NCBI GenBank assembly: GCA_033558025.1
Contig: JAUCEF010000007.1
Span: forward strand, 2,356,001-2,420,000
Reading direction: 5' to 3'
DNA length: 64,000 nt
Origin: Phytophthora sp. 'mugwort'
Taxonomy: Eukaryota > Oomycota > Peronosporomycetes > Peronosporales > Peronosporaceae
The position numbers and the translations under genes were made by a program. Shown in pieces: positions 1-64,000 of the stretch. The notes beneath the pieces are model-generated. The model saw nothing but the letters and a program-made list of their open reading frames with translations. It did no database searches and had not been told where the DNA came from. Each line of letters begins with the position of its first letter. The first letter of the stretch is position 1.

Positions 1-3000
1 CATGGCCTCCGGTTCCGACGGTGTCCTTGCTGCTTGCGCCGCCGCCAATATCCATCGCGCCTCCGACGTCAGCGTCTCCCGACCCCACGCGCACGACGAT
101 CGAGCCACTCGCGCCACCTGTCGCATCGGACGTCAGCACCGACACGCTCCCCGAGCTCCCACCCGATGACGCTCCGCTAGATAGCGTCACTGAACCGCTC
201 ACCTTGTCCGTTCCCGTACCGGAATCCGCGCTACCGACGGACACCGACCCACTCGTCGCACTCGAACCAGAACCGCTCGAGACTACTACATCACCCCCAA
301 CACCGCTAGACTCCGTGCCGCCGCTGATGTCCACAGCTCCGCCGGTCGTCGCTCCAGTGCCACCGACGATAAACACACGACCACCAACTCCAACACCATC
401 AGTGTCCGTGCCAGTGCTGTCGCCGCTCCGCACAAGAACGTCTCCGCCCATACTCGAGTCGCTGGACCCTACCAACAGGCTGATGGCACCCGCAGCTTTT
501 CCCTTCGCATTCGCCGTCGCGACGTCGATAGACCCAGAAGCGCCGCCAGTGGACACACCCGTCGACAGCGAGATTCCACCACTCGCCACTGCCCCGCCCG
601 TCACCAGCGAGATGCGGCCGCTTTGGGGCGCAGCGCCCGCCTCCAAGCTCGACAACAACACGTTTCCGCTCGTCACGTCGGTACCACCTCCGCTCTGAAT
701 CGACACCGTGCCACCACTTGTCGAACTACCGTCTCCCCCTGCAATGATCACCTCACCGCCGGTTTTGGCTGCTCCTGCTTTGAGAGATAAGGCTCCTCCT
801 GTGCCGGATGCATGGGAGGAAGTTCCAGCCATAAGGTCAATTACGCCACCTTTGTCAGCATCGCCAGACCCAACGTGAACATCTACTGAGCCTCCGCTCC
901 CGCCTCCTGCACTTGACGTTGAAATCAGAACTGTGCCCGAGTTTCCCACTTTCGCTGCACCCGACGACAACGTCACACGACCACTGGCATGGCTCACGCC
1001 GGAGTCAGCACTAGCAACAGTCACGTCTCCGCTAGCCGCATCACTCCCGCTGCCAGTCGTGATGGAAACGCTTCCACCGACGGTCTCCGAACCCGAGCCA
1101 CCATTTAGCACCACATCGCCTCCTCCAGTAGTACCGGTGCCTCCCGTCAAGCTGATCGCGCCTCCGACGCCGTTCTGGCTGTCTCCACCACGAGCGCTAA
1201 TGGACGCACTGTCCTCAGCATCACCAACCCCAGCAGCCACACTTATCGACCCGGCCTTACCTCCACTAGCATTCGATGTCGATACAGATACACCACCGGA
1301 CGAGCCAGTCTTCGCCACTCCCGTCGTCACTGAAACACTGCCGCTGGCCTGAGCGGAACCCGAATCCGCTGTGGACACCTTCACGTCGCCGCTCGTCGCA
1401 CCGTCCCCTCGGCCGCTCGAGATGAGCACGCTACCACCCAAGGACGAGGCGCCCACACCACCTGCCAACGTCAGGTCACCACCCACAGCAGTTCCCGATC
1501 CGCCACGCACCGTGACAGCGCCGCCTGTGCCCGTACCCGTCTCCGTCGTCGTGACCTCGTCCGTTGTCTGGGCCCTGCTCGTGCCGCCCTCGACACTCAC
1601 GGATCCGCCCGTATTCGAGTCGCCGGAGCCCACGCTCAGCGAGATCGACCCGCTCGCGCCTCCCGTCGAAGACCCTGTCAAAATGGACACCGACCCGGAA
1701 GTACCACCGCTCGCCGCTCCCGATGACACCTGCACGGCGCCGCTCGTGCTCGTCGTCGATGCCGCACTCGACACTATCACGACCCCACTCCTCGCGCTAT
1801 CGCCTGTGCCGCTGGAGATCAGTACCTGACCGCCAGCAGCCGATGTGCCAGTGCCAGAGCCTGCAATGACCTCAACGTCACCGCCTATAGCAGTGCCACT
1901 CCCGCCCTCCACGCGAACATGGCCTCCGGTTCCGACGGTGTCCTTGCTGCTTGCGCCGCCGCCAATATCCATCGCGCCTCCGACGTCAGCGTCTCCCGAC
2001 CCCACGCGCACGACGATCGAGCCACTCGCGCCACCAGTCGCATCCGACGTCAGCACCGACACGCTCCCCGAGCTCCCACCCGATGACGCTCCGCTAGATA
2101 GCGTCACTGAACCGCTCACCTTGTCCGCTCCCGTACCGGAATCCGCGCTACCGACGGACACCGACCCACTCGTCGCACTCGAACCAGAACCGCTCGAGAC
2201 TACTACATCACCCCCAACGCCGCTAGACTCCGTGCCGCCGCTGATGTCCACAGCTCCGCCGGTCGTCGCTCCAGTGCCACCGACGATAAACACACGACCA
2301 CCAACTCCAACACCATCAGTGTCCGTGCCAGTGCTGTCGCCGCTCCGCACAAGAACGTCTCCGCCCATACTCGAGTCGCTGGACCCTACCAACAGGCTGA
2401 TGGCACCCGCAGCTTTTCCCTTCGCATTCGCCGTCGCGACGTCGATAGACCCAGAAGCGCCGCCAGTGGACACACCCGTCGACAGCGAGATTCCACCACT
2501 CGCCACTGCCCCGCCCGTCACCAGCGAGATGCGGCCGCTTTGGGGCGCAGCGCCCGCCTCCAAGCTCGACAACAACACGTTTCCACTCGTCACGTCGGTG
2601 CCACCTCCGCTTTGAATCAACACAGTGCCACCCACAAGCGAGTCCCCGGCGCCTCCGATGAGTTCCACGTCACCACCGGTTTCACCCTCGCCACCAGAAA
2701 CAGACACCTTGCCTCCGACTCCAGACGACCCAGAGGATACCCCAGCAGAAAGCGTGATGCCACCACCGGTACTCTTTCCTCCGGACCCCACGAGCATCGC
2801 GATGTTGCCGCCCTGGCCAGTCGATGAGGCGCTAGAGGTTGTGACAATAACATCACCCGAGTTCCCGCCCATCCCTATTCCCGTCGTCATCGACACGCTG
2901 CCGCTGGCCTGAGCGGAACCCGAATCCGCTGTGGACACCTTCACGTCGCCGCTCGTCGCACCGTCCCCTCGGCCGCTCGAGATGAGCACGCTACCACCCA

Positions 3001-6000
3001 AGGACGAGGCGCCCACACCACCTGCCAACGTCAGGTCACCACCCACAGCAGTTCCCGATCCGCCACGCACCGTGACAGCGCCGCCTGTGCCCGTACCCGT
3101 CTCCGTCGTCGTGACCTCGTCCGTTGTCTGGGCCCTGCTCGTGCCGCCCTCGACACTCACGGATCCGCCCGTATTCGAGTCGCCGGAGCCCACGCTCAGC
3201 GAGATCGACCCGCTCGCGCCTCCCGTCGAAGACCCTGTCAAAATGGACACCGACCCGGAAGTACCACCGCTCGCCGCTCCCGATGACACCTGCACGGCGC
3301 CGCTCGTGCTCGTCGTCGATGCCGCACTCGACACTATCACGACCCCACTCCTCGCGCTATCGCCTGTGCCGCTGGAGATCAGTACCTGACCGCCAGCAGC
3401 CGATGTGCCAGTGCCAGAGCCTGCAATGACCTCAACGTCACCGCCTATAGCAGTGCCACTCCCGCCCTCCACGCGAACATGGCCTCCGGTTCCGACGGTG
3501 TCCTTGCTGCTTGCGCCGCCGCCAATATCCATCGCGCCTCCGACGTCAGCGTCTCCCGACCCCACGCGCACGACGATCGAGCCACTCGCGCCACCTGTCG
3601 CATCGGACGTCAGCACCGACACGCTCCCCGAGCTCCCACCCGATGACGCTCCGCTAGATAGCGTCACTGAACCGCTCACCTTGTCCGTTCCCGTACCGGA
3701 ATCCGCGCTACCGACGGACACCGACCCACTCGTCGCACTCGAACCAGAACCGCTCGAGACTACTACATCACCCCCAACACCGCTAGACTCCGTGCCGCCG
3801 CTGATGTCCACAGCTCCGCCGGTCGTCGCTCCAGTGCCACCGACGATAAACACACGACCACCAACTCCAACACCACCATCAGTGTCCGTGCCAGTGCTGT
3901 CGCCGCTCCGCACAAGAACGTCTCCGCCCATACTCGAGTCGCTGGACCCTACCAACAGGCTGATGGCACCCGCAGCTTTTCCCTTCGCATTCGCCGTCGC
4001 GACGTCGATAGACCCAGAAGCGCCGCCAGTGGACACACCCGTCGACAGCGAGATTCCACCACTCGCCACTGCCCCGCCCGTCACCAGCGAGATGCGGCCG
4101 CTTTGGGGCGCAGCGCCCGCCTCCAAGCTCGACAACAACACGTTTCCACTCGTCACGTCGGTGCCACCTCCGCTTTGAATCAACACAGTGCCACCCACAA
4201 GCGAGTCCCCGGCGCCTCCGATGAGTTCCACGTCACCACCGGTTTCACCCTCGCCACCAGAAACAGACACCTTGCCTCCGACTCCAGACGACCCAGAGGA
4301 TACCCCAGCAGAAAGCGTGATGCCACCACCGGTACTCTTTCCTCCGGACCCCACGAGCATCGCGATGTTGCCGCCCTGGCCAGTCGATGAGGCGCTAGAG
4401 GTTGTGACAATAACATCACCCGAGTTCCCGCCCATCCCTATTCCCGTCGTCATCGACACGCTGCCGCTGGCCTGAGCGGAACCCGAATCCGCTGTGGACA
4501 CCTTCACGTCGCCGCTCGTCGCACCGTCCCCTCGGCCGCTCGAGATGAGCACGCTACCACCCAAGGACGAGGCGCCCACACCACCTGCCAACGTCAGGTC
4601 ACCACCCACAGCAGTTCCCGATCCGCCACGCACCGTGACAGCGCCGCCTGTGCCCGTACCCGTCTCCGTCGTCGTGACCTCGTCCGTTGTCTGGGCCCTG
4701 CTCGTGCCGCCCTCGACACTCACGGATCCGCCCGTATTCGAGTCGCCGGAGCCCACGCTCAGCGAGATCGACCCGCTCGCGCCTCCCGTCGAAGACCCTG
4801 TCAAAATGGACACCGACCCGGAAGTACCACCGCTCGCCGCTCCCGATGACACCTGCACGGCGCCGCTCGTGCTCGTCGTCGATGCCGCACTCGACACTAT
4901 CACGACCCCACTCCTCGCGCTATCGCCTGTGCCGCTGGAGATCAGTACCTGACCGCCAGCAGCCGATGTGCCAGTGCCAGAGCCTGCAATGACCTCAACG
5001 TCACCGCCTATAGCAGTGCCACTCCCGCCCTCCACGCGAACATGGCCTCCGGTTCCGACGGTGTCCTTGCTGCTTGCGCCGCCGCCAATATCCATCGCGC
5101 CTCCGACGTCAGCGTCTCCCGACCCCACGCGCACGACGATCGAGCCACTCGCGCCACCAGTCGCATCCGACGTCAGCACCGACACGCTCCCCGAGCTCCC
5201 ACCCGATGACGCTCCGCTAGATAGCGTCACTGAACCGCTCACCTTGTCCGCTCCCGTACCGGAATCCGCGCTACCGACGGACACCGACCCACTCGTCGCA
5301 CTCGAACCAGAACCGCTCGAGACTACTACATCACCCCCAACGCCGCTAGACTCCGTGCCGCCGCTGATGTCCACAGCTCCGCCGGTCGTCGCTCCAGTGC
5401 CACCGACGATAAACACACGACCACCAACTCCAACACCATCAGTGTCCGTGCCAGTGCTGTCGCCGCTCCGCACAAGAACGTCTCCGCCCATACTCGAGTC
5501 GCTGGACCCTACCAACAGGCTGATGGCACCCGCAGCTTTTCCCTTCGCATTCGCCGTCGCGACGTCGATAGACCCAGAAGCGCCGCCAGTGGACACACCC
5601 GTCGACAGCGAGATTCCACCACTCGCCACTGCCCCGCCCGTCACCAGCGAGATGCGGCCGCTTTGGGGCGCAGCGCCCGCCTCCAAGCTCGACAACAACA
5701 CGTTTCCACTCGTCACGTCGGTGCCACCTCCGCTTTGAATCAACACAGTGCCACCCACAAGCGAGTCCCCGGCGCCTCCGATGAGTTCCACGTCACCACC
5801 GGTTTCACCCTCGCCACCAGAAACAGACACCTTGCCTCCGACTCCAGACGACCCAGAGGATACCCCAGCAGAAAGCGTGATGCCACCACCGGTACTCTTT
5901 CCTCCGGACCCCACGAGCATCGCGATGTTGCCGCCCTGGCCAGTCGATGAGGCGCTAGAGGTTGTGACAATAACATCACCCGAGTTCCCGCCCATCCCTA

Positions 6001-9000
6001 TTCCCGTCGTCATCGACACGCTGCCGCTGGCCTGAGCGGAACCCGAATCCGCTGTGGACACCTTCACGTCGCCGCTCGTCGCACCGTCCCCTCGGCCGCT
6101 CGAGATGAGCACGCTACCACCCAAGGACGAGGCGCCCACACCACCTGCCAACGTCAGGTCACCACCCACAGCAGTTCCCGATCCGCCACGCACCGTGACA
6201 GCGCCGCCTGTGCCCGTACCCGTCTCCGTCGTCGTGACCTCGTCCGTTGTCTGGGCCCTGCTCGTGCCGCCCTCGACACTCACGGATCCGCCCGTATTCG
6301 AGTCGCCGGAGCCCACGCTCAGCGAGATCGACCCGCTCGCGCCTCCCGTCGAAGACCCTGTCAAAATGGACACCGACCCGGAAGTACCACCGCTCGCCGC
6401 TCCCGATGACACCTGCACGGCGCCGCTCGTGCTCGTCGTCGATGCCGCACTCGACACTATCACGACCCCACTCCTCGCGCTATCGCCTGTGCCGCTGGAG
6501 ATCAGTACCTGACCGCCAGCAGCCGATGTGCCAGTGCCAGAGCCTGCAATGACCTCAACGTCACCGCCTATAGCAGTGCCACTCCCGCCCTCCACGCGAA
6601 CATGGCCTCCGGTTCCGACGGTGTCCTTGCTGCTTGCGCCGCCGCCAATATCCATCGCGCCTCCGACGTCAGCGTCTCCCGACCCCACGCGCACGACGAT
6701 CGAGCCACTCGCGCCACCTGTCGCATCGGACGTCAGCACCGACACGCTCCCCGAGCTCCCACCCGATGACGCTCCGCTAGATAGCGTCACTGAACCGCTC
6801 ACCTTGTCCGTTCCCGTACCGGAATCCGCGCTACCGACGGACACCGACCCACTCGTCGCACTCGAACCAGAACCGCTCGAGACTACTACATCACCCCCAA
6901 CACCGCTAGACTCCGTGCCGCCGCTGATGTCCACAGCTCCGCCGGTCGTCGCTCCAGTGCCACCGACGATAAACACACGACCACCAACTCCAACACCACC
7001 ATCAGTGTCCGTGCCAGTGCTGTCGCCGCTCCGCACAAGAACGTCTCCGCCCATACTCGAGTCGCTGGACCCTACCAACAGGCTGATGGCACCCGCAGCT
7101 TTTCCCTTCGCATTCGCCGTCGCGACGTCGATAGACCCAGAAGCGCCGCCAGTGGACACACCCGTCGACAGCGAGATTCCACCGCTCGCCACTGCCCCGC
7201 CCGTCACCAGCGAGATGCGGCCGCTTTGGGGCGCAGCGCCCGCCTCCAAGCTCGATAACAACACGTTTCCGCTCGTCACGTCGGTACCACCTCCGCTCTG
7301 AATCAACACCGTGCCACCACTTGTCGAACTACCGTCTCCCCCTGCAATGATCAACTCGCCGCCGGTTTTGGCTGCTCCTGCTTTGAGAGATAAGGCTCCT
7401 CCTGTGCCGGATGCATGGGAGGAAGTTCCAGCCATAAGGTCAATTACGCCACCTTTGTCAGCATCACCAGACCCAACGTGAACATCTACTGAGCCTCCGC
7501 TCCCGCCTCCTGCACTTGACGTTGAAATCAGAACTGTGCCCGAGTTTCCCACTTTCGCTGCACCCGACGACAACGTCACACGACCACTGGCATGGCTCAC
7601 GCCGGAGTCAGCACTAGCAACAGTCACGTCTCCGCTAGCCGCATCACTCCCGCTGCCAGTCGTGATGGAAACGCTTCCACCGACGGTCTCCAACCCCGAG
7701 CCACCATTTAGCACCACATTACCTCCTCCAGTAGTACCGGTGCCTCCCGTCAAGCTGATCGCGCCTCCGACGCCGTTCTGGCTGTCTCCACCACGAGCGC
7801 TAATGGACGCACTGTCCTCAGCATCACCAACCCCAGCAGCCACACTTATCGACCCGGCCTTACCTCCACTAGCATTCGATGTCGATACAGATACACCACC
7901 GGACGAGCCAGTCTTCGCCACTCCCGTCGTCACTGAAACACTGCCGCTGGCCTGAGCGGAACCCGAATCCGCTGTGGACACCTTCACGTCGCCGCTCGTC
8001 GCACCGTCCCCGCGGCCGCTCGAGATGAGCACGCTACCACCCAAGGACGAGGCGCCCGCACCACCTGCCAACGTCAGGTCACCACCCACAGCAGTTCCCG
8101 ATCCGCCACGCACCGTGACAGCGCCGCCTGTGCCCGTACCCGTCTCCGTCGTCGTGACCTCGTCCGTTGTCTGGGCCCTGCTCGTGCCGCCCTCGACACT
8201 CACGGATCCGCCCGTATTCGAGTCGCCGGAGCCCACGCTCAGCGAGATCGACCCGCTCGCGCCTCCCGTCGAAGACCCTGTCAAAATGGACACCGACCCG
8301 GAAGTACCACCGCTCGCCGCTCCCGATGACACCTGCACGGCGCCGCTCGTGCTCGTCGTCGATGCCGCACTCGACACTATCACGACCCCACTCCTCGCGC
8401 TATCGCCTGTGCCGCTGGAGATCAGTACCTGACCGCCAGCAGCCGATGTGCCAGTGCCAGAGCCTGCAATGACCTCAACGTCACCGCCTATAGCAGTGCC
8501 ACTCCCGCCCTCCACGCGAACATGGCCTCCGGTTCCGACGGTGTCCTTGCTGCTTGCGCCGCCGCCAATATCCATCGCGCCTCCGACGTCAGCGTCTCCC
8601 GACCCCACGCGCACGACGATCGAGCCACTCGCGCCACCTGTCGCATCCGACGTCAGCACCGACACGCTCCCCGAGCTCCCACCCGATGACGCTCCGCTAG
8701 ATAGCGTCACTGAACCGCTCACCTTGTCCGTTCCCGTACCGGAATCCGCGCTACCGACGGACACCGACCCACTCGTCGCACTCGAACCAGAACCGCTCGA
8801 GACTACTACATCACCCCCAACGCCGCTAGACTCCGTGCCGCCGCTGATGTCCACAGCTCCGCCGGTCGTCGCTCCAGTGCCACCGACGATAAACACACGA
8901 CCACCAACTCCAACACCACCATCAGTGTCCGTGCCAGTGCTGTCGCCGCTCCGCACAAGAACGTCTCCGCCCATACTCGAGTCGCTGGACCCTACCAACA

Positions 9001-12000
9001 GGCTGATGGCACCCGCAGCTTTTCCCTTCGCATTCGCCGTCGCGACGTCGATAGACCCAGAAGCGCCGCCAGTGGACACACCCGTCGACAGCGAGATTCC
9101 ACCACTCGCCACTGCCCCGCCCGTCACCAGCGAGATGCGGCCGCTTTGGGGCGCAGCGCCCGCCTCCAAGCTCGACAACAACACGTTTCCACTCGTCACG
9201 TCGGTGCCACCTCCGCTTTGAATCAACACAGTGCCACCCACAAGCGAGTCCCCGGCGCCTCCGATGAGTTCCACGTCACCACCGGTTTCACCCTCGCCAC
9301 CAGAAACAGACACCTTGCCTCCGACTCCAGACGACCCAGAGGATACCCCAGCAGAAAGCGTGATGCCACCACCGGTACTCTTTCCTCCGGACCCCACGAG
9401 CATCGCGATGTTGCCGCCCTGGCCAGTCGATGAGGCGCTAGAGGTTGTGACAATAACATCACCCGAGTTCCCGCCCATCCCTATTCCCGTCGTCATCGAC
9501 ACGCTGCCGCTGGCCTGAGCGGAACCCGAATCCGCTGTGGACACCTTCACGTCGCCGCTCGTCGCACCGTCCCCTCGGCCGCTCGAGATGAGCACGCTAC
9601 CACCCAAGGACGAGGCGCCCACACCACCTGCCAACGTCAGGTCACCACCCACAGCAGTTCCCGATCCGCCACGCACCGTGACAGCGCCGCCTGTGCCCGT
9701 ACCCGTCTCCGTCGTCGTGACCTCGTCCGTTGTCTGGGCCCTGCTCGTGCCGCCCTCGACACTCACGGATCCGCCCGTATTCGAGTCGCCGGAGCCCACG
9801 CTCAGCGAGATCGACCCGCTCGCGCCTCCCGTCGAAGACCCTGTCAAAATGGACACCGACCCGGAAGTACCACCGCTCGCCGCTCCCGATGACACCTGCA
9901 CGGCGCCGCTCGTGCTCGTCGTCGATGCCGCACTCGACACTATCACGACCCCACTCCTCGCGCTATCGCCTGTGCCGCTGGAGATCAGTACCTGACCGCC
10001 AGCAGCCGATGTGCCAGTGCCAGAGCCTGCAATGACCTCAACGTCACCGCCTATAGCAGTGCCACTCCCGCCCTCCACGCGAACATGGCCTCCGGTTCCG
10101 ACGGTGTCCTTGCTGCTTGCGCCGCCGCCAATATCCATCGCGCCTCCGACGTCAGCGTCTCCCGACCCCACGCGCACGACGATCGAGCCACTCGCGCCAC
10201 CTGTCGCATCGGACGTCAGCACCGACACGCTCCCCGAGCTCCCACCCGATGACGCTCCGCTAGATAGCGTCACTGAACCGCTCACCTTGTCCGTTCCCGT
10301 ACCGGAATCCGCGCTACCGACGGACACCGACCCACTCGTCGCACTCGAACCAGAACCGCTCGAGACTACTACATCACCCCCAACACCGCTAGACTCCGTG
10401 CCGCCACTGATGTCCACAGCGCCGCCGGTCGTCGCTCCAGTGCCACCGACGATAAACACACGACCACCAACTCCAACACCATCAGTGTCCGTGCCAGTGC
10501 TGTCGCCGCTCCGCACAAGAACGTCTCCGCCCATACTCGAGTCGCTGGACCCTACCAACAGGCTGATGGCACCCGCAGCTTTTCCCTTCGCATTCGCCGT
10601 CGCGACGTCGATAGACCCAGAAGCGCCGCCAGTGGACACACCCGTCGACAGCGAGATTCCACCACTCGCCACTGCCCCGCCCGTCACCAGCGAGATGCGG
10701 CCGCTTTGGGGCGCAGCGCCCGCCTCCAAGCTCGACAACAACACGTTTCCACTCGTCACGTCGGTACCACCTCCGCTCTGAATCGACACCGTGCCACCAC
10801 TTGTCGAACTACCGTCTCCCCCTGCAATGATCACCTCACCGCCGGTTTTGGCTGCTCCTGCTTTGAGAGATAAGGCTCCTCCTGTGCCGGATGCATGGGA
10901 GGAAGTTCCAGCCATAAGGTCAATTACGCCACCTTTGTCAGCATCGCCAGACCCAACGTGAACATCTACTGAGCCTCCGCTCCCGCCTCCTGCACTTGAC
11001 GTTGAAATCAGAACTGTGCCCGAGTTTCCCACTTTCGCTGCACCCGACGACAACGTCACACGACCACTGGCATGGCTCACGCCGGAGTCAGCACTAGCAA
11101 CAGTCACGTCTCCGCTAGCCGCATCACTCCCGCTGCCAGTCGTGATGGAAACGCTTCCACCGACGGTCTCCGAACCCGAGCCACCATTTAGCACCACATC
11201 GCCTCCTCCAGTAGTACCGGTGCCTCCCGTCAAGCTGATCGCGCCTCCGACGCCGTTCTGGCTGTCTCCACCACGAGCGCTAATGGACGCACTGTCCTCA
11301 GCATCACCAACCCCAGCAGCCACACTTATCGACCCGGCCTTACCTCCACTAGCATTCGATGTCGATACAGATACACCACCGGACGAGCGAGTCTTCGCCA
11401 CTCCCGTCGTCACTGAAACACTGCCGCTGGCCTGAGCGGAACCCGAATCCGCTGTGGACACCTTCACGTCGCCGCTCGTCGCACCGTCCCCTCGGCCGCT
11501 CGAGATGAGCACGCTACCACCCAAGGACGAGGCGCCCACACCACCTGCCAACGTCAGGTCACCACCCACAGCAGTTCCCGATCCGCCACGCACCGTGACA
11601 GCGCCGCCTGTGCCCGTACCCGTCTCCGTCGTCGTGACCTCGTCCGTTGTCTGGGCCCTGCTCGTGCCGCCCTCGACACTCACGGATCCGCCCGTATTCG
11701 AGTCGCCGGAGCCCACGCTCAGCGAGATCGACCCGCTCGCGCCTCCCGTCGAAGACCCTGTCAAAATGGACACCGACCCGGAAGTACCACCGCTCGCCGC
11801 TCCCGATGACACCTGCACGGCGCCGCTCGTGCTCGTCGTCGATGCCGCACTCGACACTATCACGACCCCACTCCTCGCGCTATCGCCTGTGCCGCTGGAG
11901 ATCAGTACCTGACCGCCAGCAGCCGATGTGCCAGTGCCAGAGCCTGCAATGACCTCAACGTCACCGCCTATAGCAGTGCCACTCCCGCCCTCCACGCGAA

Positions 12001-15000
12001 CATGGCCTCCGGTTCCGACGGTGTCCTTGCTGCTTGCGCCGCCGCCAATATCCATCGCGCCTCCGACGTCAGCGTCTCCCGACCCCACGCGCACGACGAT
12101 CGAGCCACTCGCGCCACCTGTCGCATCCGACGTCAGCACCGACACGCTCCCCGAGTTTCCGCCTGACGACGCTCCGCTAGATAGCGTCACTGAACCGCTC
12201 ACCTTGTCCGTTCCCGTACCGGAATCCGCGCTACCGACGGACACCGACCCACTCGTCGCACTCGAACCAGAACCGCTCGAGACTACTACATCACCCCCAA
12301 CGCCGCTAGACTCCGTGCCGCCGCTGATGTCCACAGCTCCGCCGGTCGTCGCTCCAGTGCCACCGACGATAAACACACGACCACCAACTCCAACACCATC
12401 AGTGTCCGTGCCAGTGCTGTCGCCGCTCCGCACAAGAACGTCTCCGCCCATACTCGAGTCGCTGGACCCTACCAACAGGCTGATGGCACCCGCAGCTTTT
12501 CCCTTCGCATTCGCCGTCGCGACGTCGATAGACCCAGAAGCGCCGCCAGTGGACACACCCGTCGACAGCGAGATTCCACCACTCGCCACTGCCCCGCCCG
12601 TCACCAGCGAGATGCGGCCGCTTTGGGGCGCAGCGCCCGCCTCCAAGCTCGACAACAACACGTTTCCACTCGTCACGTCGGTGCCACCTCCGCTTTGAAT
12701 CAACACAGTGCCACCCACAAGCGAGTCCCCGGCGCCTCCGATGAGTTCCACGTCACCACCGGTTTCACCCTCGCCACCAGAAACAGACACCTTGCCTCCG
12801 ACTCCAGACGACCCAGAGGATACCCCAGCAGAAAGCGTGATGCCACCACCGGTACTCTTTCCTCCGGACCCCACGAGCATCGCGATGTTGCCGCCCTGGC
12901 CAGTCGATGAGGCGCTAGAGGTTGTGACAATAACATCACCCGAGTTCCCGCCCATCCCTATTCCCGTCGTCATCGACACGCTGCCGCTGGCCTGAGCGGA
13001 ACCCGAATCCGCTGTGGACACCTTCACGTCGCCGCTCGTCGCACCGTCCCCTCGGCCGCTCGAGATGAGCACGCTACCACCCAAGGACGAGGCGCCCACA
13101 CCACCTGCCAACGTCAGGTCACCACCCACAGCAGTTCCCGATCCGCCACGCACCGTGACAGCGCCGCCTGTGCCCGTACCCGTCTCCGTCGTCGTGACCT
13201 CGTCCGTTGTCTGGGCCCTGCTCGTGCCGCCCTCGACACTCACGGATCCGCCCGTATTCGAGTCGCCGGAGCCCACGCTCAGCGAGATCGACCCGCTCGC
13301 GCCTCCCGTCGAAGACCCTGTCAAAATGGACACCGACCCGGAAGTACCACCGCTCGCCGCTCCCGATGACACCTGCACGGCGCCGCTCGTGCTCGTCGTC
13401 GATGCCGCACTCGACACTATCACGACCCCACTCCTCGCGCTATCGCCTGTGCCGCTGGAGATCAGTACCTGACCGCCAGCAGCCGATGTGCCAGTGCCAG
13501 AGCCTGCAATGACCTCAACGTCACCGCCTATAGCAGTGCCACTCCCGCCCTCCACGCGAACATGGCCTCCGGTTCCGACGGTGTCCTTGCTGCTTGCGCC
13601 GCCGCCAATATCCATCGCGCCTCCGACGTCAGCGTCTCCCGACCCCACGCGCACGACGATCGAGCCACTCGCGCCACCTGTCGCATCCGACGTCAGCACC
13701 GACACGCTCCCCGAGTTTCCGCCTGACGACGCTCCGCTAGATAGCGTCACTGAACCGCTCACCTTGTCCGTTCCCGTACCGGAATCCGCGCTACCGACGG
13801 ACACCGACCCACTCGTCGCACTCGAACCAGAACCGCTCGAGACTACTACATCACCCCCAACGCCGCTAGACTCCGTGCCGCCGCTGATGTCCACAGCTCC
13901 GCCGGTCGTCGCTCCAGTGCCACCGACGATAAACACACGACCACCAACTCCAACACCACCATCAGTGTCCGTGCCAGTGCTGTCGCCGCTCCGCACAAGA
14001 ACGTCTCCGCCCATACTCGAGTCGCTGGACCCTACCAACAGGCTGATGGCACCCGCAGCTTTTCCCTTCGCATTCGCCGTCGCGACGTCGATAGACCCAG
14101 AAGCGCCGCCAGTGGACACACCCGTCGACAGCGAGATTCCACCACTCGCCACTGCCCCGCCCGTCACCAGCGAGATGCGGCCGCTTTGGGGCGCAGCGCC
14201 CGCCTCCAAGCTCGACAACAACACGTTTCCACTCGTCACGTCGGTGCCACCTCCGCTTTGAATCAACACAGTGCCACCCACAAGCGAGTCCCCGGCGCCT
14301 CCGATGAGTTCCACGTCACCACCGGTTTCACCCTCGCCACCAGAAACAGACACCTTGCCTCCGACTCCAGACGACCCAGAGGATACCCCAGCAGAAAGCG
14401 TGATGCCACCACCGGTACTCTTTCCTCCGGACCCCACGAGCATCGCGATGTTGCCGCCCTGGCCAGTCGATGAGGCGCTAGAAGTTGTGACAATAACATC
14501 ACCCGAGTTCCCGCCCATCCCTATTCCCGTCGTCATCGACACGCTGCCGCTGGCCTGAGCGGAACCCGAATCCGCTGTGGACACCTTCACGTCGCCGCTC
14601 GTCGCACCGTCCCCTCGGCCGCTCGAGATGAGCACGCTACCACCCAAGGACGAGGCGCCCACACCACCTGCCAACGTCAGGTCACCACCCACAGCAGTTC
14701 CCGATCCGCCACGCACCGTGACAGCGCCGCCTGTGCCCGTACCCGTCTCCGTCGTCGTGACCTCGTCCGTTGTCTGGGCCCTGCTCGTGCCGCCCTCGAC
14801 ACTCACGGATCCGCCCGTATTCGAGTCGCCGGAGCCCACGCTCAGCGAGATCGACCCGCTCGCGCCTCCCGTCGAAGACCCTGTCAAAATGGACACCGAC
14901 CCGGAAGTACCACCGCTCGCCGCTCCCGATGACACCTGCACGGCGCCGCTCGTGCTCGTCGTCGATGCCGCACTCGACACTATCACGACCCCACTCCTCG

Positions 15001-18000
15001 CGCTATCGCCTGTGCCGCTGGAGATCAGTACCTGACCGCCAGCAGCCGATGTGCCAGTGCCAGAGCCTGCAATGACCTCAACGTCACCGCCTATAGCAGT
15101 GCCACTCCCGCCCTCCACGCGAACATGGCCTCCGGTTCCGACGGTGTCCTTGCTGCTTGCGCCGCCGCCAATATCCATCGCGCCTCCGACGTCAGCGTCT
15201 CCCGACCCCACGCGCACGACGATCGAGCCACTCGCGCCACCTGTCGCATCGGACGTCAGCACCGACACGCTCCCCGAGCTCCCACCCGATGACGCTCCGC
15301 TAGATAGCGTCACTGAACCGCTCACCTTGTCCGTTCCCGTACCGGAATCCGCGCTACCGACGGACACCGACCCACTCGTCGCACTCGAACCAGAACCGCT
15401 CGAGACTACTACATCACCCCCAACACCGCTAGACTCCGTGCCGCCGCTGATGTCCACAGCTCCGCCGGTCGTCGCTCCAGTGCCACCGACGATAAACACA
15501 CGACCACCAACTCCAACACCACCATCAGTGTCCGTGCCAGTGCTGTCGCCGCTCCGCACAAGAACGTCTCCGCCCATACTCGAGTCGCTGGACCCTACCA
15601 ACAGGCTGATGGCACCCGCAGCTTTTCCCTTCGCATTCGCCGTCGCGACGTCGATAGACCCAGAAGCGCCGCCAGTGGACACACCCGTCGACAGCGAGAT
15701 TCCACCACTCGCCACTGCCCCGCCCGTCACCAGCGAGATGCGGCCGCTTTGGGGCGCAGCGCCCGCCTCCAAGCTCGACAACAACACGTTTCCGCTCGTC
15801 ACGTCGGTACCACCTCCGCTCTGAATCGACACCGTGCCACCACTTGTCGAACTACCGTCTCCCCCTGCAATGATCACCTCACCGCCGGTTTTGGCTGCTC
15901 CTGCTTTGAGAGATAAGGCTCCTCCTGTGCCGGATGCATGGGAGGAAGTTCCAGCCATAAGGTCAATTACGCCACCTTTGTCAGCATCGCCAGACCCAAC
16001 GTGAACATCTACTGAGCCTCCGCTCCCGCCTCCTGCACTTGACGTTGAAATCAGAACTGTGCCCGAGTTTCCCACTTTCGCTGCACCCGACGACAACGTC
16101 ACACGACCACTGGCATGGCTCACGCCGGAGTCAGCACTAGCAACAGTCACGTCTCCGCTAGCCGCATCACTCCCGCTGCCAGTCGTGATGGAAACGCTTC
16201 CACCGACGGTCTCCGAACCCGAGCCACCATTTAGCACCACATCGCCTCCTCCAGTAGTACCGGTGCCTCCCGTCAAGCTGATCGCGCCTCCGACGCCGTT
16301 CTGGCTGTCTCCACCACGAGCGCTAATGGACGCACTGTCCTCAGCATCACCAACCCCAGCAGCCACACTTATCGACCCGGCCTTACCTTCACTAGCATTC
16401 GATGTCGATACAGATACACCACCGGACGAGCCAGTCTTCGCCACTCCCGTCGTCACTGAAACACTGCCGCTGGCCTGAGCGGAACCCGAATCCGCTGTGG
16501 ACACCTTCACGTCGCCGCTAGTCGCACCGTCCCCTCGGCCGCTCGAGATGAGCACGCTACCACCCAAGGACGAGGCGCCCGCACCACCTGCCAACGTCAG
16601 GTCACCACCCACAGCAGTTCCCGATCCGCCACGCACCGTGACAGCGCCGCCTGTGCCCGTACCCGTCTCCGTCGTCGTGACCTCGTCCGTTGTCTGGGCC
16701 CTGCTCGTGCCGCCCTCGACACTCACGGATCCGCCCGTATTCGAGTCGCCGGAGCCCACGCTCAGCGAGATCGACCCGCTCGCGCCTCCCGTCGAAGACC
16801 CTGTCAAAATGGACACCGACCCGGAAGTACCACCGCTCGCCGCTCCCGATGACACCTGCACGGCGCCGCTCGTGCTCGTCGTCGATGCCGCACTCGACAC
16901 TATCACGACCCCACTCCTCGCGCTATCGCCTGTGCCGCTGGAGATCAGTACCTGACCGCCAGCAGCCGATGTGCCAGTGCCAGAGCCTGCAATGACCTCA
17001 ACGTCACCGCCTATAGCAGTGCCACTCCCGCCCTCCACGCGAACATGGCCTCCGGTTCCGACGGTGTCCTTGCTGCTTGCGCCGCCGCCAATATCCATCG
17101 CGCCTCCGACGTCAGCGTCTCCCGACCCCACGCGCACGACGATCGAGCCACTCGCGCCACCTGTCGCATCGGACGTCAGCACCGACACGCTCCCCGAGCT
17201 CCCACCCGATGACGCTCCGCTAGATAGCGTCACTGAACCGCTCACCTTGTCCGTTCCCGTACCGGAATCCGCGCTACCGACGGACACCGACCCACTCGTC
17301 GCACTCGAACCAGAACCGCTCGAGACTACTACATCACCCCCAACACCGCTAGACTCCGTGCCGCCGCTGATGTCCACAGCTCCGCCGGTCGTCGCTCCAG
17401 TGCCACCGACGATAAACACACGACCACCAACTCCAACACCATCAGTGTCCGTGCCAGTGCTGTCGCCGCTCCGCACAAGAACGTCTCCGCCCATACTCGA
17501 GTCGCTGGACCCTACCAACAGGCTGATGGCACCCGCAGCTTTACCCTTCGCATTCGCCGTCGCGACGTCGATAGACCCAGAAGCGCCGCCAGTGGACACA
17601 CCCGTCGACAGTGAGATTCCACCGCTCGCCACTGCCCCGCCCGTCACCAGCGAGATGCGGCCGCTTTGGGGCGCAGCGCCCGCCTCCAAGCTCGATAACA
17701 ACACGTTTCCACTCGTCATGTCGGTGCCACCTCCGCTTTGAATCAACACAGTGCCACCCACAAGCGAGTCCCCGGCGCCTCCGATGAGTTCCACGTCACC
17801 ACCGGTTTCACCCTCGCCACCAGAAACAGACACCTTGCCTCCGACTCCAGACGACCCAGAGGATACCCCAGCAGAAAGCGTGATGCCACCACCGGTACTC
17901 TTTCCTCCGGACCCCACGAGCATCGCGATGTTGCCGCCCTGGCCAGTCGATGAGGCGCTAGAAGTTGTGACAATAACATCACCCGAGTTCCCGCTCATCC

Positions 18001-21000
18001 CTATTCCCGTCGTCATCGACACGCTGCCGCTGGCCTGAGCGGAACCCGAATCCGCTGTGGACACCTTCACGTCGCCGCTCGTCGCACCGTCCCCTCGGCC
18101 GCTCGAGATGAGCACGCTACCACCCAAGGACGAGGCGCCCGCACCACCTGCCAACGTCAGGTCACCACCCACAGCAGTTCCCGATCCGCCACGCACCGTG
18201 ACAGCGCCGCCTGTGCCCGTACCCGTCTCCGTCGTCGTGACCTCGTCCGTTGTCTGGGCCCTGCTCGTGCCGCCCTCGACACTCACGGATCCGCCCGTAT
18301 TCGAGTCGCCGGAGCCCACGCTCAGCGAGATCGACCCGCTCGCGCCTCCCGTCGAAGACCCTGTCAAAATGGACACCGACCCGGAAGTACCACCGCTCGC
18401 CGCTCCCGATGACACCTGCACGGCGCCGCTCGTGCTCGTCGTCGATGCCGCACTCGACACTATCACGACCCCGCTCCTCGCGCTATCGCCTGTGCCGCTG
18501 GAGATCAGCACCTGGCCGCCAGCAGCCGATGTGCCAGTGCCAGAGCCTGCAATGACCTCAACGTCACCGCCTATAGCAGTGCCACTCCCGCCCTCCACGC
18601 GAACATGGCCTCCGGTTCCGACGGTGTCCTTGCTGCTTGCGCCGCCGCCAATATCCATCGCGCCTCCGACGTCAGCGTCTCCCGACCCCACGCGCACGAC
18701 GATCGAGCCACTCGCGCCACCTGTCGCATCGGACGTCAGCACCGACACGCTCCCCGAGCTCCCACCCGATGACGCTCCGCTAGATAGCGTCACTGAACCG
18801 CTCACCTTGTCCGTTCCCGTACCGGAATCCGCGCTACCGACGGACACCGACCCACTCGTCGCACTCGAACCAGAACCGCTCGAGACTACTACATCACCCC
18901 CAACACCGCTAGACTCCGTGCCGCCGCTGATGTCCACAGCTCCGCCGGTCGTCGCTCCAGTGCCACCGACGATAAACACACGACCACCAACTCCAACACC
19001 ATCAGTGTCCGTGCCAGTGCTGTCGCCGCTCCGCACAAGAACGTCTCCGCCCATACTCGAGTCGCTGGACCCTACCAACAGGCTGATGGCACCCGCAGCT
19101 TTTCCCTTCGCATTCGCCGTCGCGACGTCGATAGACCCAGAAGCGCCGCCAGTGGACACACCCGTCGACAGTGAGATTCCACCGCTCGCCACTGCCCCGC
19201 CCGTCACCAGCGAGATGCGGCCGCTTTGGGGCGCAGCGCCCGCCTCCAAGCTCGATAACAACACGTTTCCACTCGTCACGTCGGTGCCACCTCCGCTTTG
19301 AATCAACACAGTGCCACCCACAAGCGAGTCCCCGGCGCCTCCGATGAGTTCCACGTCACCACCGGTTTCACCCTCGCCACCAGAAACAGACACCTTGCCT
19401 CCGACTCCAGACGACCCAGAGGATACCCCAGCAGAAAGCGTGATGCCACCACCGGTACTCTTTCCTCCGGACCCCACGAGCATCGCGATGTTGCCGCCCT
19501 GGCCAGTCGATGAGGCGCTAGAAGTTGTGACAATAACATCACCCGAGTTCCCGCTCATCCCTATTCCCGTCGTCATCGACACGCTGCCGCTGGCCTGAGC
19601 GGAACCCGAATCCGCTGTGGACACCTTCACGTCGCCGCTCGTCGCACCGTCCCCTCGGCCGCTCGAGATGAGCACGCTACCACCCAAGGACGAGGCGCCC
19701 GCACCACCTGCCAACGTCAGGTCACCACCCACAGCAGTTCCCGATCCGCCACGCACCGTGACAGCGCCGCCTGTGCCCGTACCCGTCTCCGTCGTCGTGA
19801 CCTCGTCCGTTGTCTGGGCCCTGCTCGTGCCGCCCTCGACACTCACGGATCCGCCCGTATTCGAGTCGCCGGAGCCCACGCTCAGCGAGATCGACCCGCT
19901 CGCGCCTCCCGTCGAAGACCCTGTCAAAATGGACACCGACCCGGAAGTACCACCGCTCGCCGCTCCCGATGACACCTGCACGGCGCCGCTCGTGCTCGTC
20001 GTCGATGCCGCACTCGACACTATCACGACCCCGCTCCTCGCGCTATCGCCTGTGCCGCTGGAGATCAGCACCTGGCCGCCAGCAGCCGATGTGCCAGTGC
20101 CAGAGCCTGCAATGACCTCAACGTCACCGCCTATAGCAGTGCCACTCCCGCCCTCCACGCGAACATGGCCTCCGGTTCCGACGGTGTCCTTGCTGCTTGC
20201 GCCGCCGCCAATATCCATCGCGCCTCCGACGTCAGCGTCTCCCGACCCCACGCGCACGACGATCGAGCCACTCGCGCCACCTGTCGCATCGGACGTCAGC
20301 ACCGACACGCTCCCCGAGCTCCCACCCGATGACGCTCCGCTAGATAGCGTCACTGAACCGCTCACCTTGTCCGTTCCCGTACCGGAATCCGCGCTACCGA
20401 CGGACACCGACCCACTCGTCGCACTCGAACCAGAACCGCTCGAGACTACTACATCACCCCCAACACCGCTAGACTCCGTGCCGCCGCTGATGTCCACAGC
20501 TCCGCCGGTCGTCGCTCCAGTGCCACCGACGATAAACACACGACCACCAACTCCAACACCATCAGTGTCCGTGCCAGTGCTGTCGCCGCTCCGCACAAGA
20601 ACGTCTCCGCCCATACTCGAGTCGCTGGACCCTACCAACAGGCTGATGGCACCCGCAGCTTTTCCCTTCGCATTCGCCGTCGCGACGTCGATAGACCCAG
20701 AAGCGCCGCCAGTGGACACACCCGTCGACAGTGAGATTCCACCGCTCGCCACTGCCCCGCCCGTCACCAGCGAGATGCGGCCGCTTTGGGGCGCAGCGCC
20801 CGCCTCCAAGCTCGATAACAACACGTTTCCGCTCGTCACGTCGGTACCACCTCCGCTCTGAATCAACACCGTGCCACCACTTGTCGAACTACCGTCTCCC
20901 CCTGCAATGATCAACTCGCCGCCGGTTTTGGCTGCTCCTGCTTTGAGAGATAAGGCTCCTCCTGTGCCGGATGCATGGGAGGAAGTTCCAGCCATAAGGT

Positions 21001-24000
21001 CAATTACGCCACCTTTGTCAGCATCACCAGACCCAACGTGAACATCTACTGAGCCTCCGCTCCCGCCTCCTGCACTTGACGTTGAAATCAGAACTGTGCC
21101 CGAGTTTCCCACTTTCGCTGCACCCGACGACAACGTCACACGACCACTGGCATGGCTCACGCCGGAGTCAGCACTAGCAACAGTCACGTCTCCGCTAGCC
21201 GCATCACTCCCGCTGCCAGTCGTGATGGAAACGCTTCCACCGACGGTCTCCAACCCCGAGCCACCATTTAGCACCACATTACCTCCTCCAGTAGTACCGG
21301 TGCCTCCCGTCAAGCTGATCGCGCCTCCGACGCCGTTCTGGCTGTCTCCACCACGAGCGCTAATGGACGCACTGTCCTCAGCATCACCAACCCCAGCAGC
21401 CACACTTATCGATCCGGCCTTACCTCCACTAGCATTCGATGTCGATACAGATACACCACCGGACGAGCCAGTCTTCGCCACTCCCGTCGTCATCGACACG
21501 CTGCCGCTGGCCTGAGCGGAACCCGAATCCGCTGTGGACACCTTCACGTCGCCGCTCGTCGCACCGTCCCCTCGGCCGCTCGAGATGAGCACGCTACCAC
21601 CCAAGGACGAGGCGCCCGCACCACCTGCCAACGTCAGGTCACCACCCACAGCAGTTCCCGATCCGCCACGCACCGTGACAGCGCCGCCTGTGCCCGTACC
21701 CGTCTCCGTCGTCGTGACCTCGTCCGTTGTCTGGGCCCTGCTCGTGCCGCCCTCGACACTCACGGATCCGCCCGTATTCGAGTCGCCGGAGCCCACGCTC
21801 AGCGAGATCGACCCGCTCGCGCCTCCCGTCGAAGACCCTGTCAAAATGGACACCGACCCGGAAGTACCACCGCTCGCCGCTCCCGATGACACCTGCACGG
21901 CGCCGCTCGTGCTCGTCGTCGATGCCGCACTCGACACTATCACGACCCCACTCCTCGCGCTATCGCCTGTGCCGCTGGAGATCAGTACCTGACCGCCAGC
22001 AGCCGATGTGCCAGTGCCAGAGCCTGCAATGACCTCAACGTCACCGCCTATAGCAGTGCCACTCCCGCCCTCCACGCGAACATGGCCTCCGGTTCCGACG
22101 GTGTCCTTGCTGCTTGCGCCGCCGCCAATATCCATCGCGCCTCCGACGTCAGCGTCTCCCGACCCCACGCGCACGACGATCGAGCCACTCGCGCCACCTG
22201 TCGCATCGGACGTCAGCACCGACACGCTCCCCGAGCTCCCACCCGATGACGCTCCGCTAGATAGCGTCACTGAACCGCTCACCTTGTCCGTTCCCGTACC
22301 GGAATCCGCGCTACCGACGGACACCGACCCACTCGTCGCGCTCGAACCAGAACCGCTCGAGACTACTACATCACCCCCAACGCCGCTAGACTCCGTGCCG
22401 CCGCTGATGTCCACAGCGCCGCCGGTCGTCGCTCCAGTGCCACCGACGATAAACACACGACCACCAACTCCAACACCATCAGTGTCCGTGCCAGTGCTGT
22501 CGCCGCTCCGCACAAGAACGTCTCCGCCCATACTCGAGTCGCTGGACCCTACCAACAGGCTGATGGCACCCGCAGCTTTTCCCTTCGCATTCGCCGTCGC
22601 GACGTCGATAGACCCAGAAGCGCCGCCAGTGGACACACCCGTCGACAGTGAGATTCCACCGCTCGCCACTGCCCCGCCCGTCACCAGCGAGATGCGGCCG
22701 CTTTGGGGCGCAGCGCCCGCCTCCAAGCTCGATAACAACACGTTTCCACTCGTCACGTCGGTGCCACCTCCGCTTTGAATCAACACAGTGCCACCCACAA
22801 GCGAGTCCCCGGCGCCTCCGATGAGTTCCACGTCACCACCGGTTTCACCCTCGCCACCAGAAACAGACACCTTGCCTCCGACTCCAGACGACCCAGAGGA
22901 TACCCCAGCAGAAAGCGTGATGCCACCACCGGTACTCTTTCCTCCGGACCCCACGAGCATCGCGATGTTGCCGCCCTGGCCAGTCGATGAGGCGCTAGAG
23001 GTTGTGACAATAACATCACCCGAGTTCCCGCCCATCCCTATTCCCGTCGTCATCGACACGCTGCCGCTGGCCTGAGCGGAACCCGAATTCGCTGTGGACA
23101 CCTTCACGTCGCCGCTCGTCGCACCGTCCCCGCGGCCGCTCGAGATGAGCACGCTACCACCCAAGGACGAGGCGCCCGCACCACCTGCCAACGTCAGGTC
23201 ACCACCCACAGCAGTTCCCGATCCGCCACGCACCGTGACAGCGCCGCCTGTGCCCGTACCCGTCTCCGTCGTCGTGACCTCGTCCGTTGTCTGGGCCCTG
23301 CTCGTGCCGCCCTCGACACTCACGGATCCGCCCGTATTCGAGTCGCCGGAGCCCACGCTCAGCGAGATCGACCCGCTTGCGCCTCCCGTCGAAGACCCTG
23401 TCAAAATGGACACCGACCCGGAAGTACCACCGCTCGCCGCTCCCGATGACACCTGCACGGCGCCGCTCGTGCTCGTCGTCGATGCCGCACTCGACACCAT
23501 CACGACCCCGCTCCTCGCGCTATCGCCTGTGCCGCTGGAGATCAGCACCTGACCGCCAGCAGCCGATGTGCCAGTGCCAGAGCCTGCAATGACCTCAACG
23601 TCACCGCCTATAGCAGTGCCACTCCCGCCCTCCACGCGAACATGGCCTCCGGTTCCGACGGTGTCCTTGCTGCTTGCGCCGCCGCCAATATCCATCGCGC
23701 CTCCGACGTCAGCGTCTCCCGACCCCACGCGCACGACGATCGAGCCACTCGCGCCACCTGTCGCATCGGACGTCAGCACCGACACGCTCCCCGAGCTCCC
23801 ACCCGATGACGCTCCGCTAGATAGCGTCACTGAACCGCTCACCTTGTCCGTTCCCGTACCGGAATCCGCGCTACCGACGGACACCGACCCACTCGTCGCA
23901 CTCGAACCAGAACCGCTCGAGACTACTACATCACCCCCAACACCGCTAGACTCCGTGCCGCCGCTGATGTCCACAGCTCCGCCGGTCGTCGCTCCAGTGC

Positions 24001-27000
24001 CACCGACGATAAACACACGACCACCAACTCCAACACCATCAGTGTCCGTGCCAGTGCTGTCGCCGCTCCGCACAAGAACGTCTCCGCCCATACTCGAGTC
24101 GCTGGACCCTACCAACAGGCTGATGGCACCCGCAGCTTTTCCCTTCGCATTCGCCGTCGCGACGTCGATAGACCCAGAAGCGCCGCCAGTGGACACACCC
24201 GTCGACAGTGAGATTCCACCGCTCGCCACTGCCCCGCCCGTCACCAGCGAGATGCGGCCGCTTTGGGGCGCAGCGCCCGCCTCCAAGCTCGATAACAACA
24301 CGTTTCCACTCGTCACGTCGGTGCCACCTCCGCTTTGAATCAACACAGTGCCACCCACAAGCGAGTCCCCGGCGCCTCCGATGAGTTCCACGTCACCACC
24401 GGTTTCACCCTCGCCACCAGAAACAGACACCTTGCCTCCGACTCCAGACGACCCAGAGGATACCCCAGCAGAAAGCGTGATGCCACCACCGGTACTCTTT
24501 CCTCCGGACCCCACGAGCATCGCGATGTTGCCGCCCTGGCCAGTCGATGAGGCGCTAGAGGTTGTGACAATAACATCACCCGAGTTCCCGCCCATCCCTA
24601 TTCCCGTCGTCATCGACACGCTGCCGCTGGCCTGAGCGGAACCCGAATTCGCTGTGGACACCTTCACGTCGCCGCTCGTCGCACCGTCCCCGCGGCCGCT
24701 CGAGATGAGCACGCTACCACCCAAGGACGAGGCGCCCGCACCACCTGCCAACGTCAGGTCACCACCCACAGCAGTTCCCGATCCGCCACGCACCGTGACA
24801 GCGCCGCCTGTGCCCGTACCCGTCTCCGTCGTCGTGACCTCGTCCGTTGTCTGGGCCCTGCTCGTGCCGCCCTCGACACTCACGGATCCGCCCGTATTCG
24901 AGTCGCCGGAGCCCACGCTCAGCGAGATCGACCCGCTTGCGCCTCCCGTCGAAGACCCTGTCAAAATGGACACCGACCCGGAAGTACCACCGCTCGCCGC
25001 TCCCGATGACACCTGCACGGCGCCGCTCGTGCTCGTCGTCGATGCCGCACTCGACACCATCACGACCCCGCTCCTCGCGCTATCGCCTGTGCCGCTGGAG
25101 ATCAGCACCTGACCGCCAGCAGCCGATGTGCCAGTGCCAGAGCCTGCAATGACCTCAACGTCACCGCCTATAGCAGTGCCACTCCCGCCCTCCACGCGAA
25201 CATGGCCTCCGGTTCCGACGGTGTCCTTGCTGCTTGCGCCGCCGCCAATATCCATCGCGCCTCCGACGTCAGCGTCTCCCGACCCCACGCGCACGACGAT
25301 CGAGCCACTCGCGCCACCTGTCGCATCGGACGTCAGCACCGACACGCTCCCCGAGCTCCCACCCGATGACGCTCCGCTAGATAGCGTCACTGAACCGCTC
25401 ACCTTGTCCGTTCCCGTACCGGAATCCGCGCTACCGACGGACACCGACCCACTCGTCGCACTCGAACCAGAACCGCTCGAGACTACTACATCACCCCCAA
25501 CACCGCTAGACTCCGTGCCGCCGCTGATGTCCACAGCTCCGCCGGTCGTCGCTCCAGTGCCACCGACGATAAACACACGACCACCAACTCCAACACCATC
25601 AGTGTCCGTGCCAGTGCTGTCGCCGCTCCGCACAAGAACGTCTCCGCCCATACTCGAGTCGCTGGACCCTACCAACAGGCTGATGGCACCCGCAGCTTTT
25701 CCCTTCGCATTCGCCGTCGCGACGTCGATAGACCCAGAAGCGCCGCCAGTGGACACACCCGTCGACAGTGAGATTCCACCGCTCGCCACTGCCCCGCCCG
25801 TCACCAGCGAGATGCGGCCGCTTTGGGGCGCAGCGCCCGCCTCCAAGCTCGATAACAACACGTTTCCACTCGTCATGTCGGTGCCACCTCCGCTTTGAAT
25901 CAACACAGTGCCACCCACAAGCGAGTCCCCGGCGCCTCCGATGAGTTCCACGTCACCACCGGTTTCAGCCTCGCCACCAGAAACAGACACCTTGCCTCCG
26001 ACTCCAGACGACCCAGAGGATACCCCAGCAGAAAGCGTGATGCCACCACCGGTACTCTTTCCTCCGGACCCCACGAGCATCGCGATGTTGCCGCCCTGGC
26101 CAGTCGATGAGGCGCTAGAGGTTGTGACAATAACATCACCCGAGTTCCCGCCCATCCCTATTCCCGTCGTCATCGACACGCTGCCGCTGGCCTGAGCGGA
26201 ACCCGAATTCGCTGTGGACACCTTCACGTCGCCGCTCGTCGCACCGTCCCCGCGGCCGCTCGAGATGAGCACGCTACCACCCAAGGACGAGGCGCCCGCA
26301 CCACCTGCCAACGTCAGGTCACCACCCACAGCAGTTCCCGATCCGCCACGCACCGTGACAGCGCCGCCTGTGCCCGTACCCGTCTCCGTCGTCGTGACCT
26401 CGTCCGTTGTCTGGGCCCTGCTCGTGCCGCCCTCGACACTCACGGATCCGCCCGTATTCGAGTCGCCGGAGCCCACGCTCAGCGAGATCGACCCGCTCGC
26501 GCCTCCCGTTGAAGACCCTGTCAAAATGGACACCGACCCGGAAGTACCACCGCTCGCCGCTCCCGATGACACCTGCACGGCGCCGCTCGTGCTCGTCGTC
26601 GATGCCGCACTCGACACCATCACGACCCCGCTCCTCGCGCTGTCGCCTGTGCCGCTGGAGATCAGCACCTGGCCGCCAGCGGCCGATGTGCCAGTGCCAG
26701 AGCCTGCAGTGACCTCAACGTCACCGCCTATAGCAGTGCCACTCCCGCCCTCCACGCGAACATGGCCTCCGGTTCCGACGGTGTCCTTGCTGCTTGCGCC
26801 GCCGCCAATATCCATCGCGCCTCCGACGTCAGCGTCTCCCGACCCCACGCGCACGACGATCGAGCCACTCGCGCCACCTGTCGCATCGGACGTCAGCACC
26901 GACACGCTCCCCGAGCTCCCACCCGATGACGCTCCGCTAGATAGCGTCACTGAACCGCTCACCTTGTCCGTTCCCGTACCGGAATCCGCGCTACCGACGG

Positions 27001-30000
27001 ACACCGACCCACTCGTCGCACTCGAACCAGAACCGCTCGAGACTACTACATCACCCCCAACACCGCTAGACTCCGTGCCGCCGCTGATGTCCACAGCTCC
27101 GCCGGTCGTCGCTCCAGTGCCACCGACGATAAACACACGACCACCAACTCCAACACCATCAGTGTCCGTGCCAGTGCTGTCGCCGCTCCGCACAAGAACG
27201 TCTCCGCCCATACTCGAGTCGCTGGACCCTACCAACAGGCTGATGGCACCCGCAGCTTTTCCCTTCGCATTCGCCGTCGCGACGTCGATAGACCCAGAAG
27301 CGCCGCCAGTGGACACACCCGTCGACAGTGAGATTCCACCGCTCGCCACTGCCCCGCCCGTCACCAGCGAGATGCGGCCGCTTTGGGGCGCAGCGCCCGC
27401 CTCCAAGCTCGATAACAACACGTTTCCACTCGTCATGTCGGTGCCACCTCCGCTTTGAATCAACACAGTGCCACCCACAAGCGAGTCCCCGGCGCCTCCG
27501 ATGAGTTCCACGTCACCACCGGTTTCACCCTCGCCACCAGAAACAGACACCTTGCCTCCGACTCCAGACGACCCAGAGGATACCCCAGCAGAAAGCGTGA
27601 TGCCACCACCGGTACTCTTTCCTCCGGACCCCACGAGCATCGCGATGTTGCCGCCCTGGCCAGTCGATGAGGCGCTAGAGGTTGTGACAATAACATCACC
27701 CGAGTTCCCGCCCATCCCTATTCCCGTCGTCATCGACACGCTGCCGCTGGCCTGAGCGGAACCCGAATTCGCTGTGGACACCTTCACGTCGCCGCTCGTC
27801 GCACCGTCCCCGCGGCCGCTCGAGATGAGCACGCTACCACCCAAGGACGAGGCGCCCGCACCACCTGCCAACGTCAGGTCACCACCCACAGCAGTTCCCG
27901 ATCCGCCACGCACCGTGACAGCGCCGCCTGTGCCCGTACCCGTCTCCGTCGTCGTGACCTCGTCCGTTGTCTGGGCCCTGCTCGTGCCGCCCTCGACACT
28001 CACGGATCCGCCCGTATTCGAGTCGCCGGAGCCCACGCTCAGCGAGATCGACCCGCTCGCGCCTCCCGTCGAAGACCCTGTCAAAATGGACACCGACCCG
28101 GAAGTACCACCGCTCGCCGCTCCCGATGACACCTGCACGGCGCCGCTCGTGCTCGTCGTCGATGCCGCACTCGACACTATCACGACCCCACTCCTCGCGC
28201 TATCGCCTGTGCCGCTGGAGATCAGTACCTGACCGCCAGCGGCCGATGTGCCAGTGCCAGAGCCTGCAGTGACCTCAACGTCACCGCCTATAGCAGTGCC
28301 ACTCCCGCCCTCCACGCGAACATGGCCTCCGGTTCCGACGGTGTCCTTGCTGCTTGCGCCGCCGCCAATATCCATCGCGCCTCCGACGTCAGCGTCTCCC
28401 GACCCCACGCGCACGACGATCGAGCCACTCGCGCCACCTGTCGCATCGGACGTCAGCACCGACACGCTCCCCGAGCTCCCACCCGATGACGCTCCGCTAG
28501 ATAGCGTCACTGAACCGCTCACCTTGTCCGTTCCCGTACCGGAATCCGCGCTACCGACGGACACCGACCCACTCGTCGCACTCGAACCAGAACCGCTCGA
28601 GACTACTACATCACCCCCAACACCGCTAGACTCCGTGCCGCCGCTGATGTCCACAGCTCCGCCGGTCGTCGCTCCAGTGCCACCGACGATAAACACACGA
28701 CCACCAACTCCAACACCATCAGTGTCCGTGCCAGTGCTGTCGCCGCTCCGCACAAGAACGTCTCCGCCCATACTCGAGTCGCTGGACCCTACCAACAGGC
28801 TGATGGCACCCGCAGCTTTTCCCTTCGCATTCGCCGTCGCGACGTCGATAGACCCAGAAGCGCCGCCAGTGGACACACCCGTCGACAGTGAGATTCCACC
28901 GCTCGCCACTGCCCCGCCCGTCACCAGCGAGATGCGGCCGCTTTGGGGCGCAGCGCCCGCCTCCAAGCTCGATAACAACACGTTTCCACTCGTCATGTCG
29001 GTGCCACCTCCGCTTTGAATCAACACAGTGCCACCCACAAGCGAGTCCCCGGCGCCTCCGATGAGTTCCACGTCACCACCGGTTTCACCCTCGCCACCAG
29101 AAACAGACACCTTGCCTCCGACTCCAGACGACCCAGAGGATACCCCAGCAGAAAGCGTGATGCCACCACCGGTACTCTTTCCTCCGGACCCCACGAGCAT
29201 CGCGATGTTGCCGCCCTGGCCAGTCGATGAGGCGCTAGAGGTTGTGACAATAACATCACCCGAGTTCCCGCCCATCCCTATTCCCGTCGTCATCGACACG
29301 CTGCCGCTGGCCTGAGCGGAACCCGAATTCGCTGTGGACACCTTCACGTCGCCGCTCGTCGCACCGTCCCCGCGGCCGCTCGAGATGAGCACGCTACCAC
29401 CCAAGGACGAGGCGCCCGCACCACCTGCCAACGTCAGGTCACCACCCACAGCAGTTCCCGATCCGCCACGCACCGTGACAGCGCCGCCTGTGCCCGTACC
29501 CGTCTCCGTCGTCGTGACCTCGTCCGTTGTCTGGGCCCTGCTCGTGCCGCCCTCGACACTCACGGATCCGCCCGTATTCGAGTCGCCGGAGCCCACGCTC
29601 AGCGAGATCGACCCGCTCGCGCCTCCCGTCGAAGACCCTGTCAAAATGGACACCGACCCGGAAGTACCACCGCTCGCCGCTCCCGATGACACCTGCACGG
29701 CGCCGCTCGTGCTCGTCGTCGATGCCGCACTCGACACTATCACGACCCCACTCCTCGCGCTATCGCCTGTGCCGCTGGAGATCAGTACCTGACCGCCAGC
29801 GGCCGATGTGCCAGTGCCAGAGCCTGCAGTGACCTCAACGTCACCGCCTATAGCAGTGCCACTCCCGCCCTCCACGCGAACATGGCCTCCGGTTCCGACG
29901 GTGTCCTTGCTGCTTGCGCCGCCGCCAATATCCATCGCGCCTCCGACGTCAGCGTCTCCCGACCCCACGCGCACGACGATCGAGCCACTCGCGCCACCTG

Positions 30001-33000
30001 TCGCATCGGACGTCAGCACCGACACGCTCCCCGAGCTCCCACCCGATGACGCTCCGCTAGATAGCGTCACTGAACCGCTCACCTTGTCCGTTCCCGTACC
30101 GGAATCCGCGCTACCGACGGACACCGACCCACTCGTCGCACTCGAACCAGAACCGCTCGAGACTACTACATCACCCCCAACACCGCTAGACTCCGTGCCG
30201 CCGCTGATGTCCACAGCTCCGCCGGTCGTCGCTCCAGTGCCACCGACGATAAACACACGACCACCAACTCCAACACCACCATCAGTGTCCGTGCCAGTGC
30301 TGTCGCCGCTCCGCACAAGAACGTCTCCGCCCATACTCGAGTCGCTGGACCCTACCAACAGGCTGATGGCACCCGCAGCTTTTCCCTTCGCATTCGCCGT
30401 CGCGACGTCGATAGACCCAGAAGCGCCGCCAGTGGACACACCCGTCGACAGCGAGATTCCACCGCTCGCCACTGCCCCGCCCGTCACCAGCGAGATGCGG
30501 CCGCTTTGGGGCGCAGCGCCCGCCTCCAAGCTCGATAACAACACGTTTCCGCTCGTCACGTCGGTACCACCTCCGCTCTGAATCGACACCGTGCCACCAC
30601 TTGTCGAACTACCGTCTCCCCCTGCAATGATCAACTCGCCGCCGGTTTTGGCTGCTCCTGCTTTGAGAGATAAGGCTCCTCCTGTGCCGGATGCATGGGA
30701 GGAAGTTCCAGCCATAAGGTCAATTACGCCACCTTTGTCAGCATCACCAGACCCAACGTGAACATCTACTGAGCCTCCGCTCCCGCCTCCTGCACTTGAC
30801 GTTGAAATCAGAACTGTGCCCGAGTTTCCCACTTTCGCTGCACCCGACGACAACGTCACACGACCACTGGCATGGCTCACGCCGGAGTCAGCACTAGCAA
30901 CAGTCACGTCTCCGCTAGCCGCATCACTCCCGCTGCCAGTCGTGATGGAAACGCTTCCACCGACGGTCTCCAACCCCGAGCCACCATTTAGCACCACATT
31001 ACCTCCTCCAGTAGTACCGGTGCCTCCCGTCAAGCTGATCGCGCCTCCGACGCCGTTCTGGCTGTCTCCACCACGAGCGCTAATGGACGCACTGTCCTCA
31101 GCATCACCAACCCCAGCAGCCACACTTATCGACCCGGCCTTACCTCCACTAGCATTCGATGTCGATACAGATACACCACCGGACGAGCCAGTCTTCGCCA
31201 CTCCCGTCGTCACTGAAACACTGCCGCTGGCCTGAGCGGAACCCGAATCCGCTGTGGACACCTTCACGTCGCCGCTCGTCGCACTGTCCCCTCGGCCGCT
31301 CGAGATGAGCACGCTCCCGCCTAAGGACCCGGCGCCCGCACCACCTGCCAACGTCAGGTCACCACCCACAGCAGTTCCCGATCCGCCACGCACCGTGACA
31401 GCGCCGCCTGTGCCCGTACCCGTCTCCGTCGTCGTGACCTCGTCCGTTGTCTGGGCCCTGCTCGTGCCGCCCTCGACACTCACGGATCCGCCCGTATTCG
31501 AGTCGCCGGAGCCCACGCTCAGCGAGATCGACCCGCTCCCGCCTCCCGTCGAAGACCCTGTCAAAATGGACACCGACCCGGAAGTACCACCGCTCGCCGC
31601 TCCCGATGACACCTGCACGGCGCCGCTCGTGCTCGTCGTCGATGCCGCACTCGACACCATCACGACCCCGCTCCTCGCGCTGTCGCCTGTGCCGCTGGAG
31701 ATCAGCACCTGGCCGCCAGCGGCCGATGTGCCAGTGCCAGAGCCTGCAGTGACCTCAACGTCACCGCCTATAGCAGTGCCACTCCCGCCCTCCACGCGAA
31801 CATGGCCTCCGGTTCCGACGGTGTCCTTGCTGCTTGCGCCGCCGCCAATATCCATCGCGCCTCCGACGTCAGCGTCTCCCGACCCCACGCGCACGACGAT
31901 CGAGCCACTCGCGCCACCAGTCGCATCCGACGTCAGCACCGACACGCTCCCCGAGCTCCCACCCGATGACGCTCCGCTAGATAGCGTCACTGAACCGCTC
32001 ACCTTGTCCGCTCCCGTACCGGAATCCGCGCTACCGACAGACACCGACCCACTCGTCGCACTCGAACCAGAACCGCTCGAGACTACTACATCACCCCCAA
32101 CACCGCTAGACTCCGTGCCGCCGCTGATGTCCACAGCTCCGCCGGTCGTCGCTCCAGTGCCACCGACGATAAACACACGACCACCAACTCCAACACCACC
32201 ATCAGTGTCCGTGCCAGTGCTGTCGCCGCTCCGCACAAGAACGTCTCCGCCCATACTCGAGTCGCTGGACCCTACCAACAGGCTGATGGCACCCGCAGCT
32301 TTTCCCTTCGCATTCGCCGTCGCGACGTCGATAGACCCAGAAGCGCCGCCAGTAGACACACCCGTCGACAGTGAGATTCCACCGCTCGCCACTGCCCCGC
32401 CCGTCACCAGCGAGATGCGGCCGCTTTGGGGCGCAGCGCCCGCCTCCAAGCTCGACAACAACACGTTTCCGCTCGCCACGTCGGTACCACCTCCGCTCTG
32501 AATCGACACCGTGCCACCACTTGTCGAACTACCGTCTCCCCCTGCAATGATCAACTCGCCGCCGGTTTTGGCTGCTCCTGCTTTGAGAGATAAGGCTCCT
32601 CCTGTGCCGGATGCATGGGAGGAAGTTCCAGCCATAAGGTCAATTACGCCACCTTTGTCAGCATCACCAGACCCAACGTGAACATCTACTGAGCCTCCGC
32701 TCCCGCCTCCTGCACTTGACGTTGAAATCAGAACTGTGCCCGAGTTTCCCACTTTCGCTGCACCCGACGACAACGTCACACGACCACTGGCATGGCTCAC
32801 GCCGGAGTCAGCACTAGCAACAGTCACGTCTCCGCTAGCCGCATCACTCCCGCTGCCAGTCGTGATGGAAACGCTTCCACCGACGGTGTTCAACCCCGAG
32901 CCACCATTTAGCACCACATTACCTCCTCCAGTAGTACCGGTGCCTCCCGTCAAGCTGATCGCGCCTCCGACGCCGTTCTGGCTGTCTCCACCACGAGCGC

Positions 33001-36000
33001 TAATGGACGCACTGTCCTCAGCATCACCAACCCCAGCAGCCACACTTATCGATCCGGCCTTACCTCCACTAGCATTCGATGTCGATACAGATACACCACC
33101 GGACGAGCCAGTCTTCGCCACTCCCGTCGTCATCGACACGCTGCCGCTGGCCTGAGCGGAACCCGAATCCGCTGTGGACACCTTCACGTCGCCGCTCGTC
33201 GCACTGTCCCCTCGGCCGCTCGAGATGAGCACGCTCCCGCCTAAGGACCCGGCGCCCGCACCACCTGCCAACGTCAGGTCACCACCCACAGCAGTTCCCG
33301 ATCCGCCACGCACCGTGACAGCGCCGCCTGTGCCCGTACCCGTCTCCGTCGTCGTGACCTCGTCCGTTGTCTGGGCCCTGCTCGTGCCGCCCTCGACACT
33401 CACGGATCCGCCCGTATTCGAGTCGCCGGAGCCCACGCTCAGCGAGATCGACCCGCTCGCGCCTCCCGTCGAAGACCCTGTCAAAATGGACACCGACCCG
33501 GAAGTACCACCGCTCGCCGCTCCCGATGACACCTGCACGGCGCCGCTCGTGCTCGTCGTCGATGCCGCACTCGACACCATCACGACCCCGCTCCTCGCGC
33601 TGTCGCCTGTGCCGCTGGAGATCAGCACCTGGCCGCCAGCGGCCGATGTGCCAGTGCCAGAGCCTGCAGTGACCTCAACGTCACCGCCTATAGCAGTGCC
33701 ACTCCCGCCCTCCACGCGAACATGGCCTCCGGTTCCGACGGTGTCCTTGCTGCTTGCGCCGCCGCCAATATCCATCGCGCCTCCGACGTCAGCGTCTCCC
33801 GACCCCACGCGCACGACGATCGAGCCACTCGCGCCACCAGTCGCATCCGACGTCAGCACCGACACGCTCCCCGAGCTCCCACCCGATGACGCTCCGCTAG
33901 ATAGCGTCACTGAACCGCTCACCTTGTCCGCTCCCGTACCGGAATCCGCGCTACCGACAGACACCGACCCACTCGTCGCACTCGAACCAGAACCGCTCGA
34001 GACTACTACATCACCCCCAACACCGCTAGACTCCGTGCCGCCGCTGATGTCCACAGCTCCGCCGGTCGTCGCTCCAGTGCCACCGACGATAAACACACGA
34101 CCACCAACTCCAACACCACCATCAGTGTCCGTGCCAGTGCTGTCGCCGCTCCGCACAAGAACGTCTCCGCCCATACTCGAGTCGCTGGACCCTACCAACA
34201 GGCTGATGGCACCCGCAGCTTTTCCCTTTGCATTCGCCGTCGCGACGTCGATAGACCCAGAAGCGCCGCCAGTAGACACACCCGTCGACAGTGAGATTCC
34301 ACCGCTCGCCACTGCCCCGCCCGTCACCAGCGAGATGCGGCCGCTTTGGGGCGCAGCGCCCGCCTCCAAGCTCGACAACAACACGTTTCCGCTCGCCACG
34401 TCGGTACCACCTCCGCTCTGAATCGACACCGTGCCACCACTTGTCGAACTACCGTCTCCCCCTGCAATGATCAACTCGCCGCCGGTTTTGGCTGCTCCTG
34501 CTTTGAGAGATAAGGCTCCTCCTGTGCCGGATGCATGGGAGGAAGTTCCAGCCATAAGGTCAATTACGCCACCTTTGTCAGCATCACCAGACCCAACGTG
34601 AACATCTACTGAGCCTCCGCTCCCGCCTCCTGCACTTGACGTTGAAATCAGAACTGTGCCCGAGTTTCCCACTTTCGCTGCACCCGACGACAACGTCACA
34701 CGACCACTGGCATGGCTCACGCCGGAGTCAGCACTAGCAACAGTCACGTCTCCGCTAGCCGCATCACTCCCGCTGCCAGTCGTGATGGAAACGCTTCCAC
34801 CGACGGTGTCCAACCCCGAGCCACCATTTAGCACCACATTACCTCCTCCAGTAGTACCGGTGCCTCCCGTCAAGCTGATCGCGCCTCCGACGCCGTTCTG
34901 GCTGTCTCCACCACGAGCGCTAATGGACGCACTGTCCTCAGCATCACCAACCCCAGCAGCCACACTTATCGACCCGGCCTTACCTCCACTAGCATTCGAT
35001 GTCGATACAGATACACCACCGGACGAGCCAGTCTTCGCCACTCCCGTCGTCATCGACACGCTGCCGCTGGCCTGAGCGGAACCCGAATCCGCTGTGGACA
35101 CCTTCACGTCGCCGCTCGTCGCACTGTCCCCTCGGCCGCTCGAGATGAGCACGCTCCCGCCTAAGGACCCGGCGCCCGCACCACCTGCCAACGTCAGGTC
35201 ACCACCCACAGCAGTTCCCGATCCGCCACGCACCGTGACAGCGCCGCCTGTGCCCGTACCCGTCTCCGTCGTCGTGACCTCGTCCGTTGTCTGGGCCCTG
35301 CTCGTGCCGCCCTCGACACTCACGGATCCGCCCGTATTCGAGTCGCCGGAGCCCACGCTCAGCGAGATCGACCCGCTCGCGCCTCCCGTCGAAGACCCTG
35401 TCAAAATGGACACCGACCCGGAAGTACCACCGCTCGCCGCTCCCGATGACACCTGCACGGCGCCGCTCGTGCTCGTCGTCGATGCCGCACTCGACACCAT
35501 CACGACCCCGCTCCTCGCGCTGTCGCCTGTGCCGCTGGAGATCAGCACCTGGCCGCCAGCGGCCGATGTGCCAGTGCCAGAGCCTGCAGTGACCTCAACG
35601 TCACCGCCTATAGCAGTGCCACTCCCGCCCTCCACGCGAACATGGCCTCCGGTTCCGACGGTGTCCTTGCTGCTTGCGCCGCCGCCAATATCCATCGCGC
35701 CTCCGACGTCAGCGTCTCCCGACCCCACGCGCACGACGATCGAGCCACTCGCGCCACCAGTCGCATCCGATGTCAGCACCGACACGCTCCCCGAGCTCCC
35801 ACCCGATGACGCTCCGCTAGATAGCGTCACTGAACCGCTCACCTTGTCCGCTCCCGTACCGGAATCCGCGCTACCGACAGACACCGACCCACTCGTCGCA
35901 CTCGAACCAGAACCGCTCGAGACTACTACATCACCCCCAACACCGCTAGACTCCGTGCCGCCGCTGATGTCCACAGCTCCGCCGGTCGTCGCTCCAGTGC

Positions 36001-39000
36001 CACCGACGATAAACACACGACCACCAACTCCAACACCACCATCAGTGTCCGTGCCAGTGCTGTCGCCGCTCCGCACAAGAACGTCTCCGCCCATACTCGA
36101 GTCGCTGGACCCTACCAACAGGCTGATGGCACCCGCAGCTTTTCCCTTTGCATTCGCCGTCGCGACGTCGATAGACCCAGAAGCGCCGCCAGTAGACACA
36201 CCCGTCGACAGTGAGATTCCACCGCTCGCCACTGCCCCGCCCGTCACCAGCGAGATGCGGCCGCTTTGGGGCGCAGCGCCCGCCTCCAAGCTCGACAACA
36301 ACACGTTTCCGCTCGCCACGTCGGTACCACCTCCGCTCTGAATCGACACCGTGCCACCACTTGTCGAACTACCGTCTCCCCCTGCAATGATCAACTCGCC
36401 GCCGGTTTTGGCTGCTCCTGCTTTGAGAGATAAGGCTCCTCCTGTGCCGGATGCATGGGAGGAAGTTCCAGCCATAAGGTCAATTACGCCACCTTTGTCA
36501 GCATCACCAGACCCAACGTGAACATCTACTGAGCCTCCGCTCCCGCCTCCTGCACTTGACGTTGAAATCAGAACTGTGCCCGAGTTTCCCACTTTCGCTG
36601 CACCCGACGACAACGTCACACGACCACTGGCATGGCTCACGCCGGAGTCAGCACTAGCAACAGTCACGTCTCCGCTAGCCGCATCACTCCCGCTGCCAGT
36701 CGTGATGGAAACGCTTCCACCGACGGTGTTCAACCCCGAGCCACCATTTAGCACCACATTACCTCCTCCAGTAGTACCGGTGCCTCCCGTCAAGCTGATC
36801 GCGCCTCCGACGCCGTTCTGGCTGTCTCCACCACGAGCGCTAATGGACGCACTGTCCTCAGCATCACCAACCCCAGCAGCCACACTTATCGATCCGGCCT
36901 TACCTCCACTAGCATTCGATGTCGATACAGATACACCACCGGACGAGCCAGTCTTCGCCACTCCCGTCGTCACTGAAACACTGCCGCTGGCCTGAGCGGA
37001 ACCCGAATCCGCTGTGGACACCTTCACGTCGCCGCTCGTCGCACTGTCCCCTCGGCCGCTCGAGATGAGCACGCTACCACCCAAGGACGAGGCGCCCGCA
37101 CCACCTGCCAACGTCAGGTCACCACCCACAGCAGTTCCCGATCCGCCACGCACCGTGACAGCGCCGCCTGTGCCCGTACCCGTCTCCGTCGTCGTGACCT
37201 CGTCCGTTGTCTGGGCCCTGCTCGTGCCGCCCTCGACACTCACGGATCCGCCCGTATTCGAGTCGCCGGAGCCCACGCTCAGCGAGATCGACCCGCTCGC
37301 GCCTCCCGTCGAAGACCCTGTCAAAATGGACACCGACCCGGAAGTACCACCGCTCACCGCTCCCGATGACACCTGCACGGCGCCGCTCGTGCTCGTCGTC
37401 GATGCCGCACTCGACACCATCACGACCCCGCTCCTCGCGCTGTCGCCTGTGCCGCTGGAGATCAGCACCTGGCCGCCAGCGGCCGATGTGCCAGTGCCAG
37501 AGCCTGCAGTGACCTCAACGTCACCGCCTATAGCAGTGCCACTCCCGCCCTCCACGCGAACATGGCCTCCGGTTCCGACGGTGTCCTTGCTGCTTGCGCC
37601 GCCGCCAATATCCATCGCGCCTCCGACGTCAGCGTCTCCCGACCCCACGCGCACGACGATCGAGCCACTCGGGCCACCTGTCGCATCGGACGTCAGCACC
37701 GACACGTTTCCCGAGCTTCCGGCCGAGGAAACCCCAGTTGTGAGGGTTATGCTTCCTGTTGTTTGTGACGGTGAGGATTGCAATTCGATAGCTCCACTAC
37801 GTCCAGGTGCTCCTCTGCCGCTATCAATGGCGATAGACCCACCGGTGGCCTGGTTCCCCAATAAATTACCGGCATCAGCCGCTGCCAGCTTAATGTCCCC
37901 CCCAATATTAGGACTTGATCCTGCACTGACGAGGACAGATCCACCTTGATATTGAGGATCTGAAGTCGAGCCAGCTGTTACTTGGATGAGGCCCCCTTCG
38001 TTGGTATCACCTTCACCGACAGCAATTCGAATGGAGCCTCCACTTCCACCGGTCGAAGAGGATGATCCGATAGCAAAATCACCTGACTTGCCCCCATAGG
38101 AAGACCCAGTGAAAACATCAATGCTTCCCGAGTCACCAGCATTCGTATTGCCACTAGAGAGTTTAATAACACCCGATGGCCCCAGCTTTCCTGCTCCAGA
38201 GCCAATCTCAACTGAACCAGATGCGGCACGATCAACAATACCATCAGATGTGTGGAGCAGTAGCCTTCCGGAGGCTGAGCCGTAATTGCTTTGTCCCGTT
38301 TCCACGTCTACATCTCCTCCAAGTTTCCAGTTTGATGCTCCCGAACGGATAGCCACCTTTGAACCAGGTTTGTTGTCTAGCGACCCAGCGATTAGCAGCA
38401 AGTCCTTTGCTGGTTGAAGACTAATAGAACCAACTTCTGACGAAATGATGCTAGCGTCTCCTAGAAGCTCGACGCTAGTGTGATTAATTTTCACACGACC
38501 CGCCGATACCCCATCCAATGTCGTTGATACGATGACATCTGCTGTGATAACTTCTCCATTTTTTGTCGCTGTCACATCAATACTCGCACCAGCACGAACA
38601 TCGACACCTGCACTTACTTCCAGCAGAATGCCGGCACCGACGCCATCCACATATATGGGCAAGTCATCGTAAGATGAACCAGCAAACGGTCGGTCAAGGA
38701 AAAACTGTTCTGGTGTCACCGGGCGGACAGGATCAACGAGATACGAGCCGCCTGCTAAGCGAACAAATGTGCTCCCGGCCAACTCTTTCGACAAATCGAC
38801 TAGGGTTGTTACAACATCACTGCCGTGCACCACAGAAACATTTCCAGGCAGCAAGTGGCCTGTCTTCAAGCTAGCATCGGTGAAGTGTCGAATCTGCATC
38901 ACCTTATGCGGTGCAGCCGAGTTAATCGTGTCGTCATGCGAGTAGATCTGGAACCCGCGCGAGTTCATCACTGATTGCAGCGTCGTGTCTTCGCTCGTAG

Positions 39001-39710
39001 AGAAAACTCTCTTACGGACTTCAATACTTTCGCTACCAGTCAAGCGATGCTGTAGACCTTCGTCAAGAAAAATGGCGGTAGCGCTCACACCGATCACCGT
39101 GCGCGCATCTAGCTGCCCCAAAAGCACAATATCTCCAACATTTACATACGCCCTGTCCCCGTATAGTTAGTTACATAAATGCACATGTCAGCCGCCAATC
39201 ACTGTAGCAGTGACCTGTTTACTGCAAAAACCACCAACCAACCTGATGTCGTTCGTCGTCGGCACGCTTGTAGCCCCCACCACAGCACCAGGACTCTGGA
39301 CGGAATCAATATTCCGGTACACCTTCCCCGATCTCACGGAGAGTGATGCTGAGCCATACACTGGATGGCTCTTCACCGACACCTCGCCCACGAGATGATT
39401 ATCTGCGCCGTCAACCCCCCAGCATACTTACATATTAGTAACTCCAGCCTCCGCATCCAGCAAGCATCAGCGTTAACGCACCGAACATGAAAGGGTCACG
39501 GGGAGATGGTTTGACCGTCGAGTCTAGCAGTCGGCGCTTCATCTGGACCTGCGCACTCGTCTTCACGGCCTCCTTCGGCTGCGTGCCAGCCGTCTCTGTT
39601 GCTGTTTGCGGCGGTAACCCCGCCAGCGTCCCTCCTCCATCTGCCACTACCCACGGAGTCCACGCCGTCAACCCTGCTGTCAGCAGGCCGAGCATCTGTA
39701 GAAACCGCAT
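1..39710 (-). CDS. giant secreted Gly/Ser-rich tandem-repeat protein (C-terminus beyond window)
   Basis: I do not recognise a named family. Proposed exons on the minus strand are 39710-39482, 39426-39243 and 39152-1. The start ATG is followed by a hydrophobic signal-peptide-like stretch (MRFLQMLGLLTAGLTAW) and a clear polar region, so secretion is inferred. Intron 1 (55 nt) has donor GTGCGT and a TACTAAT branch-like site; intron 2 (90 nt) has donor GTTGGT, a TAACTAAC branch-like site and a CAG acceptor. Both joins keep frame. Exon 3 is open for about 13,050 codons to the window edge, giving at least 13,188 codons in all. After roughly 480 non-array residues it becomes a tandem array of 520/521- and 639/640-residue units. 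Residues are mostly G, S, T, V, A and D in a recurring GGxVxVxSGxxxS pattern with almost no Cys, which suggests a beta-solenoid fibre or surface/adhesin-like protein. Function is unknown. Pro-rich plus-strand frames here are shadows. Confidence 0.85.
1918..7170 (-). repeat. higher-order repeat: 3123-bp dimer duplicated
   Basis: The pair of units at 1918 (1560 bp, carrying CACCAGTCGCATCCG and TTGTCCGCTCCCG) and 3478 (1563 bp, carrying CACCTGTCGCATCGG, TTGTCCGTTCCCG and the extra ACC) recurs in the same order at 5041 and 6601. The offset is exactly 3123 bp. The second copy then continues as a long unit instead of a short one, and private differences begin near 7180. Confidence 0.75.
22081..29880 (-). 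repeat. block of five consecutive short (1560 bp) units
   Basis: Five 1560-bp units start at 22081, 23641, 25201, 26761 and 28321. A private variant GAACCCGAATTCGCTGTGG, in place of ...GAATCC..., occurs at about 23086, 24646, 26206, 27766 and 29326 and nowhere else in the array. The five copies at exact 1560-bp spacing point to recent local amplification. Confidence 0.85.
29881..37560 (-). repeat. block of four consecutive long (1920 bp) units
   Basis: Four 1920-bp units follow each other at 29881, 31801, 33721 and 35641. The last three share private variants, such as CTACCGACAGACACC, GCCAGTAGACACACC and GCTCGCCACGTCGG. Three consecutive copies share the variant CTCCCGCCTAAGGACCCGG at about 31314, 33234 and 35154. 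This is the pattern expected of very recent unit-length duplication or gene conversion. Confidence 0.85.
39153..39242 (-). other. intron 2 of the giant repeat gene (predicted)
   Basis: The minus-strand donor is GTTGGT and the acceptor CAG, preceded by a TAACTAAC branch-point match. Splicing in phase 2 joins ...TTNDIR to AYVNVGDIVLLGQLD without a stop. A competing donor, GTAAAC at about 39226, would put the downstream frame into a stop. Confidence 0.6.
39427..39481 (-). other. intron 1 of the giant repeat gene (predicted)
   Basis: The minus-strand donor is GTGCGT and the acceptor is AG just after TACTAATATGTAAG. The splice joins codon phase 1 and removes an in-frame TAA that otherwise ends the signal-peptide frame at 39435. 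The 55-nt length suits oomycete introns. Confidence 0.65.
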
Positions 39711-41313
39711 CGTGGTTTCCCTCGTTCGTGCTCTGCAGTAGTTTCTCCCCTGTAGGTGCTGTAGCTCTCGTCCTGGTGCGATCTGCTCGTGTCTCTGGTG
39801 CTCAGCTTTTCTGGTCTGCTTCTGGTCTCTCGTTCAGCCCTTCTCGGTTGCGGATCGTGAAGTGGCAGCCTGTGGGCCGTCCAAGTGCCATGGGAAAGAT
39901 TTTAGAAGGATCCGCCACATTTCATGACCTTTCACGTCCACGTGGACCTCCAACGTGTCGTCAATGCAAAAATGCGACTTGTCGCTGGAGCCGACTAATC
40001 ACATGCGGACAGACTCTGTCACTCGCGTGATGCGTCCAGCTCGGCAGTCCGTCTCACGGAGACCGGCGAAGCCGCTCGGTTTCCTTTCCTGCTCGCCGCG
40101 CGCAAACGCGTTATTGTCACTCATCACTTTAGTGACCAAGGCAACCAGCCAAGAATTTTAAACTAGTAACGTTATAAAGTAATACCGGTACGTGTATTTT
40201 ACATTTTGTATCTTTAGGCACGTCGCGCCGATCTCCAGTAGCATGTGAGAGAGACACTAGAAGCTATCGGCTTAACATGTGTTCAACCAGCACTACGTGT
40301 TCTTGTTGTTGGTCTTCAGTGAACGTCAGCATAAAACAACAAATGTGTTTCAAGTTACCAGTAATAGCTTCAATCTCGATGATGGAAGCATATAATAGAT
40401 TCCGATTATTACTTATCTTCGAAGAATGCATGCGAGTTTGCTACCCGTTTGTGGTCACGGTGTTTTTCGCTCACCACCGACTTGACGCTCGTGTTACCCT
40501 GACTCTTGCGATAATATCGGAATATCTGTCCTTTACTATCGTGCGTACGTTTTCAGTTTTCCTGTCGATGCCGATGCAGCCCCAGTCTTATTAAATAAGT
40601 TAGTCAAATTATGAGCTATGGACTTAACTGAGGCCAAGAAGATACCTAATGCGCCGATCTTTCCACAGTACACTAGGAGAAACTGCGATCTGGCTCAGAC
40701 ACCAGAGTAGCATGGCAATTACCACACGTAGAAGCAAATTTCGAGTGCGACTATGATTCGGCGCCCAGCGTTTATGGTCCAACGGCGTAGAAGAAAATAC
40801 ATACCGCTCGGTAGTGGACCGCTGCTAGCGAATCGTAGGCTACGATTCGTAGCGAGCGGTAAGGATTATGCAGATGTGGGTATCAGCGTCAGTTCCGGTT
40901 CCTTTTCTTTTGTGCGGTGCGATGAGAGCATCGAGCGGGTCGGCGCGCATCGGTAACCAGGCCATGCTTACCATGTCAACTACCAGCCCAGTTTAGGATT
41001 CTTCACGTTGCAGTGTTCTTGATTTAGGTTGACAATACAACGTAACGCAAATGAAGCATCAATAGTCCTCGTTTTAACAGCATTGCACCCCTCGAGCCAG
41101 AGCAATGCGCATTACAGAAGACTTTAACATCCTGGCACTGTACAAAATTTTGCTGCAAGTAAGACGGTTCGAAGCAGTCATTTGACTACCATGAGAGTGG
41201 GTAGTCGGCCCAAATGATGCCCTACGGTGGACGCAGTTTCGGAGTAGATAAAAAAACGGTGAATCTCCTGGTAGTGGATGCACTATTGTTTTATCGGCAC
41301 ACGTTCCTTGAAA
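39711..41313. other. intergenic region, no convincing gene
   Basis: This 1.6-kb spacer lies upstream of the giant gene. Open frames of 60-143 codons exist on both strands, but they have no recognisable domain, no conserved-looking composition and no splice partners. The part next to 39710 should hold the giant gene's promoter, but I see no distinct oomycete initiator in it. Confidence 0.5.
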
Positions 41314-41338
41314 TATTCCGGCAATAATTGCCGGAATA
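41314..41338. repeat. 12-bp perfect palindrome with 1-nt spacer
   Basis: TATTCCGGCAAT is followed by one A and then its exact reverse complement ATTGCCGGAATA. It lies 17 bp left of a much longer hairpin and may belong to the same element. Confidence 0.85.
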
Positions 41339-41354
41339 CTTTAAACTCGCCGCA

Positions 41355-41505
41355 CTTATTGGCTGCTTCAAACTCGCATTGGAGATCATAATAATTATGG
41401 GCTGCTTCAAACGCGCATTGGAGACCATAATAATTATGGCTGCTTCAAACTCGGTTATACCATAATTATTATGGTCTCCAATGCGAGTTTGAAGCAGCCA
41501 ATAAG
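41355..41505. repeat. long inverted repeat (hairpin) with internal direct repeats, MITE-like
   Basis: The left arm (41355-41400) begins CTTATTGGCTGCTTC and ends ATAATAATTATGG. The right arm (41460-41505) is its reverse complement over 46 bp with one mismatch (GAT versus GAC). The loop contains a second direct copy of the left-arm motif (41401-41439) and the start of a third (GCTGCTTCAAACTCGG, near 41439). It could be a miniature inverted-repeat element, or a stem-loop in the upstream region of MAEA; no transposase or target duplication was identified. Confidence 0.8.
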
Positions 41506-41806
41506 CGTGGCGCGTTCTCGTATGGGTCGGGTTTCCGTTGTGGGTCAAAGTGTAACAAAACCGAAGAAGAGAAGAAGCCTCGCGTCGCGCAACCGTCTCC
41601 GCTACATTACAAGCAGCACGCGATCCCGCAAGCCCGTCACCTTCAAGCATTTACACACCAGTTCAGCCTAGCGCTTTTTATCTTTCGTGTCTGTCCCTCT
41701 TTCGAGTCTGTAGGTCTCTCTCCATGTAGCAGCGCAGCTTCAACCAAGAGAAAAGTCGTTCCTGACGGCTTTTCTCTGCTGTTTTTATTTTTTTCTTACC
41801 TCTTGT

Positions 41807-41820
41807 GCCTCATTCGAATC
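41807..41820 (+). promoter_or_regulatory. possible oomycete initiator (Inr-like) for MAEA
   Basis: GCCTCATTCGAATC lies about 120 bp upstream of the MAEA start codon and resembles the TCATTC core of oomycete initiator elements. The match is partial, with no clear flanking promoter element, and is based on consensus from memory. Confidence 0.3.
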
Positions 41821-41930
41821 GCGTCGCGGGGGACGGAACGCCTCTCGACCGTCGTGCAGCCGTCATTTCGAGTCGTTGCGACGTCTTTTCGGTGCTCTTG
41901 AATCCTCAGACGACCCCGAAACTTTCCAGC

Positions 41931-43424
41931 ATGGAGCTCAGCTACCCACTCGTGCGCGTGCCCTTTGAGGGCGCCAGCAGGAGCTTTCGCCTCTATCACA
42001 AGAAACTCACGCGCGAGCTGGCGCAGGCCACGGTGCAGATCGAGGCGCTGGACGACGACAACGGTCAGCAGCCGGGCCATCGCATGGACGTCGAGGCGGC
42101 CATCAACAGACTCGCCGCATTGGCCAAGCAGCTTCGGGGTTTGAGGCAGAGCGCTAAGATTAATGTGCTTGAGCAGCAGAACGATCTGGAGAGCTGCACC
42201 ACGCGTGCGCAATACCTTGAGACGTTGGAAGAGGCAAAGATCGGGAATGACCCCTCGCTGCCGAACCACCAGACTAGCCGAGAACGATCGATTAACGATA
42301 GACTCATCGCCGACTACTTGCTGGGGCAAGGATACCTCGAGAGCGCCAAGATCATTGAAGACACCAATGGTACGCTGTGTACTGCATTACTAGCTGTATT
42401 TTTGAGGTGGAATCTCATTTTGTGTTTTGTTTAAATGCCTCGTATAGATATAGGCCACTTGGTGGATCACGATCTCCACGCGGAAGGTCAAGCGGTGCTG
42501 AAGGACTTGCAGGGTCATCATACAGATAAGGCGATCACGTGGTGCTCGCAGAATGGCTCGCGCTTGCGACGGCTGCAGTCGCCATTAGAGTTCCACCTGC
42601 GGCTGCAGGTTTTTATCGAGTGCGTGCGCTCTCACAAGCCATTGGAGGCTATCCAGTACGCGCGCACCTATCTGACACCGCTCGCGATGCAGCCAGACAA
42701 GCAAACCCTTCGTGATGCTGCTATAGGTGAGGTGCAGGTCGCCATGGCAACGCTGGCGTTCGAGTCACCGGAAAAGTGCGGCATTGAGGCGTACGAAAAG
42801 GTGTTTGCTATGGATCGGTGGCTGATGTTGGGAAAAATGTTTCGCAAAACGTTCCATGACGTCTATGGAATGCACGATCCGCCGTCGCTGTGTATCGCGC
42901 TGCACGCTGGGCTGTCTACTTTGAACACACGAGCGTGTCATCTCACACGAGACGCCAACATGAAGGCGAGACTTGCACGCAGTGGAACACGGGGCAAACG
43001 ACAACGTCGAGAAGGTAGTGATGTTGACAATGAAGACAGTGGTTATGACACCGATGAGGTGTGGTTCAGGTCGAGCACGACATCCGAGAAGAAGGATGAT
43101 TCCGCTAACTCGCCCGATAGCAAGAAGCGCAAGCACACACGCCCTGAGTCCCCAGTGCCAATCTGCCCAGCATGCAGTGAGGTGGGAAGCCAATTATGTA
43201 CAGGGCTTCCGTTTGCATATCATCCACACTCGCGCCTCGTGTGCCGCGTCACGCAAAGTGTCATGGACGAGCGCAACCCGCCCCTCGTGCTTCCAAATGG
43301 TCGAGTGTACAGCAAGCGAGGCATTGAGCTCCTTACGCAGCGCAGCTCCGACGGTACGATCAAATGCGTCGACACTCACGATGTTTTCTTACCTACCGAC
43401 GTCAAGCCCGTCTACATTCTCTAA
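41931..43424 (+). CDS. MAEA: MAEA/GID9 homologue, RING-like subunit of the GID/CTLH E3 ubiquitin ligase
   Basis: Exons are 41931-42369 and 42448-43424 (471 aa). The 78-nt intron has donor GTACGC and ends CGTATAG; splicing in phase 1 gives ...EDTN-DIGHLVD. The chosen ATG begins MELSYPLVRVPFEG, as in family N-termini. Order seen: N-terminal helices; LisH (about 121-146, IADYLLGQGYLESAKII); CTLH (about 170-210, ITWCSQNGSRLRRL); CRA helices; a charged 59-residue insert (about 324-382) with a KKRKH basic cluster; and a C-terminal degenerate RING (CPAC at 386-389, SRLVCRVTQSVMDERNPP, LPNGRVYS). In known GID/CTLH complexes MAEA pairs with RMND5 to form the catalytic RING dimer that ubiquitylates substrates such as metabolic enzymes. 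The insert between CRA and RING is longer than in animals. The gene is convergent with KICS2, 114 bp apart. Confidence 0.93.
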
Positions 43425-43538
43425 ACCCAATACCCTCAAGATGCTTAACAGAGGCAAGTGCATATCCGTGTCACAAATAACAATCATGAAGCAAAAATAT
43501 CTTGATCGCTTGCTTAGTACAAAATGCTGTGTGATGCA

Positions 43539-46500
43539 TTAAGCGTCTACGCTAAAGAAGGGGCGGCAGCGACCAAAATGCGGGGCGCAAACGCACCCGA
43601 GTGCTGCAAATTCTCTGTCACAGTTTGCATAAAGTCCTTTTCGTCGCCAACCAATACCGAAAAAATCGTTAGTACTTTGTGGGCGACAGACAAACTCCAC
43701 AATGTCCCCAAGTCTTACCTGTGCCACTTTCTCGTTCGACTTCTTCACGCCTTCTGCAAGAAGAACAAGGTACATGGCCTCATCCACCCTTGAAATATGA
43801 TACGTTGTCTTTTGCCGCCGTTCTGAGTGCATGAAGCTAAAGACGGACAAAACAAATGAGGTCACAACTACGCGTTCAATCGATCTATACCTGCCCCACA
43901 GGGATAGTAGAGGACTTACACAGGGCGAACTGAGTCAAGCGAAGAGCGGTTATCCATGATAAGACTGACAATATTCGGCCAGTGATCAAGTGGGGGTGAG
44001 GAGCCTTCCGGATAACAAACCACTGCTGGCCAGCTACGAAGGCCCCAAAGTTCAGAAAAATCGTTCTGCTCCTCATTCTCCTCGCGGTCGACTCGCATAA
44101 ACAAGGCGTGGTTTGTCTGTTGATCAATAGACCGGCGACGACCATTTGCCGGTGATGCACCTCCTCCTCTGGAAGATGCGGGCGAATGTGTGCGGCTACT
44201 GACTCCAGAAGTGTTAGCTGAACCAGCTGAAGCCACAGTCCTTTGCTTCCCGTCCTGCTCTTCCTGTTCATCCAGCTTTTCTTGGTCGGTACACGTATAA
44301 AGCGCATTGCTCGAGCTTGGGCACCGATACCCATTCTCATAGTAATGTGCCCCCTTGTTCTCAAGCGCTTGGGTTTCAAGAATGAGCATAACGCGAACTT
44401 TGCTTCCGTCTCCTCCGTGCGCTAGAGGCATATTTCACATCAATGTTACGTTAGTCAACGTTTGAGACGTCACTATAAAAATATTCCATTTTTACTTACA
44501 ATTTCGCGAAAGCAGGACATCCATCAACCCCAGATACGAAATTCCCAGTGGCGTTTTGATAAAGCGACAGAGTTCAAGTGCCAAATAGTCCGTCTTTTTC
44601 TCAAATGGTTCCAGCCAACGATGAAAGTAAAGCGTGAATTTGGCCACAAGAGAACGATAAAACCGTTTGGACCATTGGAACACGGGTAGAGCAAACCCAT
44701 CGTCACGTTCTTGTCTCTTCATGGACGATGCCATCATTTCAGCGGCCACGGGGTTTGTGCTACCACCAGCCATACCTCCACTGGTTGATGCACCCTGACT
44801 CGTTCCAAGAGAGGTGCCAGCAGCACCGTTACTCCCCCCTATACCATTCCCTCCACCACCCAGGATGGCTTGCTCCAGAGTATTTGTTGGCATAGAGGAA
44901 TTCGCACCCCCCGAGCTAATGTATGGGTCGCCTGGTTTCTGAACGAGACCACGCCGAATTGGCAAAGCAGACGTCAATCCACCACCACGTCGTAGCAGGC
45001 TGCTGTGTGACAATAGACGCCGAAAAGTGCTGGGAGTCTCCGAGGAAGCTGGACTCGAACTGCTGTGTAGAGAGAAGCCTGATTGATGCCTCTCAAGCAA
45101 GGCCATTTCGTCGACAATATCATACGAGGTATCGCCCATGTTAGCATATCGTCCGCCACGATATGATACCAACGACTCGGCTAGTGAAGACGAAACTCCG
45201 CCAGAAACCCCGCCACCACTATTTGATTCACCGTTTAGACTCGAGTTTAGGAGATGACCACGGACAAGCGACGAAGAAGACTGATAACTCGCGTTGGAGT
45301 ACATTGAGTCCGATGTGATGCCGTAGTTCTCACGAGACTCGTCGAGAAGCAGCCCTTCTTCTTCACCCCCAGCACCAAAGTCGATGTCATTACCTTCGAA
45401 TAGCGGGTAGTCTGAGACAGCATCAATATGGTCACTCCAAGAGCGCAGTTGAACCTTAAGCCGGTGCAGTGCCACGATTGAGCGCGTAAAATCGTATTCT
45501 GCCACTCGAATTTCACACTGAATGGCTGCATGCACCGTACTCAGCTCCTCGATGGCCGACTGCTTCATCGTTTCGAGCAGCGGGTGGTCAAACGCATCAA
45601 AGCGGAGCAGCAAGCCTTCCAGTCGTTTCAGCATCTGAATGTTAACATCAGAAAGTAATAACGATTTCATGAGCTCCATCTCGCAAAGGCATGATGAAAA
45701 CTGCACCTTTGCCTTACGCTGTGGTAGTCGCGAGGCACCGTGGAAAGTGCCAGCCCACGATACGTCTGTATCATCGGAACACGAAGCTGTTTCCATACAT
45801 TCCACACCATGTTAGACATAGTTGTCACTAACACATCTTCCGAAATTTACTCCAGTTGAGAGCAGCAATCTGTGTTAGTCACGCACCGAGAAGAATTCAG
45901 CTCCTTGCTCCAGCAACTCGACGTAGTAGCTCATATCACCACACATTGCAATCTCCATCATAAGCATCGGGTCCGTTTCATACTCGACATCGTTTCCTGC
46001 GTCCTCTCCCTCTTGGCTGCCACCCGCGGTGCCATCCCCGTTCTCCGTACCGCTTGGCGTCGGCGCGTCCACCGAAAAGTGCTGACTTTGTCTCGCCACC
46101 ACGGGCTTCAACTCGTCTGCTAAGTGGTTCATCAGCACAAACAGCTTGTCGTACATTTGCTCGATCGTTTCTGTCTGCACCAGCTCTGCCTCCAAGTACT
46201 TCATCAAATGGTACCTGCCCAAGCCGGACAGCAACTGAGTCAGCCCCAAACTACCCTACACAACGTAATCATAAAGACGTACGTGCTCTCACACGAGGCA
46301 CCGAGTTTTATCATGACTTTAAAGGCGTCCAAGCTCTTCCACTGCGTTTCCTCTTCATCCTCCACGATCAGCAGCGCCTGCAGCACAGCACAACACGTCC
46401 GTAAGTCCCTCCCAGATCCCCCCAGCCCATCAGCAGTTTAACGCCTCAGCAACAAACCTTTTGGTACTGGTACTTCTCCAGCAGATCGAAAAACGTGGGC

Positions 46501-46754
46501 AAATACCGCGTGAAGAGGCGGCCAACAGCGTCGTCCAAGCTCGTCGAGGACGGCGACGAGCCTACCGAATTTGGAGACGGCGGAAGCGGGTACAGCGGCG
46601 ACAGACTCGAGAAATTGGGTGTCAGTGCGATGGGGCTCGAGCCTACAGACAGGTAGCGGCGCGAGGGCTGCTGCTGCTGGCCCGAGCGGAACGTCTGGTC
46701 GCTCCGCACGGCCTTGGCGCTACGCATGACTCCGGTCGGACTATAAGTATGCAT
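43539..46754 (-). CDS. KICS2: KICS2 (C12orf66) homologue, KICSTOR complex subunit
   Basis: Six exons fit one frame (944 aa): 46754-46458, 46377-46295, 46250-45883, 45786-44500, 44421-43920 and 43836-43539. Donors GTTTGT, GTAAGT (twice) and acceptors GCAG, CTAG, TTAG look normal; the exon 2/3 and 3/4 junctions are uncertain. Family resemblances from memory of the human protein are spread along the length: LETMKQSAIEELSTV with the preceding FDHPLL, then SLVAKFTLYFHRWLEP, then PLDHWPNIVSLIMDNRSSL (human HWPNVIMIMTDRTS), and a C-terminal segment with KKSNEKVAQVRLGDIVEF. In animals KICS2 helps KICSTOR tether GATOR1 to lysosomes and restrain mTORC1 when nutrients are low. This protein is about twice the animal length because of Ser/Gly-rich loops, mainly in exon 4. 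The start codon faces the LRAT-RING gene. Confidence 0.85.
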
Positions 46755-46900
46755 CGCCGTCAAAATTCAACTAAGTATCCAAACATTTTACAAGGCACGT
46801 AACATGCTGTTAGATTATGATATGAAGTAACCTAAACGAGTATACATTCTACCATCGATACCACACCCGTCGCCATTTTCCGACCCGAAGCGACGCAGCC
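46755..46900. promoter_or_regulatory. 146-bp divergent intergenic region, candidate bidirectional promoter
   Basis: The proposed KICS2 start codon (46754, minus) and the LRAT-RING start (46901, plus) are separated by only 146 bp, so both promoters must lie here unless the first exons extend further. ACATTCTACC and GCCATTTTCCGAC near 46847-46883 weakly resemble oomycete initiator and flanking elements. Confidence 0.45.
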
Positions 46901-47914
46901 ATGTCGTCTCCATCCTTCGCTCTGGGCGACGTCGTGCTCTTCAACCGCGGGCAGTTCAGTCACCTGGCGCTGTATATAGGTGGTGGTCGCGTAGTGCATC
47001 TGTGGACCCCGAGCGAGAGCGACTTTCAAGTGCGCGTGGACTCGGTGCGCTTCGTGCAGCGCACCACGGGAACCCGTTCCGAGTCACCTGAGACGTACTC
47101 GGACGAACTGGACGAGAAGATGTTGGCGGGACACGGACTGCGTCCTCTTAACGGCCACGAGGTGGTGCGACGTGCCATGTCGCGTCTTGGCGAAGCCCAG
47201 TACGACTACCTGGTATATAACTGCGAGCACTTTGTGACCTGGGCTCGCTACGGCCTCGGGACGTCGCCTCAGGTAACGTCAAATACGAATCAGGTGCTGG
47301 CAGGGGCCATGGTGGGGGCTGTAGTCGGAGGCATGGCTGGTTTTGTCGTGGGCGGACTTATATCGCTGTTCTCTAAGGCGGACGCACTGACGACATCGGT
47401 GAGCACGGGCGTGGCCATGAGCACGGCGTCGACGGCTGCCTTGTCTGGTGAAGAAGCTGCGTCGGAAGAGGACGTCGGTGGTCATGAACGGGAAACGGAG
47501 GAACAGGTGCGTCGAGCTGCTCGTGAACTGCTGTGGAACGGACTACCGACAGCAAGTGCTTCAGCAGCGATAGACGCAATGACGCAGATGGAGGCCTGGG
47601 TCGAGACGCGTCGTCGTCATGCGGCGGCAGATTCGGCGAGGCAGTATTCGGATGAACGACACAATACACTGGCGAACAGACTGGCGGAGGAAGAACTGCA
47701 GTGCAGCATTTGCTACTCGGATTTGCTACGAGTGTGTGCAGTGGCGTTCCCATGCGACCACTTCACGTGCGGCGTGTGCTACGCGGCGTTTCAGGCCAAC
47801 CTGGAGGGCGACAAGTGCTGTCCATATTGCCGCGTGCCGATCGTAAACGCAGAGGAGATCCACAAGTCCACGAAGCTTCATGCCAAGAGCCTCCTGCATT
47901 GGGACGGCGAATAA
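46901..47914 (+). CDS. LRAT/PLAAT-type NlpC/P60 domain fused to membrane segment and C3HC4 RING finger
   Basis: Single exon, 337 aa. Residues 7-115 form an LRAT/H-rev107-like domain: GDVVLFNRGQFSHLALYIGG with H21, a second His in RVVHLW (H33), and the Cys in YNCEHF (C108). These match the His/Cys active-site pattern of phospholipid acyltransferases and thiol hydrolases of this clan. A Gly/Val/Ala-rich hydrophobic stretch (about 131-157) could be a membrane anchor, as in PLAAT proteins. An acidic and helical linker follows, then a C3HC4 RING (C268, C271, C285, H287, C290, C293, C307, C310). The inference is a membrane-attached enzyme able to act as an E3 ubiquitin ligase; which activities are real is unknown. 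It is divergent from KICS2 and convergent with the ABCC gene, 105 bp away. Confidence 0.88.
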   Translation: MSSPSFALGDVVLFNRGQFSHLALYIGGGRVVHLWTPSESDFQVRVDSVRFVQRTTGTRSESPETYSDELDEKMLAGHGLRPLNGHEVVRRAMSRLGEAQYDYLVYNCEHFVTWARYGLGTSPQVTSNTNQVLAGAMVGAVVGGMAGFVVGGLISLFSKADALTTSVSTGVAMSTASTAALSGEEAASEEDVGGHERETEEQVRRAARELLWNGLPTASASAAIDAMTQMEAWVETRRRHAAADSARQYSDERHNTLANRLAEEELQCSICYSDLLRVCAVAFPCDHFTCGVCYAAFQANLEGDKCCPYCRVPIVNAEEIHKSTKLHAKSLLHWDGE

Positions 47915-48019
47915 CTGGCAGTTGCGTTGGTGAAGCAGAATTTGCTTTGTATATTACATGATTACTTCTCTTTATGTTTAGGTAGCCGCTGGGATTAACA
48001 CGAAGCTACTTGATCTCCC

Positions 48020-51000
48020 CTAGTATGTCAACAGCGTCGTCTCCAAAAATTCATAAAACGCGCTGTTTGGGTCTGCCGCAAGATCTTCTGCAGGGCCAAA
48101 CTCGACCGCCTGGCCTTCCTGCATGACCAGGATTTTGTCAAACTGGAGCACGTCGTCCAGGCGATGCGTAATGAGAAAGAGGGTCGAGTCACGGAAGGCC
48201 GTGTCCAGCACGTTTAGCAACGTGTATTGGTTGATTTGGTCGACAGCAGAGAAAGATTCGTCCAGCACCACGATCCGTGCCGGGCGCAGCACAGCGCGCG
48301 CGAGACACAGCATTTGCCGCTCACCCAAGCTCCAATTTTCGCCGTTGTCAGAGAGTTCAGCATCCAGATTTGCCATACTACCCTTCAGTCCACACCGACG
48401 CAACGCGTTTAGCAGCGTCACGTCACCGAACTCGTTGAAAGGATCTAGGTAGTTGCGGACCGAGCATCTGTAGAACAGCGGGGACTGCGGTATAATGCAT
48501 ACATTAGTACGCAGTGCATTCAACGTCAGCAGCGACGCATCGAGCTCGTCCACAAGGATCCGCCCTTTAGCCAGCGGGTGAACACGGAAGAGCGCCATCG
48601 CCAGCGAGCTCTTGCCCGATCCGGTACGTCCAACCACACCAATCTTTTCACCGCCTTGTACGGAAACGTTCACATCACAGAGAGCTAGTGATTGCTTCTT
48701 ATCCCACAGCTTGTCATTCGACGAATTAGCGTAGCTGAAGGAGACATGCTCGAATACAACATTACCGCGGTGTGGCCAACTGGCAGGGATTGTAAGCGGG
48801 TTACCCTCGTAGCTCTGGAGCTCCGGCTCGATTAGCCCATACTTGCGAACGCGCTCAACATTCAGCAAGCACAGCGCGACTTCAAGCAACTTGGCGCTCA
48901 GCGTGTACACATCGGAGTTTATAGTGAACACGTAGTAGAGCATCAGTCCCAGCTCAGCCGGAGAAACGTTGTGCATGGATAACAAAAACATTAGCAGCAG
49001 CATGTGAATACCGAGAACGCGATCGCAGCGGATCAATACGAAACTGTTGAACGCCTCTGCGTGATACTGTCCTTTCATCAGTTCGTCTGACAGGACTCCA
49101 TGCTCCGCTCGAAAACGATTGATCTGCCGCCGACCAAACGCACGGATCGTCGACGAACCATCAATAGCTTCCGAAATGAAGTTTAAGTTTGCAGCTTCAG
49201 CACGGAACGAGAGCTGCAACAGCCCAACCAAGAAACCCAACGTCATGAACTCTTTGACCACATAGAGCACGATCAAAAGGATGCTTGTGCCGGCAATACC
49301 CGTGAAATACCAAAGAATACCATCAGCAGCGAGGATCGTCACAGCCGAGCGAAACATGGCCATAAATGCCAACGCGAAGGTCGTATCCAGAACACGAACA
49401 TCGTTAAAGTATCGATTAAATAGCTCCCCCACTGGGGTTGAGTAGAAGAACGTCATCGGTGCACGCAGCAGCGCTGCTGTCATCTCGTGGAACATTGCGT
49501 TGGCTGAGTTGGCCATTGCATGAGCATGCAGCACAGAGCTGGCGAACCCCGACACCATGGCGCTGATCACTAAGACACCATAGACGTTTGCAGAGTGCTC
49601 CATGGAAGAAACATCACCGTGGTCGACTCGGTCGCTCCATTTCATAAGAAAAACATCCTTTGAAGTGACAGCGAACGCATAAAGAAACAGAAAAAACTTG
49701 GCTGGGATGTGGTAGCGCATGCACTTGCCGCCCTTCAACAGCATTTTCCACGTCTTGAGCGAAAACCACTCTTCCTTCCACTTGAACTTGTTCGCCACCT
49801 TTGTACTCACCGACTCGGATGTCACGGGTACCTGCGTATTGACTGAAGCCACTGATGTTTTTGTTGTGGTTGAGTTTGGCTTGACGAGCATTGTTGGTGA
49901 CGAGAAGGCGAACGCAGCAGATTCCCAGAGAGCAAGGCCGCGTGGATGAGGTGCTTCCTTTTTATCGTCTTGGGCGTTCTCACTTTTCCACGGCGGAAGC
50001 GAGTTTCTTGGATCAACTCTTCTGGATGGATAACGACCGACTTCCCAACCTTTTTCAGCAGACTCAACAATAATTGTAAGGTCTTCAACGCGAAGCACAT
50101 GATCCACAAAGCTAGACGACGCAAGCTCCTGATTGTGCGTGACCAAGAGCACTGTCTTGAACCGTAGCAGCTCCACAATGCACTTGGTGAAAATCTCGTT
50201 CTGGACGACGGCATCAACACTAGCAAAAGGGCAGTCCAGCAAGTAAACATCGGCGTCGGCATAACATGCTCGTGCTAGCGCGATACGAGCCTTTTGTCCA
50301 CCAGACAAGTTAATTCCCTTTGGACCCACCTGTGTATTGTCCCCCTCGGGTAACATCCGCAGATCATCCTTCAGGCAGCACGCTTCGACCACACACCAGT
50401 ACTTGCTATAATCAAAGGCTGACCCAAAGAGGATGTTATCCCGGATACTCAGAGTCTGTAGCCATGGTTCCTGCGCACAGTACGCAACCCGGCAATCTCC
50501 CGCAATAAAAACGTTCCCATCGAGACACTTGATATCCCCCAGCAATGCATTGAGTAAGGACGACTTGCCTGCACCTGCCTTTCCTCGAATCATAGCCAAT
50601 TGACCCCGACGTAGACGGAATGACACGTTAGCCAAAAGCGCCTTCCCTTCTTCTGCTGACTGACCAAAGCATGCATGTTCCATCGCCACCACCGTTTCAG
50701 GCACATTGGAGCTGGCACAGCTAACTTGTGGACATCGACTATCCTCAGCCTGGTCTCGAGCACAAGCTTTCGCCTCGCATTCATTGAGGAAGCTGCCAAT
50801 CTTGCAAAAAGACGCCTGGCCTTTACTTGCAAGATCAAAAAGGCCTGCGATATTGGAGAAGTGCGTCTTGATCCGACGGAGCAATAGTAAGGCTGGAAAC
50901 ACTCGCGCGGGTGACAGAGCACTGGTATCTTGCATCGCAACCCACCCAAAAATGAATATGGACGCCAAGTTGGGGGAGTCCACTCCAACACAATATTGTA

Positions 51001-52126
51001 ATGCAGCCACAACATTCACTCTGTAACGCTCGCGGTTCTCTTCTTTCCTCGCACGCTCAATCTTATCCTGCATCTTCTCCTCCCACGCATTCAGCTTCAC
51101 CATCTGAATCCCCTTAAAGCACTCATGAATCACATTCAGTCGCGCTTCCACCTTCTTCTGCAGCTTGCGGCGCAGTCGACTCCCGACCGTCGACAGGAAC
51201 TTCGCAAACACTGCCATAAAGAGGAAAGCGATCGCAATCGGCTTGAATTTGATCCCAATCACTTGCACGAGGATGCACAGTTCAAACACAATCTGCAGCA
51301 CACTCCGCCACAAAAACTGCATATGCGTCACCATGCGCGCCACATTTACCACATCTTCTGCATACAAGTGTGCCACCTCGGCCATCCGCTTCTTCCCACT
51401 TTCACTGTCGTAACTTCCAGCAGTATGGCCCGGAATATGCTCCGGCTGGCTGATCGTGTTCTCAAACACCAGCGCTCGCAGCGCCCCCATGATCTTGATG
51501 TTGATTTTAAAGCCCAGAAAGTGGCTGTGGCAGTGCAGCAGTATTTCACCAAGTGCCGTCACGTAAAGCAGCCCCAGCAGCGCGTAGATCTGCGTCTGTG
51601 TGTACTCTCTGGAGATGGCCATCGTCAGCAGCATGTATAGCAGTACGGGCGTGCAGGCGTCGCACAGCAGACTGGCAAGCTGCAGCGCCCAGCAGGCTGC
51701 CAGCTTCCACCTGTGCGTACGGACGATGGCGCTTTTGATCCTGCATCTGCTGCGACACTGGCGGCTCTGTGCGTAGACTTCTCGGAAGGCGGCTGAGGCC
51801 TCGGCGCTCGTGTGCTCGGGCGTGAGCTCCCACACTTGACTCGCATCCAACTCGCTGTCCAGCCGCTTCTTGTCGAAGAACTCGAAAAAGAGTTTGCGCC
51901 ACCAGGCGGTGCTCGGCGACTCGGGGTGCAATGGCGGCAGCGCGTCGACCGGAGACTTGGAGGCTTGGCTGGCGCGTGGGCTTGCCATCTTCTGCTGCGG
52001 TTTCTTCGCTGGATGCGACAGTTCTTCGGCGGGCCTGGCGCTCGAGAAGGTGCCGTACTCGGTCTCGCGGCCTTGCGGGGCCCCCTTGGCACCGGCGTCA
52101 CCTTCGCAAGGCGAGCGGAGCGGCAT
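48020..52126 (-). CDS. ABC transporter, ABCC/MRP family full transporter
   Basis: Intronless, 1368 aa. Layout is TMD1 (about 135-430), NBD1 (about 485-690), a Ser/Thr-rich linker, TMD2 (about 800-1085) and NBD2 (about 1120-1368), with no N-terminal TMD0. NBD1 has Walker A GKAGAGKS (515-522), signature LSGGQ (607-611), Walker B LLDCPFASVD and H-loop LVTHN. NBD2 has Walker A GRTGSGKS (1166-1173), signature SLGER (1266-1270), Walker B VVLDES with the catalytic Glu, and H-loop THR. The Cys after the Walker B Asp in NBD1 fits the non-catalytic first site typical of ABCC proteins. Members export organic anions, glutathione conjugates and drugs at plasma or vacuolar membranes; the substrate here is unknown. 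Part of its 5' end is duplicated at 60150-60417. Confidence 0.95.
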   Translation of the reverse strand: MPLRSPCEGDAGAKGAPQGRETEYGTFSSARPAEELSHPAKKPQQKMASPRASQASKSPVDALPPLHPESPSTAWWRKLFFEFFDKKRLDSELDASQVWELTPEHTSAEASAAFREVYAQSRQCRSRCRIKSAIVRTHRWKLAACWALQLASLLCDACTPVLLYMLLTMAISREYTQTQIYALLGLLYVTALGEILLHCHSHFLGFKINIKIMGALRALVFENTISQPEHIPGHTAGSYDSESGKKRMAEVAHLYAEDVVNVARMVTHMQFLWRSVLQIVFELCILVQVIGIKFKPIAIAFLFMAVFAKFLSTVGSRLRRKLQKKVEARLNVIHECFKGIQMVKLNAWEEKMQDKIERARKEENRERYRVNVVAALQYCVGVDSPNLASIFIFGWVAMQDTSALSPARVFPALLLLRRIKTHFSNIAGLFDLASKGQASFCKIGSFLNECEAKACARDQAEDSRCPQVSCASSNVPETVVAMEHACFGQSAEEGKALLANVSFRLRRGQLAMIRGKAGAGKSSLLNALLGDIKCLDGNVFIAGDCRVAYCAQEPWLQTLSIRDNILFGSAFDYSKYWCVVEACCLKDDLRMLPEGDNTQVGPKGINLSGGQKARIALARACYADADVYLLDCPFASVDAVVQNEIFTKCIVELLRFKTVLLVTHNQELASSSFVDHVLRVEDLTIIVESAEKGWEVGRYPSRRVDPRNSLPPWKSENAQDDKKEAPHPRGLALWESAAFAFSSPTMLVKPNSTTTKTSVASVNTQVPVTSESVSTKVANKFKWKEEWFSLKTWKMLLKGGKCMRYHIPAKFFLFLYAFAVTSKDVFLMKWSDRVDHGDVSSMEHSANVYGVLVISAMVSGFASSVLHAHAMANSANAMFHEMTAALLRAPMTFFYSTPVGELFNRYFNDVRVLDTTFALAFMAMFRSAVTILAADGILWYFTGIAGTSILLIVLYVVKEFMTLGFLVGLLQLSFRAEAANLNFISEAIDGSSTIRAFGRRQINRFRAEHGVLSDELMKGQYHAEAFNSFVLIRCDRVLGIHMLLLMFLLSMHNVSPAELGLMLYYVFTINSDVYTLSAKLLEVALCLLNVERVRKYGLIEPELQSYEGNPLTIPASWPHRGNVVFEHVSFSYANSSNDKLWDKKQSLALCDVNVSVQGGEKIGVVGRTGSGKSSLAMALFRVHPLAKGRILVDELDASLLTLNALRTNVCIIPQSPLFYRCSVRNYLDPFNEFGDVTLLNALRRCGLKGSMANLDAELSDNGENWSLGERQMLCLARAVLRPARIVVLDESFSAVDQINQYTLLNVLDTAFRDSTLFLITHRLDDVLQFDKILVMQEGQAVEFGPAEDLAADPNSAFYEFLETTLLTY

Positions 52127-52400
52127 TGAGAAACTGAAGTGTTATTAAAATATAAGGTGTCGACTTACACAAAACTAACTTATCCTGCATACGATGTTGC
52201 ACCACATTCCCTTAACCTGAATTGGACCGAAAAATCACCAATTATGAGTAATGGGTGATTTTGGTATTTTGGATTTTTTGGTGCATTAAAATGATAATCC
52301 ATGTTTAACTGTGTGCACGGTTTTAAGCTTTCATGACAGCACCTAGCGAGGGAGCCGCCAAGTAATTGACAGGCTGCCCCGATCTAACATGGGACGCTAC

Positions 52401-54077
52401 CTATACGGCGGGGGACTTGAGGTCCTGCACCGAGTACTTGACCGAGAGCATGGGTGCCGAGAGGCTGTCGCCGCGGGTGGACAGGCTCATCAACATGCTC
52501 CAGTTGTTGCGCGATTCCGCGTGGAAGTAGCCATATACGAAATATGAGAACGCGCCGACAGCCATCCAGGCGACGCTGAGGCCCAGAGCCAAGTGACCAA
52601 TCTGAGCGATCATGTACCAGTCAGCGAGGATGCAGATCATCGGGATGAACGGCACAAGCGGAGCGGAGAACAGACCGGGCGAGTTGGCAGTTTGCGGGCA
52701 CTTGACAAACAGTGTCACCGAGATACCCACCGTGATGACGAGAAACATGATGGCCAGGATCAGACACGCCGTAGACGAGCTGTTCTCATATCCCTCCTGG
52801 TACAGGAAGGCCGCGCACCCAGCCGTGACAACCAGCGCGGCGACCAGACTTGGGGACAGCTTGGGCGACTGGGGCTTCATGCGCGCCATCGTGAGGGATA
52901 CATTAGCAATGATAAAAGACATCATGACTCCGAAGTTCACAATGTCCCACAGCGTGTCGAAAGGCACCACGATGGCGATCACAGTGAAGAACAGACCCGT
53001 GATGAGCGTATTCTTGAACAAGTTGCCCTTGGAGTCCACCTCAGTGAAGATACGTGGCAGGAGTCCGTCGCAGGCCAGTGCGTAATTCAAGCGAGGTTGT
53101 GCCAAGAAACCGATAAGTGCCACAACAGGCATGGTCACCACCTCACCGGCACGCACAATGGTTCCCGCCCACTTCCAGCCGTGGCCCTCAAACCCATCGC
53201 CAAAGCTAGCAGCGTCGAGGTAAGTCACCATACCGGAAAGCACCAGGGAGCAGAGCATACTGAGAACAGTTGTGCCAATCACAACAACCATGACCGCAAT
53301 AGGCATAATCTTCTTGGGGTTTATGGTCTCACCGGCGAGACAGCAGATTTCATCGAAACCAACGTAGCCGAAAAATGCTTGCGAAGCGCCGGTGATGATC
53401 CCCTGCGTCCCGAACGCCATCGTACCGTCGAGCTCGGAGCGCGTAGGGATGAATGGCGTGAGGTTGTCCGGGCTCATGGCGGCGAAACCGGCAATGATGA
53501 TGAACGCCACGACCACCATCTTAATCATCGTCACCGTGTTCACGAACGCTTTGCCAAATCGGACGCCCATCAGCAGCACCACCATGCTCAGGAACTGGAT
53601 GAGGCCGCCGCTGAGGTTGGCAGACTTAAGGTTGAGCCAGTGAAAGCTCTTGTCCGGATACTCGATCAGCAGCCACTCCTCCACCTTGTCTCCCCAGCTA
53701 CGCGCGACACCCGCACCGGATACAGCGTACTCCAGCGTCAGCAGCCACGCAGCAACGACAGCAGGAAGCTCTCCAATTGTGTGGTATGCGTATGCGTACG
53801 TACTTCCCGAAGATGGCACACGCGTAGTCAACTCCATGTACGCCAACGCATTGAGACAGCAAATGACACCACCAACGAGCCAGCTCAGCACGGCAGCGGG
53901 ACCGGCGGTCTCCGAGATGATGGATCCGGCGGTGGAGAAGATGCCGCTACCAATCGTGGCGCCAATTCCAACACAACAGAGGTCAAAGAATGTGAGCGTG
54001 CGCGGGATGTCGTCTTTGACCTCCTCGGCCTGAATGACCGACAGGGGCTTAGTCCGCCACAGTGCAGAGAATCCCAT
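52401..54077 (-). CDS. cationic amino-acid transporter (CAT-like), APC superfamily permease
   Basis: Single exon, 558 aa from the ATG at 54077 (MGFSALWRTKPLS). The open frame extends 60 nt further upstream, but only to a TTG. About 12-14 hydrophobic segments are visible. The first carries the APC motif GIGATIGSGIF, followed by a long segment around GGVICCLNALAYMELTTRVP and the motif STYAYAYHTIGELPA, both typical of CAT-type permeases. These carry cationic or broad-range amino acids across the plasma or vacuolar membrane; specificity cannot be told from sequence. It lies in tandem behind the ABCC gene, whose start is 274 bp beyond this gene's stop, with an AT-rich spacer between them. It marks the end of the gene-dense block; only repeats and relics follow. 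Confidence 0.92.
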   Translation of the reverse strand: MGFSALWRTKPLSVIQAEEVKDDIPRTLTFFDLCCVGIGATIGSGIFSTAGSIISETAGPAAVLSWLVGGVICCLNALAYMELTTRVPSSGSTYAYAYHTIGELPAVVAAWLLTLEYAVSGAGVARSWGDKVEEWLLIEYPDKSFHWLNLKSANLSGGLIQFLSMVVLLMGVRFGKAFVNTVTMIKMVVVAFIIIAGFAAMSPDNLTPFIPTRSELDGTMAFGTQGIITGASQAFFGYVGFDEICCLAGETINPKKIMPIAVMVVVIGTTVLSMLCSLVLSGMVTYLDAASFGDGFEGHGWKWAGTIVRAGEVVTMPVVALIGFLAQPRLNYALACDGLLPRIFTEVDSKGNLFKNTLITGLFFTVIAIVVPFDTLWDIVNFGVMMSFIIANVSLTMARMKPQSPKLSPSLVAALVVTAGCAAFLYQEGYENSSSTACLILAIMFLVITVGISVTLFVKCPQTANSPGLFSAPLVPFIPMICILADWYMIAQIGHLALGLSVAWMAVGAFSYFVYGYFHAESRNNWSMLMSLSTRGDSLSAPMLSVKYSVQDLKSPAV

Positions 54078-54240
54078 TGCAATTTTAAGTGTTTGTTGTC
54101 GGGTTGAGCGAGTCAAGACGATCTCTCGCGCCGACAAAACAAGAATGGCCCCCTCCCCTGATGGACGTCCAATCGCCGACGCGGAGGACCATCCAATGGA
54201 GCAGCGCTTCGTGCGCGTGTCACGGCCGGATCCTCGTCTT

Positions 54241-54303
54241 TAACTGTTTAGCAGATCAACAAATTACATTACATTTAGATTAACTGTTTAGCAGATCAAC
54301 AAA
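54241..54303. repeat. 40-bp-period direct repeat
   Basis: TAACTGTTTAGCAGATCAAC followed by AAA occurs at 54241 and again at 54281, separated by ATTACATTACATTTAGAT. It sits at the border between the gene block and the repeat-rich block. Confidence 0.85.
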
Positions 54304-54377
54304 AATACATCACACTTTAAGGCTAGTAAGCAACCTACGGTACCCTACTTGGCTATTTGGGATCGATTTGGATCATG

Positions 54378-54482
54378 TGGACCCAAATATTGGGTACGAA
54401 ATACCCAATTTGGTCCAAACAAGGTCCATTTTCTAGAAAATGGGTACCCTGAAAGACCCATTTTAGTGTCCAGGAGGACACT
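54378..54482. repeat. cluster of three adjacent inverted repeats
   Basis: First, an imperfect hairpin at 54378-54417, with arms starting TGGACCCAAATATTGGGTA and ending TACCCAATTTGGTCCA. Second, a perfect 18-bp palindrome CCATTTTCTAGAAAATGG at 54426-54443. Third, AGTGTCC-AGGA-GGACACT at 54465-54482. Three separate dyads in 105 bp suggest a non-coding structural element or part of a non-autonomous transposon. Confidence 0.75.
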
Positions 54483-54601
54483 GGTGGACGTCCCAAGACG
54501 TCTCTGGATCGAGTTGGACTTTGCAGGACCTTTCAAATGGGGTCTATACAAAAACCAAGTATAACCCGATGAACCAGGTGGTGGTGAGCCACCTACTTCT
54601 A

Positions 54602-54907
54602 GTGAGCTCAGATAGCTCAGCTGGTTAAGCATCCAGCGGCCCGGGTTTGATCCCCGGGCCGACCAGACCTTTCGGACGATGGTTGGGGCTTGGCCGCGAA
54701 GGCTGGGATATCTGGGTTTGTGACTGGACTGGTGATCTTGGGGGCTAGAGGCTACTGGGCGCCGTCTCATGGGCTGTAGGCCTGGAAGCACGGTTAGACC
54801 CGGTAGTTCTTAAGACTGTTTTACCGGGTACTTCAGTAGGAAAGATGTGGGTCGTGGCTTGGAGGAGCAAAGCCTCCCAGTCGTCGTTCATGGGCTTGTA
54901 GGCCTGG
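54602..54907 (+). mobile_element. tRNA-derived SINE-like sequence
   Basis: TAGCTCAGCTGG (54613-54624) matches a tRNA box A, and GGTTTGATCCC (54644-54654) matches box B, embedded in a GC-rich arm (CCCGGG on both sides). The anticodon arm is missing, so this is not a working tRNA but looks like the Pol III promoter of a SINE. Downstream are a hairpin at 54798-54829 and two copies of a CATGGGCT(T)GTAGGCCTGG motif (54768 and 54889), possibly the two halves of a dimeric body. Element ends and target-site duplications were not identified. Confidence 0.5.
54798..54829. repeat. 8-bp-stem hairpin within SINE-like region
   Basis: ACCCGGTA and TACCGGGT form a perfect 8-bp inverted repeat around a 16-nt loop. 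No T-tract follows, so I do not call it a terminator. Confidence 0.6.
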
Positions 54908-55237
54908 TAGTACGCGCGGTTCGGGAGTGTGGCACCGCTCTAGACCTCGATCCAAAGAGTAGTCCAGTGATGTCGTGCATGCCATAACGCGCGTAAGCGT
55001 CTTTAGCGTGCCGCGTTCTTCACCCGCCCGTCCGCCAAAGTGGGGCCCCGCCTGGGTTCAAAAATCCACACCGCCTTCGGGTACAGCAGACATAAGGCAA
55101 CGCCCGCTAAGTGATTGGCAAATGGAGCCGGGAACTTGGCGTATGGGCGTGAAAGTGGTGGAGAGTGAAGCCAGTAATGGCCGAGCACGCCGGCGGCTGA
55201 TTATAAGACATCAGGATGAAGCCTTGAGCTTGTGGCC
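54908..55237. other. unassigned sequence between SINE-like region and LINE
   Basis: No gene is supported. It is GC-rich and may be the 3' untranslated tail of the LINE or further SINE sequence. The short open frames here show no domain. Confidence 0.4.
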
Positions 55238-58200
55238 TTACCTTCGGGCCACAGGCGTCTCTTCCCGGCTGCGGTTCAACATGGCCGCTGGAAAGGAGCC
55301 CCGTTGACGGGTTTCCACCCCACGATCGCTTGCTGCAGTCGGGAAGGGCGCCAACGCTCCGGACGTCTCATCCCTGTCGTGGTTCAACATGTCCGCGAGC
55401 AAGGAGTCCCGCTGACGGGCTTCTGCCTCGTGGTCGCTTGGGCCATTGGCGTCGAAGGGTGCCGACACAGGCAGTCCTCGCAATAAGGTATGTAGTTGCC
55501 TACTCACCTGCGAGGACTGTCTTATTGCTTGCGCCTGGGTTGCCTGCCATAAGGCAGCAACATGAAGGTCAATCAGGGCATGCACCCGAGCCTTGACGCC
55601 GATGAGACTTGGTTCATACTTGTGGAAGCGGATGTCATTGCGGTGCGTCCATAGGCGGCGAAGTGCCACAACTCTCACTATGTGGAAGACCGTAAAGAGG
55701 CTGTAACCAAAGTCCTTTTTGGCTCGGCCGTTGGCATGATGTCCGCGAAGTAGACCACAGTCGCCCACTCAATGGGAGACTCAAACCACTGCTGGAACAC
55801 CTCAAGCCATTCCGCCCATACGGTTACCGCAAAGTCACAATACCAAAAGAGATGGGAGACGGTTTCAATGACTCCACACCCATAATGGCAGCGAGTCATA
55901 GCGCCTTGCACGTGCTGCAGCCTAAAGCCCAACCAAAGTGCGTTGTGCTGAAGTCTGTACAGCAAGCACGCGTTCACAGGTAGTACGTGCTTGTTCATCT
56001 TTAGGTCCCTGCCCCAGACATCTGCGGGAGGTGCTTGTTCAAGGCCAAGTGCAGTCGTTGGCAGGCCGGGTACCTTTTACTAAACCAGGAGCTTGCGTAT
56101 TAGCGACACCGTGAGATCAGCGACTCATAGCCACAGAATTTTCACGTATGGAGGGCGCAGCCGTAGCGTGGCTTGGGGCGGGGTCCAATGAGTATGTTGG
56201 TCAACGGTCGTAACAACGAGTCAATCTTAGCTAAGAAAGACCCGCAGAAGCTCACGCTGTTAGTACGCCCAGGCTGGCCATGCTCGCGGATGACTTTTGG
56301 GATAGCTTGTCGGCTTGAGGTGGGTATCCACTAAGCTCAAACAAGTCGGATATTCGATAAACCTTTAAGCGAATAAGGTCTTGGACAATGCCCAGGCTTG
56401 CGGATCGCAGGGTCTTGGGCGTCTTGGTTGCAGTCTTGACATTGTCCAGCAGCGTCATTGTCAACTTGTCGAACTTGGTCATGTTGCGAGTGATACTCTT
56501 GGGGTGCAGTTTGGTGTTCCAAAGGAAGAGAACATGGTGCCAATACAAACCAAGCGGTCTCCATCGTCTTAGCCGTCGGGACACCACATGATGAGGGCTG
56601 TTTCAGACCGGCGCGCACAGGATGTCAAAGTCGCGTCCCCAAGGTTTCATCACGGAGTCAAACAGCGCAATGACTGGGCGGCCCATGAGGGTACATCATC
56701 CGGTGACTGGCGTACGGCCATAATCAGCTTACAGAGCATGTGTAGTTGGAGTCCCTCGATCATCGTTTTCATAGGCGTTAGGCCGAGGCCTCCCATATGC
56801 ATGGGCAACGTCCAGCAAGCTCGGGGCACGATGTTCGACATAGATGACTGGGTCATGGACCGTACTACCATGTCCTGGACTTGGTCTTGGAAACCAGTTT
56901 CAGGTATGCAGCAGACACTGGCCGTGTACCAGAGAACAGGCAAGATGATCTGTTGTAGGATGACCACTTGCCCTCGCAGAGTGCGTGCCCGGTACTTCCA
57001 CAGTGAACACCTTGTCTGCATGTCCGCCAATATGTGATGTAGCCATGCCGCGTCTGTGAGCTTGGGCCCGTAGTATATACCAAGCAGTTTGGCAAGCCAT
57101 TGCTCCCAACAACCTTTAGTCCCAATTGCTGTAGCGCCTGACGGATGCTGTCGGTTTCAACGTTCCAGGGTGGAACGGCAGCATCACGTTCTTGTTCTTG
57201 TTCAGCTCCATGCCCGAGCCCACAGAAGAGATCCATCAAGTCCAGTAGCCGCTGAGTATCCCGCAGATCCCTTAGTAGTCCAGTGCAGTCATCAGCAAAG
57301 CTGAATGGACCACCGAAGAGTCTCCACGTCGAAGTCCAGCATCCTTCATCTTGGCGCGAATCAAGTTCAGCAAAGGTTCTACGTAAAGCACAAACAGACC
57401 CGGGGAGAGAGGGTCTTCTTGCAGCACGGCTCTCCCTAATTCAAAGGGTGAAAGTGGGCTACCGTTGAATAGTAGCGCCAACAAAATCTCAGGAAACATC
57501 ACGCGTACCCTAGGCCAGGGGTAACCCATTGGGTCCTGGTGCTTTCCCCGACGACGTATGCTTGATAGCCCAGTAGAAGTCATTTGCTGTGAGTGGACTG
57601 TCAAGATGGGCAGCTTTGCTTCGGCGTCAGATGCTTGGTCGTGTGTTCAAGGATCTGGGTCAGCTTAATACGATCCCATTTCAGCTTGTCATGATGGAAC
57701 TCCCTTGAAGGTGAACGATAGATCCCGGACCAAAACCTTGGCTGTTGTGCAGGATCTGAGGCGGTCGGAAGAAGTACTTGGACCTCGCTCAGAATCATGG
57801 ATGTCGGAGGCAAACTTCTTCTTCGAAGCGTAGAACTTTTTCTCCTTCATCTTGACCTCCAGTAGTGCCCTCTTTTCAGTCAGCCGCCGGCGTTGATCAT
57901 CGGTAGGCTCCGTCGCTTGGCGGTGCTGCAGGTCATTGATTTCCAGGTGCAGTTCCTCAAGTTCCCGCTGGCGAGCATTCTTCCGGGATTCGAATAACTC
58001 GTGCAGGAAGATGTTGTCGCGACGCTTGTGCTCATCGAGTAGGCAGCCCGGGTTGTACTGGGAGTCCGTTGGTGCATGGAGCATGTCTGCCAACTTGATC
58101 AGCGATTCTTGGAGATACTGCTGCGCTTCAGGAAGCCGGATGACCCATTCTGGGCAGCGCCAGGGGGTCTCTTAGCCGGACGAAACACAGCAGATCCGAG

Positions 58201-58240
58201 TCGATTAACTGTATATCAGAGCATACGTCGTACAGATCTC
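55238..58240 (-). mobile_element. decayed L1-like non-LTR retrotransposon (LINE), 5'-truncated
   Basis: Reading from 58240 down: a likely endonuclease C-terminal end (WVIRLPEAQQYLQESL); a charged helical linker (58093-57689) ending KKKFASDI; a reverse transcriptase with LQEDPLSPGLFVLYVEPLLN (57604-57272) and a FADDC catalytic box near 57290; the later RT/thumb region (56650-57030, with MGGLGLTPM); and a zinc-knuckle zf-RVT region (55998-55678) with CHYGCGVIETVSHLFWYC. The C-terminal end (near 55262-55440) has two diverged tandem copies of a block containing ETRQRGSFPAAML-like sequence. The parts lie in different frames and are interrupted by stops, so this is a dead copy. Most of the endonuclease domain is missing. 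Family assignment is from motifs, not a search. Confidence 0.85.
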
Positions 58241-58825
58241 CGAATTTGGAATTCTGGAATGAGACAGCTTCGTGCACTCGCGAAGAGAGAAAGTCGGCAA
58301 GCAGAGACGAGAGTACAGGGAGCTCATCTGAAGCTTGGTATCCAACTACTGGTACAACAACCAGAGAGGCGCCATCAAAATGGCCAGTAAGACCTTAGCG
58401 CCAAGATCTGCAAAGGAACACAGCTTGGTTCAAAGGCTCAAGACTTACCAGACTTCTTGCAAATTCTAATCATTCAGTCGAAGGTTTGTCTCTCTTTAAA
58501 GATCTCCCAATCACCGACAGAAAATATCACACAATAAAATATCTGCACAATACAATAAGATGCTGGTTGGGAGAACGCATTAACAGAGGTCGGCAGCAAC
58601 GAGGACTCGTTTTAGACCCTACCTAAAAATGGTGTGCCCAGAATCGCTGCGTCGAAGTAGTTTGAATGGTAGGTGTAACAACAGATTCTAACGAGCGTTT
58701 TTTTCGCTGTTGACTCAGCTCCTATTAAAGGGTATGCCATACCTTATAAAGAGCACGAAAACAATTACTGAAACATTTTCAAATGTTTTAGCCAATCAAA
58801 TGCGATATATTAGAAAATTTAGGTT
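58241..58825. other. no gene seen between LINE and DDE transposase relic
   Basis: The sequence becomes AT-rich, with no domain-bearing frame. It may contain terminal sequence of either flanking element, but no terminal inverted repeat was found. Confidence 0.4.
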
Positions 58826-59795
58826 TCAATCGAGCATCCTCCTCCACTTCTTCCTCCTCTCCTTCTCTTCGGAGGACGATTCTTCGCGCGTATCCACGGT
58901 TTCGAGATGCTCCTTCAGTTGCACCAGTTGCTTGTTTGCTGTCTCGATGCATCCTTGCGCTGTTGAAGACTGGAGGCTAGCGAAAGCTCGCTCAATTCGT
59001 GGTCGAATGTCTGCAAATTTGGTGTTTATGCAATATAGACGGCCGACTTCACCCTTTACTATTGCCATACAAGCACTGTAGGCTGCAGATCAGAATGATA
59101 TGGCGATGTAAACACCACGTCATCGCCCTTAGCTCTTGCTTGATGACGATAACAGGAATTACATTTTTCGGAATATGAGCTGACAGCGACTTCCAAAGTA
59201 TACCTTTGTTGCATTTTCAGGAACAGGCAGGCCGTATTCCTTCATCAAGTCGAGCATTTTTGACCGCTTGCTCTCCTGCTTGGGAGTTGATGCCACAAAG
59301 ACTTTGTGGTACTTATCATTATACATAACAAATATACAGTTCGCAATATCATTGTTTGCCTGTGCAACAAGCAACTTAACCATCTAGTCGACAAAGTATT
59401 CATGGCAAAACATGCCATGATAGTCAGCCTTCTGCTTATCACCCTTCAAAAATATCCACAGTGTCTTTCAACAATCGTGCTGACTGAGCTGGGATGCGCT
59501 CGTCATCGCTGCGTTCCTTATCAAGGATGGCTGCGATAAAGCACAAGTGCCTGCCCTTGTGCTTTTCTTTGACGTATTTTTATATTTACCATCTGTTCGG
59601 TCGACTAGTGAATCGTTGTATCGGGCGTAATGCTGATGGATGTAGCTTTCGTCCATGTAAACAATCCGTCGAGAAGCGCCCTTGCCGCTAGTCATTAGCT
59701 GTACGTACTCAGCCCTAGCGACATCATTCTCTGGTAATCTCTTGCCCTTGTGTAGCCAGCTTACAGGTCGTCCAGCGTAATCTGCGCCACTTCAG
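58826..59795 (-). pseudogene. DDE transposase pseudogene (IS630/Tc1-mariner-like)
   Basis: Minus-strand pieces in several frames line up as one transposase. Near 59690 is SRRIVYMDESYIHQHYARYN, containing the first acidic residue. At about 59330-59290 is NCIFVMYNDKYHKVF, where intact relatives usually have a DN-x-KYH box, so the second Asp appears substituted. Near 59090 a frame gives YHSDLQPTVLVWAIVKGEVG, matching the C-terminal LQPIE..WA.VK box with the Glu lost. A terminal helical, acidic segment ends at 58826. In-frame stops and at least three frame changes show inactivity. Family placement is from motif resemblance only. Confidence 0.75.
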
Positions 59796-60149
59796 AATAG
59801 TGATGGGGACGTAAGCACCTCGTACGTAAAAAAAACGCTCCTCCTCTTTACGTTAACTTTACGTAAAATACGCTAACCCATTTTATATCACAACCGATTC
59901 TGAGACCACGAAAGCGGAACGTTGACAGCGCGCTGAGGTCTGCGTTGCAAGCGCCTGCGTTGAGAGCGTCTGCAGTCGGGAGCGTGCGGTGGCTGCGACG
60001 TGCGCCCGCTCTGTGTGGACTACTAAAGAAAATAAGGTTCCGTGGAGCGTAGAGGAATTGTGTAGGCTTAATACAACTGAAGACTTAAAGCGTGTCCAGT
60101 TTGTTGTACGTGCTCAAGTTCGACGACGAATAGCTGTGAGCGGCGATAA

Positions 60150-60417
60150 TGCATCTGCTGCGACACTTGCGGCACTGCGCGTAGACCTCTCGGAAGGCGG
60201 CGGAGGCCTCGGCGCTCGTGTGCTCGGGCGTGAGCTCCCACACTTGGCTCGCGTCCAGCTCGCTGTCCAGCCGCTTCTTGTCGAAGAACTCGAAGAAGAG
60301 TTTGCGCCACCAGGCGCTGCTCGACAACTCGGGGTGCAACTGCAACAACACGTCGACCGGAGACTTGAAGGCTTGGCTGGCGCCTGGGCTTGCCATCTTC
60401 TGCTGCGGTTTCTTCGC
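60150..60417 (-). pseudogene. 268-bp duplicated fragment of the ABCC transporter 5' end
   Basis: This segment aligns with 51742-52009 of the ABCC gene over exactly 268 bp without gaps, roughly 90% identical by eye and in the same orientation. It encodes the counterpart of residues 40-128, including WWRKLFFEFFDKKRLDSELD, DASQVWELTPEHTSAEASAA and FREVYAQ. Similarity stops abruptly on both sides, and no transporter membrane or nucleotide-binding segment follows. The frame stays open (60552-60085), but there is no sign of a complete gene. It lies 59 bp upstream of the hAT transposase start and antisense to it. Confidence 0.88.
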
Positions 60418-60475
60418 GGCTGCGGAGGAGGGTCCGTCATCAACAATAACAGAGCAAAAACCACCTCTGTTTAAG

Positions 60476-63180
60476 ATGCCTCGCATCCATAAGCAGGAGT
60501 ATTGGGCACTTATCGACCTGGTGGCTCCAAGCGAGCAGCTTCCCGAAGGCAACGAGCAATGGTCATCGTCCGACGCAATATTGGCATACTGCTATGAGTT
60601 CAAGGCTGGAACAAGTGCACCTGTCGAGAAAGCACCTGAGCAAGGCGCACCCCCATGTAAAGAAGCAAGAATGCAAGGGAGCATGGCACTGAGCGAAGCC
60701 TCAAAGATGGTAAATGAGGCGCTGAAATCTAAGCGAAAGTCGGGTGCTCCGTTTCTCCCACCTTCTAAGCGAACTAAAACCGTGAAGACAGCTGAAGAAG
60801 AGATGGCAACACGGCTTCTAACGGATTGGATCGGCAAATGCATGCGCCCGTTAGGCATCGCGAGGATAAAGAGCTCCGCTTTTTCGTGACGTTCATCCAG
60901 ACTATCAGTGGTATCTATGAGCTGCCATCTCCCCGCACAATTACCGAGTGCTTGCAATTATATGCTCAGCAGAAGCGGTCGCATGTGAAAGATGAAATTA
61001 TGGCAAGTTTTTTTTCTTCTGTTTTACTTCCGATATCTAGACGTCTCGAATCACGGGATGCTTTCTAGCGCTGATGATTCACTTCGCGAATGCTGCGTTT
61101 GATTTGAAGTCTTACACGCTGGAGGTTACGATCTTTCCTGGAAAACATACAGGTGTTTGAACTGCAGCATCGACATCTAGTCTAATGGAACAGTGGGGAC
61201 TTGACGCTTCGCGTCTCAGCAAGGTCGTCGGTGACAACGCAACGGCTCGAGTATTGTCAAGACCGACAAAGAAATGAATGCGGATCACTTTGACTGCATT
61301 ACACACTTGTAGTATGTCGTTGCTATGAGTTCTCTATACAATATCCCACTTGACAAGTTAGGTGAAATATACTTAGCGAGCGATAAAGTTATGCTTTCGG
61401 AAAGAGTTACCGACAATTTTCAAACGGTTGCCGTTTAGAACCGTATTAAGAAGAGTCCCTATAGCTCAGTAATAGAGCATCCGCTTAGTAAGCGGAAGGT
61501 CGGTCGTTCAATCATGCCTGGGGACAAACTCCGTGCAACCGTTCACGTTGGCGCGCTCGTCGTGCCGTTCGTGATCGAGGCGTGCTGTGCGCCGTCTTTG
61601 CTCTTTTGGGCTTGCTCCCGCCTACTGCCTCGTCGCCGCTTTAGAAGGCTAATGCTCGCTCCAAGCTACCCCACAGCGATCAACCATCTGTGCCGTAACG
61701 CTGTACTATAGGAATGGCCGGTCAAAGCATTGTGTACAAGCCGCTGAGTTCGCGCTGCGATCAGCACCACGCTCGGATCCGGGGTGCACATTAATGGCGC
61801 GGACGTACATGTAGTAGCCGTTAATGATACCGCTGAGCCAGAAGAGAACGAAGACCAGTGGGATGAAGATCCAATCGTTGCGCTCCAAGCAATTAATGAC
61901 AGCGGGTGTGAAATTGAGAGCATGAGTTTAGGCGGTTATGTATCGGCCGGTCCGATGACGAGTCCGTCGATTTGGGGATGGACGACTCCCTGGTCGAAGG
62001 GCTGTTGGATGGGTGTCTTAGCGCGCATGCTGCTGCTCAGATATTAAAGGTGGTAAAGCAAGCCATGGCAGAAACAAGAAGTCACGTTGCCAGATTTCGT
62101 AAGATTGTCACCTACTTCAACAAGAGCGCCAAAGCGAAAGCTAAACTGGAAGCTTTACAAGAAATTGCTGTGCCTCTTACTTTAATTGTCGACGTTGCAA
62201 CTCGTTGGAACAGCACGCACCAAATGCTTCGCCTCTTCTTGTTCTGCGACCGACACTTCGACGTTTTATGGCCTACTTACAGACATCGAGTGCCAAGGAA
62301 CAATTTAGTGACGCCAAGATAGCACGCCCCGCCGGTGGAATGTGGTTTCGTATACAATGTCTTGAAAAGCTGCTCGTGAGTTTTGATGGTATGACAAAGT
62401 TGCTCTCTGGTAAAACGTACGCCACGTTGCCGCTCGTTTTACCCTGCTTGAAGTTGCTCGAGATGAGGTTTGGCGAACAAGCATATATTCTCGCGAGTGT
62501 CACCTGCTTACGCTGGGGAGCTATATCATGAGGCTACAGCCAAACGCATGCATCTCGTTGACGCCTCTTCTTGCTTCTATTACGGAAACGCTTCAAGAAC
62601 TTCCGTTGGATGTGTCATCGTGCAGCCTATTGGACCCGCAGTTTACTCACGGTGACTTCTTAAGCGAAGCAGGACGAGAGGCCAGCGAGCACTTTTTAGT
62701 GATCGAAGCGATGCGGCCCGCCGGTGTTAGCGTTGTCGACGGTGATCTGAACTCAAGCTTTGAGGAAAATAGCGAGGATGATGAAGATTTCGCGATTGAG
62801 CTATTAGGTTTGAAGCGAAGATCTTCTGAGCCCGATGTCCCTGAGGAACTGCCACTGCGAGAGAAAGTAAAAGGCTGAGCTCAAGTTGTAGTTCAAAAAA
62901 TGCAAATTTCGTGAAAAGACAAGGAAGCAAAACAAGTCTCGTGACAGGGCAACGACCAAGAGCCAAGCGAAGCTCGAAAATGCTTTGGCGTGGTGGATTT
63001 ACAACGGGGGGGGGATTCCCATTTCTCTCTCCTTTAGCGAGGAAGTACGTGGGTATTGTGGCAACTTCGGTGCCATCTGAGCGCTGGTTTTCACATCACG
63101 GCAAGATGTAATCGCCTGTCAGGGAGCAATGCCAGGGATATAGATTTTGCCCACAACAATTCGGTTGTGGAGGCCGAATG
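60476..63180 (+). pseudogene. decayed hAT-family transposase
   Basis: The ATG at 60476 opens a frame (MPRIHKQEYWALIDLVAPSE) lasting to 60889. The rest continues in shifting frames: DKELRFFVTFIQTISGIYEL (near 60870-60930), then 61784-62047, then TLIVDVATRWNSTHQMLRL (62170-62230, the D..TRWNS box of hAT proteins), then 62340-62500, then an acidic stretch 62528-62878, and last the hATC dimerisation region (62985-63110) with FLSPLARKYVGIVATSVPSE. At least five frame breaks are visible, and an insert containing a tRNA-like sequence splits the middle. No 8-bp target duplication or terminal inverted repeats were recognised. It cannot make a full transposase. Confidence 0.82.
61455..61526 (+). tRNA. 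tRNA-Thr(AGT)-like sequence, probably decayed or SINE-derived
   Basis: Seven-pair acceptor stem GTCCCTA/TGGGGAC with discriminator A; D arm GCTC...GAGC; anticodon arm TCCGC-TTAGTAA-GCGGA, giving anticodon AGT; T loop TTCAATC. Two pairs of the T stem are mismatched (GGTCG against ATGCC), and the usual GG of the D loop reads AA. The cloverleaf is therefore damaged, and a tRNA-derived SINE or pseudogene is more likely than a working gene. It lies inside the hAT relic. Confidence 0.45.
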
Positions 63181-63449
63181 GTGGCCAAGAAAGCTAAATA
63201 ATGGCTTGTGGGATCAAAACGTTGAGATGCCGGACGTTGTAGTCCACTGACAGGGAGATATTTGGTTTGTATGGTTAACACTTGCAGAGGTTTCTCGCAC
63301 TGCTCACCCATCAGTTGTAACTCGACGTTAGGGCTAGACGGATATAAGTACATCTTCACCGTGCTGGCGAAAATCCTCTCGAGTATTTAACTCAACTCCT
63401 GGAGTTGAACTTCAGCTTATCCGCGCAGCTACAGCCACAGACCGATCGT

Positions 63450-64000
63450 GGGGAAATATAGCGCTGCTAGAATATGTGCTTGTGCAGTCGCCTCTCGTGC
63501 TAATGTATTCGTCCTCCTGTAGCACTATCTCGCTGCTCGACATGTGTATCGTCTGACTATTCGCATCGACCGGCAGCTCGCTGCAGCTGAACACGAACTG
63601 TACTCCGCCCAGCCAAGGGCCACCACGGTAGCGTTCGACGTCATACCGCCGCGAGACGTCAGGAACGCTTGGCCACATGGCTTTGGGTGATCTTCTCGTG
63701 CACCAGTATCATGCTCGCCAAGAGCGAACCACGCCCCCCGTCCGCCTAGCAAACACGAACTTGCCCACGGCCGCTCCCGGCGACGCCGGCAGACCACTGC
63801 AAATGACGTCATCGGGTACCCCTTCGCAACTTGGGTGCAGCTGCTGATCCAGGTGCCGCGGTTCCACCAGCAATCCGGTCTTCTCTTTCGTGATATTTCT
63901 AGCGTCACATGTTGATGACGGGCTTTAGCGCCATCAGGCTTGTGTGCTTGTTGTTACGCGTCTGCCGCATGATCAGCTCGCCGGTCTTACCGTGAAGTCC
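63450..64000 (-). pseudogene. PPDK: pyruvate phosphate dikinase pseudogene (runs off right edge)
   Basis: Three minus-strand frames together follow the central part of PPDK. From the right edge: [20 protein letters not shown], ending in a stop near 63911; then a second frame with [12 protein letters not shown] and [16 protein letters not shown]; then a third with AFLTSRGGMTSNATVVALGW; then a further frame with CSELPVDANSQTIHM and ISTRGDC. Working PPDK has a phospho-accepting His in the TSHAAVVAR box; here it is Asn. PPDK interconverts pyruvate, ATP and phosphate with PEP, AMP and pyrophosphate. At least three frameshifts plus the lost His mean it is dead. Oomycetes use PPi-dependent glycolysis, so an intact copy elsewhere is expected. 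Confidence 0.85.

What the first reader, a model, noticed from the sequence alone, without database searches (positions are those of the whole stretch)
1..39710. A hidden gene of more than 13,000 codons on the minus strand
The minus-strand frame with triplet boundaries at positions equal to 2 mod 3 is open from 39152 to the left edge: no TTA, CTA or TCA plus-strand triplet was found in frame through a complete long unit, the short-specific segment or the unique N-terminal part. It is preceded by a signal-peptide exon and two plausible introns. An ORF caller that needs a stop inside the window misses it and reports the Pro-rich antisense frames instead. A secreted protein above 1.2 MDa would be among the largest known in oomycetes.
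Basis: partly seen in the sequence, partly recalled or inferred. Interest (0 to 1): 0.92.

Follow-up and report, generated by a model that had tools for sequence, protein, structure and literature searches.

The report
Phytophthora giant secreted repeat-protein gene
A water-mould plant pathogen appears to carry a real gene for a 17,635-residue, probably secreted, highly repetitive protein, and elsewhere in the same genome a related gene predicted to make a protein of about 43,157 residues, longer than the muscle protein titin.

Summary
The minus frame is open from window 39166 to the left edge (13,055 codons) and runs 13.4 kb further in the contig to a stop: 17,510 codons. A signal-peptide-like exon and two short predicted introns give 17,635 aa, 1.57 MDa. 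The sense frame has 0 stops, the other five frames 106 to 742. Codon usage fits three neighbours best in the sense frame (r 0.62; other frames 0.02 to 0.54). The host is a Phytophthora. The protein is built of 15-residue G/S-rich coils, eight per ~122-residue module, about 26 near-identical units, and a C-x14-C tail. A paralogue on contig 18 is predicted at about 43,157 aa, 124 kb of it in one exon; I read only parts of it. No Pfam or NCBIfam family passed its cut-off for the pieces tested. Best reading: genuine genes for secreted, elongated extracellular or surface proteins. The fold is unproven; there is no transcript or protein evidence.

The parts
39482..39710 (-). Exon 1: ATG at 39710, hydrophobic signal-peptide-like start (MRFLQMLGLLTAGLTAWTPWVVA...)
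   Evidence: signal peptide judged by eye, no predictor run
39403..39481 (-). Intron 1, 79 nt, GTGCGT...GCGCAG
   Evidence: predicted only
39243..39402 (-). Exon 2, 160 nt
   Evidence: predicted only
39153..39242 (-). Intron 2, 90 nt, GTTGGT...GGACAG; of four acceptors tested for this donor only this one leaves the frame open
   Evidence: predicted only
1..39152 (-). Exon 3, window part; continues left outside the window to the TAG at C7:2342634-2342636 (52,516 nt before the stop)
38327..39152 (-). Start of exon 3 without clear coils; boundary set by eye (residues from about 176 of the query already match the repeats weakly)
   Evidence: no Pfam, PHROGs or NCBIfam hit for the pieces holding it
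37670..38326 (-). Diverged 15-residue coils leading into the array
2..37669 (-). Tandem array of 640-aa (modules A-B-C-D-E) and 520-aa (A-B-X-E) units, continuing left of the window
18039..36341 (+). Stretch holding six antisense Pro-rich shadow frames of 420-421 aa (18039-19301, 19599-20861, 26196-27458, 31236-32501, 33156-34421, 35076-36341), judged not to be genes

Best explanation
It is a genuine protein-coding gene of a Phytophthora species. It encodes a secreted protein of about 17,635 residues whose body is a very long regular stack of 15-residue Gly/Ser-rich, beta-type coils (8 coils per module, 4-5 modules per unit, about 26 near-identical units plus a diverged tail), followed by a heptad-like stalk and a small C-terminal cap with the only two cysteines of the 17,510-codon frame. 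It most likely works as an elongated extracellular or cell-surface fibre (coat, tether or adhesive), lengthened and kept homogeneous by in-frame unequal exchange of whole units. A second gene of the same family on contig 18 is predicted at about 43,157 residues. Shown by computation: the frame, its coding signature, the repeat anatomy, the paralogy. Inferred: secretion, fibre fold, surface role, unequal exchange.
For: 0 stops in 17,510 codons against 742, 629, 316, 106 and 637 in the other frames. RSCU correlation with three neighbouring open frames 0.62 in the sense frame; others 0.34, 0.02, 0.16, 0.02, 0.54. Variant bases between near-identical copies at codon positions 1, 2, 3, summed over the five module sets: 6, 7, 26. 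pN/pS between 18 diverged modules 0.58 with no stops in this frame. Signal-peptide-like exon and in-frame introns. A paralogue on another contig, 38-41% identical over about 500 aa, best E 4.5e-37, also with a hydrophobic start and a C-x14-C C-terminal cap (26% over 171 aa, E 2e-07 for that single comparison). Computed pI 4.2; G plus S 45% of the window part.
Against: No transcript or peptide data. No structure: AlphaFold2 gave mean pLDDT 43 and 51. Antisense frame 1 has almost the same pN/pS as the sense frame, between diverged modules (0.62) and between near-identical copies, because wobble positions coincide; for module B three other frames score lower than the sense frame (0.40, 0.54 and 0.34 against 0.55). 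Antisense frame 2 has a codon-usage correlation of 0.54, though 637 stops. Copy number depends on assembly of units averaging 99.2% DNA identity between same-length pairs. Signal peptides were judged by eye. The protein searches found no relative, though their length limits exclude a full-length 17,635-aa relative.
Confidence: 0.62

Rival explanations
1. The real gene(s) are on the plus strand: Pro-rich antisense frames of about 420 aa repeated through the array; the long minus frame is their shadow.
For: Plus frames of 420-421 aa recur in the repeats; antisense frame 1 pN/pS is close to the sense value (0.62 against 0.58; 0.11, 0.54, 0.55, 0.14 and 0 against 0.16, 0.55, 0.44, 0.14 and 0 for modules A to E).
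Against: 106 stops in that frame over the ORF and 19 in the diverged 2,310-codon tail where the minus frame has none; codon-usage correlation 0.02 against 0.62; the minus frame has a signal-peptide-like exon and a C-terminal cap resembling the paralogue's.
Confidence: 0.03
2. A satellite or minisatellite array that happens to be open because its unit length is a multiple of three, not a functional gene.
For: Same-length units are 98.1-100% identical in DNA and all unit lengths keep the frame.
Against: Open through the start of exon 3 and the diverged tail; log10 P of -56.5 for 3,449 codons; pN/pS 0.58 between diverged modules; a second, diverged and also open locus on another contig.
Confidence: 0.04
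3. The gene is real but the length is an assembly product: copies were added or lost, so the true protein is several units shorter or longer; or the gene is a recently silenced, not yet decayed relic.
For: Two pairs of units are identical in DNA and same-length units average 99.2% identity; higher-order offsets of about 1,680 and 3,360 residues.
Against: 23 distinct DNA sequences among 25 units; no frame break in 52.5 kb argues against indel errors and against an old relic.
Confidence: 0.25

Closest known systems
Contig-18 paralogue in the same genome (C18:1521008-1650731, minus)
   Same: Same 15-residue coil grammar, hydrophobic start, C-x14-C C-terminal cap; 38-41% identity over about 500 aa
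   Different: Predicted at about 43,157 aa with 3 introns; a Cys-rich N-terminal exon with no second match in the genome; a 417-aa repeat in the sampled array; no heptad stalk as in C7 seen in its tail by eye
PcLpv/PnLpv, high-molecular-weight glycoproteins of zoospore large peripheral vesicles (passages of PMC3869178)
   Same: Very large (>400 kDa) Phytophthora glycoproteins of the secretory/vesicle system
   Different: Those passages say PnLpv stays in its vesicles during normal encystment; no sequence was available to compare; a 178-aa repeat for PnLpv is recalled, not read here, and would not match; membership untested
Giant repeat proteins: titin (34,350 aa) and the beta-helical protein of Chlorobium (about 35,000 aa), both from passages of PMC3836704
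   Same: Extreme length; titin and our protein from repeats; the Chlorobium one is called beta-helical there
   Different: No sequence relation seen: no Pfam or NCBIfam hit over cut-off for the pieces tested and no relative of three modules among 592 pattern matches in prokaryote genomes
Trimeric fibre shafts with 15-residue repeats (adenovirus and reovirus triple beta-spiral; recalled)
   Same: 15-residue period, Gly at fixed positions, C-terminal cap; weak PHROGs matches of the stalk and cap to phage families of unknown function
   Different: Fewer hydrophobic positions per repeat than recalled for the triple beta-spiral; no match for the modules themselves; trimerisation untested

Membership tests
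Protein-coding gene | Long open frame beyond chance, in one frame only | tested here: met
Protein-coding gene | Codon usage as in neighbouring genes and third-position variation between copies | tested here: met
   the variation test alone does not separate the frame from antisense frame 1
Protein-coding gene | Transcript or peptide evidence | not testable with these tools
   No RNA or proteome data held
Huge proteins (>5,000 aa; start of abstract and passages of PMC11573180) | Length above 5,000 aa | tested here: met
   17,635 aa by the gene model; paralogue about 43,157 aa
Beta-solenoid or trimeric beta fibre | Regular short coil period | tested here: met
   In the non-redundant part, 93 of 176 spacings of a coil pattern are exactly 15 residues, 154 of 176 are 13-17
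Beta-solenoid or trimeric beta fibre | Confident structural model or homologue of known fold | tested here: inconclusive
   pLDDT 43 and 51; no solved-structure sequence match for two pieces
PnLpv family | Sequence similarity to PnLpv repeats | not tested
   No PnLpv sequence was at hand
Any named Pfam or NCBIfam family | Score over the curated cut-off | tested here: not met
   Pfam: no hit for two C7 pieces and the C18 N-terminal exon. NCBIfam: four pieces, one hit far below cut-off (NF041249, 15.4 bits against 100)

The most novel reading that the evidence does not exclude
Phytophthora carries a two-gene family of giant fibre proteins whose extended lengths (about 0.5 and 1.3 micrometres if each 15-residue coil adds 0.48 nm, an assumption) act as molecular rulers for an extracellular structure, for example the tubular flagellar hairs reported as 1.5 micrometres long in P. 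parasitica zoospores (passages of PMC9068220), with the repeat number set by in-frame unequal exchange. The roughly 43,157-residue member would be among the longest predicted eukaryotic proteins, and its 124-kb coding exon among the longest.
Probability: 0.06. Interest if true: 0.9.

Novelty: new variant of a known kind. Interest (0 to 1): 0.66.

Why it matters
No Pfam or NCBIfam model caught the pieces tested, and a caller that needs a stop inside a window misses the frame, so proteins of this kind may be absent from oomycete proteomes and from proteomic searches. If expressed, a 1.57 MDa protein and a paralogue more than twice as long would pose direct questions about how a 53-130 kb coding message is transcribed, spliced, translated into the secretory pathway and folded, and which surface structure of a plant pathogen they build. 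Two loci with clean repeats make this testable by long-read RNA, agarose gels and peptide searches.

Tried and rejected
AlphaFold2 on three modules (pLDDT 43; it drew about one short strand per coil) and on two modules (pLDDT 51, no secondary structure assigned): not used. PMC11795689 (abstract and section list seen) warns that AF2 over-predicts beta-solenoids for repeats, so no fold search was run. Homologue searches of the C-terminal 500 aa (7,995 candidates scored, none at E<=0.01) and of residues 1-500 of a 10,000-aa stretch (454 candidates, none) found nothing; they see only proteins of 0.55-1.75 times the query length, which leaves out a full-length 17,635-aa protein. A three-module query found no relative in viral contigs (77 pattern stretches) or prokaryote genomes (592 stretches). 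Tandem Repeats Finder returned no rows; its longest period is 500 bases, the near-identical units are 1,560-1,923. Plus-strand genes and satellite DNA were rejected as told under rivals. In 9 paper searches no listed title or abstract start describes these genes; only the best-ranked papers are listed and the library holds only openly licensed PMC papers. PMC11139960 (passages) was looked at for the genome and not used. Longer proteins recalled, not read: a haptophyte polyketide synthase; PMC11573180 (passages) says Omnitrophota proteins exceed eukaryotic ones. One search used an arbitrary protease family only to learn where the window lies.

Full report
Observation. The minus frame 2..39166 is open for 13,055 codons in the window. 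The window is C7:2356001-2420000 of an 86.3-Mb, 154-contig genome. Reading 100 kb to the left shows the frame closes with TAG at C7:2342634-2342636: 17,510 codons stop to stop, no N; one search gives the same figure.

Gene model. ATG at window 39710 starts a hydrophobic segment; introns of 79 and 90 nt with GT..AG borders join it to the long exon in frame, giving 17,635 aa, 1.57 MDa, pI 4.2. Of the four second-intron acceptors tested only one keeps the frame open, but a loose scan of splice pairs counted 1,015 combinations that keep the first 900-1,000 nt open, so the exact junctions are a proposal. No signal-peptide predictor was available.

Is it coding? Stops over the ORF: sense 0; others 742, 629, 316, 106, 637. 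In the diverged tail of 2,310 codons the sense frame has 0 and the best antisense frame 19. With a stop rate of 0.037 per codon the chance for 3,449 codons (start of exon 3, one five-module unit, tail) is 10^-56.5 (all). Variant bases among near-identical copies fall 6, 7, 26 on codon positions 1, 2, 3, summed over the five module sets; for B and E only the first 80 and 20 residues of each copy were compared. By module pN/pS is 0.16, 0.55, 0.44, 0.14 and 0 (E has one variant). Antisense frame 1 gives much the same values, and for B two further frames score lower than the sense frame, so this test does not choose the strand. Between 18 diverged modules pN/pS is 0.58 in the sense frame and 0.62 in antisense frame 1, again no choice. 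What separates those two frames is the stops and codon usage: correlation with three neighbouring open frames is 0.62 in the sense frame and 0.02 in antisense frame 1. Antisense frame 2 reaches 0.54 but has 637 stops; the tail alone gives 0.49 for the sense frame and -0.08 for antisense frame 1.

Anatomy. Coils follow [S/G]-G-x-[V/I/L]-x-[L/I/V]-x-[S/T]-G-...; 93 of 176 spacings in the non-redundant part are 15 residues, 154 of 176 are 13-17. Eight coils form a module of about 122 residues, traced through the diverged tail. Modules A-B-C-D-E make 640-residue units; A-B-X-E make 520-residue units; X has its own first part and a second part like D. There are 26 A, 26 B, 26 E, 11 C and 11 D anchors. 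Among 25 units between successive A anchors there are 23 distinct DNA sequences; the 90 same-length pairs average 99.2% identity, lowest 98.1%. The tail ends in about 33 heptad-like VxFSGxx repeats and a cap with C-x14-C, the only cysteines of the 17,510 codons. The last 400 residues found no second match in the genome at E<=0.001.

Paralogue. On contig 18, minus strand, a frame of 41,472 codons (1521011-1645426) follows one of 1,583 codons. A four-exon model (introns 97, 78, 75 nt) gives 43,157 aa, or 43,151-43,153 with two other acceptors tried for the second intron, with 124,376 nt in the last exon. I read only parts of this gene: the N-terminal 10 kb, 3.6 kb inside, 4 kb of the array and the last 5 kb; the rest rests on the tool's open-frame figure. 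The sampled array has a 417-residue repeat, 98.6% identical at that shift. C7 and C18 match at 38-41% over about 500 residues, best E 4.5e-37; the cap likeness (shared C-x14-C and LR[F/Y]DxG) rests, and genome searches did not list it. C18's Cys-rich first exon has no second match in the genome, so the two N-termini are not visibly related. Two genome searches with C18 pieces counted 195 and 140 matches; every listed match lies in these two genes, but one search did not list all 195 and the tool scored only 64 of 137 and 54 of 118 candidates, so a third member is not excluded.

Organism. The neighbouring ABC-transporter protein (window 48023-52141) has 29 hits at E<=1e-50; the best 15 are Phytophthora (one known by its JGI tag Phyca11): P. 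oleae 89%, P. idaei 88%, P. ramorum 86%, P. infestans 85%. The species was not determined.

Function. Secretion is inferred from the N-termini. The regular coil, the Gly/Ser content, the absence of cysteine from the long exon outside the cap and the cap itself suggest an elongated extracellular or surface fibre. Neither AF2 job gave a usable model, so solenoid, trimeric fibre or partly disordered polymer remain open. Known huge Phytophthora glycoproteins of zoospore vesicles, PnLpv >400 kDa (passages of PMC3869178), are candidates by size but were not compared, and those passages report that PnLpv is not secreted at normal encystment. The link to flagellar hairs of 1.5 micrometres (passages of PMC9068220) rests on arithmetic and an assumed rise per coil; it is a bold reading only. 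The three known mastigoneme proteins carry EGF-like domains, one of them at 64 kDa (passages of PMC12223298), which neither supports nor excludes a giant partner.

Novelty. No Pfam or NCBIfam family passed its cut-off for the pieces tested. Giant repeat proteins are a known kind; titin is given as 34,350 aa and a beta-helical Chlorobium protein as about 35,000 (passages of PMC3836704). The C18 model would exceed both. Longer proteins exist (Omnitrophota, passages of PMC11573180; a haptophyte polyketide synthase is recalled).

Noticed in passing
G000:C18:1521008-1650731 (minus), loci L020-L022, L027, L030, L040, L041, L043: A paralogue predicted at about 43,157 aa, with a Cys-rich N-terminal exon and a 124,376-nt last exon.
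   Followed up: partly
G000:C5:7867613-7972820: A cluster of papain-family (PF00112) matches, seven with identical scores, several spaced about 9.9 kb apart: looks like a recent tandem amplification of a protease gene.
   Followed up: no
window 28058-29989 and other 520-aa units: Module X in the short unit is not a clean deletion: its first part differs from both C and D, its second part is like D.
   Followed up: partly
C7 ORF residues about 17210-17460 (locus L010): About 33 heptad-like VxFSGxx repeats before the cap, with weak PHROGs hits to phage families of unknown function.
   Followed up: no
window 42435-54239: Neighbours: CTLH-domain protein, KICSTOR C12orf66-like protein, LRAT plus RING-type zinc-finger protein, ABC transporter, amino-acid permease.
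   Followed up: no
window 61455-61526: tRNA-Thr (anticodon AGT) on the plus strand.
   Followed up: no
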